Source of the DNA: Corticibacter populi
GTDB taxonomy: Bacteria; Pseudomonadota; Gammaproteobacteria; Burkholderiales; Burkholderiaceae_C
Reading direction: 5' to 3'
Assembly (NCBI RefSeq): GCF_004217315.1
Contig: NZ_SGWR01000003.1
Location: 62,001 to 126,000 of the forward strand
DNA: 64,000 bases
In this document: positions 1-64,000 of the stretch, piece by piece
Layout: each line of letters starts with the position of its first letter
Numbering within the stretch: position 1 is the first letter of the stretch
Made by a program: the position numbers and the translations under genes
Notes under the pieces: model-generated
Databases searched by the model: none
What the model was told of the DNA's origin: nothing
What the model saw: only the letters and a program-made list of their open reading frames with translations

Positions 1-1140
1 GGATGTATCGGGTGGAGGTGGTGCCCGTGCCAATGCGGGCACGGCTTTTGACGGCGCACAGCTGGAATGCGTGCGAGAACGCCACCATTCCTTGGCGCAG
101 CGCCTCAAGGCGATAAGCGCACTGCCTGCAATCGCCACAGCTGACGTCGCAGGAAGGGCGACTGGCACAGGCCTGCAAAGATGCGCTGGTCGTGCCGGAG
201 CAAGAGGACCTGCGGCCGCCGGCACTTCCTCGGCTTGTTCCATCGACGAAGCGCCTGGTGCGGTCTTTTGCCTCCCTGCCAATCCTTGCATGGGCAAGGT
301 AAAGTCAACAGAGCATAGACTTTCTGCCGCTTCATCGTTCGGACCGTCTGCCTGCAGACCCACCCCATCAACGGCGTGGTGGGCGGACGCCGGCGTGGGG
401 GCTTGCCCCTGCTGCTGCATGCTGGGCTGGAATGCATCCGGGAGGATGCGCCCAAGAAAGGATTCCGGATCCTGTTCGATCGCCTGCGCAATAACCGGCC
501 AGGTTGGATCGCTCAAGATTTGGGGGGTGTTGCTGCGGTAGTGATCCAGTATGCGCGCGATGATGGCTTGGCGTCGGGCGCCCTTCGCCTTGCCTCGACG
601 CTGGAGCCCATGCCGGCTAGCCACTTCACTGAAAAAAGACGCGCCGTATTGTCGTAACACCGGGCCTTTACCGGCTACGTCCGCTCCCCGCATCCTTCCC
701 TCAATCAAGGGCAGGATAATCACATGCATGTGCGGCGCACCTTCGTCAAGGTGCACATCTGCGCTCAGCACGTTTTCAGGCACGCAGACGTGGCGATGAA
801 TCCACTCCAGGCAATCCTGAAAGTACTGCCGCTGATCCCCCAAAAACTCACTGGGCAGGCTGAAGAGAAACTCAACCGCATGCACCGCGTTCTTGCGCAA
901 CGGCTTCAAGCCCTTGCCATTGCCCAGTCCCGCAGCGCGCAGCTTGCGTCGCGCCTTCTCCTGCGTCTCACGGGCTGTAGCGAAGGGCGTGAGGCAATAG
1001 TTGCGATGACTTCTGCTGCGGTCAATGCCCTTGCCATATTGCTCGCGCTTGTTATGCCGACACGCAGCACCGAACGTCGATGGGGAATTGATTTTTTGTA
1101 CCCGCATGAACAGAGCGGGGGACCCTGAGTTGCCCGCCAT
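1..1140 (-). CDS. MobV/Pre-family relaxase, C-terminus beyond the left edge
   Basis: An open frame runs from an ATG at 1140 to base 1 without a stop (380 codons visible). Residues 29-33 read HNKRE, the N-terminal MobV motif. Residues 130-139 read HLDEGAPHMH, the HxDExxPHxH metal-binding signature of MobV/Pre relaxases, which nick oriT to start mobilization. The visible C-terminal part is Pro/Ala-rich and low in complexity. The ATG lies 6 bp after the stop of the upstream HTH gene, so the two probably form one transcript. With the integrase this marks a small mobilizable element that borrows another element's transfer channel. The family call rests on motifs read directly; the rest of the protein is outside the window. 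Confidence 0.85.
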   Translation of the reverse strand, partial: MAGNSGSPALFMRVQKINSPSTFGAACRHNKREQYGKGIDRSRSHRNYCLTPFATARETQEKARRKLRAAGLGNGKGLKPLRKNAVHAVEFLFSLPSEFLGDQRQYFQDCLEWIHRHVCVPENVLSADVHLDEGAPHMHVIILPLIEGRMRGADVAGKGPVLRQYGASFFSEVASRHGLQRRGKAKGARRQAIIARILDHYRSNTPQILSDPTWPVIAQAIEQDPESFLGRILPDAFQPSMQQQGQAPTPASAHHAVDGVGLQADGPNDEAAESLCSVDFTLPMQGLAGRQKTAPGASSMEQAEEVPAAAGPLAPARPAHLCRPVPVALPATSAVAIAGSALIALRRCAKEWWRSRTHSSCAPSKAVPALARAPPPPDTS

Positions 1141-1146
1141 GGCGGA

Positions 1147-1368
1147 TTACTCCTGGGTCAGCTGCAACACACGGCGAAGTTCAGCGACAGGCCATGCAAG
1201 CCGCCCATTGATTCGAATGGGGCGTATCGGGCCGTTTTCCTTGCAGGCCCAGATGCGCAATGTCTGGGGTTTGCGATTGAGATGTGCGGCAGCTTCTGCC
1301 GTCGAGAGTGCAGACCGCAGTTCGCGGTCCAGAGAGCATGGAATGGTGTGCGCAATCGTCATGGTCAT
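1147..1368 (-). CDS. Small HTH DNA-binding protein (excisionase/AlpA-like)
   Basis: This 73-residue protein has a MerR/excisionase-type winged helix-turn-helix over residues 20-60 (STAEAAAHLNRKPQTLRIWA, then a wing with RINGRLAWP). Such proteins commonly act as recombination directionality factors or regulators of integrase or mob genes. It lies just upstream of the MobV gene on the same strand. A role in excision of the tRNA-Lys element or in control of mob is inferred from context only. Confidence 0.7.
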   Translation of the reverse strand: MTMTIAHTIPCSLDRELRSALSTAEAAAHLNRKPQTLRIWACKENGPIRPIRINGRLAWPVAELRRVLQLTQE

Positions 1369-1509
1369 CAGCTTTTGACGAGACGCATGCCTGACGAACA
1401 GGCAAGCGTCAATCCCAAAACACTGAGCACTCCTGCGCTACAGCTTCCCACGTTGGTCGCCCAATCAGGCAATCAACACTTCTATCTTACTGCATTCTTT
1501 GGTGAATCA

Positions 1510-1794
1510 TCAACATCGCACGCGATCTACGCTGCATCGCCACTCATGCAACTGCATGCTGGTGCGAACTGCTAAAGCTAGCGCCTTCGCTGGCTTGGCA
1601 TCTGGCCTGCCGAGAACACCTCGCTTCGGCTTGGAGATTTTCACAACAGGCGCCATGCCCGCCATCGCAGCGATGTCCATCAGTGTGTCCAGCGAGAAAA
1701 GGGTGATCTTTCCCCGCACCAGATCCGATACGCGTGGCTGTGTCACGCCAAACAACGCGGTCGCCTCGGCCTCCTGCGTCAGGCCCTGCTCCAC
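1510..1794 (-). pseudogene. XRE-family regulator, 5'-truncated
   Basis: The frame carries the core of a small XRE repressor of the HigA/COG5606 type (LFGVTQPRVSDLVRGK, then FSLDTL). Intact relatives have about 35-40 further residues before this point. The only available start is a GTG directly after the integrase stop, and the upstream frame is closed by that TAG. The integrase reading frame continues in phase into this frame, separated by the TAG and one glycine codon. The residues after the HTH are basic and end without a recognisable domain. Most likely a remnant fused next to the integrase by recombination. It could still be expressed as a short HTH protein from the GTG. Confidence 0.6.
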
Positions 1795-1797
1795 GCC

Positions 1798-3105
1798 CTA
1801 TCCATTGCCGTCCTGTGGTTGCGTCAGCAGTCGATAAAGCGTCTGCAGCGCTTCAAGCTTTTCGTCCATATACTCATGGCCGTCGTAATGCCGGGCCTGC
1901 ACGCCTGTAATGCCATGGCTTTGAATGCGGCCACGAATGTCGGCGGCAACCCGCGCGCTTGCCAGCAAGGTTTCCACACCCGAACGCAGCCTTTTGGCCT
2001 GAAAGCCAGGGATCCTCTCGCCTGCCGCCTGCGCAGCCCAATGGCTCAGTGTGGTGGGCGCAACGTGCGTGTGGCCACCATCGGTGGAGAATGCCCACTC
2101 GCCCGCAGGCTCGCACTCGGCCAGCGCCTTGGCGGCAGCCGCAGTCAGCGGCACGACGTGGGGCCGAGGGGGATGCCCGGGCCTCCCCTTGGTGTCATAC
2201 AGCAGGATGGATTCCGCGCTGATGTCGGCCGTGCGCAAGCGCACAAACTGCGCGATGCGCTGCCCTCCGGTCAACAGGTGCACGCGCAGCAGCGCACCTT
2301 TGAAGCCTTCCACCGCACAGATGGCACGCCAATACTCACGCAGTCGCTGTGCCGTCAAGGGCCGCTTGTCCGGGCGGTTTGCTGCTTCATCGGGGGCGGT
2401 GTCGGCCACGGGATTGCTGACAATGCCGTAGTCCATGAAGGCGACAGGAATGGAAGGCTTGGATTTGGCCGCCTTGGCGATCTGGTAGGCACTGCGCATA
2501 TAGGCCCTGAGCTTGTTGGCCGTGCGCGCTTTGCCAGCTTCGATCAGCTTGCGCATCATGGCGGCAACCTGCTCACTGGTTACCTCCCGAGCGGGCATTG
2601 CGGCGATCTCTGGCCAGGCGGATTTGACGTGCAAGTTGAAGATGCTGCGCGCATCGGCGTGCGATGAGCGGCCCATATCCTTCAGATAGTGGCAGTACGC
2701 ATCCAGCAACCGCGCCAAGGTGAACTGTGCAGCGCGCTCGCACGCTTGTGCCTGTTGGCGCAGCCGCTGCTGTTCTGCCTGCTTTTGACGCGCAACCTCA
2801 CGGGGATCGATACCGGCGTCGATCATGACTGCCAGGCGACGCGCCTCCGTGCGCGCCTGTTCAATGCTCCATGCGTGGACATCGCCGATGGTGAGGCGGA
2901 TGGTCTGGCGGTTGAGCTTGCGCTCGAACACAAAGGATTTGGCGCCGTTACTAGTCACGCGCACCCGCAGGGCGGGAACCTCACTGTCACGCAGGAAGGC
3001 CTGCGTCTTGCCGTCGACCGGACAGCGCAAGCGCGCAATGGCGCCCGCCGTCAGGTTGACGCGCTCGGCTAGATCGGGGGATTCAGTTTTCTTGGGTCGT
3101 GCCAT
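1798..3105 (-). CDS. P4-type tyrosine integrase
   Basis: The protein has 435 residues from the ATG at 3105 (a longer start at 3150 is less likely because the conserved part begins at MARPKK). It has the N-terminal arm-binding region of P4-type integrases (about residues 15-105), a coiled stretch, a core-binding domain and a catalytic domain. Arg283 lies in GGQRIAQ, the second box reads KRLRSG instead of the usual HxLRR, and the end reads QSHG, then RHYDGHEYMDEK with the likely nucleophilic tyrosine near 407. The lost histidine in box II appears to be a clade feature rather than damage, which is an inference. It would recombine at a tRNA 3' end; the tRNA-Lys half-gene at 3287-3335 is the likely att. 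Confidence 0.9.
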   Translation of the reverse strand: MARPKKTESPDLAERVNLTAGAIARLRCPVDGKTQAFLRDSEVPALRVRVTSNGAKSFVFERKLNRQTIRLTIGDVHAWSIEQARTEARRLAVMIDAGIDPREVARQKQAEQQRLRQQAQACERAAQFTLARLLDAYCHYLKDMGRSSHADARSIFNLHVKSAWPEIAAMPAREVTSEQVAAMMRKLIEAGKARTANKLRAYMRSAYQIAKAAKSKPSIPVAFMDYGIVSNPVADTAPDEAANRPDKRPLTAQRLREYWRAICAVEGFKGALLRVHLLTGGQRIAQFVRLRTADISAESILLYDTKGRPGHPPRPHVVPLTAAAAKALAECEPAGEWAFSTDGGHTHVAPTTLSHWAAQAAGERIPGFQAKRLRSGVETLLASARVAADIRGRIQSHGITGVQARHYDGHEYMDEKLEALQTLYRLLTQPQDGNG

Positions 3106-3286
3106 GCATTGCTCTCGCTGGTGGCTACAGGGCCGCATCCATGTAGCCACTGTGTAGCCAAGATTCTAGAATTTTTAGCAATGCGAATCAACGAAAGATG
3201 GTCAGACCTGCCGACAGTATTCACCTAACTCATTGATAATCAATGAAACCATCAACAAAGAAGAATACCAATAAAAATAGCGATTT

Positions 3287-3335
3287 CGGACTCTTAATCC
3301 GTTTGTCGTAGGTTCGATCCCTACAGGGCCCACCA
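3287..3335 (+). other. Attachment site: 3' half of tRNA-Lys(CUU)
   Basis: The sequence reads as the anticodon arm (stem CGGA/TCCG around CTCTTAA), T-arm (GTAGGTTCGATCCCTAC), acceptor strand GGGCCC and CCA of a tRNA-Lys with anticodon CUU. The bases to the left do not form a D-arm or 5' acceptor strand, so this is a half gene. Integration at a tRNA 3' end leaves such a copy at the distal end of the element. The intact tRNA should lie beyond the left edge. Confidence 0.8.
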
Positions 3336-3342
3336 AATATCC

Positions 3343-3372
3343 AAAGGCTTGGCGTCATGCGCCAGGCCTTTT
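3343..3372 (+). terminator. Rho-independent terminator after tRNA-Lys half
   Basis: An 11-bp stem (AAGGCTTGGCG with CGCCAGGCCTT, one G-U pair) is followed by a T run. It starts 8 bases after the CCA. It is most simply the original terminator of the chromosomal tRNA-Lys, so the chromosome lies to the right and the element to the left. Confidence 0.8.
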
Positions 3373-3417
3373 CGTTTGTGGCGTTGGCTTCGGGGGGGGC
3401 CTGTTGCCCGAATGGCG

Positions 3418-4638
3418 TCAACTGGCTGAACGGTCGATCGTTCCGACCTTTCCCAACGCGTTGCGCAGCATCACCTGGCCGATCAGGCTGGCCACCATGA
3501 GTGTGCTTGCGGCCGAGACGGCGTGGTTGCTGCCAACGCCGGCAAACAAGGTGCAGACAGCACCAATGAGCATCTGTCCGCAGCCGTAGAGGCCGGATGC
3601 AGCGCCGGCCATCTCCGGCTTCACGCTGATGGCCTCGGTCGCTGCTGCCGGGCTGGTCAAGCCGGCCGCGACGGAGAATGCAAAAGCCGGCACGACGAAG
3701 GATGCCACGCTTGGACCGGCCACCAAGCTGATACCCAGCATGCACAGGGCGCTCAGCAGGCTCAGGGCATTGGCGCCCAGCAACACGCGCCTGATGCTGA
3801 TGCGGCGCAGCAGATGGCGCGCCAGCATGTTGCCGAACACCATGCCAGCCATGATCAGCGCCAGGGAGAAACCGACTTCTTGCGATGGCCGTCCGAGCTG
3901 TTCCGAGAAAACAAAGGGCGCAGCGGCAATGACGGCATAGATGGAGGTCGTCGCAAAGCCGCCGCCCAGCGCAAAGCCCAGGTATTCCTTCGAGCGCAGC
4001 AGAGCCGCGTATTCGCGCAGCGCTGACGTGTGGTGCGCGGTCGCATCCGGTGGCCGGGTTTCTGGCAATTGCCACAGCGTGTAGGCGATGCTGATAAGGC
4101 CCAGCAGTGTCAGGAAGAGGAAGATCAGGCGCCAGCCGAGATGGCCGGCGAGCAGGCCGCCGATGATGGGGGCCAGGCCAGGGCCGATCACCACCATCAT
4201 GTTCATCAACGCCAGTCGCCCGGCAGCGTCCTGCGTGTCCCGCGTGGTGTCGCGCACGATGACGCGACCGAGCACCATGCCTGCGCAGCCTCCGAGTGCT
4301 GCCAGCAGTCGCGCCGCCACCAATGTCCAGACATCCGGCGCAGCCATGGCGGCTGCGCTGGCGAGGGTATACAGCAGCAGCCCTGCCAGCAGCGGCTTGC
4401 GACGGCCGAAATGGTCCGAGACGGGGCCGTAGATCAGCTGGCCGACGGCCAGGCCCATGATGTAGCAGCTGATGGTCAGCTGCATTTGCGAGGCTGACGC
4501 TCCGAGCGTGGCGGCGGCGGCGGGCAGCGCCGGCACGAAGATGTGCATGGCCAGCGTGCCGCTGAACGTCAGCAAGGCCAAACCCCACAGGGGGGGATCG
4601 GGCTTGCGCAAGGGCGCGGAAGACAGGCCTGAGGACAT
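3418..4638 (-). CDS. Bcr/CflA-family drug efflux transporter (MFS)
   Basis: This 406-residue major facilitator protein has about 12 hydrophobic segments. Between TM2 and TM3 it has the family motif YGPVSDHFGRRKP, and later LGRVIVRD and PIIGGLLAG. Family members exchange protons for chloramphenicol, bicyclomycin, sulfonamides or related compounds at the inner membrane. The gene starts 9 bases after a MarR-type regulator on the same strand, the usual regulator/pump arrangement. The pair probably belongs to the chromosome next to tRNA-Lys. Confidence 0.88.
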   Translation of the reverse strand: MSSGLSSAPLRKPDPPLWGLALLTFSGTLAMHIFVPALPAAAATLGASASQMQLTISCYIMGLAVGQLIYGPVSDHFGRRKPLLAGLLLYTLASAAAMAAPDVWTLVAARLLAALGGCAGMVLGRVIVRDTTRDTQDAAGRLALMNMMVVIGPGLAPIIGGLLAGHLGWRLIFLFLTLLGLISIAYTLWQLPETRPPDATAHHTSALREYAALLRSKEYLGFALGGGFATTSIYAVIAAAPFVFSEQLGRPSQEVGFSLALIMAGMVFGNMLARHLLRRISIRRVLLGANALSLLSALCMLGISLVAGPSVASFVVPAFAFSVAAGLTSPAAATEAISVKPEMAGAASGLYGCGQMLIGAVCTLFAGVGSNHAVSAASTLMVASLIGQVMLRNALGKVGTIDRSAS

Positions 4639-4647
4639 CGCCGGGCC

Positions 4648-5127
4648 TTATGTTTTCTGGTGATTGCCCAGCAGGCGCTGGATTTCCAGCAAGCCGGCCT
4701 GGGTGGTTGCGAGCACGTCGGCCGGGATGGCTGCGAACACGCGCCGGTGCAGCTGTGCGGAGGCATCCTCGGCCTGCAATGCGATCTGCCGCCCCTCATC
4801 GGTCAGGTGCAGCCGCTTGACACGTCGGTCCGCGGTGTCTTCCTGGCGGACGGTAAGCTGGGCTTTCTCGAGCGAGTCGAGCAGGCGAACGATCGAGGAG
4901 CGGTCCAGACCCATCAGATCGGCAAGATCGTTCTGCGAGAGGTTCTGTCGCGCCCGATGGATGTAGATCAGCGGGCGCCAGGTGGCTTCGGTCAGACCCA
5001 GCGGCGCAAGGATTTCGTTGATAGCCTTGCGCCACAGCCGGTTGAGTTGGCCCGCCAGCGCGCCAAGGGCCTCATAGTCACCGATGCTGGGTGTGGAATA
5101 GACGGGTGTCATGGCAACAGTTGGCAT
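4648..5127 (-). CDS. MarR-family transcriptional regulator
   Basis: A 159-residue protein from the ATG at 5127 (an ATG at 5112 is also possible; a longer frame to 5277 adds unconserved sequence). The winged helix has QNDLADLMGLDRSSIVRLLD for the recognition region and DRRVKRLHLTDEGR for the wing, both typical of MarR. It likely represses itself and the downstream Bcr/CflA pump and is released by aromatic ligands. An insertion sequence begins about 150 bp upstream and may have altered its promoter. Confidence 0.88.
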   Translation of the reverse strand: MPTVAMTPVYSTPSIGDYEALGALAGQLNRLWRKAINEILAPLGLTEATWRPLIYIHRARQNLSQNDLADLMGLDRSSIVRLLDSLEKAQLTVRQEDTADRRVKRLHLTDEGRQIALQAEDASAQLHRRVFAAIPADVLATTQAGLLEIQRLLGNHQKT

Positions 5128-5299
5128 TGCAACTGATTGGGCATTGTATTCCTTTGGCCGCTCCTGGCTGTCGGCATGGTCTGTGCCTGCGGGCAGGCCA
5201 TGAGGGGGATGGCGGAGGATGGTGACAAGATTGCTTGCCGGCAGGGTTGACCTGCCCCCTGTAGACGTACCAATCAAAAGTGGAAGTCCGGGTTGAAGA

Positions 5300-6137
5300 T
5301 TACTTGATGGGTTTCGGGGTTAATGGGAATTGAGTTGCATCGCCAGCGCGCTGGCGATGCAACTCGGCGAAGCGAGCCGGTGGAGTGCGTCAGAGGCTGC
5401 TGTGCGGCCTGACTTCGTTGTAGTCTGTTCGCCAGACGGCCACCGCTGTCCTGGCTTGCTGCAAAGTCTCGAACCAGCTCTCGTTCAAGTACTCATCACG
5501 GAACTTGCCATTGAAGCTCTCGATGTAGCCATTCTGCATGGGCCGTCCTGGCTGGATCAGGATGTGGCGGATGCCACGTGACTGCGCCCACGCCATGAAG
5601 GCCCGGCTGGTGAATTCCGGGCCGTTGTCAGTGCGCACCGCCTGCGGGTATCCACGAAACAGCGCAGCGCGGTCCAGTACCCGGGTCACGTACTGACCTG
5701 AGATGCCAAAGTCCACCGCAATCTCCACGCTCACAGTGGCTGAAATCGTCAGCCACTGTGAGGTACTTCAGACGTCTGCCACTCGAGAGGCTGTCGCTGA
5801 CGAAATCCATGCTCCAGACCTCGTTGAGCGTGCGTGCCAGTTGCAGCGGGACCCGCTCGTTGGCAGGGCATTTACCCTTCTTGCGACGACGCACAGCCAG
5901 GTTGGCCTGCCGGTAGAGGCGGTATACACGCTTGTGATTGACCCCGGGAAACTGCGCACGCAGCAGATCGTGGATGCGGCGGTAACCAAACCGGCGACGC
6001 CCGTGTGCGATCTCCACGATCTTTTCGTGCAGTTCCACGTTAGTCTGATCGGTCTGAGGCGGATGTCGGTAGCTGTCGCGGGAGAGCCCCACAAGAGGGC
6101 ACGCGCGGCGCTCGGAGAGATGGTGTTCGCTGACCAT
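5300..6137 (-). pseudogene. IS3-family transposase OrfB, frameshift and nonsense
   Basis: An rve-type DDE integrase-domain transposase. The first part runs from the ATG at 6137 (the frame itself opens at the orfA stop, consistent with programmed frameshifting) to the D of VWSMDF and on to TVADDFSH. Near 5735 one base is missing, and the sequence continues in another frame with VRTDNGPEFTS and NGKFRDEYLNE, which supply the remaining DDE residues. A TGA at 5390-5392 then cuts RPHSSL from a clearly homologous tail (RTPPARFAELH) that ends at 5300. Two independent lesions make loss of function near certain. Confidence 0.85.
5332..5365. repeat. 34-bp perfect palindrome in the IS tail
   Basis: Two 17-base arms (GAGTTGCATCGCCAGCG and its reverse complement) abut without a spacer. 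The palindrome lies within the remnant coding tail of orfB near the IS end. It could stop transcription or be a recombination product. Confidence 0.8.
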
Positions 6138-6169
6138 GAGCCCGATCGCCTCGCGCTTGGCCTGTGGGG

Positions 6170-6445
6170 CTAGCGCTTTACCCCCAGAACGCTCTTGAGT
6201 GCGTGCATGTCCAGGTGGGCCTCGGCCAGCAGCCGTTTGAGCTTGGCGTTCTCGGATTCGAGCTCACGCAGGCGCTGGGCCTCAGAGACCTGCATGCCGC
6301 CGAACTTGGCGCGCCACTTGTAAAACGTCGCGTCGCTGAAACCGCCATTGCGGCACAGCTCCTTGATCGGCATGCCGGCCTCGGCCTGCTTGAGGAAGCC
6401 GATGATCTGTTCCTCGCTGAATCTGCTCTTCTTCATGTCCGTCAT
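6170..6445 (-). CDS. IS3-family transposase OrfA
   Basis: This 91-residue protein is the helix-turn-helix half of an IS3/IS407-group transposase. Residues 5-50 form the HTH (FSEEQIIGFLKQAEAGMPIK, then FSDATFYKWRAKFGG) and the end is a leucine-zipper helix (RELESENAKLKRLLAEAHLD). It normally fuses to OrfB by -1 frameshifting. It is intact here, but its partner is broken. Confidence 0.9.
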   Translation of the reverse strand: MTDMKKSRFSEEQIIGFLKQAEAGMPIKELCRNGGFSDATFYKWRAKFGGMQVSEAQRLRELESENAKLKRLLAEAHLDMHALKSVLGVKR

Positions 6446-6881
6446 TCTCCTGGGGGTTGGCGGACTTCACTAACTTCAGACTGGTACGGCTGTTGGGGGC
6501 AGGTCAGGGTGTGCGGCCGCAACGAAGCATTGCTTACCAAAGCCGAAATGGAGCGGGTGAAGGGAACAGGAAGATACACCCAAGCCGCTGATTCCAAAGG
6601 GATTATTTGAACTCGATTTCCGAGTTGCGACCATATTTTGGCCCACGGACAATCACTTGACAAGCTCCTTTGTCCACGGACATCCAGCGAGCACCACCAA
6701 CCGCCACGATACGCTGATCACGCAACCTTCCAAGCTGGCCGTGCTGGCGCGATCACAGATCGTCGACTTCAGGAGTAACGGCACGATGACCGTGCCTACC
6801 ATCATGTCGGATCAGCCGTGCTCGGCCAGCACCAAGCCGTTACCGGCGCCTAGCGTATCCAGTTGCCCGCTACATCGTTGC

Positions 6882-7065
6882 GCGGGCAACTACCGCCACC
6901 ACAGCATGCATGGTCAGCGACGACGGTAGTTCGTGCGCCATGCTCGCAAACTGGGACTTCCTATCGAGCAGATCCGCAAGCTGATCTGCCTTTGGCGAGC
7001 GGCGCGAACACGCGTGTAGTTCGGCGGATGACGTGATCGGGGCGCACATTGCCAACATCGAGACA
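6882..7065 (+). pseudogene. MerR/CueR-family regulator remnant
   Basis: From 6882 the frame reads AGNYR, a stop, then FVRHARKLGLPIEQIRKLI and CLWR, which matches the second half of the MerR/CueR DNA-binding domain (RFIRRARDLGFS..). A stop follows. In the next frame, 7024-7065 gives ADDVIGAHIANIET, which matches the start of the MerR dimerization helix. No N-terminal winged helix or metal-binding tail was found. At least two stops and a frameshift make it non-functional. Confidence 0.55.
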
Positions 7066-7577
7066 TGACCGCGCTAGAAGTCGAGTGACCATTGCGCCAT
7101 GCGTCTACCCGCTCAAGCCTCTGAGGCGCACGCGCAACAGCAACCGTGAGCCTATTTCAGTCAGACAGCATGCCGCGCTGGTCTGAGCCGGCCTGGTGCA
7201 AGCCCCACCACATAGCCCTCCGCCATCTCCACCGGCGCAGATCAGCATGCAAGCCGTGGCGTCGAGACCGAGAACGAAACAGCTGATGCAAGAGCGGTCT
7301 TGCAGATAAATCACCAAGCAACAACGCTCACGTAAGCGGGTACAAGCCCTATCCCGATGCGGCCCGCCGTGGCCTGCATCGAGATTGGGCTCCCGCGACA
7401 ACCGGCAGTCAATAGCAAACGGTCTGTGATCACCAGGGACGGGGCATCTTTGCGATGAGCACGCGCGGGCACGCGCATTGGCTCGATCACCGCTCGCCCC
7501 CAACGAATTCATAGCGCCAGGAGCTTCCTGGCCCCAGGAGATTTGGATGTAGAGATTTGATCGTAGGAGATGGACGC
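7066..7577. other. Non-coding or decayed stretch left of the ICE
   Basis: No convincing gene is seen on either strand; the open frames have atypical composition. The left end of the conjugative element should lie in or near this stretch, but no tRNA fragment or repeat of a known att core was recognised. Confidence 0.5.
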
Positions 7578-8324
7578 ATGCACGACAGCCCTCCCATAGC
7601 CAAGGTCTACTATCGCCCCATCGAAGCAGCAATCCGTTGGGCAGGCTTACTTAAGTACAAGAAGTACATCATTGGCCTTATCACGTCGCCACCGAGTATG
7701 CCGGAGACAGTCGATTGCCCACGCTGGACCGAACTGCGGCTTTGCAATGAGCGCATCTACGACGCCATCTTCAATGGCGAGCTCCCCTACGGACACCTTG
7801 GAATCACGCGCAGCGATGAGGCGCTTTGGGATTCGCCCGATTTGACAATCAGGCACGTAGATCTCAAGCGCTGGATGACCCACCACTACCCCGAACAGCG
7901 ACCTGGATTCCTTTTCAGTCGTGCTGAGCGAATCTCTCATCCCACCATCACCCTGGAAACCGGACAAGCCCTGCTGGTCGAACGCCAAGCGCTGAAGGCG
8001 GAACTCGCGCAATGCCGTCAACAACTCCAGACGCTGAGAGAAGCGCACCAGAACCTTCTCAAGCAAAGTGAAACGATCCCTGCTTGCCATGAATGCCCGA
8101 TCACCGATCGGGCCGAGTCCACCTACCAGCACATCATCGGCGGCATGCTCGACCTGATGCTGAGCCAGTCGCCAGCTGGCACACCCTATTCAAGCTTCAA
8201 GAGCCAAGAGGCGATCGTCACTGCGCTGGTTGCGAATCATGGCGGGATCATGGGGATCGCCGAGCGCACGTTGAACGGGAAGTTCGCTCAGTCACGCCGC
8301 AAACTCCGCGCTGCCACCGGTTAG
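7578..8324 (+). CDS. Conserved ICE-end protein of unknown function
   Basis: A 248-residue protein, starting at the ATG at 7578 with AGGAG 8 bases upstream (a TTG at 7557 has no ribosome site). The first half has a compact segment (RLCNERIYDAIFNGELPYG) that looks like a small DNA-binding fold. A basic/Gln-rich coiled stretch (about residues 140-170) follows. The end (GIAERTLNGKFAQSRRKL) resembles HTH-like tails in ICE and phage proteins. No family was recognised. It lies directly upstream of the alpA operon, a position often held by regulators of ICE transfer, so a regulatory role is plausible but unproven. Confidence 0.7.
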   Translation: MHDSPPIAKVYYRPIEAAIRWAGLLKYKKYIIGLITSPPSMPETVDCPRWTELRLCNERIYDAIFNGELPYGHLGITRSDEALWDSPDLTIRHVDLKRWMTHHYPEQRPGFLFSRAERISHPTITLETGQALLVERQALKAELAQCRQQLQTLREAHQNLLKQSETIPACHECPITDRAESTYQHIIGGMLDLMLSQSPAGTPYSSFKSQEAIVTALVANHGGIMGIAERTLNGKFAQSRRKLRAATG

Positions 8325-8364
8325 CCTCCATCTCACTGATCACCACTTGCCGAAATTTGCAAGC

Positions 8365-8397
8365 TTGCATGTGCAGTCCGCAATATTGCATTTGCAG
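8365..8397 (+). promoter_or_regulatory. Direct repeats upstream of alpA
   Basis: TTGCATGTGCAG (8365-8376) and TTGCATTTGCAG (8386-8397) match at 11 of 12 positions and are spaced 21 bp, two helical turns. They lie in the AT-richer 147-bp gap before the alpA operon. They look like a regulator binding site at the operon promoter. No clear -10/-35 pair was assigned. Confidence 0.5.
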
Positions 8398-8471
8398 TGC
8401 ATTTCCTCAATTCGCTCTATTTAATGAGGGTCACGCCAACAAACGCCACTAAGCGTTAAGGAGTGACCGCC

Positions 8472-8711
8472 ATGTTGCAAACGCCTGCATTACCGCCGGG
8501 CGAACGCCGCATCCTGCGGCTAGAGGAGGTCGAATCCAAAACAGGATTCAAGCGCGCGCACCTCTACTCGCTGATGAAGAAGGGGGAGTTCCCTCAAGCG
8601 CTTCGCCTCGGCGTTCGTGCGGTGGGCTGGGACTCGGCCGAGATCGACCTCTGGATCAGCGAACGCCTCAAGAACAGGGTGCCGCAACCCTCCCTCTCAC
8701 GCAACGGCTGA
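8472..8711 (+). CDS. alpA: AlpA-family transcriptional regulator
   Basis: A 79-residue AlpA-type regulator with a winged HTH (ILRLEEVESKTGFKRAHLYS, then GEFPQALRLGVRAVGW, EIDLWI). The ATG at 8472 has AAGGAG at 8457-8462; a GTG at 8463 overlaps that site and is unlikely. In related ICEs, alpA heads the operon with parA and parB at the end opposite the integrase. AlpA proteins activate excision or operon genes in phage-like elements. The parA start follows 10 bases after the stop. Confidence 0.88.
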   Translation: MLQTPALPPGERRILRLEEVESKTGFKRAHLYSLMKKGEFPQALRLGVRAVGWDSAEIDLWISERLKNRVPQPSLSRNG

Positions 8712-8721
8712 GGGGGAGAAG

Positions 8722-9600
8722 ATGCGCGTCGTATCCATCATCTCCACCAAAGGCGGCGTCGGCAAGACGACGACCGCTGCCAATCTCGGCGGCATCGTGG
8801 CCGATGCAGGTCTGCGTGTTCTGCTGATCGACCTCGACGTGCAACCCACGCTGTCGTCCTACTACGAACTAACGCATCGCGCATCCCGTGGCATCTACGA
8901 GATGCTGGCGTTCAATGAGCGGGATTTCGAGCAATTGGTTTCTCGGACAGCCATCCCGGGCCTGGATCTGGTTCTGTCCAACGATGACCGGGGAGAACTG
9001 AGCACGCTGTTGCTGCATGCCCCAGATGGTCGCCTGCGCTTGCGCCACCTGCTGCCGGCATTGGCGCCGCTGTACGACCTCGTGCTGATCGACACTCAGG
9101 GTGCTCGCAGTGTCATTCTTGAGATGGCGGTGCTTGCCTCCGATCTGGCGCTGTCGCCCGTAACACCTGAAATCCTGGCCGCGCGCGAGCTACGTCGCGG
9201 CACCATTCAGTTGCTTGAGGACATCGCGCCGTACCGCCATCTCGGTATCGAGCCCCCTCCGCTGAACCTGCTCATCAATCGCGTACTTTCCGTTTCTTCG
9301 AACGCGCGATTGATCCAGCAAGCTTTACGCGACCTGTTCCAGGAGCATGTCGGCATTCGCGTGCTGGACACCAATGTGCCAGCCATCGAGGCCTATCCAC
9401 GCGCCTCCACACGCGGCCTGCCGGTACACCGTGTCGAATATCGACAACCGCCCGGCAGAGTCGCGCCTGCAGCGCTCGACACAATGCGCGCACTCGCGAT
9501 GGAGCTCTTTCCGCAGTGGCGCGACCGCCTGATCCTGGTGACCGGTCACCCACTGAAGGTTGACCGGTCAGGGAGGCTGCCCCATGGCCAACGCGCATGA
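8722..9600 (+). CDS. parA: ParA/Soj-type partition ATPase
   Basis: A 292-residue protein with the deviant Walker A motif STKGGVGKTTTAANLGG near residues 8-24, Walker A' LLIDLDVQPT and Walker B LVLIDTQG. ParA ATPases move DNA over the nucleoid with ParB; on ICEs they stabilise the excised circle. In ICEclc, parA and the adjacent shi gene are also linked to growth arrest of transfer-competent cells (established for ICEclc, inferred here). The start at 8722 follows GGGGGAGAAG. The 3' end overlaps the next gene by 17 bases, so expression is coupled. Confidence 0.92.
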   Translation: MRVVSIISTKGGVGKTTTAANLGGIVADAGLRVLLIDLDVQPTLSSYYELTHRASRGIYEMLAFNERDFEQLVSRTAIPGLDLVLSNDDRGELSTLLLHAPDGRLRLRHLLPALAPLYDLVLIDTQGARSVILEMAVLASDLALSPVTPEILAARELRRGTIQLLEDIAPYRHLGIEPPPLNLLINRVLSVSSNARLIQQALRDLFQEHVGIRVLDTNVPAIEAYPRASTRGLPVHRVEYRQPPGRVAPAALDTMRALAMELFPQWRDRLILVTGHPLKVDRSGRLPHGQRA

Positions 9601-9829
9601 ACTGGCGCGCGGCCACAAGCGACTGCGTGCCCTGATCGAGTTTGCCATTGGTGAGGGCTGGCGCGTCAAGCGAACTTCCGGCGGGCACCTGAAGTTCACA
9701 AAGACCGGTTGCGCACCGATCTACACCAGTTCAACCGCCAGCGATCATCGGGCCGGCCTGAATGCCCGCGCGCAGATTCGGCGCGCCGACCGCCAGGGCC
9801 GTGCGGACCGGGGAACTGGTCATGGCTGA
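9584..9829 (+). CDS. Small HicA-like protein between parA and parB
   Basis: This 81-residue basic protein overlaps the end of parA by 17 bases and the start of parB by 8. Residues 15-60 (LIEFAIGEGWRVKRTSGGHL, then KFTKTG, TSSTASDHRAGLNARAQIRR) resemble the dsRNA-binding-like HicA fold, with a GGH in place of the HicA catalytic GSHH/SGH. The position equals that of shi in ICEclc, a gene with parA-linked growth effects. Whether it is homologous to Shi, a lone HicA-type toxin or a DNA-binding accessory cannot be decided from sequence alone. The C-terminal 20 residues are Arg/Gly-rich. Confidence 0.65.
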   Translation: MANAHELARGHKRLRALIEFAIGEGWRVKRTSGGHLKFTKTGCAPIYTSSTASDHRAGLNARAQIRRADRQGRADRGTGHG

Positions 9830-11519
9830 TCTTACGCACCAGGAAATGGCCGGCAAGCTCATGGCCGCCGGCTTTGAGCGTAACGGCCCGTCGGCCACAG
9901 CGCTGAGCGACCCGATCGCCGACACCCCCATGGTCGTCACCCTCGATCAGTTGCGCCCCTACGATCACGATCCACGCGTTAAGCGCAACCCGGCATACGA
10001 GGAAATCAAGGCGTCGATACGCGAACGTGGGCTCGATGCCGCACCCGCCATCACCCGTCGTCCCGGCGAGCCCCACTACATCATCCGCAATGGTGGCAAC
10101 ACGCGGCTCGCCATCCTGCGCGAGCTCTGGGCCGAGATGAAGGATGAGCGCTTCTTTCGCGTTCCATGCATGTTCCGCCCTTGGCCGGAGCGCGGGGAGA
10201 TCGTGGCGCTCACCGGTCACCTGGCCGAGAACGAACTGCGTGGCGGCCTGACCTTCATCGAGCGCGCGCTGGGCATCCAGAAGGCCCAGGCGCTCTACGA
10301 GCAGGAGTCCGGCAAGCCGCTGTCGCAATCCGAACTCGCCAGGCGCCTGACGACCGACGGCCTTCCGGTGCAGCAATCGCACATCAGCCGCATGCAGGAT
10401 GCCGTGCAGTACCTGCTGCCAGCCATTCCCACCGTGCTTTACGGTGGCCTGGGCCGGCGGCAGGTCGAGAGGATCGCCGTGCTGCGGCGCGCCTGCGAGC
10501 GCGTCTGGGAACGCCGCGCGCTGGCCAAGCACCTCACGGTGGATTTCGCCACGCTGTTCCAGGACGTGCTGACCCAGTTCGACACCAAGCCGGAGGAGTT
10601 CTCTACCCGGCGAGTTCAGGATGAACTCATCGGACAGATGTCCGAGCTGCTACAGGCGGACTACGACACCTTGAGCCTGGAGGTCGACGACAGCGAGAGT
10701 CGGCAGCGGGCGCTGTTGAGTGAACCGGCACCGGACAGCACGGCCGCACCTCCTGCCGTCATACCTCCGCAGGTCCCGCCACCGGCCGCGACTACACCGC
10801 GTCCCTCACCACCTTCTGATGCACCCGCTGCGCCGGACACGATCCTGCCCACCGCGCCTCCGACCACACGTTCGACCGCGACGCCGACAGCGACAGAAGA
10901 TCAGGGCCAAGCGCATCAGGACACCACCCAGCAGAACGATCGCGACCAGCGTCTGCAGGCACACATTGTCTCGCCGGCACCGACCACGGAACGGCTGCAA
11001 TCCATCCAGCGCCTAGTGGCCGATCAGATGGGGGACTCTCCACCTGACTTCGAGGCCGACGCGCTGCGCGCAATCCCTGTCCAGGCAGGCGGCCTGTATC
11101 CGATTTCGGACGTCTGGTACATCGAGCCCGGTCTCGATGTACCCGATCGCTTGCGCGTCCATATCGCTCAGTTCGCGTGCGAGATCGCCGAGGAAGCAGG
11201 ACTGGCCAGCCATGTCCAGCCGAGCACCGGGGGCATCGGCTTCGTTTGCGGGGCGCCCAGGGCGGCCGCGGCGCTCCCCGATGCGTCTGCCCCCGTGCTG
11301 AACCTTCTGAGCGCGTTGAGTGGGCATCAGGAAGGGGTGGCGCGATCCGATCCCGCCCGTCTTGCCGATGACCTGGCGCCGATGCTGCATGGCTGGGGTG
11401 GCACAACCTCGCGCCTGAGCGATACGGCGCTGGTGAAGCTGTTCCGGCTGCTTCGATTGGCACGCCGCCTCGCCGATCTGGACGCCGGCATGCCATCCGC
11501 CGATGCGGGCAGCCCCTGA
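9822..11519 (+). CDS. parB: ICE ParB-family protein (PFGI-1 class, TIGR03764)
   Basis: A 565-residue protein. The N-terminal ParB/Srx domain contains LRPYDHDPRVKRNPAYEEIK (about residues 45-65) and IIRNGGNTRLAILREL (about 90-105), followed by an HTH (LSQSELARRLTTDGLPVQQS). A Pro/Thr/Ala-rich linker spans about residues 310-400 and joins a conserved C-terminal domain. This layout fits the PFGI-1-class ICE ParB rather than chromosomal ParB. It should bind sites on the element and work with ParA. It is translationally coupled to the small gene upstream. Confidence 0.9.
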   Translation: MADLTHQEMAGKLMAAGFERNGPSATALSDPIADTPMVVTLDQLRPYDHDPRVKRNPAYEEIKASIRERGLDAAPAITRRPGEPHYIIRNGGNTRLAILRELWAEMKDERFFRVPCMFRPWPERGEIVALTGHLAENELRGGLTFIERALGIQKAQALYEQESGKPLSQSELARRLTTDGLPVQQSHISRMQDAVQYLLPAIPTVLYGGLGRRQVERIAVLRRACERVWERRALAKHLTVDFATLFQDVLTQFDTKPEEFSTRRVQDELIGQMSELLQADYDTLSLEVDDSESRQRALLSEPAPDSTAAPPAVIPPQVPPPAATTPRPSPPSDAPAAPDTILPTAPPTTRSTATPTATEDQGQAHQDTTQQNDRDQRLQAHIVSPAPTTERLQSIQRLVADQMGDSPPDFEADALRAIPVQAGGLYPISDVWYIEPGLDVPDRLRVHIAQFACEIAEEAGLASHVQPSTGGIGFVCGAPRAAAALPDASAPVLNLLSALSGHQEGVARSDPARLADDLAPMLHGWGGTTSRLSDTALVKLFRLLRLARRLADLDAGMPSADAGSP

Positions 11520-11536
11520 GCGCGCGGGAGATCAGC

Positions 11537-12097
11537 ATGTCGGCACCACATCCGCTCAACCAAGCCGTGATCGCCCAGGCGCTGCACGACCTGCGAAACG
11601 GTCAGCTTCGCCGCTGCAAAGCCATGGGCTTCGGCGAGGAAGAGCTGGATGCACTCAAGCATCCGGCGCTGGTGAGCGTGCTGGCCAATGCCAACGTGTC
11701 CTGGTGCTCCGTATCGGTGAACCGGGACGTGCTCAAGCGTCTGCTGACCCAGGTGGACGACGTGGAGAAGGAGATCGCCACGGTCGACCGGATGCTGAAG
11801 CTCGGTTCGAGCACCGAGATGATCAGCAAGTTCTTCGGCTTGACCCACCAGGAAGTCGCGCTGCGTCGGAACATCCTTGGCCTGCCCAAGCGCCGGGGAC
11901 GCTACCCGGTGCTGGACGAAGCGCAGGACGTGGCCTTGTGGCGGCAATGGCAGGCCGGCATGAAGGAACGCGGCATCACTCCCGGCGACGAGACGGAGAT
12001 GCTGGCCCTGACGATGGACCTGGCCGAATCCATGGCGGTGCCGATGTCGGTGATCTGGGCAGCGATTCGCAGCTGGATCGAACAGGGACAGGTGTAG
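11537..12097 (+). CDS. DUF2857 protein, possible BisC-like regulator
   Basis: A 186-residue protein of the DUF2857 family, always found after parB in this ICE type. It contains an HTH-like helix pair (STEMISKFFGLTHQEVALRR) in its middle and an acidic C-terminal helix. In ICEclc, the corresponding operon encodes the BisDC transfer activator, distantly FlhDC-like. The position makes this a candidate equivalent, but that is inference. It starts 17 bases after parB and its stop is 3 bases before the rep gene. Confidence 0.8.
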   Translation: MSAPHPLNQAVIAQALHDLRNGQLRRCKAMGFGEEELDALKHPALVSVLANANVSWCSVSVNRDVLKRLLTQVDDVEKEIATVDRMLKLGSSTEMISKFFGLTHQEVALRRNILGLPKRRGRYPVLDEAQDVALWRQWQAGMKERGITPGDETEMLALTMDLAESMAVPMSVIWAAIRSWIEQGQV

Positions 12098-12100
12098 ACG

Positions 12101-13300
12101 ATGGCGACGGACGCGTCGCCAAGGCGGGCAGGCCCCGTTGCGCTGTCCGCGCTGTTCGACGAGGCCCTGCAAAACCTGCAGCCGCCGCGGGGAGCGGCAT
12201 CGCCCCAAGACGGATTCCTTTTCAGCGGCAATCGCCATGAAAGCGTGCCGAGAACGCTCTTTCTCGACAAGCGCCTGACCCCGCTGGAACGCAACGCCTG
12301 GCAAGTCTTCCGCTTGCAGTTGAACGGCGATGGGCTCACCGCGTTCCCGACCTACGATCAGCTCAGGCCCTACCTGGCCTCGATGCCGTGTACGGCACTG
12401 GCCTCTCACGAGACCATCGCACGCGCGCTCACACTGCTGCGCCTGACGCGCTGGATCAGCCTCGTGCGTCGCCGGCGCGACCCCAAGACAGGTCGCATCC
12501 AGGGCAACCTCTATGTGCTGCACGACGAGCCTCTGACGCCCTTTGAAGCGATGCAGTTGGATCCTGATTACCTGGGGCTTGTGAGCCAGGCGCTTACGCA
12601 TGCCAGCAAGGCGGTGCAGATCGTGGGCCTGCATACCCTGAAGGAGATCGCCGACGATCCGCTGGTCAGCGGCCGCACGCTGCCGTCCCGCCTGCAGGTG
12701 TTGGCGCAGCGGATGGCCGAGGGCGGATTCGGGCCTGGCAGTTATCCACAGGACGGCGTCCCTCACGAATCCGAAGAAGGCCAGGATGCCCTTCTTCGGA
12801 ATGGCGCGCACCCGTCTTCGGAATCCGAAGCAGGCCCGAAAGCCGCGCCAAACGGCTCACTTCGGATTCCGAAGACGGGCCGTACAGTACTGAAAGACAG
12901 TATCAATGAAGTACGTACAGTACCGCGCGCACGCGGGCTGCACGACCTGCAGCTGCCCGAGCGCTTCCTGGCCCTGAAAGACGAACAGCAGGCCGGCGCG
13001 CTGGTGGCCCTTCGGCAGGTGGACGAAGGGCAGCGCCAGGCGGTACTCGACGAATGGGCGGCACGTTGCCGAAGCAGCACGGTACGCAACCCGGCCGGCT
13101 ACCTGTTCGGGATCATCCAGAAGGCCATCCGCGGCGAGTTCAAGGCATGGGCCGGCGACGCCGCTCAGCCAACAACTCCTGCGGCAACATCGCCACCGCC
13201 CGCTGCGACGCCACCATCGGCCAGCACCTTCACCCCAGCGGATCCCGAGGTGGTGCGCGCGCACATTGCGCGGTTGCGCGAAGTCCTGCGCAGAACATGA
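12101..13300 (+). CDS. STY4528-type pathogenicity-island/ICE replication protein
   Basis: A 399-residue protein matching the STY4528 family, named for SPI-7. The N-terminal half (about residues 40-160) looks like a winged-helix replication-initiator domain (RTLFLDKRLTPLERNAWQVF, then LTAFPTYDQLRPYL, ETIARALTLLR). The middle (about 215-275) is a low-complexity linker whose DNA holds a DnaA box and several palindromic repeats. The C-terminal part contains VRNPAGYLFGIIQKAIRGEF, a pattern shared with plasmid and ICE Rep proteins. It is the last gene of the alpA operon. A role in replication of the excised element is a family-based inference. Confidence 0.82.
   Translation: MATDASPRRAGPVALSALFDEALQNLQPPRGAASPQDGFLFSGNRHESVPRTLFLDKRLTPLERNAWQVFRLQLNGDGLTAFPTYDQLRPYLASMPCTALASHETIARALTLLRLTRWISLVRRRRDPKTGRIQGNLYVLHDEPLTPFEAMQLDPDYLGLVSQALTHASKAVQIVGLHTLKEIADDPLVSGRTLPSRLQVLAQRMAEGGFGPGSYPQDGVPHESEEGQDALLRNGAHPSSESEAGPKAAPNGSLRIPKTGRTVLKDSINEVRTVPRARGLHDLQLPERFLALKDEQQAGALVALRQVDEGQRQAVLDEWAARCRSSTVRNPAGYLFGIIQKAIRGEFKAWAGDAAQPTTPAATSPPPAATPPSASTFTPADPEVVRAHIARLREVLRRT
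12742..12923. other. Candidate replication origin inside the rep gene
   Basis: A consensus DnaA box TTATCCACA lies at 12742-12750. Copies of CTTCGGAAT or its complement follow at 12767-12776 and 12794-12802, with 15-base versions CTTCGGAATCCGAAG (12816-12830) and CTTCGGATTCCGAAG (12860-12874). GTACAGTAC occurs at 12882-12890 and 12915-12923, with TACTG/CAGTA arms at 12888-12902. The encoded protein segment is a linker. Clustered iterons beside a DnaA box are typical of oriV. Confidence 0.5.
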
Positions 13301-13306
13301 GGCAAC

Positions 13307-13427
13307 GAGCTATCCCCCGGGGATAGCTGGGACAGACAGCCTTCCGGCACGCCGCCGTCGCCAGCACACAACCCTGGCCTGCGGCAGAGCTATCCCCGGG
13401 GGATAGCTGGGACACACGGCCTTCCCG
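13307..13427. repeat. Two tandem 40-bp repeats, each with a perfect dyad
   Basis: Bases 13307-13347 and 13387-13427 are near-identical and 80 bp apart. Each contains AGCTATCCCC and GGGGATAGCT as 10-base inverted arms around a single central base (C in the first, G in the second). The trailing sequence GACAGACAGCCTTCC recurs a third time near 13463-13484 without the dyad. They lie in the 229-bp gap between rep and the PFL_4669 gene. Possible operators or part of an origin. Confidence 0.75.
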
Positions 13428-13529
13428 CGACAGACAAACCGGGCGGGCGTCGGATGCGGTTTGTTGACTGACGGCCTTCCGGGCAATCCCGATGCTGGCG
13501 ACTCGTTTCTTCTTCAGCGAGTCGCCCAC

Positions 13530-14426
13530 ATGGCCAACGAACCTCTGCAGCTCAACCTCGGATCGCTGCGCAGCGCGATGACGCTGACGCTCCATACGCA
13601 CCATGCGTCCCGCATCTGGCATGGGCGCGCGCCCGCGGAAGGACGCCCGGGCATCATCGGTCTCAACGGCTTCATCGGCAACATGAACAAGATGAAGCGG
13701 GGATCGGAGCAGGACGATCCCTACAGCGACTGGTGGATGTTGCGGGTCGAGGAGAAGCTGGAGCAGACCAAGGCCACGCTCCAAACACTGCGCGAACAGG
13801 TGGACCAAGCGCTTGCCGACGTGCCGCCGGCACTCAGCCTGGGCGAGAACCTGAACGTCCAGCCCGTGAAGCTTCCGCTGTTCGTCAATGCGCAGCTGGG
13901 CTTCATGGCCGTCTACCTGCTGGCCGACTACGACGATCTCGCGCGCAAGTTGATCCTGGCCCATCACACCGCCCTGATCGATCGCGGCACGCTGGAGCGC
14001 TGGCTCAACGACGGCGCGCACGCGCTGCGCAGCCTCTTCAGCTTGGCCCAGCAGTATCGCTATTCCGGCTGCACCCGCGACGACTTCGCGGCGAAGAACG
14101 CGGCGGCGCACGCAGCGCTGGAGAAGTTCGGCGAGCTGCCGCAGGACGTGCTGGAAGGCGCGCGACGGTCCCGTTTTGCGCCGCCGGTGCTGCGCCGCAG
14201 TCCGCTGTCTGCGACGCCACGCACGCCTACCGAGGCCAGGGCCAGTGCTCTTGCGGAACCGGCGGATGAAGTTGGCGGCGGTGCGTCTGTCGACACGCCC
14301 GTTGATGCGTCTGCGGAAGCATCTTCGGATCTGCCTGCGGAGGATCCGGCGCGACCCGACAAACCCAGGCGTTCGAGGAAGTCCACCAAGGCAGCCGAAT
14401 CCGCCGATGGGGATGAACCGGCATGA
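13530..14426 (+). CDS. ICE protein TIGR03761 (PFL_4669 family)
   Basis: A 298-residue protein from the ATG at 13530, chosen because the conserved family start (MANEPLQLNLGSLRS) begins there. It contains the family segments YSDWWMLRVEEKL and NVQPVKLPLFVNAQLGFMAV. The last 80 residues are a charged Ala/Ser/Glu/Lys-rich tail. The family is found only in ICEs of this type, between rep and ssb. Its biochemical role is unknown; DNA processing or replication support is a guess from the neighbours. The ATGA overlap with the next gene shows coupling. Confidence 0.85.
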   Translation: MANEPLQLNLGSLRSAMTLTLHTHHASRIWHGRAPAEGRPGIIGLNGFIGNMNKMKRGSEQDDPYSDWWMLRVEEKLEQTKATLQTLREQVDQALADVPPALSLGENLNVQPVKLPLFVNAQLGFMAVYLLADYDDLARKLILAHHTALIDRGTLERWLNDGAHALRSLFSLAQQYRYSGCTRDDFAAKNAAAHAALEKFGELPQDVLEGARRSRFAPPVLRRSPLSATPRTPTEARASALAEPADEVGGGASVDTPVDASAEASSDLPAEDPARPDKPRRSRKSTKAAESADGDEPA

Positions 14427-14980
14427 CCGGGGAATTGCCCGAAGCGCGCTGGCACTTCGCGCCGCTGGAACAGGCGGACTTCCAGCGGCTGGAACACGCG
14501 GGCTACCTAAAAGGCCTTTTAAGCCCTTTGCCTTTTAAAGGTAAGGGGAGTCTGGAGACCTGGGCCAGCCAATGCGTGTCACTGCGCGACGGCCTGATCG
14601 CGCTGGCGACGCAGCGGGTACTGCCGCAGGCGCGTGCCTACCCCTTCAATCTCCTCGACGTGCATCTGGCCCAGCAGGCCACTGGCGCAGGCACAACCTT
14701 CCTTCGCTGGCGCAACACCGATCGTTCATCCATGGGGGTGGCGCTGTGGCAGCGACTGATCGCCAGCCCCGCCACGCCCGAGCGCCTGATCGACGACCTG
14801 TACGCAATGGAGCGGCAGCGACTCGTGCTGAACATGCAGATCAGCCTCACCCACAGCATCGCCCGCCAGGCCCTTGAGTGCGCCAGCAAGCTGGCTCAGG
14901 CCGAAGCGGACTACCTGCGCCGCATCCACCCCAGGGACGGCGCGTCGATTTCCCCCACCACCCCCCAGGAGGCACCATGA
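14423..14980 (+). CDS. DUF3158-family ICE protein
   Basis: A 185-residue protein with a 4-base overlap to the preceding gene and a 4-base overlap to ssb. It matches DUF3158, an ICE-restricted family (RWHFAPLEQADFQRLEHAGY, then GAGTTFLRWRN). The C-terminal helix carries a run of charged residues. The function is unknown; the fixed position between PFL_4669 and ssb suggests work on single-stranded or replicating element DNA. Confidence 0.82.
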   Translation: MTGELPEARWHFAPLEQADFQRLEHAGYLKGLLSPLPFKGKGSLETWASQCVSLRDGLIALATQRVLPQARAYPFNLLDVHLAQQATGAGTTFLRWRNTDRSSMGVALWQRLIASPATPERLIDDLYAMERQRLVLNMQISLTHSIARQALECASKLAQAEADYLRRIHPRDGASISPTTPQEAP

Positions 14981-15381
14981 GCACCCACTTCTACGGCGAA
15001 GGCAACATCGGCTCCGCGCCGGAGTATCGCGAGTTCCCCAACGGCAACGAAGAGCCCCGCCGGCTTCTTCGCCTCAACGTTTACTTCGACAATCCAGTGC
15101 CCAAGCCGGACGGCTCGTTCGAGGATCGCGGCGGGTACTGGGCACCGGTCGAGTTATGGCATCGCGATGCCGAGCACTGGCAGACGCTGTACCAGAAGGG
15201 CATGCGCGTGCTGGTGGATGGCCGCACAGTCCGCGACGAGTGGGAAGACGCCGACGAGAACGAGCGCGTTACCTTCAAGATCGAGGCCCGGCGCGTCGGA
15301 ATCCTGCCGTTCCGTGTCGAGTCGGTGAAGCTCAGCTCCAAGCCGTCGAACGCCGAGCACGAAGGCGCCGCGGACTCGTAG
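14977..15381 (+). CDS. ssb: Single-stranded DNA-binding protein, ICE type
   Basis: A 134-residue OB-fold SSB-like protein (STHFYGEGNIGSAPEYREF, then LLRLNVYFDN, WAPVELWHRDAEHW, VLVDGRTVRDEW). It starts at the ATG at 14977 with AGGAGG just upstream. It lacks the long Gln/Gly-rich linker and acidic DDIPF tip of chromosomal SSB and ends in GAADS. It probably coats transferred or replicating ICE strands. In many relatives topB follows directly; here about 6 kb of cargo intervenes. Confidence 0.88.
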   Translation: MSTHFYGEGNIGSAPEYREFPNGNEEPRRLLRLNVYFDNPVPKPDGSFEDRGGYWAPVELWHRDAEHWQTLYQKGMRVLVDGRTVRDEWEDADENERVTFKIEARRVGILPFRVESVKLSSKPSNAEHEGAADS

Positions 15382-15480
15382 CGTGGGCAACTGGCGGCGG
15401 CGAGCCTCGCCGCTGCCACTTTGCGACGACGCGCCCGCTGCTGTGACAGGAAAGGGTTTGACGACGACCGATTCCTGACT

Positions 15481-15546
15481 CAGCCCACGGGTGGTGACAT
15501 TCTCTTGAGCCGAGGGCCTTGCGGCCTTCGGCGCTTTCTCTCCTAC
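15481..15546 (+). repeat. Leader-type repeat, copy 1 (pairs with 24553-24618)
   Basis: It begins CAGCCCACGGGTGG and carries the hairpin GCCGAGGGCC/GGCCTTCGGC followed by CTTTCTC. A similar 66-base sequence with compensatory changes precedes the cytosine methyltransferase. Here it leads into no gene on the + strand, which suggests that the original downstream gene was displaced by the cargo block. Confidence 0.6.
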
Positions 15547-15671
15547 CTATCTGCAATGCCGAGCTGAACCAGCTTGCTGCCACACGAAACAGCGTGCCGC
15601 CGCCCTGATGTCGCAAAGGCGAGTGTCATCCAATGCGCGGCGGCGTCCGCCGACTACGGTTGTGCGCGGCT

Positions 15672-18471
<2,800 letters not shown>

Positions 18472-18514
18472 TTAGTGGACGTGTCTAGCGGAAAATCCGG
18501 CATCCTGCGATGGC

Positions 18515-19996
18515 TCATTCGATCTCTTTGCAGGAAGCTGGGCGGTGTCTTCGGGCGATCAGGGTGAGGGCCGCTGCGCCGACCACGGCGATGAGGGCGA
18601 TGACCGATGCACCGATGTAGGCGTCCTGGATGCCGGAGGCGATACCGCTTTCCGGTCCGGCTCGGGTGGAGCCGATGGACATGAGCGTGACGAGCGTCGC
18701 CGTGCCGGCGGCGCCGGCGAGCTGCTGCACGGTCGAGAAGGTCGCGCTGCCGTGCGAGTAGAGCGAGGCGGGGAGCGGGCTGAGCGCCGAGGTCATCAGC
18801 GGCGTGAAGAGGAAGGCCAGGGCGATGTGCATCACGGTGAACATGGCCATCGCCAGCAGTGGAGAACCGTCCTGCGAGAGGGTCAGGGCGAAGACCACCT
18901 GCGACAGGGCGAGCAGGATGGCCCCCGGCACGACGAGCGGGCCGGGACCGACCCGGTCGTACAGGCGCCCGACGATCGGCGAGAGCACTGCCAGGAGCAG
19001 GCCGCCCGGCAGCAGCAGCAGGCCAGTGGCGAGCGCGCCGACGCCCAGCCCGTCCTGCAGGTAGAGCGGGAGCACGGTGAGCGTGCCGAACAGGGTCATC
19101 GCCACCAGGGCTGTGACGATGATCGCGGCCGCGAACTGGGGCGTGCGGAAGGTGCGCAGGTCCAGCAGCGCGAGGTCGTGACGGGCGAGGCGTCGTTGTC
19201 GGACGACGAACACCAGCATGAAGAGGGCGCCGCTGACGAGCGGGATCCAGGGGGCGATGGGCGCCTCCCCGTGTGCGGACTCGCCGATGCTCGCAAGGCC
19301 GAACACGATGCCGCCGAATGCGAGCGCGGAGAGGACGACCGAGAGCACGTCGATGGGGACGCGGCGCGTCTGCGTCACGTTGCGCAGCCGGAAAATGCCC
19401 AGCAGGAGCATCGCCGCCGCGATCGGCAGCACCGTCCAGAACAGGAAGGTCCAGTCCAGCACGCTGAGCACCGCACCCGACACCGGGGGGCCGAGCGCGG
19501 GCGCGGCCGCGGTCACGATCGAGATCGTCCCCATGATCGAGCCGCGTCGGCGTGCCGGCACCGTGTGCAGCACCGCCGTCATCAGCAGGGGCATCATCAC
19601 CGCGGCGCCTGCCGCCTGCACGATGCGTCCGGTCAGGAGCATGGGAAAGCCCGACGAGAGCGCCGCGATCAGGGTGCCGAGGCTGAACAGCGACATGGTG
19701 GTGATGAATGCCTGGCGGACGCTGAAGCGCTGCAGCAGCAGGCCCGAGGTCGGGATCACGATCGCCATCGTCAGCAGGTAGGAGGTCGTCAGCCACTGGG
19801 CCGTCGCCGCGGAGATGCCGAGATCGTGGATGATGCTCGCCAGGGCCACGTTCATGATGGTTTCGTTGAGCACGACCACGAAGGTCGAGACCACGAGAAT
19901 GCCCAGCACAAGCGGCGTGCCGGGTGCGAGGCGGTCGTCGGTGGCTTGTCCTCGCCCGCCCGCGAGGGCATGCTGCGTCGGGAAATCGCCGATCAC
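18515..19996 (-). CDS. DHA2-type multidrug efflux transporter (EmrB/QacA-like)
   Basis: A 493-residue MFS protein with 14 hydrophobic segments. It has the DHA2 signatures LNETIMNVALASI in TM1, WLTTSYLLTMAIVIPTSG in TM2 and GRIVQAAGAAVMMPLL in TM4. It would pump lipophilic or cationic drugs out by proton antiport. It is transcribed divergently from a TetR-family gene, with palindromic sites between them. The start at 19996 was taken because the hydrophilic N-terminus before TM1 is of normal length. Confidence 0.88.
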   Translation of the reverse strand: MIGDFPTQHALAGGRGQATDDRLAPGTPLVLGILVVSTFVVVLNETIMNVALASIIHDLGISAATAQWLTTSYLLTMAIVIPTSGLLLQRFSVRQAFITTMSLFSLGTLIAALSSGFPMLLTGRIVQAAGAAVMMPLLMTAVLHTVPARRRGSIMGTISIVTAAAPALGPPVSGAVLSVLDWTFLFWTVLPIAAAMLLLGIFRLRNVTQTRRVPIDVLSVVLSALAFGGIVFGLASIGESAHGEAPIAPWIPLVSGALFMLVFVVRQRRLARHDLALLDLRTFRTPQFAAAIIVTALVAMTLFGTLTVLPLYLQDGLGVGALATGLLLLPGGLLLAVLSPIVGRLYDRVGPGPLVVPGAILLALSQVVFALTLSQDGSPLLAMAMFTVMHIALAFLFTPLMTSALSPLPASLYSHGSATFSTVQQLAGAAGTATLVTLMSIGSTRAGPESGIASGIQDAYIGASVIALIAVVGAAALTLIARRHRPASCKEIE

Positions 19997-20152
19997 TCAC
20001 CGCCTCCCGTTTCCGACACGAGGTTCCGTATCCGGGTGATGCGATCCGATCGCCGCATCCGGTGGATGGAGGGCGCATGTCGCGGCCCTTTGCGCCCAGG
20101 TCCGCGCCGCGCGGCGATAATGAAGGGTGTCTTCGTCATGGCGTTTGAAGTC

Positions 20153-20204
20153 CTTAGCGCTCGCTAAGCGGAGTGCCGCTCCACTATAACCGGAGTTTAA
20201 CTCC
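20153..20204. promoter_or_regulatory. Three dyads between efflux gene and tetR (operators)
   Basis: Three palindromes are stacked here: CTTAGCG-CT-CGCTAAG (20153-20168), GGAGTGCCGCTCC (20170-20182) and GGAGTTTAACTCC (20192-20204). The last two are variants of one site, centred 22 bp (two turns) apart. The tetR ribosome site lies 18 bp downstream. This is the expected binding region for the TetR-family repressor controlling both directions. Confidence 0.7.
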
Positions 20205-20235
20205 ACTACACTCAGTCTGCGAAGGAGGTGCAACG

Positions 20236-20832
20236 TTGGCAACAGATCCCCCCGCGTCAGGTGAGGCGGCTCCGCTCCGGCGGGCAATGCGGCTCGACGC
20301 CCGTCGAAACCGGGAGCGGGTGCTCCTTGCCGCTCGCGAGGTCTTCGCCGAGAAGCAGCACGATGCGTCCATGGACGATGTCGCGAGACGGGCGGGCGTC
20401 GGTATCGGCACGCTCTTCAGAAATTTCCCTAAACGCATCGACTTGGTCCGAGCGCTCTATGAAGAGGATCTCCAGCAGCTCGGTCCACTCGCCGCAGAGC
20501 TGGCGATAACGCACAAACCCTGGGAGGGGCTCGTCGAATGGCTGCAGGCGTTCGTTGCCTTCTCGCAGGCGAACCGGGCTATTATCTGTGAGTTGAGCCA
20601 GCCTTCCGAACGGGATCCCGAGTTCGACCGCCGCGCTCGAGAACAGATCGACGACGCCGTCGGCAACGTGCTGGACCGGGCGCTTGCCGCCCGCGCGGTG
20701 GACCCGGACCTCACCCCAGGTGACCTCGTGCAACTCATCGGCGGCATCGTGCTATCGATCGCTGCTGATGAGACGCGGAACGACTACCTGCTCAACCTCA
20801 TGCTGCGAGGAATCCGGACACCGCGAGAGTGA
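20236..20832 (+). CDS. TetR-family transcriptional repressor
   Basis: A 198-residue protein. The TTG at 20236 is preferred because a near-perfect ribosome site AAGGAGGTG lies at 20222-20230; an in-frame GTG further up overlaps the operator region. The N-terminal HTH (VLLAAREVFAEKQHDASMDD, then VARRAGVGIGTLFRNFPKR) is typical of TetR. The C-terminal helical domain would bind the inducer. It faces the DHA2 transporter, so it most likely represses the transporter/reductase/FG-GAP transcript until an effector is present. Confidence 0.9.
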   Translation: MATDPPASGEAAPLRRAMRLDARRNRERVLLAAREVFAEKQHDASMDDVARRAGVGIGTLFRNFPKRIDLVRALYEEDLQQLGPLAAELAITHKPWEGLVEWLQAFVAFSQANRAIICELSQPSERDPEFDRRAREQIDDAVGNVLDRALAARAVDPDLTPGDLVQLIGGIVLSIAADETRNDYLLNLMLRGIRTPRE

Positions 20833-20965
20833 CCCAGAGATGTGAAGGCGAAGAGCCTGGCGTACGTGTTCGGGTTGCTCAGCTCCGGCCTACATCGTCC
20901 AGTGGGCCTGCCGGAATATCTGCTGAGGAATCACCTCGCCAGGCGATGACCGGCCGACTACGAAG

Positions 20966-20996
20966 GCCCGGCGGCATGGAGACTGCCGCCGGGGGC
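20966..20996. terminator. Possible terminator between tetR and the 21-kb gene
   Basis: A strong hairpin (GCCCGGCGGC with GCCGCCGGGGGC) lies in the 178-bp gap between the convergent tetR and minus-strand gene. The T run is weak on both strands, so termination is only suggested. Confidence 0.4.
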
Positions 20997-21010
20997 TTGC
21001 TGCTTCTCCA

Positions 21011-21742
21011 TCAAGGTATCTGCTGGGTCTCCAGGCTCTGGCGGTACTCCAGTTCGTCCTCGCGATCCAGGTCGCGCCAGCCATCGTCGGCGCCGGCCAT
21101 CCCGCCGGCTTCGATGAGCACCAGTCCCGCACGTCCCGCCTTGTTGTAGAGCAGGCGGCCGCGGCAGTTCAGGGTGTCGCCGTTGAACATGCGGTCACCC
21201 TCCGGGTCGTACTCGCCCGTCATGTCACCGTCGGCCTCGATCGCCCACTCGCCGACCGCCGCCCACAGATCCGCCGTGGCGGGGCATTCGATGTCCATCT
21301 CGGGCTCGTCGGGGAACGAGGCATTGCTCTCGGCCATCGCGCCGGCCACGTCGTCATCGTCGTAGATCGCCTCGGCCAAGGCCTGCCGGGCATGCGAGTC
21401 ATAGAAATCGGCCACGCCGACGTACACGCCCACCGATCCGGCGCTGGCCTTCAACGCGTCGATGCATGCCGTGGTGACCGCAGACGGGTTCATGCCTCCC
21501 TCGGAGAGACCGAGTTCCCCGACCCGCGCTTCCCCCATCGGCAGGTGGAGCACATAGACCTCGGCGTCGTCGAGGTGGTAGTCGAGCTTGGGATCGGCCT
21601 CTTCCACCGCGAGGGCCGCGTGGGTGCGATATCCCAGCAGTGCGGCGATGATTTCAGACAGGTGGGAACGCTTGACCGTCAGGCCTTGTGCGGACAGCGC
21701 CTGGGAAGCCGCATAGGCGGCAGAACGTACGAGATTGCTCAT
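21011..21742 (-). CDS. Hypothetical ICE protein with an acidic C-terminal half
   Basis: A 243-residue protein starting at 21742 (GGAG lies upstream; a longer frame is out of character). The first 50 residues (NLVRSAAYAASQALSAQGLT, then KRSHLSEIIAALLGYRTHAA) resemble the short domain of plasmid-borne proteins labelled Glyoxalase_8; that match is tentative. The rest is strongly acidic. It is transcribed against the ICE backbone and sits between the cargo and topB. No function can be assigned. Confidence 0.65.
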   Translation of the reverse strand: MSNLVRSAAYAASQALSAQGLTVKRSHLSEIIAALLGYRTHAALAVEEADPKLDYHLDDAEVYVLHLPMGEARVGELGLSEGGMNPSAVTTACIDALKASAGSVGVYVGVADFYDSHARQALAEAIYDDDDVAGAMAESNASFPDEPEMDIECPATADLWAAVGEWAIEADGDMTGEYDPEGDRMFNGDTLNCRGRLLYNKAGRAGLVLIEAGGMAGADDGWRDLDREDELEYRQSLETQQIP

Positions 21743-22126
21743 CCGAATACTCCGAAGCTGTTCGATCGGTGCGCTGGACGTTTTGTCGCGATCTCGAACA
21801 GCCGGTATCCCGGATGGTTGAACGCGAAGGATGCTGCAGGAACTGCTGATTGCCTGTTTCAAGCTGTCCAGAGCTTGGGCGGGCGCCTGACTCAAGATCC
21901 TACGCCCGAGAACCGTTCCTCGCAACTGACCTGCAGGCGTGCCCCCAGCGCCCACCGGAAGCGGCTGTAGCAGCCATCCCCCGCCTCCCATGCGCCAGCG
22001 TGGTGTCCGTGCAGTGCACCTGCACAAGTGGGTGTCTCCCGCTTCCGTGTTGTTTGCTGTCGCACGCCCGCCTGATGGGAATGCTGACGCTCATTCGTAG
22101 ATCGTCACGCACATCCAGGAGGCTTC
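21743..22126. other. 384-bp divergent promoter region before topB
   Basis: It separates the minus-strand hypothetical gene from topB. It contains a 9-base inverted repeat GCTGTTCGA (21757-21765) and TCGAACAGC (21794-21802), which may act as operator or hairpin for the divergent pair. AGGAGG lies just before the topB ATG. No promoter boxes could be assigned with confidence. Confidence 0.5.
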
Positions 22127-24145
22127 ATGCGCGTGTTTCTGTGCGAGAAGCCTTCGCAAGGCAAGGACATCGCCCGGGTGTTGGGCGCCGGACAGCGCGG
22201 TTCCGGCTGCTACAGCGGTTCCGGTGTGGTCGTCACCTGGTGCATCGGTCATCTCGTCGAAGCCATCGCGCCCGAGGGCTACGACGAACGCTACAAGCGC
22301 TGGTCGATCGACGACCTGCCCATCATTCCCGAGCGCTGGCGCGTCCAACACAAGGCGACGACCGCGGCGCAGTTCAAGACCGTCAAGCAGTTCGTCGGCC
22401 AGGCCACCGAGCTGGTGATCGCGACGGACGCCGATCGCGAGGGCGAGATGATCGCCCGCGAGATCCTCGATCTGTGCGGCTATCGCGGCCCGATCCAGCG
22501 CCTGTGGCTGTCCGCGCTGAACGACGCGAGCATCCGCAAGGCGCTGGGTGCGCTGAAGCCGTCGGCCGAGACCTTGCCGCTGTACTACTCCGCGCTCGCC
22601 CGATCGCGAGCCGACTGGCTCATCGGGATGAACCTGAGCCGGCTGTTCACCGTGCTCGGGCGCCAGGCCGGCTACACCGGCGTACTGTCGGTGGGCCGGG
22701 TGCAGACACCGACGCTGAAGCTGGTGGTGGACCGCGATCGCGAGATCGCACGCTTCGTCTCCGTCCCGTTCTGGGCGATCGACGTGACTCTGGCCCACGC
22801 CGGCCAGTCGTTCACGGCGAACTGGATCCCTCCGGCAGGTTGCACGGACGACGCCGGCCGCTGCCTGCAGCATCCCGTGGCCCAGCAGGCTACCGAGCGC
22901 ATGCGCGCGGCCGGCACGGCGCAGGTGCTTTCGGTCGACACCGCACGGGTTCGCGAAGGCCCGCCGTTGCCGTTCGATCTCGGCACGCTGCAAGAAGTGT
23001 GTTCCAAGCAGTTGGGCCTCGACGTGCAGGAAACGCTCGATATCGCGCAAAGCCTCTACGAGACCCACAAGGCCACGACCTACCCGCGCTCGGATTCGGG
23101 CTACCTGCCGGAGAGCATGCTGGCCGAAGTGCCGGCCGTGCTCGATGCCGTGCTCGCCACCGATCCCGGCGTGCGGCCATTGATCGACCAGCTTGACCGC
23201 ACCCAGCGCTCGCGCGCGTGGAACGACGGCAAGGTGACCGCGCATCACGGCATCATCCCCACGCTTGAGCCGGCGAAGCTGTCCGCGATGAGCGAGAAGG
23301 AGCTGGCCGTCTATCGCTTGATCCGCGCGCACTACCTCGCGCAGTTCCTGCCGTTCCACGAGTTCGACCGCACCGAGGCACGGATCGCATGCGGCGGCCA
23401 GTCTCTGCTGGCCGTCGGCAAGCAGATCGTCGTCACCGGCTGGCGCCAGGCATTGGCGGCCGCGGCGCCCTCCGAAGACGATGGCGAGGACGCGCAGCGC
23501 AGCCAGGTGTTGCCGGCGCTGCAGGCGAACGCATCTTGTCAGGTCGGCCACGTCGAGCTGAAGGCGCTGAAGACCTTGCCGCCCAAGCCGTACACGCAGG
23601 GCGAGCTCGTCAAGGCGATGAAGGGCGTGGCGAAACTGGTCACCGATCCGCGGCTGAAGCAGAAGCTGAAGGAGACGACCGGCATCGGCACCGAGGCGAC
23701 CCGCGCCAACATCATCAAGGGACTGCTCGAACGCGGCTACCTGCTGAAGAAGGGGCGTGCGGTCCGCGCCTCGGATGCTGCCTTCACCCTCATCGACGCC
23801 GTGCCCGGCGCTATCGCCGATCCTGGCATGACCGCCGTTTGGGAACAGGCACTGGACATGATCGAAGCCGGCCAGATGACCCTGGACAGCTTCGTCGAGA
23901 AGCAGTCGTCATGGATCTCCCAGCTCGTCCAGCAGTACCGCGGGGCGACGCTCTCCATCAAGCTGCCGCCATCCCCGGCGTGTCCGCTGTGCGGCTCACC
24001 GATGCGCCAGCGCACCGGTAAGAGCGGGGCGTTCTGGTCGTGTAGCCGCTATCCCGACTGCAAGGGCACCCAGCCCGTCGAATCGTCGTCGCCGAGCAAG
24101 CGTAGCGCCCCGCGCAAGCGCAGCAGCAAGACCAGGGCGCACTGA
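22127..24145 (+). CDS. topB: DNA topoisomerase III (type IA)
   Basis: A 672-residue type IA topoisomerase. The N-terminal TOPRIM domain shows the acidic triads (VFLCEKPSQGKDIARVLG, then ELVIATDADREGEMIAREI). SVGRVQTPTLKLVVDRDREI and the active-site Tyr319 in TTYPRSDSGYLP follow. The C-terminal end has a topoisomerase zinc ribbon (CPLCG, then CSRYPDC, residues ~623-650) and a basic Lys/Arg tail. The enzyme passes single strands and decatenates; ICE copies are thought to help strand transfer or replication of the element. CAGGAGGCTTC precedes the ATG. Confidence 0.95.
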   Translation: MRVFLCEKPSQGKDIARVLGAGQRGSGCYSGSGVVVTWCIGHLVEAIAPEGYDERYKRWSIDDLPIIPERWRVQHKATTAAQFKTVKQFVGQATELVIATDADREGEMIAREILDLCGYRGPIQRLWLSALNDASIRKALGALKPSAETLPLYYSALARSRADWLIGMNLSRLFTVLGRQAGYTGVLSVGRVQTPTLKLVVDRDREIARFVSVPFWAIDVTLAHAGQSFTANWIPPAGCTDDAGRCLQHPVAQQATERMRAAGTAQVLSVDTARVREGPPLPFDLGTLQEVCSKQLGLDVQETLDIAQSLYETHKATTYPRSDSGYLPESMLAEVPAVLDAVLATDPGVRPLIDQLDRTQRSRAWNDGKVTAHHGIIPTLEPAKLSAMSEKELAVYRLIRAHYLAQFLPFHEFDRTEARIACGGQSLLAVGKQIVVTGWRQALAAAAPSEDDGEDAQRSQVLPALQANASCQVGHVELKALKTLPPKPYTQGELVKAMKGVAKLVTDPRLKQKLKETTGIGTEATRANIIKGLLERGYLLKKGRAVRASDAAFTLIDAVPGAIADPGMTAVWEQALDMIEAGQMTLDSFVEKQSSWISQLVQQYRGATLSIKLPPSPACPLCGSPMRQRTGKSGAFWSCSRYPDCKGTQPVESSSPSKRSAPRKRSSKTRAH

Positions 24146-24645
24146 CGCCCACGAACCCCGTTGCCGCGCCATCCCGGTGCGGCACTTGTCCCGCCTCCCC
24201 GGCGGGAGTCCCCAGCGCGCGTCTCCTTCTGCAACGGTGTGCGCGTCCCGTCCGGCCAACCCGGCGGGACGAGAAGGCCATTCCCTTCCACGAATCGCGC
24301 TTGCCGCCATTCCGCTGATCGTTCTTGCTTGCATCCACCGCGAGAGGTCTCCCCACGGCTTGCCGGCCAGCGCCGCACGCGAGTCGTCGGGAGACCTCTC
24401 GGGTCGACCGTACTCCGTACCGGCGCCCACCGGTGAAAAGACGGGCTCCCTTTGTGCGCGGATGTGTGCCGAAGGATATCGACCCCAACCACGACACGGG
24501 TCGGGTGACTGCTGATGCAGCGACAGGCTCCACCGACGGCCACGTCCTGCGACAGCCCACGGGTGGTTTCTTCCTCCGCAGCCGAAGGCGCAAGCCTTCG
24601 GCGCCTTTCTCCTGCCTACCCACCCCCTTGAACAGGAGATTGCCC
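24146..24645 (+). other. 500-bp non-coding, hairpin-rich leader
   Basis: No gene is seen. It contains a perfect 13-base inverted repeat CGAGAGGTCTCCC (24341-24353) and GGGAGACCTCTCG (24389-24401) around a 35-base loop, plus several smaller GC hairpins. It ends in the leader repeat at 24553-24618 and the ribosome site of the methyltransferase gene. The length and structure suggest regulation in the transcript. Confidence 0.6.
24553..24618 (+). repeat. Leader-type repeat, copy 2
   Basis: It begins CAGCCCACGGGTGG and carries the hairpin GCCGAAGGC-GCAA-GCCTTCGGC followed by GCCTTTCTC, 27 bases before the methyltransferase ATG. The stem differs from copy 1 (15481-15546) but stays paired. Confidence 0.6.
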
Positions 24646-26217
24646 ATGAACCCCCACCCCCCGACCGCCCTGCGGTACGGCAGCGTATGCAGCGGCATCG
24701 AAGCCGTGAGCCTGGCGTGGCAGCCCCTCGGGCTGGAACCGGCCTGGTTTGCCGAGATCGATGCCTTCCCGAGCGCGCTGCTCCACCACCGTTATCCCGG
24801 TGTCCCGAACCTCGGCGACATGACCGGGATCGCCCGCCAGGTTCGCGCGGGCCGCGTGCCCGCCCCGGACATCCTGGTCGGCGGCACCCCTTGCCAGTCT
24901 TTCAGCATCGCCGGCGACCGCCTGGGTCTGTCCGACCCGCGCGGCGCGCTCACCCTTGCCTATGTGGAGTTAGCCAATGCCATCGATCAAGCCCGTACCA
25001 AAGACCACCGCCCGGAAGCAACGCTCGTCTGGGAAAACGTCCCGGGCGTGCTCTCCGACCGCTCCAATGCCTTTGGCTGCCTGCTGGGTGCACTTGCCGG
25101 CGAAGGCCATGCGCTCGAACCGGCAGGGCCGCGCTGGACGCACGCAGGTTGTGTGTCTGGACCCCGCCGCCGCATCGCGTGGCGCGTCCTCGACGCTCAA
25201 TATTTCGGCCTCGCCCAGCGCCGTCGCCGTGTGTTTCTTGTGGCAAGTGGTCGAAACGACCTCGATCCCGCAGAAGTACTTTTTGAGCGCGACGGCCTGC
25301 GTGGGGATTCTTCGCCGGGCTTCGCGCCGTGGGAAGACGTTGCCCACGCTGCTGGCGCTCGCCCTGCGGCAGCAGGCGGCTATGCAGGACTGAACCCACC
25401 CTACGGCAAGGTGACGGTCACGCTCGGCTTCGGCGGCGGCAACACCGCGGGGCCGATCGACGTCGCCGCCTGCCTGACCGCGGCGCCCGGCCCCAAGAAT
25501 GATTTCGAGGTCGAGACGTTCCTGGCGCAGTCGGTGACCGGCAGCATCAGTCACACGCTCAGCACCGCTAACGGCGGCAAGGGCTGCAGCGAAGATGGCA
25601 CCGGCCGCGGCATTCCGATCATCGCCTTCACCGCCCAGGATCACGGTGCGGATGCTGCGGTGGAACTGGCGCCGACGCTGCGCGCGGGTGGACACCGCCA
25701 CAGCCATGCGAATGCGGGGGTGGTGCCGGCGATCGCCTTCGCACAGAACTCGCGTGGCGAACTGCGCTACGAAGCAGGCCACGGGCAGATTGCAGGCGTG
25801 CTCTCCACCGGCGGGGGCAAGCCGGGCCAGGGCCGGCCGATGGTGCTGAGCCTGGCGTTGCGTGGCCGCGAGCAGGGCCTGGTTACTGAGCTGGGCGACG
25901 AGATCGCGTCGGCTCTGCGCGCAAGCAGCGGCGGCAGCGACAAGGGCCATGTGCTGGCACCTGACCTTGAAGCCCATTTCCGCTACACGCCGATCGAGCC
26001 TGGCGGGACGGGCTGGCCGCGGTGGCAGGTGCGCAGGTTGATGCCGGTGGAGTGCGAACGCCTGCAGGGCATGCCGGACGACTACACGCTGGTGCCGTAC
26101 CGCGGCGAACCTGCATCCGATGCGCCTCGCTACAAGGCCGTCGGCAACTCCATGGCCGTGCCGTGCGTCGCGTGGCTGGGAGGGCGGCTGCTCCAGGCGA
26201 TGCAGAAAACCGGGTAG
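24646..26217 (+). CDS. Orphan DNA cytosine-5 methyltransferase
   Basis: A 523-residue protein from the ATG at 24646 (AGGAG 7 bases upstream). The motifs are SVCSGIEAVSLAW (motif I), TPCQSF with catalytic Cys83 (IV), WENVPG (VI, Glu130), QRRRRVF (VIII), MPVECERLQGMPDDYT (IX) and GNSMAVP (X). A long variable region between VIII and IX (about residues 205-445) holds repeated HTLST/APTLRAGG-like segments, common in phage and plasmid enzymes. No restriction enzyme gene lies nearby, so it probably protects the element in new hosts. The target sequence cannot be read from the protein. Confidence 0.93.
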   Translation: MNPHPPTALRYGSVCSGIEAVSLAWQPLGLEPAWFAEIDAFPSALLHHRYPGVPNLGDMTGIARQVRAGRVPAPDILVGGTPCQSFSIAGDRLGLSDPRGALTLAYVELANAIDQARTKDHRPEATLVWENVPGVLSDRSNAFGCLLGALAGEGHALEPAGPRWTHAGCVSGPRRRIAWRVLDAQYFGLAQRRRRVFLVASGRNDLDPAEVLFERDGLRGDSSPGFAPWEDVAHAAGARPAAAGGYAGLNPPYGKVTVTLGFGGGNTAGPIDVAACLTAAPGPKNDFEVETFLAQSVTGSISHTLSTANGGKGCSEDGTGRGIPIIAFTAQDHGADAAVELAPTLRAGGHRHSHANAGVVPAIAFAQNSRGELRYEAGHGQIAGVLSTGGGKPGQGRPMVLSLALRGREQGLVTELGDEIASALRASSGGSDKGHVLAPDLEAHFRYTPIEPGGTGWPRWQVRRLMPVECERLQGMPDDYTLVPYRGEPASDAPRYKAVGNSMAVPCVAWLGGRLLQAMQKTG

Positions 26218-26278
26218 TCCGCGACCGCCATTCCCCGGCGACGCCGCCGCGCCGAGCTTTCATTCTCACGCCATGCGC

Positions 26279-26397
26279 CGCTGATCCGTCAGCGCCATGC
26301 CAGCAGCCACGGTCTTCCAGGCTGCGATGCGGTCTCCCGCACCGACCGAACCAGTCCGCGCCGCATCACACCGGCGGACGCACGCCAGCCATGGCGT
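26279..26397 (+). ncRNA. Five-hairpin repeat element, copy A
   Basis: Stems: P1 CGCTGA/TCAGCG (26279-26294), P2 GCAGCC/GGCTGC (26303-26325), P3 GCGG/CCGC (26329-26340), P4 GTCCGC/GCGGAC (26354-26379) and P5 ACGCC/GGCGT (26382-26397). CATGCC lies between P1 and P2, and GCATC in the P4 loop. It is in the 312-bp gap upstream of the GHKL ATPase gene (ATG 26530). Confidence 0.75.
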
Positions 26398-26529
26398 CGA
26401 TGCCTCTTCTTTCCTCACCTCGCCCGGTAGCTGGCCCATCCAGTTCTGCCATCGCCTGCGCTCGCCTTGCCTGAGCGCCATTCCTCCACGCGCCTCGATG
26501 GGCGCATCACTTGTCCAAGGAGTTCAACC

Positions 26530-28098
26530 ATGTCCACGATTCGTCTCAAGACCAATCAGCACCGCCTGATCGCCAACCTGCGCCATGCGTTCAACCAGAC
26601 CTCCATGCTGGGCGAACTGCTGCAGAACGCCCGACGCGCCCAGGCCACATACATACACGTCACCGCATACGACGATACGCTGACCGTCGGCGACGACGGC
26701 ACGGGCATCGACGATCTGCAAACCCTCATCCACATCGCCGAGTCCGGCTGGGACGACGCGCTGATCGCCCGCGAGAACGCCTTTGGCCTGGGCGTGTTGT
26801 CCACGCTGTACTTCGCCCGGCGCCTGAGCGTGCGCTCCATCGATCAAGCCTTTCAGGCAGATACCGCAACCATCATCAGCGGCGGCGACGTCGAGGTGGT
26901 TCGCGCGCCACTGTGCAACGGCACCGAGATCCGCCTGGAGGGCGTTGCTTCCCCGCAGGCGGGCTTGGGCTTGGCCGAGTGGGTTCAACGCGAGCTTGCG
27001 CGGCTGTGCGAGGCATTCCCTGTCCCCGTGCTGTTCAACGGCGTCGAGATCGCCCGGCCGCTTTCCGACCCCTCCCTGCAATGGAGGCAGACCGGGATGG
27101 GCCGCGTGCTGCTCGATCTGTCCGCGTCGCGCACCCAGTGGCGATGCTTCCTGCAAGGGCTGCCCATCGGCACGCAACCCACGTTCAGCAACCACCATCA
27201 GGTCATCCTGCTGCGCGACGATCTGATCGCCCGGCTTCCGGATCGGCAGCATCTGCTGAACGAGACGGAGGACCACAAGCGCATCCAGGCCGCGATCGAT
27301 CAGGCCTATCGCGAGACCCTGATCGAAGCCAAGGCACGCCTGACCGGCAGCGAGTTCGTCGAACGGTATGGATCGACATGCCTGGGCTCCTCGAACGCCG
27401 ACCTGCTCAACGACGTGCCATTCGCGCAGCGAAGCTGGTTCCGGGACTGGGCCGGCGAGCCGCCCGGCTACCGGCGGTACTGGGAGCGCTACGTGCTCGA
27501 AGGCATTGTCCCCAAGGAGGCGCTCGAAGCCACCGGCGTCTGGCACGTCGAGGAAGATGTGGTCGACGAACTGGTGGCACAGGTCTATCTGGAGGCGCGC
27601 GAAGCCTTCCTGCTCGAAGAAGCCCACCTCGATCCCGGGCATTGGTTGAATGGCCTGGTCAAGACCGTCGATCCGAGCCAGATCGTCGTCAGGCAAGGGG
27701 CGACCCTGCATGAGGATGCCAATCCTCCGCTGGCCGACTATCCGCTGGTGCTGAAACTGGTCGAGACGCTTCAGGTCAGCCTGGAAGGCGAGCCGGGCGA
27801 CTATACGGTCGAAGCCGTGCGCCAGGGCGAGACCCTCTACCTCACGCCTGGGACAGATCAGGTCACGCGGCTTGTCTGCGACTACATCTTCGACGATCGC
27901 TACGACGAGAATCGCGAGGATGAGGACGCGGACGCCATCGCCACCTTCATCGCCGTGGGCCGTTCGCTGGATCCGGCCGCTGTCGTCAGTGCTTTGCTGC
28001 CGAACTCGCTGCGCCACAGTCCGCTGCAGCGGTTGGCCGGGGCGACCGTACACCTGGTGTTCGATGGCGAAGGAAAGCTGCAGGAAGTCACGTCCTGA
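26530..28098 (+). CDS. GHKL (Hsp90/MutL-fold) ATP-binding ICE protein
   Basis: A 522-residue protein. Bergerat-fold motifs are clear: N box GELLQNARRA (Glu29, Asn33), G1 DDGTGIDD (55-62) and G2 AFGLGVLS (84-91). The remainder (about 150-520) has no recognised domain and contains an acidic patch (DDRYDENREDEDAD) near residue 460. Relatives occur in ICEs of this type without assigned function. The fold suggests ATP-driven clamp or chaperone-like movement. A 5-hairpin element and a 312-bp leader precede it, and a strong terminator follows. Confidence 0.82.
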   Translation: MSTIRLKTNQHRLIANLRHAFNQTSMLGELLQNARRAQATYIHVTAYDDTLTVGDDGTGIDDLQTLIHIAESGWDDALIARENAFGLGVLSTLYFARRLSVRSIDQAFQADTATIISGGDVEVVRAPLCNGTEIRLEGVASPQAGLGLAEWVQRELARLCEAFPVPVLFNGVEIARPLSDPSLQWRQTGMGRVLLDLSASRTQWRCFLQGLPIGTQPTFSNHHQVILLRDDLIARLPDRQHLLNETEDHKRIQAAIDQAYRETLIEAKARLTGSEFVERYGSTCLGSSNADLLNDVPFAQRSWFRDWAGEPPGYRRYWERYVLEGIVPKEALEATGVWHVEEDVVDELVAQVYLEAREAFLLEEAHLDPGHWLNGLVKTVDPSQIVVRQGATLHEDANPPLADYPLVLKLVETLQVSLEGEPGDYTVEAVRQGETLYLTPGTDQVTRLVCDYIFDDRYDENREDEDADAIATFIAVGRSLDPAAVVSALLPNSLRHSPLQRLAGATVHLVFDGEGKLQEVTS

Positions 28099-28110
28099 GC
28101 CCATCGCATG

Positions 28111-28137
28111 AACGCTCCTTCGGGAGCGTTCTTTTTT
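28111..28137 (+). terminator. Rho-independent terminator after the GHKL gene
   Basis: AACGCTCC-TTCG-GGAGCGTT followed by CTTTTTT. It lies 13 bases after the stop, so the gene is probably its own transcription unit. Confidence 0.9.
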
Positions 28138-28222
28138 CATCCGTCCTCGAATAGGGCGCCCCCGGCTCCCCATTCCGGCATGACGGCCGCCGCGATCCGG
28201 CCGAAGCTGCCGCGCATGCGTC

Positions 28223-28338
28223 GCTGATCCGTCAGCACCATGCCAGCAGCCAAGGTCGTCCAGGCTGCGCCGCGGAGCCTTCCGCGCCGACCCACCCGTC
28301 CGCTTCGCATCGTCCCGCGGACGAACGCCCCAGGGCGT
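28223..28338 (+). ncRNA. Five-hairpin repeat element, copy B
   Basis: Stems: P1 GCTGA/TCAGC (28223-28236), P2 GCAGCC/GGCTGC (28246-28268), P3 CGCGGA/TCCGCG (28271-28286), P4 GTCCGC/GCGGAC (28298-28322) and P5 ACGCCC/GGGCGT (28325-28338). It precedes the 190-residue protein gene (ATG 28425). Confidence 0.78.
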
Positions 28339-28424
28339 CGATGCTCGTTCTTCCTTCCACCCGCACGGGATACCCACATCCCGGCGGATGCGGCACGTCC
28401 CGTCTTTTCAAGCAGGAGTGCCAC

Positions 28425-28997
28425 ATGGAAACCCATCTGACCCAACAGCGCATCACCCTCAAGAACCTCAAGGTAGCCGAGTTCGCCAGCGAGGAAACCC
28501 TGTGCTTCACCGCCACCGTGCTGTTCGACGGCCAGGCCATCGCCTATGCCAAGAACGACGGCCAGGGCGGCCAGACCATCGTCTGGCCCTGCGTGCTCGG
28601 AGAACCCATCCGGGAACAGATTCGCCAAGCCGCGGCGTACGCCGAGACGCTTCCGCCCGAAGTGACCGACTATCCCGACCCCGACGACAGCACCCGCCGG
28701 CTGACCATCGACATCACGCTGGACTATCTCGTCGATCACCTGGCCGAGACGATGCACGCCGAACGCAAGATCCGATCGGCGTTTCAGCGCGACATCGGCA
28801 ACAAGGTGCTGTTCGTGAAGGACGGCAGGCTGCTGTTCGTGAAAGGCGCCAAGCTCAAGGCCATCGCCGACAAGGCCGCCTACTTCGCGTCGCTGCGCGC
28901 CCGGCAGGACAAGCCCGTCGTCATCCTGGCCGAGCTGCCGGCAGACGAAGCGTTCGCCCTGTGGCAGCAACATGTCGTCAAGGACGATCCGTCCTGA
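28425..28997 (+). CDS. ICE protein of unknown function (190 aa)
   Basis: A 190-residue soluble protein from the ATG at 28425 with AGCAGGAG upstream. The N-terminal half is beta-rich (LKVAEFASEETLCFTATVLF), with no signal peptide or membrane segment. The C-terminal half has a basic stretch (LLFVKGAKLKAIADKAAYF). No family recognised. It stands alone between a five-hairpin leader and a terminator, like several other genes of this block. Confidence 0.72.
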   Translation: METHLTQQRITLKNLKVAEFASEETLCFTATVLFDGQAIAYAKNDGQGGQTIVWPCVLGEPIREQIRQAAAYAETLPPEVTDYPDPDDSTRRLTIDITLDYLVDHLAETMHAERKIRSAFQRDIGNKVLFVKDGRLLFVKGAKLKAIADKAAYFASLRARQDKPVVILAELPADEAFALWQQHVVKDDPS

Positions 28998-29024
28998 TCC
29001 GCCCGCGTCGTCGTGTGCCCATCC

Positions 29025-29051
29025 AAGCCCCGCATTGCGGGGCTTCTTTTT
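29025..29051 (+). terminator. Rho-independent terminator
   Basis: AAGCCCCGC-ATT-GCGGGGCTT followed by CTTTTT, 27 bases after the stop of the 190-residue protein gene. Confidence 0.9.
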
Positions 29052-29142
29052 GTCCACGGAGTTCGGCAATCGGGGCGCTGACCACTTCCCATTTCGGCAT
29101 GACCGAGGCGCACAACGCGATCGATGCTCGCTGACATGCGTC

Positions 29143-29256
29143 GCTGACCTTGTCAGCACCATGCCAGCAGCCCGGGGTTCGGGGCTGCCGCGGGATTTCC
29201 CGCGATACCCACCAGTCCGCCTCGCATCGCACCGCGGACGAGCGTCCACGTGACGC
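29143..29256 (+). ncRNA. Five-hairpin repeat element, copy C
   Basis: Stems: P1 GCTGAC/GTCAGC (29143-29157), P2 GCAGCC/GGCTGC (29167-29188), P3 CGCGGG/CCCGCG (29189-29204), P4 GTCCGC/GCGGAC (29215-29239) and P5 GCGTC/GACGC (29242-29256). It precedes the 83-residue protein gene (ATG 29337). Confidence 0.78.
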
Positions 29257-29336
29257 AGATGCCTTCGTGTCCAACCCCTCGGGAGTTCCATGCCCGTCGG
29301 GCCATGGCCTCCCGGTTCCTTCAGCCAGGAGAACCC

Positions 29337-29588
29337 ATGTCCCTTGCGTCCACATCGGCGCCGTTGAGCGTTGCACAAGCCCGTGCCGATTCCATCGGCT
29401 ATCTCGCCCTGGTCTATGCGGACAAGCGCCTGCCCCTGCAGGTGCGTCAGAGCGCCGCCGGCCACTACATCGGCACTGCCGACGACGACGGACCGGTCTC
29501 TCGTGAGTCCGTCGAGTACTTCCGTTCCCACCACGCGGCAGGCCACGCCCTGGCAACGGGGCGTTGGCAGCAGCGTCTCCATCCCTGA
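29337..29588 (+). CDS. Small ICE protein of unknown function (83 aa)
   Basis: An 83-residue protein with AGGAG upstream of the ATG at 29337. It is mixed in charge, with no membrane segment. The middle contains RQSAAGHYIGTADDDGPVSR, a pattern seen in small ICE proteins but without known function. The 24-base gap to the next gene suggests co-transcription. Confidence 0.65.
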   Translation: MSLASTSAPLSVAQARADSIGYLALVYADKRLPLQVRQSAAGHYIGTADDDGPVSRESVEYFRSHHAAGHALATGRWQQRLHP

Positions 29589-29612
29589 CATCCAACCATC
29601 CGGAGCACTGTC

Positions 29613-30011
29613 ATGAACCTGTCTGTTTCTATTCCCCCCGAAGTCATCGACCAGATCGCGATGGAAGACCGGCACTTCGCCGCAGCGCCCGAGGCCTTCT
29701 TCCAAGCCTGGAAGCGCGGTGCGGAAATCGCCGGCGTCGAGTGGTTCGGCGACGGCACACGCGAAGGCCTGCAGCGTGCCACCAGCAAGTGGGATCTGCG
29801 GCCCAACATGCTGCTGCTCAACGACGCCCTGGGTGTCCTGAGCAGCGGTCAGCGGATGTTCCTCTCCGCGATGGTCAGCTTCTACAACTCCCGCGAAGGC
29901 GGCGCGATGCTCAAGCGTTGCGGCTTCGAGGGGCTGTCCGACTTCGGCGGCCTCGACCTGCAGCGGCGCAAGGTCATCGCCGACCTCACGCTCAACTACA
30001 ACGGCTGGTAA
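29613..30011 (+). CDS. Conserved ICE protein of unknown function (132 aa)
   Basis: A 132-residue acidic-to-neutral soluble protein, probably mostly helical (PEAFFQAWKRGAEIAGVEWF, then GQRMFLSAMVSFYNSREGG). No family function is known to me. It follows the 83-residue gene by 24 bases and ends before an attenuator-like hairpin. Confidence 0.72.
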   Translation: MNLSVSIPPEVIDQIAMEDRHFAAAPEAFFQAWKRGAEIAGVEWFGDGTREGLQRATSKWDLRPNMLLLNDALGVLSSGQRMFLSAMVSFYNSREGGAMLKRCGFEGLSDFGGLDLQRRKVIADLTLNYNGW

Positions 30012-30053
30012 GCCAACGCCTGGCATACCTCCCGACTTTCCTTTCCACCCCTA

Positions 30054-30097
30054 GAGGGACATGCGTCCCGACCGGGGCCATGTCCCTCCTTTTTTTC
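30054..30097 (+). terminator. Hairpin with T-run directly before a ribosome site
   Basis: GAGGGACAT (30054-30062) pairs with ATGTCCCTC (30080-30088) and eight Ts follow (30090-30097). The ribosome site CAGGAG and the ATG at 30109 come right after. It can serve as terminator for the upstream gene and as attenuator of the downstream one. Confidence 0.8.
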
Positions 30098-30108
30098 CAG
30101 GAGCGAAC

Positions 30109-30573
30109 ATGACCCGACCTGCATCCCTGGCCGTCGTCCTCGAAGGCGGCCTCGTACAAGCCCTCCTGGTCCAGGACTGGCCTGCACATGTCCCGCTGCC
30201 ATGCATCGCCGTGGTGGACTACGACACCGAAGGCGCCGACGACGACGAGATCACGCACTTCCTGATCGGCGGGAAGCCGGAGGAGGCGGTCTGTCGCAGC
30301 GACGTACCGGAGGTGTACGAACACCTCACCGACGCGCTGTCCCCGCTGGCCGTCCTGACGGCACTGGGTGACCCGCCGCCGGATGACGACGGCGAACCGC
30401 CGCTCGCGCTCGCGCAGAGCGTCCGCCAGAGCATCCTCGACCTCGACGCTCGCATCAATCAGTCCGAGCAGCCGCCCACCGGCGACGACTACAACCACTT
30501 GTACGTCCTCGCGAACTGCGGCCTGATCGATGTCCTCAAGGCACTGGGAGACCCCACCGATTTCGGTGAGTGA
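30109..30573 (+). CDS. Acidic ICE protein of unknown function (154 aa)
   Basis: A 154-residue, very acidic protein (CIAVVDYDTEGADDDEITHF, then GDPPPDDDGEPP). Strongly acidic small proteins on mobile elements are sometimes DNA mimics that block host nucleases; that is a speculation from composition. It starts right after an attenuator-like hairpin and is followed by a terminator. Confidence 0.7.
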   Translation: MTRPASLAVVLEGGLVQALLVQDWPAHVPLPCIAVVDYDTEGADDDEITHFLIGGKPEEAVCRSDVPEVYEHLTDALSPLAVLTALGDPPPDDDGEPPLALAQSVRQSILDLDARINQSEQPPTGDDYNHLYVLANCGLIDVLKALGDPTDFGE

Positions 30574-30592
30574 TCCAGCGCCTTTCCACCTG

Positions 30593-30619
30593 CCCGACGT
30601 CATCCGGCGTCGGGTTTTT
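30593..30619 (+). terminator. Rho-independent terminator
   Basis: CCCGACG pairs with CGTCGGG across an 8-base loop and is followed by TTTTT. It is 20 bases after the stop of the 154-residue gene. Confidence 0.85.
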
Positions 30620-30679
30620 CCCCTGCGGATGCCATGTCCGCACGGGCTGGCTCCGCTTCATCCTATCCGGAGCCAACCC

Positions 30680-31375
30680 ATGGCAAACAACTACTACGAC
30701 GCTACCGGTGTGCTCGTGCTCGACCGGGTAACCCCGGTCATCCGAGCGCTCTTCGGCGGCTTCAACCTCGACGAGACCTATCCCGGCGACGGCAAGGTCT
30801 ACATCGCGCGCATTTCCGAGAGCAACGACCCGCAATGGGACGACCTGCTTGAAACCCTCACGGATCTGGCCGAGCAACTGGACCTTGCCTCACAGGCCAC
30901 CGACGACGAACCGCCCACGGTCGCATCGGTCTTGAGAGCGCTGTCGCGGCATTTCGGCACCGACAACAGCGAAGCGCTGAACCAGCTTATCGACAACGAC
31001 CCGTTCGATGGCCCGGCGGATCTCGATGCGCTGTTCCTCATCGCCACGCATTTCGACGACGGCCACAACCTGGTCGAACTGCACATGCAAGGCTGCTGGC
31101 ATTGCAGCAAGCCCCGCCTGTTCGAGTTCGGCGGGGATGGCTGCTTTCTCAGCCGGGAACTCAGCCTGTTCAGCGCATCCGAGCATGTTCTGTATCTGGG
31201 GGTCGACCTGCGCAAGGCGCTCCTGGCCAATGACATCCAGACCAGTGCCACCCAGATCGCCCAGGAAACACTCGACCTGCTCTGCGCCATCAGCGACGAC
31301 CAGTTGCGCAAGCAATTGCATCGACGCGTCATCTGGCACCTGATCGAAAGCCTCTCCGACCACAGCGCGGAGTAA
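30680..31375 (+). CDS. Conserved ICE protein of unknown function (231 aa)
   Basis: A 231-residue acidic soluble protein from the ATG at 30680. It contains NNYYDATGVLVLDRVTPVIR near the start, with features of ICE proteins in this block, and a CWHC pair near residue 140 that might bind metal. No known function. The gap to the next gene holds the first GGGG/CCCC/GGGG leader. Confidence 0.72.
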   Translation: MANNYYDATGVLVLDRVTPVIRALFGGFNLDETYPGDGKVYIARISESNDPQWDDLLETLTDLAEQLDLASQATDDEPPTVASVLRALSRHFGTDNSEALNQLIDNDPFDGPADLDALFLIATHFDDGHNLVELHMQGCWHCSKPRLFEFGGDGCFLSRELSLFSASEHVLYLGVDLRKALLANDIQTSATQIAQETLDLLCAISDDQLRKQLHRRVIWHLIESLSDHSAE

Positions 31376-31394
31376 CTCGCTACCACTTCATCCA

Positions 31395-31422
31395 CCCGCC
31401 GGGGTTCAATCCCCCGCAGGGG
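31395..31422 (+). repeat. GGGG/CCCC/GGGG leader, copy 1
   Basis: CGGGG (31400-31404), CCCCG (31412-31416) and GGGG (31419-31422) allow two mutually exclusive hairpins 34 bases before the ATG at 31456. Confidence 0.6.
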
Positions 31423-31455
31423 ATTGGCTCGGCCATCCTCTGCTGGAGAAATCCC

Positions 31456-32172
31456 ATGTCGAAACCTGAAAATCCTTTCGCCCGTGGCTACCACGATTTC
31501 GAGATCCGGCGCGTTGTCGTCATCAGCTACGACGACCGCCATCCTCAGACCTTCCTGCCGCTGCATCCGTCCCAAGCTCATCTTACCGACGACAAGGTGG
31601 CATTCCAGGCATGCGTCTTCAATGACGACTTTGCGCTGATCACCGAAGGGCAGAGCGTGGCATCCGAACTCGACGCGCTTTGCGGCGGCAGCGGAACGGT
31701 CCAGGCCGTGTTTCACAGCGTCTACGGTCGAACCGTCGAGCGCGGCTTCATCCACGTCGGCGACAGCTACACCTTGGAGGCCGCACAGGAAGTGGTGCGC
31801 AATCTGCGATTCGAGACCGGCTTCTACAGCCGGTGCTGGGAGATCAGTTCCGCCCACGTCACCGAGGAGGCCAGCCGCTACCTGGCCGAACTGGCCGACC
31901 TCGCGACGCCGACCCGCTTCTTGTTCATCGCGTTCCGGATTCCGTACAGCCCGGCGATCGGCGTCAAGCTGTACTGCACGCCGTGGACGGACGAGAACCT
32001 GCAGATGGTCGACGGCACGACCGCCGAGCGCCTGCGGCAGGAGCATCGCAAGAAGGGCATGCCCGAGTGCCTCGTCGAGGTACTTCACCTGGCCGCGCTC
32101 GCCGACGTGCGCATGCTGGTGTTCGACGCCGATGCGCCGGTGCTGGACGGCTTGCCGCTGTACGACTGGTAG
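31456..32172 (+). CDS. Conserved ICE protein of unknown function (238 aa)
   Basis: A 238-residue soluble protein with alternating helical and beta segments. Recognisable ICE-family segments include EIRRVVVISYDDRHPQTF and CWEISSAHVTEEASRYLAEL. It may belong to the family named DUF5983, a tentative match. No catalytic motif is visible. Confidence 0.7.
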   Translation: MSKPENPFARGYHDFEIRRVVVISYDDRHPQTFLPLHPSQAHLTDDKVAFQACVFNDDFALITEGQSVASELDALCGGSGTVQAVFHSVYGRTVERGFIHVGDSYTLEAAQEVVRNLRFETGFYSRCWEISSAHVTEEASRYLAELADLATPTRFLFIAFRIPYSPAIGVKLYCTPWTDENLQMVDGTTAERLRQEHRKKGMPECLVEVLHLAALADVRMLVFDADAPVLDGLPLYDW

Positions 32173-32258
32173 TCCCCGCGCTCTCCGGAGCATCCACCGT
32201 TCTTGCGGATCGGCCACCCGCGAGGAGCGCCGATCCGCTCTTGTTCAGGAGTATCCCC

Positions 32259-32714
32259 ATGTTCCACTCACAGCCGACACCCGGCTCGCACGATGCCGGT
32301 CGCATGTCCCCTCCCAACCAGGCCTTGAACGCGCTGCTGATACGCCTGGGAAGCACCGTCCGCGACCTGTGCCAGCGCCAGGTCGACAAGCATCGGTCTC
32401 TCGACAACCTTGACCTACCCAGCATCGTCGATCACCTCCTGCGCGATCATGGTGCAGAGACGGACTTCGATCAGCAACTCATCGCCTGCATCAACGCCAT
32501 GTGCCAGAACGATGCCATGGGCCAGACCCTGGCGTTCCTGCGCAATGACGGCAAGCTGCACATGCGCCACATCAACACACTGGATCTTCTAGGCCCCGGC
32601 CTCGATCGCTACGAGATGGTGTTGTTCGATGGCGGCAACAGTCACGGTGACCGCTGGAAGCATGTGTTCTTCCCGGCCCAGCGCATGCACTACTTCGTCT
32701 ACGAGGATCTCTGA
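32259..32714 (+). CDS. Conserved ICE protein of unknown function (151 aa)
   Basis: A 151-residue protein from the ATG at 32259 (CAGGAG upstream). Mostly helical in the first 100 residues (LNALLIRLGSTVRDLCQRQV), ending in an aromatic-rich tail (HVFFPAQRMHYFVYEDL). No recognised domain. A terminator follows at once. Confidence 0.7.
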   Translation: MFHSQPTPGSHDAGRMSPPNQALNALLIRLGSTVRDLCQRQVDKHRSLDNLDLPSIVDHLLRDHGAETDFDQQLIACINAMCQNDAMGQTLAFLRNDGKLHMRHINTLDLLGPGLDRYEMVLFDGGNSHGDRWKHVFFPAQRMHYFVYEDL

Positions 32715-32725
32715 CCCTTCCCACT

Positions 32726-32749
32726 GCCCCTCCACAGAGGGGCTTTTTT
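32726..32749 (+). terminator. Rho-independent terminator
   Basis: GCCCCTC and GAGGGGC form a short GC stem followed by seven Ts, 12 bases after the stop of the 151-residue gene. Confidence 0.88.
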
Positions 32750-32836
32750 TGGCTGCGTGAAACCAATACGGGAACGGGCGGATTCGATTTGCGCCAGACA
32801 CTGAGGCCATCGCCTCGCCATTCTGGCGGCATGTTC

Positions 32837-32937
32837 GCTGGCGTTGCCGGCAGCATGCCCAGGCAGTCGAGACCTTCAAGACTGTGGCGCGGGTCTCCGT
32901 GCCGGTTGTTTGTCCTCGTCGGACGCATACCGCGTCC
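32837..32937 (+). ncRNA. Five-hairpin repeat element, copy D (most divergent)
   Basis: P1 GCTGGC/GCCGGC (32837-32851), P2 CAGTC/GACTG (32864-32884), P3 GGCGCGG/CCGTGCC (32886-32903, one G-U), P4 weak GTCC/GGAC (32912-32924) and P5 GGACGC/GCGTCC (32921-32937); P4 and P5 overlap. CATGCCC follows P1. It precedes the 269-residue protein gene (ATG 33006). Confidence 0.65.
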
Positions 32938-33005
32938 ATTCACCCCCCAAGGGATCTTCCTCCCTTGTGGGCGGGAGTCCCTTGCATTTCTTCAAGGAGT
33001 CTCCC

Positions 33006-33815
33006 ATGGACCGTACCGCTATTCGCAACCAGATGGCCACGCTCGTTGCGGGTCACGTCCCGCGCAACGTGCGTTCGTTCAAGTTCCGCTTATTCGACAG
33101 CCAGCCGCAGGAATCCACCCTCGGATTCGTGATCGATCCCAAGCCTTTCGACGGCAAGGTGGTGGCGATGACCGATGACGCCATCGTTCTCAAGACCTCT
33201 CGTGCCGAGTTCGCGGTGCTGGACCGCGACCTGGTGACCGTCGTCCCCGACGAAGGCGCCAAGGTGCACGTCCAGCCCTACGCACGGCGCCGCTTCGACG
33301 GCCTGCGTGCGGACACCCCGGAAGAGCGCACCGAGTACACCTCCGATGGCAAGCCGTACACCATCCAGACGCACATCCTCGGTTCGGCACCGGCCAAGCT
33401 GCCCATCCCCGAACCCAAGTGCCCCGAACTGCACGACCTGATCCAGCAACTGGAGGAACTGCCGGCGCCCGACCGCTTCCGGAAGATCACCCACATGCTG
33501 GTCGATGCCGGGGCCAAGGACTTCAGCTGGGTCGATCCGGCACCGGCCAAGATCATCGAGACGCCTCCGGCGATCAGCTTCTCCGTCTCCACGACGAAGT
33601 TCGAGGGTCGGGTCACCGTGCTCTACGACCGTGCCGGCGACGTGTATGTGATCGAACTGCATCAAGGCAATGAACTCATCGAGCGCATCGACGAGGTGTA
33701 CTTCGACAGCCTCGGCGAGGTGCTGGCGCGTCGTATCGACGACGGTCGCTGGCGCCAGATCCAGGTGACCGTCCTGGAGCAGGCCAAACGCACGCGCAAA
33801 GCCCTCTCGGCGTGA
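33006..33815 (+). CDS. Conserved ICE protein of unknown function (269 aa)
   Basis: A 269-residue soluble protein starting at 33006 with AAGGAG upstream. The first 90 residues look like a small beta-barrel (STLGFVIDPKPFDGKVVAMT, VLKTSRAEFAVLDRDLVTVV). The end is helical and basic (VTVLEQAKRTRKALSA). No known function. A degenerate GC leader and the fourth five-hairpin copy lie upstream. Confidence 0.75.
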   Translation: MDRTAIRNQMATLVAGHVPRNVRSFKFRLFDSQPQESTLGFVIDPKPFDGKVVAMTDDAIVLKTSRAEFAVLDRDLVTVVPDEGAKVHVQPYARRRFDGLRADTPEERTEYTSDGKPYTIQTHILGSAPAKLPIPEPKCPELHDLIQQLEELPAPDRFRKITHMLVDAGAKDFSWVDPAPAKIIETPPAISFSVSTTKFEGRVTVLYDRAGDVYVIELHQGNELIERIDEVYFDSLGEVLARRIDDGRWRQIQVTVLEQAKRTRKALSA

Positions 33816-33873
33816 TCCGCCGGGCTGCGGCTTTCGCGGCCTTCCTTCCATCCAATCTTGAGGAGATTTCTCC

Positions 33874-34239
33874 ATGTCCCTGCGATTCAAGGGGGTCGAT
33901 CTGCGCCCGGTGTTAGCCGAAGCAGTTGCCAACCAGTGCCGCGTCGTCCTCGCCAAGGACCAAGGCGCCTACTTCCTCGCCGAGCGCGGTGAGCGCCTTC
34001 CCGGCGGACGCCAGAAGCTGATCGCCTACGCGGTCGGCTGCAACCCCGACGTCGATCCGTTCGACGACTGGTGGGCGCTGGTGAACGCCGAACTGGGCGG
34101 CGATGATTTCGGGGAGTTCTTCGACATACAGGACGGCGTATTCGCCCGCATCCTGCACAGCGAAGACGACCTGGAGTTGTCCGCCACCGAGACGCACCTG
34201 TCCCTGCAGGCGGTCCCGGCCATCTCCAGCGCACGGTAG
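33874..34239 (+). CDS. DUF3085 protein
   Basis: A 121-residue protein that matches DUF3085 (SLRFKGVDLRPVLAEAVANQ, then KLIAYAVGCNPDVDPFDDWW and GDDFGEFFD). The family is typical of ICEs and some plasmids and has no known biochemistry. It starts 58 bases after the 269-residue gene and is followed by a strong terminator. Confidence 0.85.
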   Translation: MSLRFKGVDLRPVLAEAVANQCRVVLAKDQGAYFLAERGERLPGGRQKLIAYAVGCNPDVDPFDDWWALVNAELGGDDFGEFFDIQDGVFARILHSEDDLELSATETHLSLQAVPAISSAR

Positions 34240-34257
34240 CGCCTGCCACCTCCATCC

Positions 34258-34284
34258 AGCCCCCGCTCGCGGGGGCTTTTCTTT
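34258..34284 (+). terminator. Rho-independent terminator after DUF3085
   Basis: AGCCCCCGC-TC-GCGGGGGCT followed by TTTCTTT, 18 bases after the stop. Confidence 0.88.
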
Positions 34285-34385
34285 GGGGGCGCGGGCAGTG
34301 CGTGCATTCGGGAAAAAGGGAGGGCACCGGATGCCGATTCATCGCTGCCTGTCGTTCGCCACCGTGCCACGCTGCTGCCATGTTC

Positions 34386-34509
34386 CGCTGATCTCGGTCA
34401 GCGACATGCCCAGGTAGCCGGATCTTCAAGGCTACGGCGCGGTTCCGACCGCGTTGATCATCCCAGTTCGCACCGGCATCCATGCGCGAACGCCCATCGG
34501 CAACGATGG
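34386..34509 (+). ncRNA. Five-hairpin repeat element, copy E (upstream of DUF3577)
   Basis: Stems: P1 CGCTGA/TCAGCG (34386-34403), P2 GTAGCC/GGCTAC (34414-34435), P3 CGCGGT/ACCGCG (34438-34453), P4 GTTCGC/GCGAAC (34466-34491) and P5 CCATCG/CGATGG (34494-34509). CATGCCC lies between P1 and P2. It precedes the DUF3577 gene (ATG 34605). A published candidate RNA named DUF3577 occurs upstream of this gene family; identity has not been tested. Confidence 0.8.
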
Positions 34510-34604
34510 TGATGCCACAAGCGTTCCTTCAACCCGCGCGGGGGTTCCACACCTCCCCGCCAGGGTCGGGTGTGTCTCCGCATCTTTGTCATCTGGAGAT
34601 CATC

Positions 34605-35147
34605 ATGACCACGTCCACCGAAAAAACCTACTTCGACCTGCACATCACCGGCTTCGGCTACCTCAATCGCATCCGCGAGGTGAAGCCCAAGAAGGGGTCC
34701 CCCTTCCTGGCCTGCGACATCGCAGCACTCAACGGTCCCAGCGACGACGTGTCCTACGTGCGTTTCGACACCCGCGTTTCCGGCAACGAAGCGCAGCACC
34801 TGGTCCGCCGCTGCGAGGACGCCGTCAAGGCCGAAAAGAAGGTCCTGATCGGCTTCCGCCTGGGCGACCTCTGGGCCGACGTCTTCACCTACACCAAGGG
34901 GAAGCGCGTCGGCGAACAAGGGGTGAGCTTCAAGGCCCGCCTGCTGTTCATCTCTTGGATCAAGGTCGATGGCGAGCTCGTCTACAAGGCCGAGCCCAAG
35001 CCGACCGACTCCGACGAACGCGAGAGCGACGTTTCGGCCCCCTCCGAAGCGCCGGCCCCGCAGGAAGCTCCGGCCCAGGCGTCCCCCGCGCCGGCCGCTG
35101 AAGCCCCCGTCGAGGCCCCCGAACTGGCGGCCGCCGAGTCGTTCTGA
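34605..35147 (+). CDS. DUF3577 / STY4534-family ICE replication protein
   Basis: A 180-residue protein with an OB-like core over residues 1-130 (YFDLHITGFGYLNRIREVK, then GSPFLACDIAALNGPSDD, SYVRFDTRVSG) and a Pro/Ala/Glu-rich tail ending in AAAESF, reminiscent of SSB-type C-termini. The family is called STY4534 ICE replication protein. It might bind single strands of the element during replication or transfer; the function is a family name, not shown here. It has a 365-bp structured leader and its own terminator. Confidence 0.88.
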   Translation: MTTSTEKTYFDLHITGFGYLNRIREVKPKKGSPFLACDIAALNGPSDDVSYVRFDTRVSGNEAQHLVRRCEDAVKAEKKVLIGFRLGDLWADVFTYTKGKRVGEQGVSFKARLLFISWIKVDGELVYKAEPKPTDSDERESDVSAPSEAPAPQEAPAQASPAPAAEAPVEAPELAAAESF

Positions 35148-35160
35148 CCCGCTGATCCAC

Positions 35161-35184
35161 AAGGCCCCGTTCTCCGGGGCCTTG
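35161..35184 (+). terminator. Rho-independent terminator after DUF3577
   Basis: AAGGCCCCG-TTCT-CCGGGGCCTT followed by GTTCTT, 14 bases after the stop. The T run is imperfect. Confidence 0.8.
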
Positions 35185-35264
35185 TTCTTCTCCCCGCAGC
35201 CATCCGCCACCGGCCATTCGCGCCGATGGCGGACGGCTGTTCCTTTATCCGCAGGAGCCCACCC

Positions 35265-35879
35265 ATGATCACCCTCCCAGGCCAGTTGGCCATCAAGACC
35301 ATCCACGGCAGGAACGGCGACTTCAACGTCGGCCGCCTCGCCACCTCCATCGGCGAGTTCGTCGTGAAGAACGCCGAACTCGACCAGTACGACGAAGGCA
35401 AGTACGAGGGCGATTTCGTCATCGCCGAGATCCGGCCGTCCACGTACCACGCCAACGGCCGCATGGTCATCGAAATCCGCGCCTTGCTGGGCGGAATGAC
35501 CTTGTCCAACGTCGATGCCCTGAGCGGGGACGAAGCCCGGCAGTTGAGCCCGCAGGAAGTCGACCCGATCGACGAAGAAGCGCAGGCCCCCGCGCCGGCC
35601 AAGGCCAAGGCACCGGCCAAGGCGAAGTCCCGCGGCCCGCGTGATCCGCTGGTCGATACCACGCCCTTCGGCAGCGCCACCACAGCCCCCGTCACCTCCG
35701 AGGCTTCGGCCGAGGCGGACGACGCGGCGCTGTTCGGCACGCTCTGGCCGCTGGACGAGATCGTCAAGCTCGATGCCACCGTCGATCGCCGCGTCCTGCG
35801 TCAGCAGCGCGACCGTCTCGGCATGCTGGGCTACACCTTCGAGCCCTTGTCCCAGGACTGGCATCTCGCCAAGGCCTGA
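35265..35879 (+). CDS. DUF3275 protein
   Basis: A 204-residue DUF3275 protein (NGDFNVGRLATSIGEFVVKN, then EGKYEGDFVIAEIRPSTY). The N-terminal 100 residues form the conserved domain, a Lys/Ala/Pro-rich linker spans about 110-130, and the C-terminal 60 residues form a second small conserved block (LRQQRDRLGMLGYTFEPLSQ). It is ICE-specific and of unknown function, usually next to DUF3577 as here. Confidence 0.87.
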   Translation: MITLPGQLAIKTIHGRNGDFNVGRLATSIGEFVVKNAELDQYDEGKYEGDFVIAEIRPSTYHANGRMVIEIRALLGGMTLSNVDALSGDEARQLSPQEVDPIDEEAQAPAPAKAKAPAKAKSRGPRDPLVDTTPFGSATTAPVTSEASAEADDAALFGTLWPLDEIVKLDATVDRRVLRQQRDRLGMLGYTFEPLSQDWHLAKA

Positions 35880-35912
35880 TCCACCCGTCGCTTCGGCGAC
35901 GTTCCACCGCCC

Positions 35913-35935
35913 GCCGGGGTTCTTCCCTGCGGGGG
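35913..35935 (+). repeat. GGGG/CCCC/GGGG leader, copy 2
   Basis: GGGG (35916-35919), CCC (35925-35927) and GGGGG (35931-35935) lie 36 bases before the ATG at 35971. The middle block is one base shorter than in other copies. Confidence 0.5.
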
Positions 35936-35970
35936 AGGACTCCGGCTACTTCTTACTGGAGGCTTCCATC

Positions 35971-36318
35971 ATGTCCATGATCGCTTGCGATACCCCTTCA
36001 CACCCCATCGGGGATCCCCGTTCCGCGCTGGATGAACCCGCGTGGCAGGCTGTCTGCAAGACAGCTGCCGAGCACGCCCAGCGTGGTTGCGGCCTCGCCT
36101 GGGAGCACTGGGTCACGCTTTTCAGCTCGGAGATCGACATGCAAGTCAGTCGGTTGCCGGAAGACCAGCGCGCTCATGCCCTGGAAATCGCAGCCCAGGA
36201 ATGGGACTACGCAACGCCTGCCGAGCGGCAGGAAACCCAGGACTGGCTTGCCGAAAACGGCTGCTGCTCCCACGGCATCACCTTGGGCTGCTGCCCGGCC
36301 GGTTGCGGCTCGTACTGA
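35971..36318 (+). CDS. Small Cys-rich-tailed ICE protein (115 aa)
   Basis: A 115-residue protein from the ATG at 35971 (GGAGG upstream). The body is helical and acidic. The last 20 residues contain five cysteines (CCSHGITLGCCPAGC), a compact arrangement that could bind a metal. No family function known to me. Confidence 0.72.
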   Translation: MSMIACDTPSHPIGDPRSALDEPAWQAVCKTAAEHAQRGCGLAWEHWVTLFSSEIDMQVSRLPEDQRAHALEIAAQEWDYATPAERQETQDWLAENGCCSHGITLGCCPAGCGSY

Positions 36319-36365
36319 GAACCGGAACCTGGCTCCATCGTCGCTCAGGCGGCATTTCACCACCC

Positions 36366-36388
36366 GCCGGGGTTCTGCCCCGATGGGG
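36366..36388 (+). repeat. GGGG/CCCC/GGGG leader, copy 3
   Basis: CGGGG (36368-36372), CCCCG (36378-36382) and GGGG (36385-36388), 33 bases before the ATG at 36421. Confidence 0.6.
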
Positions 36389-36420
36389 AAGCTCCGGCTC
36401 CTTTTCTTCAGGAGACCCTC

Positions 36421-36819
36421 ATGGGCTGGTTTTTCTCACCGCAATCCCGATCCGAGCTGATCGCGGAACTGATCCAACCGCAGGAAACCGAACGCGCCAG
36501 CGTCAAGGTCGTTGCCCACGCGCTGCGCGGCAACGTCCTGTGGTCCGTCGCCGAAGTCACCGCCAAGGTGGAAGGCGTGCATCGGAATCTCGCCCCCGGC
36601 CAGTCCCTTCGCTACATCCGCTGCGATCTTCTGGAACGCAGCGGCGGCGAATGGGGCTACAAGCCGATGGAGGAGGCCATGCACCCGTACTACTACTCGT
36701 GCCCGGCGTCCTATCTCGACATGGCACCGGAGCAGTCCCGCGAATGGCGCGAGGGCGTGCGTGCGTTCCACGCGCGTCGGCGAACGCCCACGATGCCGGC
36801 AACGGTGCTTGTGGCTTGA
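36421..36819 (+). CDS. Conserved ICE protein of unknown function (132 aa)
   Basis: A 132-residue soluble protein (NVLWSVAEVTAKVEGVHRNL, then LRYIRCDLLERSGGEWGYKP and MHPYYYSCPASYLDM). The middle is beta-rich. This conserved sequence is common in ICE and plasmid proteins without a defined function. It is followed by a further small gene after 16 bases. Confidence 0.75.
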   Translation: MGWFFSPQSRSELIAELIQPQETERASVKVVAHALRGNVLWSVAEVTAKVEGVHRNLAPGQSLRYIRCDLLERSGGEWGYKPMEEAMHPYYYSCPASYLDMAPEQSREWREGVRAFHARRRTPTMPATVLVA

Positions 36820-36835
36820 GCCTGGGAGAGACGAT

Positions 36836-37096
36836 ATGGATCCGATCCTGACTTCGCTCCCGCCCTCGTCGCTCGCTTACGTCGAGGTGCAGCTATCCAA
36901 CGACGAGGTGTCTTCCGATGAGGAGATGCTCGACTACTTCGTCGCCAACGGCCTCACCGAGGAGCAGGCACGGCGGGCACTGACCTACCGCGGCCTTTAC
37001 CTCAACAACATCTACCTGGACGGCTTCACACCGATCACTGCGGCAGACGAGCCCCTTCACTTCAACCCGTACACCCGGCAGTTCGAGCCGGACTGA
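36836..37096 (+). CDS. Small acidic ICE protein (86 aa)
   Basis: An 86-residue acidic protein from the ATG at 36836, preceded by GGGAGAG. It contains VQLSNDEVSSDEEMLDYFVA and an apparently helical middle. It probably shares a transcript with the 132-residue gene upstream. No function can be assigned. Confidence 0.65.
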   Translation: MDPILTSLPPSSLAYVEVQLSNDEVSSDEEMLDYFVANGLTEEQARRALTYRGLYLNNIYLDGFTPITAADEPLHFNPYTRQFEPD

Positions 37097-37111
37097 GCGG
37101 TTCCTTCTCCA

Positions 37112-37140
37112 CCCCACGGGGCAGCACTGGCCCCAGCGGG
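37112..37140 (+). repeat. GGGG/CCCC leader, copy 4 (reordered)
   Basis: CCCC (37112-37115), GGGG (37118-37121), CCCC (37131-37134) and GGG (37138-37140). The block order differs but again allows alternative pairing. It lies 33 bases before the ATG at 37173. Confidence 0.5.
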
Positions 37141-37172
37141 CGGTGCTGTTCCCCTTCACCGAGGACATCACC

Positions 37173-37820
37173 ATGCCTGCCGAATCATCCAAGACGCTGT
37201 ACCGCATCGACGAATGCCCGGATCTGATGGCCGACGCCTGCGTCGGCGACGACCAGGGCAACCTGATCTTCCTGTCCATATGGGCGCGCGACACCGCCGT
37301 CCAGGAGTTCCTCGCTCGCCTGACCCTCGGGCGCGACGAGCAGGGACTGGACCAGTTCCACATCATCACCCCGGAGGGTGGCTCGCTGCCGCTGTTCGTC
37401 GGCAATGTCGAACGCCTGGAGAAGCGCACCACACGCGCCTACCGGCGCACGCTGTTCGGGTCGCTTTCCAACGTGTGGCTGTTCGACAAGCGCTGCGTGC
37501 GGCCGGACAAGGCCAACGCCAGCGCACTGGCGCTGCTGCCCCGCGACTCCACGCACCGGCTCGACCGGTTGTGGACGCTGGTGCAGGACACCTGCCCATT
37601 GCCTTTGCTCGACCACTGGCGCGCGACCGTGCTGGAACTGTTGCAGACCCGCCAGATGCTGGCTGGCCTTCCGTTCGCCCTCGGGCCGCTGGAAGGCCAC
37701 CGGCTCGCCATCGACGTGCCGGCGCTGACCCAGGCGCTGGGTTCTCTGATCCGCAGTGACGTGCTGACCGCCTATCCCTATCCGGCCAGGATTTGGACGC
37801 CGGAAGCGGTAGCGGCTTGA
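37173..37820 (+). CDS. Conserved ICE protein of unknown function (215 aa)
   Basis: A 215-residue soluble protein starting at 37173. The first 110 residues are mixed alpha/beta (KTLYRIDECPDLMADACVGD). The end is helical (VLELLQTRQMLAGLPFALG). No motif of an enzyme class is visible. The downstream hairpin with a T run separates it from the methyltransferase-like gene. Confidence 0.72.
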   Translation: MPAESSKTLYRIDECPDLMADACVGDDQGNLIFLSIWARDTAVQEFLARLTLGRDEQGLDQFHIITPEGGSLPLFVGNVERLEKRTTRAYRRTLFGSLSNVWLFDKRCVRPDKANASALALLPRDSTHRLDRLWTLVQDTCPLPLLDHWRATVLELLQTRQMLAGLPFALGPLEGHRLAIDVPALTQALGSLIRSDVLTAYPYPARIWTPEAVAA

Positions 37821-37827
37821 CCCTCCC

Positions 37828-37860
37828 GCGGAAGTACGCCCCGGCGTGCTTCCGCTTTTT
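37828..37860 (+). terminator. Hairpin with T run before the methyltransferase-like gene
   Basis: GCGGAAG-TACGCC pairs with GGCGTG-CTTCCGC, giving a stem of 13 paired or nearly paired bases, followed by TTTTT. The ATG at 37886 is only 26 bases on, so it may terminate or attenuate. Confidence 0.8.
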
Positions 37861-37885
37861 CATCCCCGCCAACCTGGAGATTTCA

Positions 37886-38995
37886 ATGGCCCTCATGTTT
37901 CCGCGGCTTGCCCGCAACTTCGTGAAGAACGGGTACTTCCCCACGGATGAACCCACACTCGAAAGAGCCCTCAACGCACTGGCGCCGGCAAACGGCCCCA
38001 TGTGCATCCTCGATCCCTGCGCCGGCGAAGGCGTGGCGATCGCCGAAGCCGCCCATGCCCTCGGGCGCGAGCAGGCCAAGGCCTTCGCGGTCGAGTACGA
38101 CGCCGAGCGGGCACGCCATGCCCGCAACCTGGTCGATTACTGCATCCACGGCGACCTCATGGACACGCTGATCTCCCGCCAGACCTTCGGCCTGCTGTGG
38201 TTGAACCCGCCCTATGGCGACCTGAGCAAGGACGTCAACGGCAACATCGGCTACCAGGGCCAGGGCCGTGCCCGGCTGGAGAAGTTGTTCTACCAACGCA
38301 GCTTGCCGCTGCTGCAATACGGCGGCGTGCTGGTCTTCATCGTGCCGTCCTACGTGCTCGATGCCGAACTCGTCGGTTGGCTCACCCGGCACTTCGCCGA
38401 ACTGCGCATCTACCAAGCGGTGGACAGGCAGTTCCGGCAGGTGGTGATTTTCGGTCGGCGCATTCGCCAGCGCGACCAGGCATCGGAAGCGGTCAAGGCT
38501 ACGCGCGGTCTGCTGTTGCAGATCGGGCAAGGCGAGACGCAAGCCGAGGAACTGCCGAATGAATGGCCGTTCCTGCCGTACACCGTCCCCGCGGCGCAAG
38601 CCGAGCCGGAGCACTTCTACCGCGTGACGATGGAGCCGGAGCAGTTCGCCGATGAAGTCGGCCGGCTGCAAGGGCTCTGGCCGTCGCTGGACACGCACCT
38701 GGGCACCGCGCAGAAAGCGCTGCGGCCTCCGGCGCGTGCGTTGTCGCACTGGCATCTCGCCCTGGCCCTGGCCGCGGGCGCGATCTCCGGCGTGGTGCGT
38801 TCCAAGAGCGGCCGCGTACTGGTCGTCAAAGGGGACACCCACAAGGAGAAGACCCTCCAGACGGAATACACCGAGCGCGACGATGGCTCCGTGGCCGAGA
38901 CCCGCATCCTCACCGACAAGTTCGTGCCCGTCATCCGCGCCTGGGACATGACCCCCGACTCGTCCACGCGAGGCGAGGTGCTGACCATCCGCTGA
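37886..38995 (+). CDS. N6-adenine methyltransferase-like protein (DUF6094)
   Basis: A 369-residue protein with a class I SAM-binding fold. Motif I is CILDPCAGEGVAIAEAA (about residues 41-57), and motif IV is LLWLNPPYGD (about 104-113), the NPPY of amino-methyltransferases. It is followed by the long C-terminal region of the ICE/plasmid family DUF6094. It may modify the element DNA or RNA; relatives lack tested activity. Neighbouring genes include an SNF2-like helicase and a duplicated small gene, a combination that invites comparison with anti-restriction or defence islands. Confidence 0.84.
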   Translation: MALMFPRLARNFVKNGYFPTDEPTLERALNALAPANGPMCILDPCAGEGVAIAEAAHALGREQAKAFAVEYDAERARHARNLVDYCIHGDLMDTLISRQTFGLLWLNPPYGDLSKDVNGNIGYQGQGRARLEKLFYQRSLPLLQYGGVLVFIVPSYVLDAELVGWLTRHFAELRIYQAVDRQFRQVVIFGRRIRQRDQASEAVKATRGLLLQIGQGETQAEELPNEWPFLPYTVPAAQAEPEHFYRVTMEPEQFADEVGRLQGLWPSLDTHLGTAQKALRPPARALSHWHLALALAAGAISGVVRSKSGRVLVVKGDTHKEKTLQTEYTERDDGSVAETRILTDKFVPVIRAWDMTPDSSTRGEVLTIR

Positions 38996-39040
38996 TCGCG
39001 GTTCATCCACGACGGCTCGCCGTCGATTCCATCCACCCAA

Positions 39041-39063
39041 CGGGGTCACTGCCCCGATGGGGG
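39041..39063 (+). repeat. GGGG/CCCC/GGGG leader, copy 5
   Basis: CGGGG (39041-39045), CCCCG (39052-39056) and GGGGG (39059-39063), 35 bases before the ATG at 39098. Confidence 0.6.
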
Positions 39064-39097
39064 CGTGGCCCGATCCATCCCCACAGGAATAGATCCC

Positions 39098-39403
39098 ATG
39101 GCCAACGACGTTCGTGACCGCTATCGCAGGCGTCTGCTGTTCCCGATCGGGGCGTTGATTTTCAGCGAAGGCATCGACCATCTGATGCGTGAAGGCCGGC
39201 TCGACCCGATGCCGTACTTCCAGCGCCACACGCAGGGCGACTGGGGCGATATCCCGGATGAGCAGTGGCAGCAGAACAACGCTGCGCTGACGTCCGGCGA
39301 GCGCCTCGACTCGCTCTACATCGTCACCCGCGAGTTGAACATCCGCGTCATCACCGAAGCCGATCGCAGCGCGACCCGCATCGTGCTGCCGTCCGAGGAC
39401 TGA
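39098..39403 (+). CDS. Small plasmid-type ICE protein, paralog 1 (101 aa)
   Basis: A 101-residue protein. Its central segment (GIDHLMREGRLDPMPYFQRH, then GDWGDIPDEQWQQNNAALTS) is clearly homologous to the next gene, which shares the R-G-R-L-(D/N)-P and GDWGD blocks and the (I/L)TE(A/R)DRS ending. Similar small proteins occur on plasmids and ICEs without assigned role. The pair lies between the DUF6094 methyltransferase-like gene and the helicase, each member with its own leader. Confidence 0.78.
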   Translation: MANDVRDRYRRRLLFPIGALIFSEGIDHLMREGRLDPMPYFQRHTQGDWGDIPDEQWQQNNAALTSGERLDSLYIVTRELNIRVITEADRSATRIVLPSED

Positions 39404-39468
39404 CCTCGGGACGGTAGCCGCTTCCTCCAGACGGGCCGCCAGCGCCTGTTCCGTACTCATCCACCCAA

Positions 39469-39492
39469 CGGGGTTCCGTCACCCCGCCGGGG
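39469..39492 (+). repeat. GGGG/CCCC/GGGG leader, copy 6
   Basis: CGGGG (39469-39473), CCCCG (39482-39486) and GGGG (39489-39492), 35 bases before the ATG at 39527. With copy 5 this shows that leader and gene were duplicated together or recruited alike. Confidence 0.6.
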
Positions 39493-39526
39493 TGCCGTGG
39501 CCCCTTCATTCTCCAAGGAGCACACC

Positions 39527-39838
39527 ATGGCAACCCAAGCATCTCCCGTCACCCAGACCCCGACCCGGCGCTTCTCGCCCGGCCAGACGGTCATGACCCT
39601 CGGCGTTGACGAACTGGTCCGTCAGGGCCGGCTCAACCCGGCGCCGTACCTGCGCCGCCACCTCGGCGGCGACTGGGGCGACCTTGACGACAGCGACCGG
39701 CGCCAGAACGACGCCGCGTTGAAGTCCGGCGAGGATCGCCTGTTCTCGTCCTACCAGGTCGCGCCCGACCTGAAGCTCTGGATCATCACCGAGCGGGACC
39801 GCAGCGTCACGACGCTGCTGCTGCCCAGCGAGTACTGA
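39527..39838 (+). CDS. Small plasmid-type ICE protein, paralog 2 (103 aa)
   Basis: A 103-residue protein from the ATG at 39527 (AAGGAG upstream), homologous to the preceding gene over about 85 residues (LGVDELVRQGRLNPAPYLRR, then GDWGDLDDSDRRQNDAALKS, WIITERDRSVTTLLLPSE). The first 20 residues are unrelated and Thr/Pro-rich. No known activity. Divergence between the two copies implies an old duplication. Confidence 0.78.
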   Translation: MATQASPVTQTPTRRFSPGQTVMTLGVDELVRQGRLNPAPYLRRHLGGDWGDLDDSDRRQNDAALKSGEDRLFSSYQVAPDLKLWIITERDRSVTTLLLPSEY

Positions 39839-39882
39839 TCCTCTCCACGCACGGCGGCCACGCCGCTCTTCTCTTCCCACAC

Positions 39883-39921
39883 CGGGGCATGCCATCGCCC
39901 CGTGGGGGTGGTGCATGCCCC
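39883..39921 (+). repeat. GGGG/CCCC/GGGG leader, copy 7
   Basis: CGGGG (39883-39887), CCCCG (39898-39902) and GGGGG (39904-39908). In addition GGGGCATGC (39884-39892) pairs perfectly with GCATGCCCC (39913-39921), enclosing the block. The ATG at 39942 follows 21 bases later. Confidence 0.65.
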
Positions 39922-39941
39922 ATTTCATTTGGAGCATCACC

Positions 39942-42221
39942 ATGTCCCTCGATCTCGAAGCCACCGCCGCGCAGATAGCACCTGCCCAGGGCGATCTGCT
40001 CGACGCGGATGCGTCCCTTCTCACCCTGAGCCTTCAGGATTTCGTCACCGAGTTCGGTGACGAGCTGCTCGATTCCCTCAACCGCGCCAACCCGCCGGTC
40101 TACACCGGTACACCGAAGGCGCAACGTCAGCTTCTCCTGGCCGGCCTCAAGCGCCAGTTGTTCCCGGCGCAAGCCAACGTGGTCCACGCCGCCGCCGAGT
40201 TGCTGGTCGATCGCGGCGAACGCGCCGCCATCGTCAACGGCGAGATGGGGTGCGGCAAGACGACCGTCGGTATCGCCACGGCCGCCGTTCTCAACGCCGA
40301 GGGCTACCGTCGCACCCTGGTTCTTTCGCCTCCGCACCTTGTCTACAAGTGGCGGCGCGAGATCCAGGAGACGGTGGCCGGCGCTAAGGTCTGGGTGCTC
40401 AACGGCCCGGATACGCTGGTCAAGCTCATCAAGCTGCGCGAGCAGTTGGGTGTGCAGCCCACGGGTCAGGAGTTCTTCGTCCTGGGCCGCGTCAGGATGC
40501 GGATGGGGTTCCACTGGAAGCCGGTCTTCACCCATCGGCGCACCCGCCACGGCGAGGTGGGCGCATGCCCGGACTGCGGGCATGTCATCACCGACCTGGA
40601 CGGCGAGCCGGTCAACCCGATCGAACTCGAAGCCGAGGAGTACCGCCGCAAGTGCAGCCATTGCGCCGCACCGCTGTGGACGCTGATCCGTCCGAGGGGC
40701 TTGTCCGCCAGCGACCAGTCTTCCTCCGTGCTCAAGGCGCTGAAGCGTATCCCGACCATCGGCGAAGTCACCGCGCAGAAGCTGATGCAGAAGTTCGGCG
40801 ACGCCTTTCTCGCCTCGATGCTCGGCGACAACATCCACGAGTTCATCAACCTCATGGATGGCGACGGCGAACTGGTCTTCTCGGACCGCCAGGCGCACCG
40901 GATGGAACGGGCCATGGCGAACATGGAGTTCGGGTTCGGCGAGGGCGGCTACCAACCCTCGGAGTTCATCAAGAGATACCTGCCCCAAGGCACGTTCGAC
41001 CTGCTCATCGCCGACGAGGCTCACGAGTACAAGAACGGCGGATCCGCACAGGGCCAGGCCATGGGCGTGCTGGCGGCGAAGTCGCGCAAGACCTTGCTGC
41101 TCACCGGCACGCTGATGGGCGGCTACGGCGACGATCTTTTTTATCTGCTGTTCCGCGCCCTGCCTGGGCGAATGATCGAAGACGGCTACCGGCCGACCAA
41201 GGCCGGCAGCATGACCTCGGCCGCGATGGCGTTCATGCGCGATCACGGGGTGTTGAAGGACATCTACTCCGAGAGCACCGGCACCGCGCACAAGACCGCG
41301 AAGGGCACGAAGGTCAGTGTCAGAACGGTCAAGGCGCCGGGGTTCGGCCCGAAAGGGGTGCTGCGTTGCATCCTGCCGTTCACGATCTTCCTCAAGCTGC
41401 GAGACATCGGTGGCAACGTCCTGCCGCCGTATGACGAGGAGTTCCGCGAGGTGGCGATGGATCCGGCGCAAGCCACGGCCTATCGCGACCTCTCCGGGCG
41501 GCTGACGGCCGAGTTGCGCCAGGCGCTGGCGCGGCGCGACACGACCCTTCTCGGCGTGGTCCTCAACGTGCTGCTGGCATGGCCGGATTGCTGCTTCCGC
41601 TCGGAAGTGGTGACGCACCCACGCACGCGCAACACCCTGGCATTCGTCCCGGCTCAGTTCAACGAGCTGGAGCTGATGCCCAAAGAGCGCGAACTGATCG
41701 AGATCTGCAAGCAGGAGAAGGCGGAAGGTCGCAAGACCCTGGTCTATTCGGTCTACACCGGCACGCGGGACACGACGTCGCGGCTCAAGGTGCTGCTGGA
41801 GCAGGAAGGTCTGAAGGTGGCGGTCTTGCGCGCGAGCGTGGAGGCCTCCCGCCGGGAGGACTGGATTGCCGAGCAGCTCGATCGCGGCATCGATGTGCTC
41901 ATCACCAACCCCGAGCTCGTCAAGACGGGGTTGGATTTGCTGGAGTTCCCGACCATCGTGTTCATGCAGAGCGGCTACAACGTCTACAGCCTGCAACAGG
42001 CGGCCAGGCGTTCGTGGCGCATCGGTCAGAAGCATCGGGTGCGCGTGATCTACCTGGGCTACGCCAACTCCTCGCAGATGACCTGCCTCGGGCTGATGGC
42101 CAAGAAGATCATGGTCTCGCAGTCCACCTCGGGCGACGTGCCCGAGTCCGGGCTGGACGTCCTGAACCAGGACGGTGATTCGGTCGAAGTGGCGCTGGCC
42201 CGGCAACTGGTCGCCGCCTGA
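39942..42221 (+). CDS. SNF2-like DEAH helicase/ATPase with zinc ribbon
   Basis: A 759-residue superfamily 2 protein. Walker A is NGEMGCGKTTVGIATAA (about residue 99-115), motif Ia TLVLSPPHLVYKWRREI, motif II ADEAHEY near 358, motif III LLLTGTLMGG, and the C-terminal RecA domain ends with the SNF2-type motif QQAARRSWRIGQ near 685. An insert of about 150 residues between Ia and II carries two CxxC pairs (CPDCG and CSHC), a likely zinc ribbon. SNF2-like ATPases translocate on double-stranded DNA to displace proteins. The role in this ICE type is unknown. A very strong terminator ends the unit. Confidence 0.88.
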   Translation: MSLDLEATAAQIAPAQGDLLDADASLLTLSLQDFVTEFGDELLDSLNRANPPVYTGTPKAQRQLLLAGLKRQLFPAQANVVHAAAELLVDRGERAAIVNGEMGCGKTTVGIATAAVLNAEGYRRTLVLSPPHLVYKWRREIQETVAGAKVWVLNGPDTLVKLIKLREQLGVQPTGQEFFVLGRVRMRMGFHWKPVFTHRRTRHGEVGACPDCGHVITDLDGEPVNPIELEAEEYRRKCSHCAAPLWTLIRPRGLSASDQSSSVLKALKRIPTIGEVTAQKLMQKFGDAFLASMLGDNIHEFINLMDGDGELVFSDRQAHRMERAMANMEFGFGEGGYQPSEFIKRYLPQGTFDLLIADEAHEYKNGGSAQGQAMGVLAAKSRKTLLLTGTLMGGYGDDLFYLLFRALPGRMIEDGYRPTKAGSMTSAAMAFMRDHGVLKDIYSESTGTAHKTAKGTKVSVRTVKAPGFGPKGVLRCILPFTIFLKLRDIGGNVLPPYDEEFREVAMDPAQATAYRDLSGRLTAELRQALARRDTTLLGVVLNVLLAWPDCCFRSEVVTHPRTRNTLAFVPAQFNELELMPKERELIEICKQEKAEGRKTLVYSVYTGTRDTTSRLKVLLEQEGLKVAVLRASVEASRREDWIAEQLDRGIDVLITNPELVKTGLDLLEFPTIVFMQSGYNVYSLQQAARRSWRIGQKHRVRVIYLGYANSSQMTCLGLMAKKIMVSQSTSGDVPESGLDVLNQDGDSVEVALARQLVAA

Positions 42222-42238
42222 TCTCTACCCAGCCCTGC

Positions 42239-42271
42239 GCGGCGGCCCCTCACGGGCCGCCGCTTTTTTTT
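42239..42271 (+). terminator. Strong Rho-independent terminator before the transfer genes
   Basis: GCGGCGGCCC-CTCAC-GGGCCGCCGC, a 10-base perfect stem, followed by eight Ts. It separates the ICE accessory block from the conjugation operon. The rest of the gap to 42514 contains no other clear feature and presumably holds the operon promoter. Confidence 0.93.
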
Positions 42272-42514
42272 CCGCGCTCGCACTGCGAGCCACACCTCGC
42301 ATAACCACCGTCACCGAACAACCGCGCCCTTGTGGGCCTGCCTGATCACGAGCGGGCTGGACGCTCCGCCCCGACATTCGCTGCTCGACCACGCCACGAC
42401 CTCGGGGGACGTGCGTTCCAGGGAAAAGCGGGTGCGGTGCAAAGCCCATTCTCGGCTGACCCAAGCAATCGACGCAGCGATCGTGTGGCCTGAACACTTT
42501 CAGGAGTCCGGTCG

Positions 42515-43105
42515 ATGCCGCTGCCTTTCCGCCCCGCGCCGCTGGCCACGTTGCGATTGGCCGTGTGCTGCCTCACCGTCGGCCTGCTGGGCACGGGCTG
42601 TGCGACGACCTCGCCCAAGGACGTGCGGATCGATCTCGGCGAGGCGCCGGCCGTCGTGCCGGAACCTGACTTCGAGGCCGTGCCGGTCGTGCGCTACGGG
42701 CGCTACACCCTTGTGGAACTCGTTCCCGATAGCGCGCAACGCGATCTGCTGCTCCAGATCGTCGATGTCTCGATCCCCGACACCCCGCACGCGACCGTTG
42801 GCGATGCGCTGACCTACGTCCTGCTCCGCTCGGGCTACCGCGCCTGCAGTGGCGGCGGCGCGTCCGTGTTCCGGAGCATGCCTTTGCCGGCCGCCCACTA
42901 CCGCCTCGGCCCGCTGATGCTGCGCGACGCGCTGCTGACGCTGGCCGGGCCGGCCTGGGATCTGCAGGTGGACGACGGCGCGCGCCAGGTCTGCTTCGTC
43001 CAGGCCGTCCCGCCCGTGCCCTTCATCGACCCACCATCGCCCTCGGCGCCGGCCGGCGAGCCGGTGGTCGAGGTGTTCCCGATCCCGTCGGAGGGCCAGC
43101 CATGA
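42515..43105 (+). CDS. PilL-like outer-membrane lipoprotein (TIGR03748)
   Basis: A 196-residue protein with a lipoprotein signal (LLGTGCATT) and a secretin-N-like region (YGRYTLVELVPDSAQRDLLL, then VGDALTYVLLRSGYRAC), matching the PilL N-terminal family of ICE transfer regions. In SPI-7-type elements such proteins belong to the conjugative type IV pilus or its envelope complex. It is the first gene of a long, overlapping transfer operon; its stop overlaps the next start by 4 bases. Confidence 0.82.
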   Translation: MPLPFRPAPLATLRLAVCCLTVGLLGTGCATTSPKDVRIDLGEAPAVVPEPDFEAVPVVRYGRYTLVELVPDSAQRDLLLQIVDVSIPDTPHATVGDALTYVLLRSGYRACSGGGASVFRSMPLPAAHYRLGPLMLRDALLTLAGPAWDLQVDDGARQVCFVQAVPPVPFIDPPSPSAPAGEPVVEVFPIPSEGQP

Positions 43106-43749
43106 ACACGGTGCCGCGAGCGGGTGCTCGCCCGACCTTGATGCGCGCGGCCGCGCTGACCTGGCTGGTGCTCATCAGCGCAGCGACGGTGGTCAACCAC
43201 GTCGCGCTGTCGCGCCTGGCCGAACAGACGGCCGACGCGCCCCACGCATCGCGCGTGCTGTCGCTGGAGGAACGCCTGTCCGGGCTGGAGCAGCAGATCC
43301 AGCAACAGGGCCAGCAGCCGCCCGCGCTGGCTCAGGCGCAGTACGCCGCCGATCGCCAGCGATTGGAACAGCGTCTTGCCGCGATCGAACAGGCCGTGGG
43401 CGAGCGGTTGCCGCTCGAAGGCCTGCAGCCGCTCGAAGCCCGCATCGCCAAGTTGGAGGCGCGGCAGGAACGCGCGCGGACCGCTCCCGCCGCGGCCTCG
43501 CGGCCGCGTGCGCCACAGGCATCGGCGCCCAAGCCCACGGAACCGCCGTTCACGGTGACGGCCCTGGAACTGCGCGGCGGCGAGCGGTTCGTTTCGATCC
43601 TGCCGACCGGTGCGGCGGCGGTCGGCCAGGCGCGCCTGCTGCGCACGGGCGAATCGGAGGCCGGTTGGCTGCTTGAGGCCATCGATGGCCGTGTCGCGGT
43701 GTTCCGCAACGGCAGCGAGGTTCGGCGCCTGGCGCCGTCGAGGGACTGA
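43102..43749 (+). CDS. Membrane-anchored coiled-coil transfer-region protein
   Basis: A 215-residue protein with one N-terminal membrane helix (AALTWLVLISAATVVNHVAL), a Gln/Leu-rich coiled coil (about 50-130), an Ala/Pro-rich linker and a small C-terminal beta domain (LELRGGERFVSILPTGAAAV). This layout resembles the periplasmic PilP-like or pilus-linked proteins found after pilL in this ICE type. No family name was confirmed. Confidence 0.7.
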   Translation: MNTVPRAGARPTLMRAAALTWLVLISAATVVNHVALSRLAEQTADAPHASRVLSLEERLSGLEQQIQQQGQQPPALAQAQYAADRQRLEQRLAAIEQAVGERLPLEGLQPLEARIAKLEARQERARTAPAAASRPRAPQASAPKPTEPPFTVTALELRGGERFVSILPTGAAAVGQARLLRTGESEAGWLLEAIDGRVAVFRNGSEVRRLAPSRD

Positions 43750-44489
43750 TGAAGCCCGCCGTCCTCACACTTTTCATGGTCGCCGGCCTTGCGACCTGGG
43801 GCGCTCCACAGGCGATCGCGCAGAACCCCCGCAGCGCGATGCCGACCGAGAGTCCCAGCCAGCAACGGCCGGCGGCCACCACCCACAGCGAGGAGCAACT
43901 GGCGCGCGACTGGGGACTGCGCGCGGAGGAGTGGGCCCGCTACCAGCAACTGATGCAGGGTCCGCTCGGCATCTCGTCCCCCAACCTCGATCCCTTGACC
44001 GCGTTGGGCATCGAGGCGCGGTCGGATGAAGAGCGCCGCCGCTACGCCGAGCTGCAGGTGCAAGCCGAAGCACGCCGCGTCGAGAAACTGCTGGCGTACC
44101 AGCGCGCCTATGACGCGGCGTGGCAGCAGTTCAACCCGACCCTGCGGCGCGTCACGCTGCCCGGCGCCAGCGCGGCCGCGGCGCCCGGCGTTCCGCAGGG
44201 CTCGGGGCGCACGGCGGTGTTCGTCAAGGACGCCTGCACGACCTGCGACCAGACCGTGAGGCAGTTGCAGGCCTCCGGCGCGGAGTTCGACATCTACGTC
44301 GTCGGCAGCCGGGCCGACGACACGCGCATCCGCGAATGGGCGCGTCGCGTCCAGATCGATCCCGCCCGGGTGCGCAACGGACGCATCACCCTCAACCACG
44401 ACGGTGGCCGTTGGCTGTCCATCGGCCTGCAGGGCGACCTGCCCGCCGTCGTGCGACAGGTCGACGGGCAATGGCTGCGCCAGCCCTGA
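43749..44489 (+). CDS. ICE protein TIGR03759 (PFL_4693 family), thioredoxin-like
   Basis: A 246-residue exported protein with a signal peptide at residues 1-25. The family core includes WGLRAEEWARYQQLMQGPLG. The C-terminal half has a thioredoxin-like segment with Cys163-T-T-Cys166 (VFVKDACTTCDQTVRQL). It is likely periplasmic and could handle disulfides in the pilus machinery; the redox role is inferred from the CxxC. It overlaps the transglycosylase gene by 19 bases. Confidence 0.86.
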   Translation: MKPAVLTLFMVAGLATWGAPQAIAQNPRSAMPTESPSQQRPAATTHSEEQLARDWGLRAEEWARYQQLMQGPLGISSPNLDPLTALGIEARSDEERRRYAELQVQAEARRVEKLLAYQRAYDAAWQQFNPTLRRVTLPGASAAAAPGVPQGSGRTAVFVKDACTTCDQTVRQLQASGAEFDIYVVGSRADDTRIREWARRVQIDPARVRNGRITLNHDGGRWLSIGLQGDLPAVVRQVDGQWLRQP

Positions 44490-45052
44490 TCCTGGCGCGC
44501 GTCGCGCTGCTGCTCTTCGGCGCCACGCTTGCCGGCATCGCTTCGGCACAGGAAGTTCCGCCGCCGGCCTATCAGCTCGCCGCCCAGTGCGCCGGCATTC
44601 CCTCGACCGTGTTGTATGCCGTCGCGCTGCAAGAGAGCGGCGCCAGGATCAACGGCAGGCTGGTGCCCTGGCCCTGGAGCCTGAACGTGGCCGGCGCGTC
44701 GCGCCGTTACGCCAGTCGCGCCGAAGCCTGCGCCGGACTGCGCAGCGCCCTGCGCGACGTGCCGCCGACCCGCATCGATGCCGGCCTGGGACAGATCAAC
44801 CTCGGCTACCAGAAGCATCGCTATCGCCAGCCCTGCGACCTGCTCGACCCCTACGACAACCTGCGCATCGCCGCCGAAATCCTGCGTGAGCAGCACAGCC
44901 CCGGCGAAGACTGGCTGCTCGCCATCGGCCGCTACCACCGGCCAGCCGGCGGCGCACCGGCCGCGCGCTACCGCCGCAGTGTCGATCAGCACCTCGCGCG
45001 CGTGCTCGGCCGCGGCCGGCTGGATGCCGACACCCGTAGGGCACTGCCATGA
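44471..45052 (+). CDS. Lytic transglycosylase (VirB1-like)
   Basis: A 193-residue SLT-type enzyme with a signal peptide (residues 1-27). The catalytic Glu55 lies in VALQESGA, with the goose-type signatures AGLGQINLGYQKHRY and NLRIAAEILREQ. It opens the murein locally for the transfer apparatus. The start at 44471 lies inside the preceding gene, and the stop overlaps the next start. Confidence 0.9.
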   Translation: MAAPALILARVALLLFGATLAGIASAQEVPPPAYQLAAQCAGIPSTVLYAVALQESGARINGRLVPWPWSLNVAGASRRYASRAEACAGLRSALRDVPPTRIDAGLGQINLGYQKHRYRQPCDLLDPYDNLRIAAEILREQHSPGEDWLLAIGRYHRPAGGAPAARYRRSVDQHLARVLGRGRLDADTRRALP

Positions 45053-46104
45053 CGGCGGCCCGGCACGCCGGCCCGGCGCCGACGGGCACGCAGACGCAGC
45101 ACCTGGTCAGCGTGAGCGGGGGCAAGGATTCGACCGCCACCTACCTGCTCGCGCTCGAATCGGGCCGGCCGTACCGCGCCGTCTTCGCGGACACGGGGAA
45201 CGAGCACGAACTGACCTACGAATACGTCGCCCGCCTGCATGAGCGCACCGGCGGGCCGAAGGTCGAGACCGTCAGGGCCGATTTCACGCGACAGCTCGCC
45301 GTCCATCGCGAGTACGTGCTGCGCGAATGGCCGAAGCAAGGCATCGACGATGAGATCGTGCAGGAGGCGGCGCGACTCCACACGCCCACCGGCAATCCGT
45401 ATCTCGACCTGTGCATCAGCAAAGGCCGGTTTCCGTCGCGGATGGCCCAGTTCTGCACGGGCGAGCTCAAGGAAATCCCGATCACGACGCAGATCGTCGG
45501 GCCGATGCTCAAGCGTGGCCGGGTGCTGCAATGGCTGGGCGTGCGCGCCGAAGAGAGCGCGCACCGTGCGCGCCAGCCCCGGTTCAATCGCCACGAGTCC
45601 GGATCCGTGCTTTGGCGGCCGATCTTCCGCTGGAGCGTCGAGGACGTGTGGGCGCAGCACCGCCGTCATGGCCTGCGCCCGAACCCGCTGTACGCCATCG
45701 GCATGCGGCGCGTCGGCTGCCTGCCGTGCATCAACTGCAGGAAGGACGAGCTGCGCCGCATCGCGGATCGCTTCCCCGCGCACATCGACCGCATCCGGCG
45801 GTGGGAGAACGTGGTGTCGGCGGCCAACAAGCGCCGCTCGGCCACCTTCTTCCCCGCGGTCACCGATCCGACGGACGCCGACCGTCCCGGCACCTACTCG
45901 CGCATCGACACCCTGGTGGCGTGGAGCCGCACGACCCACGGCGGCAGGCAGTTCGCCCTGTTCTTCGACGAGCAGCCGGGCGGCGGATGCACCTCCGACC
46001 TCGGCCTGTGCGAGACGGCGCCACACGACCCGGAAACCGCGGCTGCCAGCGCCTGCACAGCGCCGGCATCGGCCACCCAACCCGCCCTGGAGGAGTCCCC
46101 ATGA
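45049..46104 (+). CDS. PP-loop PAPS-reductase-like protein in the transfer operon
   Basis: A 351-residue protein of the phosphoadenosine phosphosulfate reductase/DndC-like ATPase class. The PP-loop reads SVSGGKDSTA at residues 21-30. Cysteines occur in QFCTGELKE (near 145) and in GCLPCINCRKDE (near 225), consistent with an Fe-S or zinc site. Relatives include phage and island enzymes that activate sulfur or modify DNA or tRNA. It overlaps the genes on both sides by 4 bases, so it is fully built into the operon. Its contribution to transfer is unknown. Confidence 0.8.
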   Translation: MTAARHAGPAPTGTQTQHLVSVSGGKDSTATYLLALESGRPYRAVFADTGNEHELTYEYVARLHERTGGPKVETVRADFTRQLAVHREYVLREWPKQGIDDEIVQEAARLHTPTGNPYLDLCISKGRFPSRMAQFCTGELKEIPITTQIVGPMLKRGRVLQWLGVRAEESAHRARQPRFNRHESGSVLWRPIFRWSVEDVWAQHRRHGLRPNPLYAIGMRRVGCLPCINCRKDELRRIADRFPAHIDRIRRWENVVSAANKRRSATFFPAVTDPTDADRPGTYSRIDTLVAWSRTTHGGRQFALFFDEQPGGGCTSDLGLCETAPHDPETAAASACTAPASATQPALEESP

Positions 46105-46640
46105 CGCGCCGCTGCTTCCGCTTCCCGTTGTATGGCCTGGTGTCGCTTCTTGCGATGCCGGCGGCGCTCGCGCAGTCGCCTCCGCTGATCGTCGTGGACG
46201 ACCATGGCGGCGCGTCCGCGCTGCCGTACTACGAAGCCCTCGATCTCCAGCCGCGCCGCGATCAGGCGCCACCGCGCATCGAGGTGCCGCGTGCGCCGTC
46301 CGGGCGTTCGGCCGAGGCCGCCATGCTCCCGGTGCGCTCGCCGACGCTTTCGCCCGGCGACGTGTCCCGCCGGGTGATCCAGGCGCCCGGGCTGAAGCCG
46401 CTGTTCCTGATCGGCGACGACGACCGCTCGCGCGCCTGGCTGCAACAGCGCGCCGCGATCCTGCGCGATCTCGGCGCGGTGGGCATCGTGGTCAACGTGG
46501 AATCGGCCGCCGCGCTCGACGCGCTGCGCCGTGCGGCGGCTGGCCTGACGCTGGTGCCGGCGCCCGGCGACGACCTGGCCCGGCGCCTGGACCTGCGTCA
46601 TTACCCGGTGCTCGTGACCTCCACGGGCATCGAGCAGTGA
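46101..46640 (+). CDS. ICE protein TIGR03765 (PFL_4695 family)
   Basis: A 179-residue exported protein (signal peptide residues 1-25; then LIVVDDHGGASALPYYEAL). The C-terminal half has the conserved LFLIGDDDRSRAWLQQRAAI and a Rossmann-like GIVVNVES. It always lies just before traD in this ICE type. No enzymatic role is known. Confidence 0.86.
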   Translation: MTRRCFRFPLYGLVSLLAMPAALAQSPPLIVVDDHGGASALPYYEALDLQPRRDQAPPRIEVPRAPSGRSAEAAMLPVRSPTLSPGDVSRRVIQAPGLKPLFLIGDDDRSRAWLQQRAAILRDLGAVGIVVNVESAAALDALRRAAAGLTLVPAPGDDLARRLDLRHYPVLVTSTGIEQ

Positions 46641-46650
46641 AACGCCGGCC

Positions 46651-48825
46651 ATGGCGCAGCCGCACACGATCGAGGTGCTGCTACGGCCAGCCGTGGAGCT
46701 ATATACCGTTGCCGTGTGCGCGGCCGCCGCGCTTCTGTGCATGGTGGCACCGTGGTCGCTCGCGCTGAATCCGCTGCTCGGCTTCGGTAGCGCGCTGGCC
46801 TTCGCCGCGTTCGGCGCGGTCCGCTTCCGCGACGCCATAGTCATCCTGCGCTACCGGCGCAACATCCGCCGGCTGCCGCGCTACGTGATGACGAGCCGCG
46901 ACGTGCCCGTCAGCCAGCAGCGGCTTTTCATCGGCCGGGGCTTTCTCTGGGAGCAGCGGCACACGCACCGCCTGGTCCAGACGTACAGGCCGGAGTTCCG
47001 CCGCTATGTCGAGCCCACACCGGCCTACCGCGCGGCCCGCCGGCTGGAGGAACGGCTGGAGTTCGCGCCGTTCCCGCTGTCGCGCCTGGCCAGGCTCACG
47101 GCCTGGGACATCCCGCTCAATCCGGTGCGCCCGCTGCCGCCGGTCGGCGGGATGCCGCGCCTGCACGGCATCGAGCCGGACGAAGCCGATGTCTCCCTGC
47201 CGCTGATCGAACGGGTGGGCCACACGCTGGTGCTGGGCACCACGCGCGTGGGCAAGACACGCCTCGCCGAGTTGCTCATCACGCAGGACATCCGCCGCAA
47301 GGTCAATGGCGAGCACGAGGTCGTGATCGTCCTGGATCCCAAGGGCGACGCGGATCTGCTCAAGCGCATGTACGTCGAGGCCAAGCGCGCGGGCCGCGAA
47401 GGGGAGTTCTATGTCTTCCACCTCGGCTGGCCGGACGTGTCGGCGCGCTACAACGCGGTCGGTCGCTTCGGTCGCGTCAGCGAGGTCGCCACCCGCGTCG
47501 CAGGCCAACTCTCCGGCGAGGGCAACAGCGCCGCGTTTCGCGAGTTCGCATGGCGCTTCGTCAACATCATTGCGCGCGCCCTGGTCGAGCTGGGCATGCG
47601 GCCCGACTACATGCTGATCCAGCGGCATGTGGTGAACATCGACGCGCTGTTCATGGAATACGCGCAGCATCATTTCGCGCAGCACGACCCCAAGGCCTGG
47701 GAGGTGATCGTGCAGCTCGAAGCCAGGATCAACGACAAGAACATCCCCCGCAACATGATCGGACGCGAGCGCCGGGTGGTCGCGCTCGAGCAGTACCTCT
47801 CCCAAGTGCGCGTGTACGACCCCGTGCTCGATGGCTTGCGCAGCGCCGTCCGGTACGACCGCACGTACTTCGACAAGATCGTTGCATCGTTGCTGCCGCT
47901 GCTGGAGAAGCTGACGACCGGCAAGATCGCGCAGCTGCTGGCACCCGACTACGCTGACCTGAACGACCCGCGTCCGATCTTCGACTGGATGCAGATCATC
48001 CGGAAGCGGGCGATCGTCTACGTGGGCCTCGACGCGCTGTCCGACACGGACGTGGCCGCGGCCGTCGGCAACTCGATGTTCGCCGATCTCGTCTCCGTGG
48101 CAGGACACATCTACAAGTTCGGCATCGACGACGGGCTGCCCAAGCACATGGCCGGCAAGCCGCTGCCGATCAATGTCCATGCGGACGAGTTCAACGAGCT
48201 CATGGGCGCGGAGTTCGTGCCCCTGATCAACAAGGGCGGCGGCGCGGGCATGCAGGTGACCGCCTACACGCAGACCCTGAGCGACATCGAAGCGCGCATC
48301 GGCAACCGGGCAAAGGCCGGCCAGGTGATCGGCAACTTCAACAATTTGATCATGCTGCGCGTGCGCGAGACGGCGACCGCGGAACTGCTCACCAGGCAGT
48401 TGCCCAAGGTGGAGGTCTACACCACCACCGTGGTGAGCGGCGCGACCGACAGTTCCGACATCCACGGCCCGACGGACTTCACCAGCAATACGCAGGACCG
48501 CATCAGCACCCAGAGCGTGCCGCTGATCGAGCCATCGCACGTCGTCGCGTTGCCGAAGGGCCAGGCGTTCGCGCTGCTGCAGGGCGGCAACCTCTGGAAA
48601 ATCCGCATGCCGCTGCCGGCACCCGATGCCGACGAGGTGATGCCCGAGAACCTGCAGCAACTGGCCGGCTATATGCGCCGGAACTACGCCGACGCCGGCG
48701 ACTGGTGGGAGGACCACGGCTTGCCCGGCCTGCAGAACCAGTCCCTGCCCGACGATCTGCTCGAAGGGTTCCGGCAGGCCTCGGAAGCCGAGTCCAGTGG
48801 CGACGGCGACGAGGCCCGGCCGTGA
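46651..48825 (+). CDS. traD: Type IV coupling ATPase TraD (SXT/TOL type)
   Basis: A 724-residue coupling protein. Two N-terminal membrane helices lie within residues 15-60. Walker A is LGTTRVGKTR (about 195-204), and Walker B is NVHADEFNEL near 507. It hands the relaxase-bound strand to the transfer channel at the inner membrane. The C-terminal 80 residues are acidic and probably contact the relaxosome. The stop overlaps the GTG of the next gene by 4 bases. Confidence 0.93.
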   Translation: MAQPHTIEVLLRPAVELYTVAVCAAAALLCMVAPWSLALNPLLGFGSALAFAAFGAVRFRDAIVILRYRRNIRRLPRYVMTSRDVPVSQQRLFIGRGFLWEQRHTHRLVQTYRPEFRRYVEPTPAYRAARRLEERLEFAPFPLSRLARLTAWDIPLNPVRPLPPVGGMPRLHGIEPDEADVSLPLIERVGHTLVLGTTRVGKTRLAELLITQDIRRKVNGEHEVVIVLDPKGDADLLKRMYVEAKRAGREGEFYVFHLGWPDVSARYNAVGRFGRVSEVATRVAGQLSGEGNSAAFREFAWRFVNIIARALVELGMRPDYMLIQRHVVNIDALFMEYAQHHFAQHDPKAWEVIVQLEARINDKNIPRNMIGRERRVVALEQYLSQVRVYDPVLDGLRSAVRYDRTYFDKIVASLLPLLEKLTTGKIAQLLAPDYADLNDPRPIFDWMQIIRKRAIVYVGLDALSDTDVAAAVGNSMFADLVSVAGHIYKFGIDDGLPKHMAGKPLPINVHADEFNELMGAEFVPLINKGGGAGMQVTAYTQTLSDIEARIGNRAKAGQVIGNFNNLIMLRVRETATAELLTRQLPKVEVYTTTVVSGATDSSDIHGPTDFTSNTQDRISTQSVPLIEPSHVVALPKGQAFALLQGGNLWKIRMPLPAPDADEVMPENLQQLAGYMRRNYADAGDWWEDHGLPGLQNQSLPDDLLEGFRQASEAESSGDGDEARP

Positions 48826-49571
48826 AGGACCCAGCCAACACCGCCCAGCGCCAGCAGACCCAGAAGCGCGGGCTGCTCGCGAACCTCGTCACCTTGCCGC
48901 TGCGGCTGCTCGGCGTGCTGATCGGCTCGCTGCTGCTGTCGATCGTCATCGAGTGCATCGGCATGCACCTGTTCTGGCCGGACCAGGGCTGGCGCCACTC
49001 GCAAAGCATGTTGCAGTACGAGCTGGACCAGCTATCGAGCTACTTCACGCGCAGCGCCCTCGTGCAGGAGCCCGGCCGCACCGCGCACTGGCTCGTCGAT
49101 ACCGCCTACCAGTGGATCTTCGTGAAGACCGGACTGCTCGACTGGATGAGCAACGCCTCGGCCCAGGCGCGCGCACCGAGCCACGAAGCGGCCAGGGACT
49201 TCCGCTACTACCTGAGCCAGGTCTATGTCTGGACCGAGAGCTACCTGATCGCCGCGGCGTTCACCACGCTGACCTTCATCGTCAGGCTGCTGGTGCTGTT
49301 CCTGACGCTCCCGCTGTTCCTGATGAGCACCTTCGTCGGCTTCGTCGACGGGCTGGTGCGGCGCGACGTCCGGAAGTTCGGCGCGGGCCGGGAGTCCGGA
49401 TTCATCTACCACCGCGCCAAGGCCTCGCTCATGCCGCTAGTGGTGCTGCCGTGGATCGCCTACCTGGCCTTGCCTATCAGCTTGCATCCACTGCTGATCC
49501 TCCTGCCGAGCGCCGCGCTGCTCGGCGCGGCGGTCTGCATCGCCGCCAGCACCTTCAAGAAGTACCTGTAG
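48822..49571 (+). CDS. ICE membrane protein TIGR03747 (PFL_4697 family)
   Basis: A 249-residue protein from a GTG at 48822 that overlaps the traD stop. Four to five membrane helices are visible (LGVLIGSLLLSIVIECIGMH near the start; LLVLFLTLPLFLMSTFVGFV near 160). The family follows traD in PFL/ICEclc-type transfer operons. It is likely an inner-membrane part of the channel. A 158-bp gap follows, perhaps with an internal promoter. Confidence 0.87.
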   Translation: MKDPANTAQRQQTQKRGLLANLVTLPLRLLGVLIGSLLLSIVIECIGMHLFWPDQGWRHSQSMLQYELDQLSSYFTRSALVQEPGRTAHWLVDTAYQWIFVKTGLLDWMSNASAQARAPSHEAARDFRYYLSQVYVWTESYLIAAAFTTLTFIVRLLVLFLTLPLFLMSTFVGFVDGLVRRDVRKFGAGRESGFIYHRAKASLMPLVVLPWIAYLALPISLHPLLILLPSAALLGAAVCIAASTFKKYL

Positions 49572-49729
49572 CGCCTCCTTTGGATCCCGGAGTCAGCCAT
49601 ACCTGACCGGCGCCCGCGTTCGACCTCGAACGGCAACAACGCGGTCGTCTCGTGTTGCGCATTCATAGCGGCGCGATCGGCAGCGCGCCGAGAGCATGTG
49701 GCCATTCCTCGTGATTCGCGGTTTGGCAC

Positions 49730-50101
49730 ATGCCGATGTCCTTCTCTCCCTCCACCGACTGGCGCTGCATCTTCGGGTTCCTCCTGGCGCTGTGCCTGTG
49801 CCTGGGCATTCCGGCTCCGGCCCGCGCCGATGACGCGACGCCCGAGCGCGCCCGTCTCGCAGCCGTGCTGCGTCACGTGGATGCGATCGACCGGCTGGTG
49901 GAGGAGGCCGGGGTCTCGCGCGAAGAGCGCGCCCGCTACCACTTCGACTACGCCCGCCTCACGGCCGACCTGGCGCGCATGCGCGCCGGCATCGGCGACT
50001 ACCTGAGCCCGCCCCGCGCGCAGCCGCGCGATCCGGCCGAGCTGCTCGGCGACTACCGCCAGCCCACGCCGACGCCGCGCGTGCCGGAGGCCGCGCCATG
50101 A
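49730..50101 (+). CDS. RAQPRD-family transfer protein (TIGR01690)
   Basis: A 123-residue exported protein with a signal peptide (FLLALCLCLGIPAPARA). It ends with the family signature RAQPRD at about residue 95-100. It precedes the pilin-like genes in this ICE family. The stop overlaps the next ATG by 4 bases. Probably periplasmic; role unknown. Confidence 0.88.
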   Translation: MPMSFSPSTDWRCIFGFLLALCLCLGIPAPARADDATPERARLAAVLRHVDAIDRLVEEAGVSREERARYHFDYARLTADLARMRAGIGDYLSPPRAQPRDPAELLGDYRQPTPTPRVPEAAP

Positions 50102-50331
50102 ACGCCGCGCAGATCAGCGCCTTCCAGGCGAACGGCGGGTTCGCGCCCGCAGCCGTGTCGGTCGTGCTGGTCGGTGCCGTGTTCGCCGTCCTGCTGGTCT
50201 GGGGCGTGTGGGCCATGCGCACCGCCTACACCGGCTGGGCCGAGCAACGCCTTTCCCAACGTCAGTTCCTGGGCGTCGTGGTGCGCTTCATCGCCATGTA
50301 CCTGGTGCTGACCTTCTTCCTGCTCTCGTAA
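50098..50331 (+). CDS. ICE membrane protein TIGR03758 (PFL_4701, DUF3262)
   Basis: A 77-residue protein with two membrane helices (AAVSVVLVGAVFAVLLVWGV; RFIAMYLVLTFFLL). Size and topology resemble conjugative pilins or small T4SS inner-membrane subunits of the VirB2/3 kind. It is followed by another two-helix protein. Confidence 0.86.
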   Translation: MNAAQISAFQANGGFAPAAVSVVLVGAVFAVLLVWGVWAMRTAYTGWAEQRLSQRQFLGVVVRFIAMYLVLTFFLLS

Positions 50332-50349
50332 CTCGCAAAGGTCGCCATC

Positions 50350-50715
50350 ATGAACCCGCTCGCCCGTCTCTTCCGTTCGCCCCGCGCTGCGCGCCTGGCC
50401 GCGCTGCCGATGCTGTTCGCAGTCGCTCCGCTGGTCCAGGCCCAGGGCCTGCCCACGATCGAAGACCCGTCCCGCGGCACGGGCTCGGGCATCATGGACA
50501 CGCTGCGCAACTACGGCTACGACATCGTGCTGCTGATCGCGTTGCTGGTCGTGGCCTCCATGTTCGTGGGCGTCTGCTACCACGCCTACACGCGCTATGC
50601 CGAGATCCACACCGGCCGCGCCACGTGGGGCCAGTTCGGCCTGACGGTCGCCGTCGGTGCCATCCTGCTGGTCGTCGGCATCTGGCTGCTGACCGAAGCC
50701 ACCGGCATCCTCTGA
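50350..50715 (+). CDS. ICE membrane protein TIGR03745 (PFL_4702, DUF2976)
   Basis: A 121-residue protein with a cleavable signal (ending LVQAQG) and two membrane helices (DIVLLIALLVVASMFVGVCY; LTVAVGAILLVVGIWLL). A cleaved, two-helix protein here is a strong candidate for the major pilin of the G-type system, though that is an inference. Confidence 0.87.
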   Translation: MNPLARLFRSPRAARLAALPMLFAVAPLVQAQGLPTIEDPSRGTGSGIMDTLRNYGYDIVLLIALLVVASMFVGVCYHAYTRYAEIHTGRATWGQFGLTVAVGAILLVVGIWLLTEATGIL

Positions 50716-50725
50716 AGGCGCCGTC

Positions 50726-51124
50726 ATGGCTGACCAGGACATCCGTCCGGACGGGACGGTGGCGTTCTTGCCGCATCGCCTCAACCGCCACCCCGTCGTC
50801 GTGCGCGGGCTCACGGCCGACGAGCTGTGGGTCTGCGCCAGCCTGGCGGCCGCGGCGGGGCTGGCGATCGGGGTGCCCCTTGCGTTCGCGCTGTCGACGA
50901 TCGCCATCGTTCCCACGGCCATCGTGCTCGCCATCGCCGCCGGCGTCTTCGTCGGTGGCGGGCTGCTGCGGCGCATGAAGCGCGGCCGGCCCGAGACCTG
51001 GCTGTACCGGCAGATCCAGTGGTGGCTGGCCGTCCGCCGCCCGCTGCTCGCGTCCTTCGTCGGCGGCAAGGTGCTGGTGACGCGCTCGGGGCACTGGAGC
51101 ACGCGCAGGAGCCAGCGACCGTGA
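50726..51124 (+). CDS. ICE transfer protein TIGR03750 (DUF3487), VirB3/TraL-like
   Basis: A 132-residue protein with two adjacent membrane helices (residues 35-85) and a basic C-terminal half (RRMKRGRPETWLYRQIQWW). The N-terminal FLPHRLNRHPVVVRGLTADE is the family signature. It is the likely VirB3/TraL equivalent. It overlaps the next gene by 4 bases. Confidence 0.87.
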   Translation: MADQDIRPDGTVAFLPHRLNRHPVVVRGLTADELWVCASLAAAAGLAIGVPLAFALSTIAIVPTAIVLAIAAGVFVGGGLLRRMKRGRPETWLYRQIQWWLAVRRPLLASFVGGKVLVTRSGHWSTRRSQRP

Positions 51125-51801
51125 GCCGGTTCCGCAACGAGATCGCGCACCTGCAGGCGCACATCAAGACCTTGCGGATCGGCGCCGGCGCGCTGTTCGC
51201 GCTCGCGCTGGTGATGGGCGTCGGCTGGTGGAGCGCACCGCGCGACCTGACGATCCACGTGCCGCCCGATCTGCGCTCCGGCAGCACGCGCAAGTGGTGG
51301 GAAGTGCCGCCGGAGTCCGTCTACAGCTTCACGTTCTACGTCTGGCAGCAGCTTCAGCGCTGGCCGACCAATGGCGACCAGGACTACCCGCGCAACCTGC
51401 ACGCGCTGTCGAGCTACTTCACGTCCTCCTGCCAGGCCTTCCTGCAACAGGACTACGAGTACCGCCGCAATGCCGGGGAACTGCGTCAGCGGGTTCGCGG
51501 GATCTACGAGATCCCGGGTCGCGGCTACGGCGAGAACCCGGCGCTGCGCGTGCGCGCGATCTCGGATCGGGACTGGGTGGTGACCCTCGACGTCACCGCG
51601 GACGAGTACCACGGCTCGGAGCAGGTCAAGCGGGCGCTGGTGCGCTATCCGCTCAAGGTCACGCGGATGGACGTCGATCCGCAGCGCAACCCCTTCGGCC
51701 TGGCCATCGACTGCTACGACGGCGCGCCGCAGCGCATCGCCGCGCCGACGGACGCGGCGCCTGCCGCGCCGCCCGCCATCTCCCCGGGAGAAACGCCATG
51801 A
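51121..51801 (+). CDS. ICE protein TIGR03746 (PFL_4703, DUF2895), VirB8/TraE-like
   Basis: A 226-residue protein from the GTG at 51121. It has one N-terminal helix (ALFALALVMGVGWWSA) and a periplasmic domain (YSFTFYVWQQLQRWPTNGDQ, RAISDRDWVVTLDVTADEY). Size and topology match VirB8/TraE. An Ala/Pro tail closes it. It overlaps the next gene by 4 bases. Confidence 0.88.
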   Translation: MSRFRNEIAHLQAHIKTLRIGAGALFALALVMGVGWWSAPRDLTIHVPPDLRSGSTRKWWEVPPESVYSFTFYVWQQLQRWPTNGDQDYPRNLHALSSYFTSSCQAFLQQDYEYRRNAGELRQRVRGIYEIPGRGYGENPALRVRAISDRDWVVTLDVTADEYHGSEQVKRALVRYPLKVTRMDVDPQRNPFGLAIDCYDGAPQRIAAPTDAAPAAPPAISPGETP

Positions 51802-52676
51802 CCCGCTTCCTTCCGCACGCCTGCGCGGTGTTCCTGCTGTTCGCCTGCGTCCCGGCGCACGCCGTGGAGATCCTGCGCTGGGAGCGGTTGCCGCTTCCCG
51901 TTCCGCTGGTGGTCGGCCAGGAACGGGTGATCTTCATCGATCGCAACGTCCGCGTCGGCGTGCCGGCGTCGGTCGGCGCGCGCCTGCGCGTGCAGAGCGC
52001 GGCCGGGGCCGTCTACCTGCGCGCCAGCGAGCCGATCGAACCGACCCGGCTGCAATTGCAGGATGCCGACAGCGGCACCGTGATCCTGCTGGACATCGCC
52101 GCGGAACCGGCAGGCGACGACGCGCCGCCGCTGGAGCCGGTGCGCATCGTCGAAGGCGCATCGCCGGCCCCGCGCTACGGCGCGCAGATCGACGGCGAGC
52201 AGGAGCGCGCGGGCGCGGCGCCCGCCACCCGCACCCGCGAGACGCCGCTGCCGGTCGTACTGACCCGCTACGCGGCACAGAGCCTGTACGCGCCGCTGCG
52301 CACCGTCGAACCGGTGCCGGGCATCGTGCGCGCGAACCTGCGCCGCGACCTGCCGCTCGACACCCTGATGCCGACGAAGCCGATCCGCGCGCGCGTCCTG
52401 GCGGCATGGCGTCTGGACGACCTGTGGGTCAGCGCCATCCGCCTGAACAACCTGTCGCCGCACTGGCTCGGGCTCGACCCGCGCGAGCTGCAGGGCGACT
52501 TCATGACCGCCACCTTCCAGCACGCCGACCTCGGCCCCGCCGGCACGCCGGAGGACACCACGGTCGTCTACCTGGTCACGCGCGGCCATGGCCTGCCGCA
52601 GGCACTGCTGCCGGCCATCAGCCCGGTGGATGCGGCAACCAACCTGAGCGGCCACGGAGGGGCACATGAAGAGTAA
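51798..52676 (+). CDS. ICE protein TIGR03749 (PFL_4704), VirB9/TraK-like
   Basis: A 292-residue exported protein with a signal peptide ending AHAVE. A TraK/VirB9-like beta domain follows (LVVGQERVIFIDRNVRVGVP, then SIGAR-like blocks), with a further domain near the end (DDLWVSAIRLNNLSPHWLGL). It probably forms the outer-membrane core with the lipoprotein and the VirB10-like protein. It overlaps the next gene by 11 bases. Confidence 0.87.
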   Translation: MTRFLPHACAVFLLFACVPAHAVEILRWERLPLPVPLVVGQERVIFIDRNVRVGVPASVGARLRVQSAAGAVYLRASEPIEPTRLQLQDADSGTVILLDIAAEPAGDDAPPLEPVRIVEGASPAPRYGAQIDGEQERAGAAPATRTRETPLPVVLTRYAAQSLYAPLRTVEPVPGIVRANLRRDLPLDTLMPTKPIRARVLAAWRLDDLWVSAIRLNNLSPHWLGLDPRELQGDFMTATFQHADLGPAGTPEDTTVVYLVTRGHGLPQALLPAISPVDAATNLSGHGGAHEE

Positions 52677-54099
52677 CGGCCTTCTCAAGTGGTTGATGAT
52701 CCCGCTGGCGCTGCTGCTCGTGTTCGTCGGGATCCGGTTGTTCTCCGGCGGCGGGCAGGCGCCTGCGGGGGAGGCCGGTGCCCGGCTGACCGCCGAAGAA
52801 GCCGCGGCCCTGGGCATCGAAGGCGACACCCCGCGCGATACCGTGGCGACCCTGGTCGCCCAGGTGCGGCAGCTTCGCACCGAGCTGCAGACCGCGCTCA
52901 GCGACAATCGCACGCAGCGCGAGGAGAACGAGCGCCTGCGCCAGCGCGAAGGCGCGGTCGATCGCCGCATCGAGAGCGCTCTGCAGACCGAGCGCAACCA
53001 GCTGCGCCAGGATCGCGAGACGGTGGCGTCCGAGCGGCAGCAGACGCAGGGCCTGCTGCAGGAACTGCAACAGCGCCTGGAAGGTGTCGGCGGCCGCAGG
53101 GACGGACACGCCGACCTGCCGGTGGGGCTGGGCCTGGACGAGGGCGCTGGCGCGAGCTTCGGCGGCGAGGCGCTGCGCTGGGTGGAGCCCGAAGACGCCA
53201 GCCAGAGCAATGATCGTCGCTCGGGAACGGGAGCCGGTGGCTTCAGCTTCCCGACCAGCTTCGGGCCGGCGCAGAAGACGCTCGAGGACGCCGCCGATTC
53301 GACGATCGAGGCTGGCCGCCGTGCAGCCGGCGTCCCCGACACCCGCGCGGTCTACACGGTGCCGACCAACTCCACCTTGATGGGATCGATCGCGATGACC
53401 GCGCTGATCGGTCGTGTGCCGGTGGACGGGACGGTGAACGACCCGTACCCGTTCAAGGTGCTGATCGGCGCCGACAACCTCACCGCCAACGGCATCGATA
53501 TTCCCGATGTCGCCGGCGCCGTCGTCAGCGGCACCGCGTCGGGCGATTGGACGCTGTCCTGCGTGCGCGGGCAGATCCGCTCGGTGACCTTCGTCTTCGA
53601 GGACGGGACGATCCGCACCATCCCGGAGGACAGCGAGCGCGGCGGCAATCGCCAGCAAAGCAACGACGGCAATACCACCCAGAACGGCATGGGGTGGATC
53701 AGCGATCCCCATGGCATCCCCTGCGTCACCGGCGAGCGCCGCAGCAACGCCCAGCAGTACCTCGGCACGCAGGCCCTGATCACCGCCGCCGGCGCCGGTG
53801 TCGCCGCACTGATCGACTCCGACAGCGGCCGCGCGTCCTACGTGTCCAGCGACGGCTCCATCGGCACCGTCGGCATCACTGGCAACGAAGCGATGGGCCG
53901 CATCCTCGCCGGCGGCGTGCAGGACATGTCGCAATGGGTGAACCGGCTCTACGGGCAAGCCTTCGCCGCGGTGTACGTCAAGCCCGGCGCGCAGGTCGCC
54001 GTGCATCTCGAAGAGCCCCTGACCATCGACTACGATCCGGCCGGCCGCCGTGTCGATCACCGCCTCGGAGGAAACGCCCATGCGCAGGACCTGGACTGA
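52666..54099 (+). CDS. ICE protein TIGR03752 (PFL_4705), VirB10/TraB-like
   Basis: A 477-residue protein with an N-terminal membrane anchor (LLKWLMIPLALLLVFVGIRL), a long coiled coil (about residues 65-140) and a beta-barrel-type C-terminal domain (VPTNSTLMGSIAMTALIGRV, then KVLIGADNLTANG, AAVYVKPGAQVAVHLEEPLT). This is the layout of TraB/VirB10, which spans both membranes. It overlaps the lipoprotein gene by 20 bases. Confidence 0.9.
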   Translation: MKSNGLLKWLMIPLALLLVFVGIRLFSGGGQAPAGEAGARLTAEEAAALGIEGDTPRDTVATLVAQVRQLRTELQTALSDNRTQREENERLRQREGAVDRRIESALQTERNQLRQDRETVASERQQTQGLLQELQQRLEGVGGRRDGHADLPVGLGLDEGAGASFGGEALRWVEPEDASQSNDRRSGTGAGGFSFPTSFGPAQKTLEDAADSTIEAGRRAAGVPDTRAVYTVPTNSTLMGSIAMTALIGRVPVDGTVNDPYPFKVLIGADNLTANGIDIPDVAGAVVSGTASGDWTLSCVRGQIRSVTFVFEDGTIRTIPEDSERGGNRQQSNDGNTTQNGMGWISDPHGIPCVTGERRSNAQQYLGTQALITAAGAGVAALIDSDSGRASYVSSDGSIGTVGITGNEAMGRILAGGVQDMSQWVNRLYGQAFAAVYVKPGAQVAVHLEEPLTIDYDPAGRRVDHRLGGNAHAQDLD

Positions 54100-54514
54100 G
54101 CGCCTCGCAGTGCTCGGCATCGCTGCCGTGCTGGCCGGCTGCTCCACGACCAAGGAGCAGATGCTCTCGCACGACAACCGCACCATGCTCGACATCTGGA
54201 ACGCGGAGACCGGCGGCGGCGCCGGGGGCGGTCCCGCCGCACGCCAGCTGCTGGACGCACGCCAGACGCTGCGGCGGGCGCTGACCGACGACGACATCCA
54301 GGCCGCGCCCGGCGCGCAGGCCCGCTACACCCGCACCGCGGCCAACGAGATCCACCGCCAGTTCCATCGGCTGCCGAACCCCGATCTCGTCATGTACGTC
54401 TACCCGCACATGGCCGGCACCGACCCGGTGCCGGTGCCCGGCTACAGCACCGTCTTTCCGCTGTACCAGCGCGTGCAGTACGCGCTGCCCGGCGAGCGCA
54501 TCGAGGACTACTGA
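54080..54514 (+). CDS. Transfer-region lipoprotein TIGR03751 (VirB7/TraV-like)
   Basis: A 144-residue protein with lipobox LAGCSTT near residue 18-24 and the family ending DLVMYVYPHMAGTDPVPVPG and YTTVFPLYQRV-like segment. It likely anchors the core complex at the outer membrane. The ATGA-type overlap with the next gene shows coupling. Confidence 0.88.
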   Translation: MRRTWTERLAVLGIAAVLAGCSTTKEQMLSHDNRTMLDIWNAETGGGAGGGPAARQLLDARQTLRRALTDDDIQAAPGAQARYTRTAANEIHRQFHRLPNPDLVMYVYPHMAGTDPVPVPGYSTVFPLYQRVQYALPGERIEDY

Positions 54515-57396
54515 TGGGCTGGCCGCTGCTCAAGCCGCGCCGCGCGCAGGCAGACGCGGAACCCGCGCCCACGGACGCCTGGGAGCGGCACGTCGCCACG
54601 CTGCGCGAACACGGCATCCCCGAACCGGGCGAACATACCGATCGACGCACCCGCCGGGCGACACAGGCCGACGAACAGGCCCTCTACGACGTCGCGCCCT
54701 CGTTTGTCGACATGTTGCCGTGGGTCGAGTACCTGCCGGACTCGCAGTGCATGCTGCTGCAGGACGGACACTCCGTCGCGGCGTTCTTCGAGCTCATTCC
54801 GGTCGGCACCGAAGGCCGCGAGCCGGCCTGGCTCAACCAGATCCGCGACACGCTGGAGAACGCGCTCCAGGATGCGTGCGACGAACTGGACGAACACCCC
54901 TGGGTGCTCCAGCTCTATGCGCAGGACGAGACCAGTTGGGATCGCTACCTGGAACAACTGCGCAGCTACATCCAGCCGCGCGCCCAGGGCAGCGCCTTCA
55001 GCGAGTTCTACCTGCGCTTCTTCGCCCACCACCTGCAGGCGATCTCCAAGCCTGGCGGCCTGTTCGAGGACAACTCCGTCACCCGCCTGCCGTGGCGGGG
55101 CCAGACGCGGCGTACCCGGCTGGTGGTGTACCGGCGCGCCGGCCAGTCCCCGATCCGGCGCGGCCAGTCGCCCGAACAGGCCTTGACCGTGGTCTGCGAC
55201 CGCCTGGTCGGCGGGCTCACCAACGCCGGCGTCAAGGCGCGGCGCCTGGGTGCGGCGGACATCCACGAGTGGTTGTCGCGCTGGTTCAATCCGCACCCCA
55301 CGCTGCTCGGACCGACCGCCGAGGATCGCGAGCGCTTCCATCGCCTGACCCGCTATCCGGAAGAAGCCGAGCCCGGCGAGGTCGAGCTGGCCAGCGGCAC
55401 CGATTTCTCCCAGCGCCTGTTCTTCGGCCAGCCCCGATCCGACGCGGCCGAAGGCCTCTGGTACTTCGACAACCTGCCGCACCGCGCGATCGCCGTCGAC
55501 CGGCTGCGCACGCCGCCGGCCACGGGCCACATCACCGGCGAGACCCGCAAGGGCGGCGACGCGATCAACGCGCTGTTCGACCAGATGCCCGAGGACACCA
55601 TCCTCTGCCTCACCGTCGTTGCGACGCCGCAGGACGTCCTCGAAGCGCACCTCAACCACCTCGCCCGCAAGGCCGTCGGCGAGACCCTGGCATCCGAGCA
55701 GACGCGGCACGACGTACAGCAGGCGCGCGGGCTGATCGGCAGCGCCCACAAGCTTTACCGCGGCGCGCTGACCTTCTATCTGCGCGGGCGCGACAAGGCC
55801 CAGCTCGACGCCCGCGGCCTGCAACTCGCCAACGTGCTGCTCAACGCCGGCCTGCAGCCCGTGCGCGAGGAAGATGAAGTCGCGCCGCTCAACACGTACT
55901 TGCGCTGGCTGCCTTGCGTCTACGACCCGTCGCTGGACAAGCGGGACTGGTACACGCAGCTGATGTTCGCGCAGCACGCGGTGAACATCGGCCCGCTGTG
56001 GGGCCGCAGCCACGGCACCGACCATCCCGGCTTCACCTTCTTCAATCGCGGCGGCGGCGTCATCGCGTTCGATCCGTTGAACCGGCTCGACCGCCAGATG
56101 AACGGACACATGGTGCTGTTCGGGCCGACCGGCGCCGGCAAGTCCGCCACGCTCAACAACATCCTCTGCCAGGTCACCGCCATCTATCGGCCGCGCCTGT
56201 TCATCGTCGAAGCGGGCAACTCGTTCGGACTGTTCGGCGACTTCGCCGCACGCCTGGGCCTGAGCGTCAATCGCGTGAAGCTGGCGCCCGGCGCCGGCGT
56301 CAGCCTCGCGCCGTTCGCCGACGCCTGGCGGCTGGTCGACACGCCCGGCCAGGTGCAGACGCTCGACGCCGACGCCCTCGACGAGGAGGAGGCCGACGCC
56401 GATGGCGACGAGCAGCGCGACGTACTGGGTGAACTGGAGATCACTGCACGGCTGATGATCACCGGCGGCGAGGAGAAGGAAGAAGCGCGCATGACGCGCG
56501 CAGACCGCAGTCTGATCCGGCAGTGCATTCTCGAAGCGGCCCAGCGCTGCGTGGCGGAGAAGCGCACCGTGCTCACGCGCGACGTGCGCGACGCGCTGCG
56601 CGAGCGCGGACGGGACACCAGCCTGCCCGAGATCCGGCGCACGCGCCTGCTGGAGATGGGCGATGCGATCGACATGTTCTGCCAAGGGGCCGATGGCGAG
56701 ATGTTCGACCGTCCGGGCACGCCGTGGCCGGAGGCGGACATCACCATCGTCGATCTCGCCACGTACGCCCGCGAGGGCTACAACGCGCAGCTCTCGATCG
56801 CCTACATCAGCCTCATCAACACCGTGAACAACCTGGCCGAGCGCGACCAGTTCCTCGGCAGGCCCATCGTCAACGTCACCGACGAAGGCCACATCATCAC
56901 CAAGAACCCGCTGCTCGCGCCCTACGTGGTCAAGATCACGAAGATGTGGCGCAAGCTGGGTGCCTGGTTCTGGCTGGCGACGCAGAACCTCGACGACCTT
57001 CCGAAGGCGGCCGAGCCCATGCTGAACATGATCGAATGGTGGATCTGCCTCAGCATGCCGCCCGACGAAGTGGAGAAGATCGCGCGCTTCCGCGAACTCA
57101 CGCCCGCGCAGAAGGCGCTGATGCTCTCTGCGCGGAAGGAATCCGGCAAGTTCTCGGAGGGGGTCATCCTGTCGCGGAGCATGGAGCTGCTGTTCCGCGC
57201 GGTGCCTCCAAGCCTGTACCTGGCGCTCGCGCAAACCGAACCCGAGGAGAAGGCCGAGCGCTACAAGCTGATGCAGCAGTTCGGCATCGGCGAGCTGGAT
57301 GCGGCCATCAAGATCGCCGAGGCGATCGACCGCGCCCGCGGCATCGAGTCATTGCCCATGCACACCGGCGAGGACGCCTTGCTCGCGCGTGCCTGA
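54514..57396 (+). CDS. Conjugative transfer ATPase TIGR03744 (PFL_4706), VirB4/TraC-like
   Basis: A 960-residue VirB4-class ATPase. The N-terminal domain (about residues 40-350) is typical of TraC. Walker A is LFGPTGAGKSATLNN near 537-551, and Walker B is VNVTDEGHIIT near 788. An acidic insert (DEEEADADGDEQRD) lies near 625. It powers pilus assembly at the inner membrane. The family carries the locus name of the Pf-5 element. The gene ends 45 bases before a toxin gene on the opposite strand. Confidence 0.94.
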   Translation: MGWPLLKPRRAQADAEPAPTDAWERHVATLREHGIPEPGEHTDRRTRRATQADEQALYDVAPSFVDMLPWVEYLPDSQCMLLQDGHSVAAFFELIPVGTEGREPAWLNQIRDTLENALQDACDELDEHPWVLQLYAQDETSWDRYLEQLRSYIQPRAQGSAFSEFYLRFFAHHLQAISKPGGLFEDNSVTRLPWRGQTRRTRLVVYRRAGQSPIRRGQSPEQALTVVCDRLVGGLTNAGVKARRLGAADIHEWLSRWFNPHPTLLGPTAEDRERFHRLTRYPEEAEPGEVELASGTDFSQRLFFGQPRSDAAEGLWYFDNLPHRAIAVDRLRTPPATGHITGETRKGGDAINALFDQMPEDTILCLTVVATPQDVLEAHLNHLARKAVGETLASEQTRHDVQQARGLIGSAHKLYRGALTFYLRGRDKAQLDARGLQLANVLLNAGLQPVREEDEVAPLNTYLRWLPCVYDPSLDKRDWYTQLMFAQHAVNIGPLWGRSHGTDHPGFTFFNRGGGVIAFDPLNRLDRQMNGHMVLFGPTGAGKSATLNNILCQVTAIYRPRLFIVEAGNSFGLFGDFAARLGLSVNRVKLAPGAGVSLAPFADAWRLVDTPGQVQTLDADALDEEEADADGDEQRDVLGELEITARLMITGGEEKEEARMTRADRSLIRQCILEAAQRCVAEKRTVLTRDVRDALRERGRDTSLPEIRRTRLLEMGDAIDMFCQGADGEMFDRPGTPWPEADITIVDLATYAREGYNAQLSIAYISLINTVNNLAERDQFLGRPIVNVTDEGHIITKNPLLAPYVVKITKMWRKLGAWFWLATQNLDDLPKAAEPMLNMIEWWICLSMPPDEVEKIARFRELTPAQKALMLSARKESGKFSEGVILSRSMELLFRAVPPSLYLALAQTEPEEKAERYKLMQQFGIGELDAAIKIAEAIDRARGIESLPMHTGEDALLARA

Positions 57397-57441
57397 CTGC
57401 CCGCGACAACGGGGCTCGGTTCCGGATCGGCGCTGCGTGCG

Positions 57442-57975
57442 TCAGGCGCCGGTCGGTGGCGCGATCTTCTTGAGCACGCCGTTCGGGTCATAGACGCGCA
57501 GTTGCTCCTCGGGCCGTTCGGAACTGCGGTAGATCACCAGGTTCGTACCGCCCGGCCGTGCTTGAGAGGGGAAGAGGATGCCGTCGAGCCCGGCGTCCAC
57601 CACGTCATCGGCCATGTACCAGGTCGGCGGCTCGATGGACTTGTCGAACCATTCCGCGCGCCAGTCCACCGCGTAGTCCGCCCACAGCGACGGCCAGCGC
57701 TCCGGATCGAAGCCGGCACTGAGATCGGCGATCCGCAGGTGGTTCACGAAGAACGTGCAGATCGTGCCAGGCGGCAGCCATGGATTGTCCTGCTTGTACT
57801 CGGCCAGCGCAGTCGCGTCGTCCAGCGAGAGGTACAGCGCTTCCTGCCCGGGCCGATTGAAGCGGCCGCCGCGGCGCGCGGCGCCCTTGCCCGATCGCGG
57901 CGTGCCCGCGTACTCAGGTGTGATGACGCGGTAGCAAGCGGCGTCCTTGCCCTCGCCGAAGGGCGCGACGATCAT
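57442..57975 (-). CDS. RES-domain toxin
   Basis: A 177-residue RES protein with the family blocks ACYRVITPEYAG, GGRFNRPGQEALYLS and the ending NLVIYRSSERPEEQLRV; the Arg near 16, Tyr near 48 and Ser near 151 match positions used for NAD+ binding and breakdown in the family. RES toxins deplete NAD+. The gene overlaps the 3' end of its Xre antitoxin by 4 bases, and the pair is inserted against the direction of the transfer operon. Confidence 0.9.
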   Translation of the reverse strand: MIVAPFGEGKDAACYRVITPEYAGTPRSGKGAARRGGRFNRPGQEALYLSLDDATALAEYKQDNPWLPPGTICTFFVNHLRIADLSAGFDPERWPSLWADYAVDWRAEWFDKSIEPPTWYMADDVVDAGLDGILFPSQARPGGTNLVIYRSSERPEEQLRVYDPNGVLKKIAPPTGA

Positions 57976-58343
57976 CCAGCCGCACCGCCGGCCAGCGATT
58001 CCAGATAGGCAATGACGGCATCGGCCCGGCCTTCCTGGATCAGGGCCTCGGCGGTCTTGTAGCCGAAGGCACGCAGCGGCTCATTGCGCAGCAGGAAGAC
58101 CGCACGCTTCTCGTCGCCGGTCATCTCGGTCGCCACGGCCAGCACGCGCACCATGTCCTGCAGGTACTTCTGCAACTGCGGCGTCTGCGGGCGCGCGGTC
58201 GGCGTGTTGCGGTGCACGTGGGCACGCTCGGCCAGCTCCTGGATGCGCAGGCCGAAGAACTCCCCCACCTTCGCCGGGGAGAGGAACGGGGTATCGGACT
58301 CTCTGAACCGCTCGACCAGCGGCTCCTGGAACACGGTGCTCAT
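57972..58343 (-). CDS. Xre/MbcA/ParS-type antitoxin
   Basis: A 123-residue antitoxin. The N-terminal half is an Xre-like HTH (KVGEFFGLRIQELAERAHVH), and the C-terminal half is the DUF2384 toxin-binding domain (RAFGYKTAEALIQEGRADAV, then IAYLESLAGG). It neutralises the RES toxin and represses the pair. A short repeat-bearing promoter lies just upstream. Confidence 0.9.
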   Translation of the reverse strand: MSTVFQEPLVERFRESDTPFLSPAKVGEFFGLRIQELAERAHVHRNTPTARPQTPQLQKYLQDMVRVLAVATEMTGDEKRAVFLLRNEPLRAFGYKTAEALIQEGRADAVIAYLESLAGGAAG

Positions 58344-58363
58344 GGGGCATCACCTCGCCGGAT

Positions 58364-58387
58364 GTCGATGCACTAATTTTGCACCCA
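58364..58387 (-). promoter_or_regulatory. Operator/promoter region of the RES-Xre pair
   Basis: Read on the minus strand, TGCA occurs twice as GGGTGCAAAATTAGTGCA, the only AT-rich stretch near the antitoxin start. GAGGTGAT lies before the ATG at 58343. Probably a promoter with an Xre site; no experiment supports it. Confidence 0.4.
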
Positions 58388-58561
58388 AAACGCTCTCAGC
58401 GCAACCGGAAGCGCTCTGGATCGCCGCTGGCCGTCCCGGGCTGGGCGCAAGCCTGCCCAAAGAACAGGAAGCCCCCCGGTACCGGATTGTTGCCCGACAC
58501 CAGCGCCCCGGCATGGTCGACTCGCCCATCGACGCCTGCTCGCCCATCACCGGGACCCCCA

Positions 58562-59323
58562 ATGCCAACGACTACCCGCTCCCCGCGCGGCGCACTGCGC
58601 CGCCTGGCCTGGCCGGCCGCCGTCGCGGCCCTGGCGCTGCTGCTGTTGCTGCTGGCCGTGCGGCCCTCCGCGCCGCCAGCGGACGACACCACGCCACGTC
58701 CCGGGCAGGAAGAAGGGGAGACGGCAGCACCATCCCCGCCGGCCGGCCCGCCCTGGCACCACGGCGGCGCCGACACGCGTTTTACCGTGATCCTCTACGC
58801 CGACCTGGAATGCCCGTTCTGCAAGGCCTACTACCCCGAGCTGGTGGCCTGGATCGAACGCCATCCGGACGCAAGGCTGCAGTGGCATCACCTGCCCCTG
58901 TCCGTGCACGAACCGGCGGCGTCGCAGTTGGCCAGCCTGGCCGAGTGTGCGGGCGAAGCCGGCGGGCACGCCGCGTACTGGCAGGCGGTGACCTGGATCT
59001 ACCAGCACACCCGCGGCGACGGAGCAGGCCTGCCGGAGAACGCGCGCCTTCCGGGCCAGACCGAAACCGTGGACGCCTGCGTGGAAAGCGGCCGCACCCT
59101 GCCGCTGATCCAGGCGCAGGCCCGCGAGGGCGCGCGCGACGGCATCACCGCCACGCCGACCCTGCGCCTGCGCGACGACACCACGGGCCAGACGCTGCTG
59201 CTGCACGGCCCGGTGGAGGGCGACGCACTGCTGTCGGCACTGGACCTGCTCACCGCCGGCGAGTCGCCATCCACCGAATCCGAAGGTTTGTCCGCCGTCC
59301 CTGACGGCGACATGCCCAGGTAG
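58562..59323 (+). CDS. Membrane-anchored DsbA-like thiol-disulfide protein
   Basis: A 253-residue protein from the ATG at 58562. A membrane anchor spans about residues 18-34, then a Pro-rich linker and a DsbA-type thioredoxin domain (FTVILYADLECPFCKAYYPE) with Cys84-P-F-Cys87. The cis-Pro region reads GITATPTLRL. It would oxidise or isomerise disulfides in periplasmic transfer proteins such as the TraU/TraH-like ones downstream. The last 11 codons overlap the first stem of repeat copy F. Confidence 0.88.
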   Translation: MPTTTRSPRGALRRLAWPAAVAALALLLLLLAVRPSAPPADDTTPRPGQEEGETAAPSPPAGPPWHHGGADTRFTVILYADLECPFCKAYYPELVAWIERHPDARLQWHHLPLSVHEPAASQLASLAECAGEAGGHAAYWQAVTWIYQHTRGDGAGLPENARLPGQTETVDACVESGRTLPLIQAQAREGARDGITATPTLRLRDDTTGQTLLLHGPVEGDALLSALDLLTAGESPSTESEGLSAVPDGDMPR

Positions 59324-59417
59324 CCCGGGTCTTCAAGGCTACGGCGCGGCGCGGCCGCGTTGACCACCCCGTCCGCATCGCATCCTTCGAGGCGGACAGC
59401 CATCGCGCCCGCGATGG
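59293..59417 (+). ncRNA. Five-hairpin repeat element, copy F (upstream of radC)
   Basis: Stems: P1 CGCCGTC/GACGGCG (59293-59309), P2 GTAGCC/GGCTAC (59320-59342), P3 CGCGGC/GCCGCG (59345-59359), P4 GTCCGC/GCGGAC (59371-59397) and P5 CCATCGC/GCGATGG (59400-59417). CATGCCC lies between P1 and P2. P1 is inside the end of the dsbA-like gene. The radC ATG is at 59514. Confidence 0.8.
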
Positions 59418-59513
59418 TGGATGCCTGCTGTTCCCCACTGTTCATCACCAACCGTCCCCGGAGGGCATGCCCTCCCGTGGGCACGCCTCCGGCCATCCCA
59501 ATGGAGGCCCATC

Positions 59514-60014
59514 ATGCTCACGCCCATCCCTATCCGCGACAACACCGCGGAACCATCCGCCGCAACATCCAGCAGATCCGACGACCGCATCATCGCCAAG
59601 GCCATCGCACTGCTGGAACAGCGGCTCTACGCCACCGGCCCCATCGTGACAACCCCCCAGGCGGCGCGCGACTACCTGCGCCTGCAACTCATGCAGGAGC
59701 CCAGCGAAGTCTTCGCCGTCGTTTTCCTCACCACCCAGCACCAGGTCATCGCCTGTGAAACCCTGTTCAGAGGATCGGTCGATACCACGGAGATCCATCC
59801 TCGTGTCATCGTCCAGCGTGCGCTTCTCCACAACGCGGCCGCGCTGATCGTCAGCCATCAACATCCCTCGGGCAACACCACGCCCTCAGCCGCCGATCGT
59901 GCCCTCACCAGCCGGCTGCGCATGGCACTCGACCTGATCGATGTCCGCCTGCTGGATCACCTGGTCATCGGCAAGGGGGAGCCGTACTCGTTCGCCTACC
60001 ACGGCCTGCTGTAG
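59514..60014 (+). CDS. radC: RadC-family JAB/MPN protein
   Basis: A 166-residue RadC-type protein. The metal-binding MPN signature is HQHPSGNTTPSAAD (His115, His117, Asp128), with ETLFRGSVDTTEIHPRVIVQ upstream, as in mobile-element RadC. The N-terminal HhH part of chromosomal RadC is absent, which is usual for such copies. Its role is uncertain despite the name; such genes travel with anti-restriction and transfer genes. A structured leader precedes it. Confidence 0.92.
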   Translation: MLTPIPIRDNTAEPSAATSSRSDDRIIAKAIALLEQRLYATGPIVTTPQAARDYLRLQLMQEPSEVFAVVFLTTQHQVIACETLFRGSVDTTEIHPRVIVQRALLHNAAALIVSHQHPSGNTTPSAADRALTSRLRMALDLIDVRLLDHLVIGKGEPYSFAYHGLL

Positions 60015-60167
60015 TCCCACCGCCGCTCGTTCCACGAGCGGCGTCGTCACCCCCGCGATGGCCGGTGCAGGCAGCGGAAACCGGTGGCGCCGGGTTCCCG
60101 TTTGTTTGTCGTCCCTCTGGCTGGATTGCGGTCGACTGGCGCGGTGACTACCCACCGGTGCTGGACC

Positions 60168-60608
60168 ATGCCGTCGGCTTCTTCGTTCGCCTTTCTCCCG
60201 CGCTTGCAAGGCGCGCTGCTCGCCGCCCTCTGCGGCGCGCTGTTCTGCCCCGTGGCCTGGGCGAACGACATTATCGTTGTCACCGACAGTAGGCACCCGG
60301 TGCAGGCGCCGGCCCACGCGCGGGTCATCACCCTGGACGAGGCCACGCGCATCGAGGCTGAGCTGGCCGCCAATCTCCCCAATGACCCCAACCGCGGCGC
60401 CGCGCTCGTGCAGAAGCGCCTGCGCGACGGCGGCGTCGCGCTGCAGCGGCGCATCGCAGCCGCCTACCAGGGCGTCGCCGACGCCTGGAGCTTGGGCATC
60501 ACCACCCTTCCTGCGGTGGTCGTCGACCGGCGCTACGTGATCTACGGCGAGCCCGATGTCGCCCGCGCCGTCGCGCGCATCGAGGCCTACCGCAAGGAGA
60601 CGCCATGA
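60168..60608 (+). CDS. ICE protein TIGR03757 (PFL_4709, DUF1525)
   Basis: A 146-residue exported protein from the ATG at 60168, chosen because the signal peptide (LLAALCGALFCPVAWA) begins just after. The mature part has the family start DIIVVTDSRHPV and the thioredoxin-like LGITTLPAVVVDRRYVIYG, with no CxxC. It is the TrbC-like small partner in TraU/TraW clusters. The stop overlaps the next start by 4 bases. Confidence 0.87.
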   Translation: MPSASSFAFLPRLQGALLAALCGALFCPVAWANDIIVVTDSRHPVQAPAHARVITLDEATRIEAELAANLPNDPNRGAALVQKRLRDGGVALQRRIAAAYQGVADAWSLGITTLPAVVVDRRYVIYGEPDVARAVARIEAYRKETP

Positions 60609-61555
60609 GCCGCCTGCTATCCATGACCTCGCGCCGCCTGCGGCTGGCCGTCGCCTCGGTGCTGCTGGGCGGCGCCACATCCGCCTTCGCGGTCAACACC
60701 GCGACCATCGTGGCCTCCACGCTGTCGCCCGACTGCCTCGAATACCGCGTCACCGGCATTTGCTACTGGCTTTTCTGCACCTGGACCGGCTGCACGGTAC
60801 GTACGTCGGTCAAGGTCACCCACTACATCCCGGATGCCGTTGTGTCGTCCTACTCGAACACCGGCCAGAACCCGTGGGTGGAAGTGCGCGCGATGAGCAT
60901 GCCCAACCCCACGGCGAAGGCCGGCGGCGACGGCACGACCAACAAGGACCACGAGAACAACCTCAGCAAGTTCAAGAACGCGGACGTCATCGGCCACCCC
61001 GGCGGCCAGGTGTTCTCGCAGTTCGCCAGCGCATCGGGCTACGCCTGCGAGGGCGCCGGCACCGCCTTCATGCCGTACCTGCTCAGCACCCTGGACACGC
61101 TAGCCTGGCGCTACAACGTGCCGGAGATGGTGTACCCGGAATCGCTGGTCCCCGGCATGCGCGAGATCGGCGGACGCACCACGCTCAACCTGTGGGGCAA
61201 CGTGTACCCGCGCGGCGGGTTCCTGCACCAGACCGACGACTACAAGTCCGGCGCCGTCGTCGCCCAGCGCGCCGGCGATGTCGTCACCCGCCGCGGCCAG
61301 GTCCACGTCTACCAGCCCTTGCTGGCCAACGCCCGCGACGGCTACTGGCCGGCCGGCGCGTTGGTCGAGGGCGATGCCAGCACCGGCAAGTGGCAGGAGC
61401 TCACGCCGACCCTCTCGAACTCGTGCGCCGTGTTCCCCCATTCCAACACCCGCGTCCAGGCGCAGCAGGGCGACTACGCCTGGGCCCTGTGGCGCCCGTA
61501 CAGCTGCTGCCAGCGACGCGGCCAGGTGTTCCTGGGCAGCGTGGATTTCAACTGA
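60605..61555 (+). CDS. ICE protein TIGR03756 (PFL_4710), TraU-like
   Basis: A 316-residue periplasmic protein with a signal peptide (ending SAFAV) and many cysteines (ICYWLFCTWTGC, then SYACEG-like and RPYSCCQRRG). TraU-family proteins help pilus assembly and mating-pair stabilisation and need disulfides, which fits the nearby DsbA-like gene. The gene is 10 bases before the next. Confidence 0.88.
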   Translation: MSRLLSMTSRRLRLAVASVLLGGATSAFAVNTATIVASTLSPDCLEYRVTGICYWLFCTWTGCTVRTSVKVTHYIPDAVVSSYSNTGQNPWVEVRAMSMPNPTAKAGGDGTTNKDHENNLSKFKNADVIGHPGGQVFSQFASASGYACEGAGTAFMPYLLSTLDTLAWRYNVPEMVYPESLVPGMREIGGRTTLNLWGNVYPRGGFLHQTDDYKSGAVVAQRAGDVVTRRGQVHVYQPLLANARDGYWPAGALVEGDASTGKWQELTPTLSNSCAVFPHSNTRVQAQQGDYAWALWRPYSCCQRRGQVFLGSVDFN

Positions 61556-61565
61556 GGAGCGTTCC

Positions 61566-62960
61566 ATGCGTACCGCATCCATCTCCTGCCGCCTGTATCC
61601 TCACCGGCTTCGCGCCTCGCTGCTCGGCCTGGCTCTGATGGCGGCCTGCGCGGGGACCCTCGCGCAGACCAACGTCAACCAGTACGGCGTGCAGCACCAG
61701 GGCAGCGTGATCGGCGACGACGTGCTGTACTCGATCGGCGGCGGCCGCGCCGTGTCCATGAGCGGTGCGGCGAACATGCGCTCCATCGGCGTCGGGGTGG
61801 GCTGGAACAGCAACCTGATCTGCGGGGACATGTCGATCTCCACCACGATCCAGAACCAGCTCAACGGCCTCACCAACGGCTTCCAGACCATCATGTCGTC
61901 GGTGATCCAGAACGCCACCAGCGCCGTGGCCTCGCTGCCGGCGCTGATCATCCAGCGTGCCGATCCCGGCCTCTACAACCTGCTGACGAACGGCGTACTG
62001 CAGGCCAGGCTGGACTTCGACCGCTCGAAGATGACCTGCCGCGCCATCGCCAACCGCATGGCCGACGCCGCCGGCGGCCAGATGAGCTGGGACCAGATCG
62101 CCGAGGGCATGGCGCTGCGGCAGGCGGTGGCCAGCACCGATGCCGTGTCCGCCATCGACGAGGCCGAGTCCAACCGCGGCAACAACGGCGTGCCCTGGGT
62201 GGGTGGCGGCAATGCCGGCGGACAGGGCCAGCGCCCAGTGCGGGTGGTGGGCGACGTGACCCGCGCCGGCTACAACCTGCTCAACGGGCGCGACGTTGCC
62301 GACACCGGCAGCATCGACCCCAACAGCTGCAGCGGCAACCTGGCCTGCCAGACCTGGCGCTCGCCCGACGACGCGGCGGCCTGGGCGGTGCGCGTGCTCG
62401 GCGAGCAGGAGCAGCGCACCTGCGAATCGTGCACGAAGACGGTGACCACGCCCGGCGTGGGCCTGACGCCACTGATCCAGGAGGAGTACGACGACAAGCT
62501 GCAGGCCCTGCAGGAACTCGTCGCCGGCAGCCGGCCGACCAGCTTCGACAACCTGCAGGCCGCCAGCGCCGCATCGCTGCCGATCACCCGCGGTGTGATC
62601 GAAGCGCTGCGGGACGAACCCGACCAGGACATCCTGGCCCGGCGCCTGGCGTCGGAAGTGGCGCTGGCGAGCGTGCTGGAGAAGGCCCTCCTGCTGCAGC
62701 GCACGCTGCTGACCGGACGCAAGGAACCCAACGTCTCGGCCAACGAGCTGGCACAGCGCGCCGTCTCGCACGAGAGCGACATCCTCGACCGCGAGATCCA
62801 CAACCTCAAGACCGAGCTCGAGCTTCGCCGCGAGCTGGCCAACAACTCGCCCACCGCCATCATCCAGCGGCACAGCACGCGCGCCAGCGGCTCGCGCGGC
62901 ATCTACGAAGGCGACACCACGCGCGATCGCTTGCGGGAACTGGAGAGGGAAAGGCCCTGA
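61566..62960 (+). CDS. ICE protein TIGR03755 (PFL_4711), TraH-like
   Basis: A 464-residue exported protein with a signal peptide ending TLAQT. It has the TraH-like Gly/Ser-rich start (VLYSIGGGRAVSMSGAANMR), a central helical region (MSWDQIAEGMALRQAVASTD) and a Cys pair in TCESCTKTV. It probably forms part of the mating-pair apparatus. The stop overlaps the next start by 1 base. Confidence 0.88.
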   Translation: MRTASISCRLYPHRLRASLLGLALMAACAGTLAQTNVNQYGVQHQGSVIGDDVLYSIGGGRAVSMSGAANMRSIGVGVGWNSNLICGDMSISTTIQNQLNGLTNGFQTIMSSVIQNATSAVASLPALIIQRADPGLYNLLTNGVLQARLDFDRSKMTCRAIANRMADAAGGQMSWDQIAEGMALRQAVASTDAVSAIDEAESNRGNNGVPWVGGGNAGGQGQRPVRVVGDVTRAGYNLLNGRDVADTGSIDPNSCSGNLACQTWRSPDDAAAWAVRVLGEQEQRTCESCTKTVTTPGVGLTPLIQEEYDDKLQALQELVAGSRPTSFDNLQAASAASLPITRGVIEALRDEPDQDILARRLASEVALASVLEKALLLQRTLLTGRKEPNVSANELAQRAVSHESDILDREIHNLKTELELRRELANNSPTAIIQRHSTRASGSRGIYEGDTTRDRLRELERERP

Positions 62961-63301
62961 TGAACTGGGCCTCGATCCGCCGCTACAGCGCGCGCCTGCT
63001 CATGGCGCTGCTGCTGTTGGTGGCGGTGCTGGTGCTGGCCGTCGCGGTCAACGTGGTCGGCATCCGCATCGCCGGCAGCATCGACGGCTGGGAGCGCTGG
63101 ATGGCCGCACACGCCAACGCCTTCCTGGTCTGGCGGCTGCTGCTGTACGGCGGCACCGCGTGGGGCTGGATCTGGATGCGCCGCCGCGTGCGTGCGCGAG
63201 AGCCCGAGGGCGCCTCGATGCAGCGGCTGGTGCGCCTGGAAGTCGCCGCGGTGGCCGCGCTGCTGGTACTGGAAGTCAGCCTGCTGGTGCAGGCCGGGTG
63301 A
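62960..63301 (+). CDS. Small inner-membrane transfer-region protein
   Basis: A 113-residue protein with three membrane segments (LLMALLLLVAVLVLAVAVNV; FLVWRLLLYGGTAWGWIWM; AAVAALLVLEVSLLV). It lies between the TraH-like and TraG genes, where a small hypothetical protein is usual in this ICE type. No motif beyond topology. Confidence 0.78.
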   Translation: MNWASIRRYSARLLMALLLLVAVLVLAVAVNVVGIRIAGSIDGWERWMAAHANAFLVWRLLLYGGTAWGWIWMRRRVRAREPEGASMQRLVRLEVAAVAALLVLEVSLLVQAG

Positions 63302-63314
63302 TGCGGAGTCCGCG

Positions 63315-64000
63315 ATGACGCTCTATACGACCGATTACTTGGAGTATTACCTGACGCTGGTCTCGTGGGTCGTCCACAACGGCGTGTGGGCGGTGCTGGT
63401 CGCGAGCGGGGTGTTCGCCATCCCGTTCCTGGCCATCGTGATCCAGGAGTGGCTGAAGGCCCGCTCGGAAGGCGCAGATGAGGGCAACAAGGGCCTGCTG
63501 TCGGCGGCCCGCATCGAGAACCGGGTGTTCGTGGCGATCGTCGTCATCATGTTCGCGGGCATTCCGTTCATCGACGTCGATTTCAGCACGCTGCAGTTCG
63601 ACCGCTCCCGGTCCGAGCAGTGCCAGGTGAGCGTGCCCACGCCTTCGGAAACAGGGTGGTCGCAGTCCTTCAGCACGATCAACAACCAGTCGGCGAAGGT
63701 GCCGGTCTGGTGGTTCTTCATGCACGCGATCTCGCGGGCGGTCACCGGCGCCTCGGTGGCGGCGATCCCGTGCGGCACCGACCTTCGGCAGATGCGGATG
63801 GACGTGGATGCCACGCGCATCGACGACCCCGTGCTGTCGCAGGAGGTCGCGGATTTCAGCCAGCACTGCTACGGCCCCGCCCGCGCGCGGCTGTTCATGT
63901 CGCGCCCGGACCTGGACGAGGCGCAGATGCACGACGTGACGTGGATCGGCTCGCGCTACTTCGTGGACACCCCGGGTTTCTACGACACGTACCGCTCGCG
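63315..64000 (+). CDS. TraG-like mating-pair protein, C-terminus beyond the right edge
   Basis: 228 codons are visible and the frame is still open at 64000. Two membrane segments (WAVLVASGVFAIPFLAIVIQ; FVAIVVIMFAGIPFIDVDF) and the TraG N-terminal pattern VPVWWFFMHAISRAVTGASV match the TraG N-domain of F- and ICE-type systems, which stabilises mating pairs. The remaining transfer genes, relaxase and integrase should lie further right. Confidence 0.87.
   Translation, partial: MTLYTTDYLEYYLTLVSWVVHNGVWAVLVASGVFAIPFLAIVIQEWLKARSEGADEGNKGLLSAARIENRVFVAIVVIMFAGIPFIDVDFSTLQFDRSRSEQCQVSVPTPSETGWSQSFSTINNQSAKVPVWWFFMHAISRAVTGASVAAIPCGTDLRQMRMDVDATRIDDPVLSQEVADFSQHCYGPARARLFMSRPDLDEAQMHDVTWIGSRYFVDTPGFYDTYRS

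Follow-up and report, generated by a model that had tools for sequence, protein, structure and literature searches.

A 64,000-nucleotide stretch of the Corticibacter populi genome (the window) carries six repeated, hairpin-rich elements, each upstream of a gene, which raises the question of what they are and whether they act as DNA or as RNA. A sequence-only reading had described them as six copies of a five-hairpin element. In an Rfam search of the window, we found that all six match the radC RNA (RF01754) over the whole model and on the + strand, with scores of 79.0-119.3 bits (curated cut-off, 40 bits) and E-values of 4.8e-13 to 3.4e-22. The Rfam matches thus establish that the repeated elements are real, with ends that differ by up to about 40 bases from those first proposed. 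The reading had also mentioned a described motif upstream of DUF3577 genes; the family that matches is the radC RNA, and a "DUF3577 RNA" could not be confirmed (no RNA is named in the titles of five papers that contain DUF3577). RF01754 was the sole Rfam family matched in the window, and a genome-wide search with it returned the same six copies and no others; the RNA was found in none of 14 control genomes. The copies are:

26262..26403, + strand: radC RNA copy 1 (RF01754, 96.8 bits), 5' of a GHKL-like ATPase gene
28205..28344, + strand: radC RNA copy 2 (RF01754, 79.0 bits), 5' of a 190-aa protein gene
29125..29262, + strand: radC RNA copy 3 (RF01754, 80.9 bits), 5' of an 83-aa protein gene
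32820..32974, + strand: radC RNA copy 4 (RF01754, 90.5 bits), 5' of a 269-aa protein gene; its 3' part is variant and ends at 32960 by model R1
34369..34515, + strand: radC RNA copy 5 (RF01754, 119.3 bits), 5' of DUF3577
59277..59424, + strand: radC RNA copy 6 (RF01754, 118.6 bits), 5' of RadC; it overlaps the 3' end of the preceding ORF, 58379-59323

A protein-coding gene lies downstream in the sense direction of all six copies, and the proposal that the copies single out a group of genes belonging to one element held up. The genes are:

26530..28098, + strand: GHKL-like ATPase (PF13589, E 4e-4, 20.9 v 25 bits)
28425..28997, + strand: 190-aa protein, no Pfam match
29337..29588, + strand: 83-aa protein, no Pfam match
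33006..33815, + strand: 269-aa protein, no Pfam match
34605..35147, + strand: DUF3577 protein (PF12101, E 3e-60)
59514..60014, + strand: RadC-family protein, start revised (PF04002, E 2e-41, scanned as 59421-60014)

The label GHKL ATPase, given to the first gene from the sequence, stands in weakened form, as its Pfam match falls below the cut-off. The 69-132 bases first reported between copy and ATG are about right. For RadC, however, the ATG at 59514 is preceded by a ribosome-binding site of its own and is a better start than 59421, which lies inside the RNA. Among radC RNA matches from all sources, 218 of 224 were followed by a start with a ribosome-binding site (only the sense direction was examined). 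Named after their members in the window, the three largest clusters of downstream genes were RadC (66 of the 218 genes), DUF3577 (46) and the 269-aa protein (43), and by coordinates different elements carry the same RNA ahead of different genes.

The radC RNA family was named in 2010 (Weinberg et al. 2010), and the excerpted table of that paper marks it "Y" for RNA, "y" for cis-regulation and "?" for switch; in the open-licence literature we found no paper on its function. Our alignments support a compact fold in which two pseudoknots add to P0-P5. In PK1, GATC or GGTC in the P2 loop pairs with GATC or GACC after P3; in PK2, GCATC in the P4 loop pairs with GATGC at the 3' end. All helices of the sequence-only reading hold, including P4 (GTTCGC/GCGAAC), and P5 is the loosest; the two pseudoknots had been missed. 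The structure line of RF01754 draws neither P4 nor the pseudoknots and instead has three P4 bases paired to the 3' end, and an excerpt of the CaCoFold paper (PMC7657543) lists radC among the families for which covarying pairs are missing from the database structure. These three helices, predicted here from covariation, are therefore new with respect to the Rfam structure.

Covariation was assessed on two alignments. In A1, a sequence-only alignment of 34 copies, both-side changes occurred at 24 of 46 pairs, compared with 13.0 in shuffles, and none of 500 shuffles was as high. In A2, a larger alignment of 84 distinct rows made with a model that does not include the pseudoknots, they occurred at 34 of 45 pairs, compared with 19.3 in shuffles (again 0/500 as high). 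On A1, four of five covariation measures were reached in 0/500 shuffles and the fifth, "further pair types", in 92/500; for the pseudoknots alone on A2, the corresponding values were 0/500 and 24/500, and for the full structure on A2 all five measures were reached in 0/500. The outer PK1 pair is not conserved (29 A-C and 3 G-T cells) and was left out of the A2, pseudoknot, tree and 75%-dereplicated tests. These data bear out the earlier claim that paired changes keep the structure and not the sequence, and the covariation persists in the larger alignment. Of the 224 radC RNA sequences, 171 were left after removal of identical ones and those shorter than 120 nt; at least 118 stretches came from a search pattern in which part of P2 and its loop is held constant, and the sample is therefore incomplete and understates the variation in P2.

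The kind of mismatch tolerated within the helices indicates the strand on which the fold is kept. On the mRNA-sense strand, the paired positions of 58 sequences dereplicated at 75% contained 132 G-T versus 22 A-C cells. The covariance model may slightly favour G-T, but the sequence-only alignment agrees nonetheless (62 versus 11; P5 and the outer PK1 pair are excluded from both counts). Among the 171 unique sequences, P1-P4 held 300 G-T versus 27 A-C cells (a single P3 closing pair contributed 118 of the 300), the inner four pairs of PK1 41 versus 9, and PK2 13 versus 4; the bias was weaker in P5 (83 versus 39). Because the sequences are related, such cell counts overstate independence; parsimony on a tree gave 128 G-T versus 45 A-C events, P5 included. 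Since the mRNA-sense strand accepts G-T much more readily than A-C, we conclude from these comparisons that selection maintains the fold there and not on the template strand.

This result bears on two explanations in which the element acts as DNA. The sequence-only reading had suggested that DNA hairpins act as single-strand promoters in the recipient, like Frpo on the F plasmid; in such a scheme, the strand that has been transferred would fold there and attract RNA polymerase. All six copies share a single orientation, single-strand promoters do exist in the leading regions of plasmids (PMC11541004, in part), and the Frpo/ssi promoters of conjugative plasmids are likewise structured elements before conjugative-element genes. 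However, a transferred strand that is transcribed must be the template, so any single-strand promoter driving these genes would need the template strand to fold, whereas the wobble asymmetry lies on the mRNA-sense strand; the G-T versus A-C counts favour the coding strand, and we rejected this explanation as very improbable. A double-stranded operator, in which a regulator binds inverted repeats, would account for short palindromes such as CATG..CATG, but it predicts symmetric G-T and A-C counts, which are not seen, and compensatory changes with a one-strand wobble bias, together with pseudoknots, do not fit it; we give it scarcely any weight.

The surroundings of the copies differ from those of an Frpo-type promoter as well. 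A separate, promoter-like DNA motif precedes most non-RadC copies, and the same motif occurs before genes without radC RNA. With a matrix trained without the window, we found:

26206..26234, + strand: upstream motif of copy 1, a weak match (score 13.7, close to noise and short of the top group)
29067..29095, + strand: upstream motif of copy 3 (score 20.2)
32764..32792, + strand: upstream motif of copy 4 (score 23.9)
34313..34341, + strand: upstream motif of copy 5 (score 22.8)
42424..42452, + strand: same motif near gene starts without radC RNA (score 20.4)
13436, 49637 and 60077: same motif near other RNA-less gene starts (scores 19.5, 18.5 and 20.5)

Copy 2 has no motif match scoring 9 or more. 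The window's element resembles ICEclc, with its transfer-competence regulon, in type as judged from gene content; in an excerpt of PMC9286271, the BisDC promoters of ICEclc share a 27-bp motif before several operons, a possible counterpart, of similar length, to the motif here. A simple consensus scan of 25900-36500, a weak test of a stretch that does not include copy 6, gave no sigma-70-like site. RadC-type copies have a different context: in 37 of 45, versus 9 of 116 other copies, the RNA starts no more than 90 nt from the end of a long ORF on the same strand, and these 37 overlap or adjoin the end of that ORF, as copy 6 does. Both the upstream motif and this placement stand, with the wobble strand, against the single-strand promoter.

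The position of RadC-type copies at the end of the preceding ORF would suit an mRNA processing or stability element, whose fold protects from a nuclease or is cleaved by it and so sets the mRNA level or the 5' end. Excerpts of two ICEclc papers (PMC2892462, PMC9286271) describe core transcripts that appear cleaved or processed, and in one of the papers post-transcriptional control is suspected. However, neither "radC" nor "hairpin" occurs in the main texts of these papers, and processing would leave unexplained the pairing of the ribosome-binding site described below. We regard this explanation as improbable.

Between the RNA and the gene, the predicted folds place the ribosome-binding site of most genes behind radC RNA in a hairpin. 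In the window, these regions are:

26480..26523, + strand: hairpin with the ribosome-binding site, GHKL-like gene (minimum-energy fold)
28392..28422, + strand: ribosome-binding-site hairpin GGCAC..GTGCC, 190-aa gene (predicted fold)
29314..29335, + strand: ribosome-binding-site region, self-complementary GGTTCCT/AGGAGAACC by sequence, 83-aa gene; the minimum-energy fold takes a different pairing, which also covers the site
32973..33005, + strand: ribosome-binding-site hairpin GGGAGTCCCTTG/CAAGGAGTCTCCC, 269-aa gene (predicted fold)
34575..34600, + strand: ribosome-binding-site hairpin TCTCC/GGAGA, DUF3577 (predicted fold)
59485..59508, + strand: ribosome-binding-site hairpin GCCTCC/GGAGGC, RadC (predicted fold)

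Across predicted folds, at least three ribosome-binding-site bases were paired upstream in 105 of 113 distinct leaders versus 256 of 416 controls, the 61% among controls reflecting how common such pairing is in GC-rich leaders anyway. When at least two further flank pairs were added, the counts were 83/113 versus 176/416 (p = 3e-9), and the mean pairing probability of the site was 0.83 in leaders (n=143) versus 0.66 in controls (n=223). Swapping arms between gene families weakened pairing from a mean of -11.0 to one of -9.5 kcal/mol (p = 0.07), but this held on average only, and own arms were worse in 5 of 15 families.

A second, four-block hairpin precedes the ribosome-binding-site hairpin in 79 of 115 leaders, compared with 23 of 576 mononucleotide shuffles. 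By folding only, P6 plus the site hairpin was found for 89 of 113 radC-led genes versus 13 of 25 host genes (p = 0.01); the RNA-less genes of the window's element (12/29, one of them being the RadC start, which was wrongly retained) and second-lineage regions (37/78) were not different from host genes. As this fold-only count did not set the RNA-less element genes apart, a sequence-block pattern was used instead:

34533..34607, + strand: four-block module CCC-GGGG-CCCC-GGG with ribosome-binding site and ATG
starts at 29275, 30048, 31395, 32943, 35910, 36363, 37112, 39036, 39464, 39876 and 59456, + strand: other four-block modules

Within window positions 6501-64000 the pattern thus occurs 12 times on the + strand and once on the - strand, compared with none in 80 kb of flanking DNA (L007, L009-L011) and 0-3 in each of 10 shuffles. 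Leaders whose chosen start lay more than 160 nt away were left out of the leader-fold, arm-swap and module counts, and clusters 3, 9 and 12 out of the arm-swap, ribosome-binding-site control, fold-only and four-block counts, as the start finder had passed over a small ORF or picked a wrong start in these cases.

Together, these results suggest that the six copies are 5' leaders of the radC RNA family that act post-transcriptionally, mainly on translation, a reading to which we assign a probability of about 0.75; as far as can be judged from sequence, radC RNA probably controls translation of element genes as an RNA. For most copies, transcription would begin at a promoter immediately upstream that depends on an activator, possibly of the BisDC type known from ICEclc, and most copies before radC would lie on transcripts that continue from the preceding gene. 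By default, the ribosome-binding site would be closed. The pseudoknotted domain may bind a signal and thereby open the ribosome-binding-site hairpin or lock it; the likeliest signal is a protein or another factor produced while the element is active, and several element genes would then respond together. This arrangement resembles translational riboswitches and protein-bound mRNA leaders, in which a structured domain is followed by a ribosome-binding-site hairpin, but differs from them in that many copies reside on one mobile element.

A small-molecule riboswitch on the same translational platform would be a special case of this explanation, and the two estimates overlap. The complex fold with its pseudoknots and the "?" in the 2010 table would suit a riboswitch, but the genes in the three largest downstream clusters (RadC, DUF3577, the 269-aa protein) are not metabolic, and the 14 control genomes lack the RNA; we consider it unlikely. 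As for a binding protein, CsrA was dropped, with no PF02599 match in a genome that is 99.68% complete, as was ProQ, found only on contig C2, outside this element. An attempt to tie the RNA to a single regulator gene through their co-occurrence was abandoned because the lineages differ in too many genes. A divergent radC RNA in DUF3577 elements lacking an Rfam match was also rejected (best hit 14.9 bits, E 0.043, not beside DUF3577).

A second element in the same genome carries several copies of an unannotated, strongly covarying leader RNA that is absent from Rfam (model R2), and a hairpin module like the one described above comes after it; the sequence-block pattern matched once in second-lineage stretch L172 and not in L176. 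Tentatively, and at somewhat less than even odds, regulation may be modular: a translational platform of four-block and ribosome-binding-site hairpins would stand before many genes and bear different multi-copy sensor RNAs, radC RNA in one lineage and R2 RNA in another that includes this second element. If so, each element's RNAs would switch on a protein set together, post-transcriptionally, at a particular stage, for instance when transfer is activated or when the element reaches a new host. Unrelated leader RNAs sharing one platform would mean that conjugative elements have a control layer beyond the known transcriptional cascade, and would offer a handle on the timing of their own protein production. 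With a corrected structure, the acting strand and ribosome binding as the likely point of action, the function of radC RNA becomes directly testable in an established model, for example ICEclc. Copy 5 matched no E. coli genome searched, and in a blastn search copy 5 together with its downstream leader matched 6 of 72,556 plasmid records.

All six elements of the window match the Rfam model RF01754 (radC RNA) on the + strand. When we searched the whole 4.2-Mb C. populi genome, whose contig C3 carries the window, with the same model, we found zero radC RNA beyond these six copies. Judged from its gene content, the DNA around them looks like an integrative conjugative element.

Genes of the element (window coordinates, except the last)
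1798-3150, integrase-like gene
8617, ParA
13461, AcaB-family protein
22127, topoisomerase
46651, TraD
54514, TraC
L008:1946-4054, TraI_2 helicase/nickase, on a stretch directly outside the window

Elsewhere, radC RNA occurred in 10 of 200 genomes of the family, with 3-8 matches apiece, and in 2 of 369 genomes of the class (both tallies include the window's genome); 12 genomes picked for a record already containing radC RNA carried 2-9 matches each. On every contig listed from these searches the copies share a single orientation, and a frequent layout is a cluster inside ~10 kb with a lone copy ~20-55 kb downstream. Searching by pattern and by model, we collected 224 matches from 150 sources (99 in 68, 125 in 82); here the window stands for stretches L001-L006, L007-L011 are left out, and some sources overlap or duplicate one genome. 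We found nothing on the function of radC RNA in the open-licence literature; it may be described in print elsewhere.

The sequence-only reading held that structure is kept through paired changes, and our alignments bear this out: both sides were altered in 24 of 46 pairs in a sequence-only alignment (A1; 34 copies) and in 34 of 45 in a larger one (A2; 84 distinct rows), with 90.1% and 93.9% of cells paired, respectively. The covariation score of A1 was 0.240, versus 0.141 in shuffles, and shifting the partners by 1-3 columns brought pairing down to 18-48%; the count of further pair types on A1 was at chance level (92 of 500 shuffles as high). The two pseudoknots, PK1 and PK2, were absent from the model used to align A2; taken alone, they had 97.1% of cells paired and 5 of 9 pairs doubly changed versus 2.3 when shuffled, a signal that comes mostly from PK1, since PK2 is nearly invariant and so less informative. 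Helix P4 had 2 of its 6 pairs altered on both sides in A1; in A2, whose alignment model included it, all 6 were. P4 shares bases, as does PK2, with a 3-bp helix drawn by Rfam, whose pairs are formed in 140/146, 126/148 and 142/150 cells; conservation alone is compatible with the Rfam helix, and covariation speaks for P4. P5 is the loosest helix (57.8% paired in A1, 76.6% in A2). Part of this structure correction may have been proposed before, because a passage of the CaCoFold 2020 paper states that covarying pairs are missing from the database structures of radC (PMC7657543).

A one-sided mutation of a G-C pair yields G-T or A-C. The strand that folds tolerates G-T, and A-C is the trace expected when the opposite strand folds. 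We counted both on the coding strand of 171 unique sequences.

G-T versus A-C by helix (coding strand, 171 unique sequences)
P0, 12 vs 3
P1, 54 vs 4
P2, 39 vs 3
P3, 179 vs 19
P4, 28 vs 1
P5, 83 vs 39
PK1, 44 vs 38 with its unconserved outer pair, 41 vs 9 without it
PK2, 13 vs 4

The G-T bias persisted after dereplication (132 vs 22 A-C, 58 sequences), on a structure-blind alignment (62 vs 11) and as parsimony events on a tree (128 vs 45). It bears on an earlier proposal that the hairpins act in DNA as single-strand promoters for the downstream gene. Such a promoter requires the template strand to fold, whereas the counts point to the coding strand; the data thus do not favour it. By itself, the strand test cannot separate RNA from coding-strand single-stranded DNA; position and the hairpins at the ribosome-binding site argue for RNA.

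In predicted folds, the interval between radC RNA and the ATG forms a two-part hairpin, P6, and a second hairpin, P7, that pairs the ribosome-binding site. The arms of P7 vary jointly among gene families (GCCTCC/GGAGGC, TCTCC/GGAGA, GGGAGTCCCTTG/CAAGGAGTCTCCC, GGCAC/GTGCC), and all four Watson-Crick types are represented among its pairs 3' of the site. Within the element part of the window, a pattern of P6, site and ATG had 12 hits on the + strand and one on the - strand; 80 kb of flanking DNA gave none, and each of 10 shuffles gave 0-3. The pattern stands before genes that lack radC RNA as well as before those that have it, so the P6-P7 module extends beyond this RNA. The four blocks were present in 79 of 115 radC leaders, highly unevenly among families: RadC 29/31, DUF3577 22/28, the 269-aa family 12/24, downstream-gene cluster 4 2/11 and GHKL 0/3. 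These data establish the family, fold, strand and position of radC RNA and, in prediction, its link to a paired ribosome-binding site. We infer that radC RNA acts on translation; its domain would bind a factor, and that factor would be tied to element activity. The whole genome contains no CsrA homologue. It encodes one ProQ-domain protein, on contig C2. The RadC open reading frame has an upstream ATG at 59421, inside the RNA, and its start with a ribosome-binding site is at 59514.

In 54 dereplicated sequences from upstream of the copies, RadC-type copies among them, columns 40-65 bases 5' of P0 are conserved, with a weaker CCAnnCT closer. We trained a matrix on 57 such sequences, none from the window and RadC type excluded; its consensus is AATnnGGTnA-N8-TTCnGATT, and 50 of the training sites score at least 10 and 7 score below. 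At a loose cut-off of 9, 36 sites were found in 104 kb versus 19-32 in five shuffles, and therefore only the top sites are meaningful. The top seven (32764, 34313, 60077, 42424, 29067, 13436, 49637) score 18.5-23.9, the next 14.5. Copy 1 scores 13.7, and copy 2 has no site among those at cut-off 9. Since three of the seven precede copies 4, 5 and 3 and four (13436, 42424, 49637, 60077) lie near starts of genes without radC RNA, the motif may be a feature of element promoters in general. It may also be a BisDC-type activator site. We take ORF67231 of ICEclc to be RadC. A study of ICEclc describes transfer-competence promoter activity in nine upstream regions, that of ORF67231 among them, and a 27-bp motif in eight (PMC9286271); BisC and BisDC are elsewhere described as only weakly resembling FlhC and FlhDC, respectively (PMC7423338).

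RadC-type copies probably operate without a promoter of their own, because the preceding open reading frame ends near or inside the RNA: a long frame ends no more than 90 nt from where the RNA begins in 37 of 45 RadC-type copies versus 9 of 116 others, and in all six RadC-type examples listed it ends 44 nt inside. Terminator-like hairpins lie 5' of copies 2-5 (28110, 29025, 32726, 34258), with 16 in 25900-36500 versus 5.3 in shuffles.

With the window's own proteins as queries, we found that contig C1 of this genome has a second element (~602-642 kb) with relatives of DUF3577, DUF3275, ParA and the helicase. There, and in stretches of six comparison genomes (G010, G029, G069, G148, G159, G175), DUF3577 occurs without radC RNA. 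From four similar leaders of the second element we built a model, R2.

R2 leader copies in the second element (stretch L170)
11741-11873, - strand
12973-13101, - strand
13529-13657, - strand
16698-16822, - strand
18312-18435, - strand

Full copies numbered 5 each in the second element, G010 and G069, 6 in G175, where one lies on a different contig, and 1 in G148; the 200-genome search of the family found R2 in 4 genomes. In the R2 alignment (24 rows, 3 of them reverse-strand partial matches to a long hairpin), 34 of 39 pairs were doubly changed versus 19.9 shuffled, with a covariation score of 0.443 versus 0.146; on no measure did any of 500 shuffles score as high. The 21 full copies showed 47 G-T versus 22 A-C. 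R2 leaders matched no Rfam family at its cut-off, and when part of L170 was searched with relaxed settings all matches fell below it. Of the 21 copies, 19 are followed by a start codon that has a ribosome-binding site; among these 19, the four blocks were present in 15 and the site was paired upstream in 14, the latter a share not clearly higher than in controls (61%). Thus, two different RNA domains, radC RNA and R2, sit on a similar hairpin module, which could be a single functional platform.

Inspection by eye shows one more conserved structured leader (GTGAACYGCC..GGCA..GCGTCTC..GAAAGGCGC) 5' of DUF3577 in stretches L170, L172, L175/L176, L177 and L181; a TTGAC-N17-TAGATT-like promoter precedes it in several, and its 3' end is a GATCTCC/GGAGATC-like ribosome-binding-site hairpin. 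Matches to Group II intron D1-D4 (L161:18056-18347) sit between DUF3085-like and DUF3577 genes inside a Paraburkholderia xenovorans LB400 element. Three contigs (G071:C22, G105:C9, G136:C109) each have two adjacent DUF3577 matches in one open frame of 363-372 aa. An abiF RNA (RF03085) lies on a G010 contig at L173:19846-19882; the closest R2 leader of that stretch is ~9 kb upstream of it.
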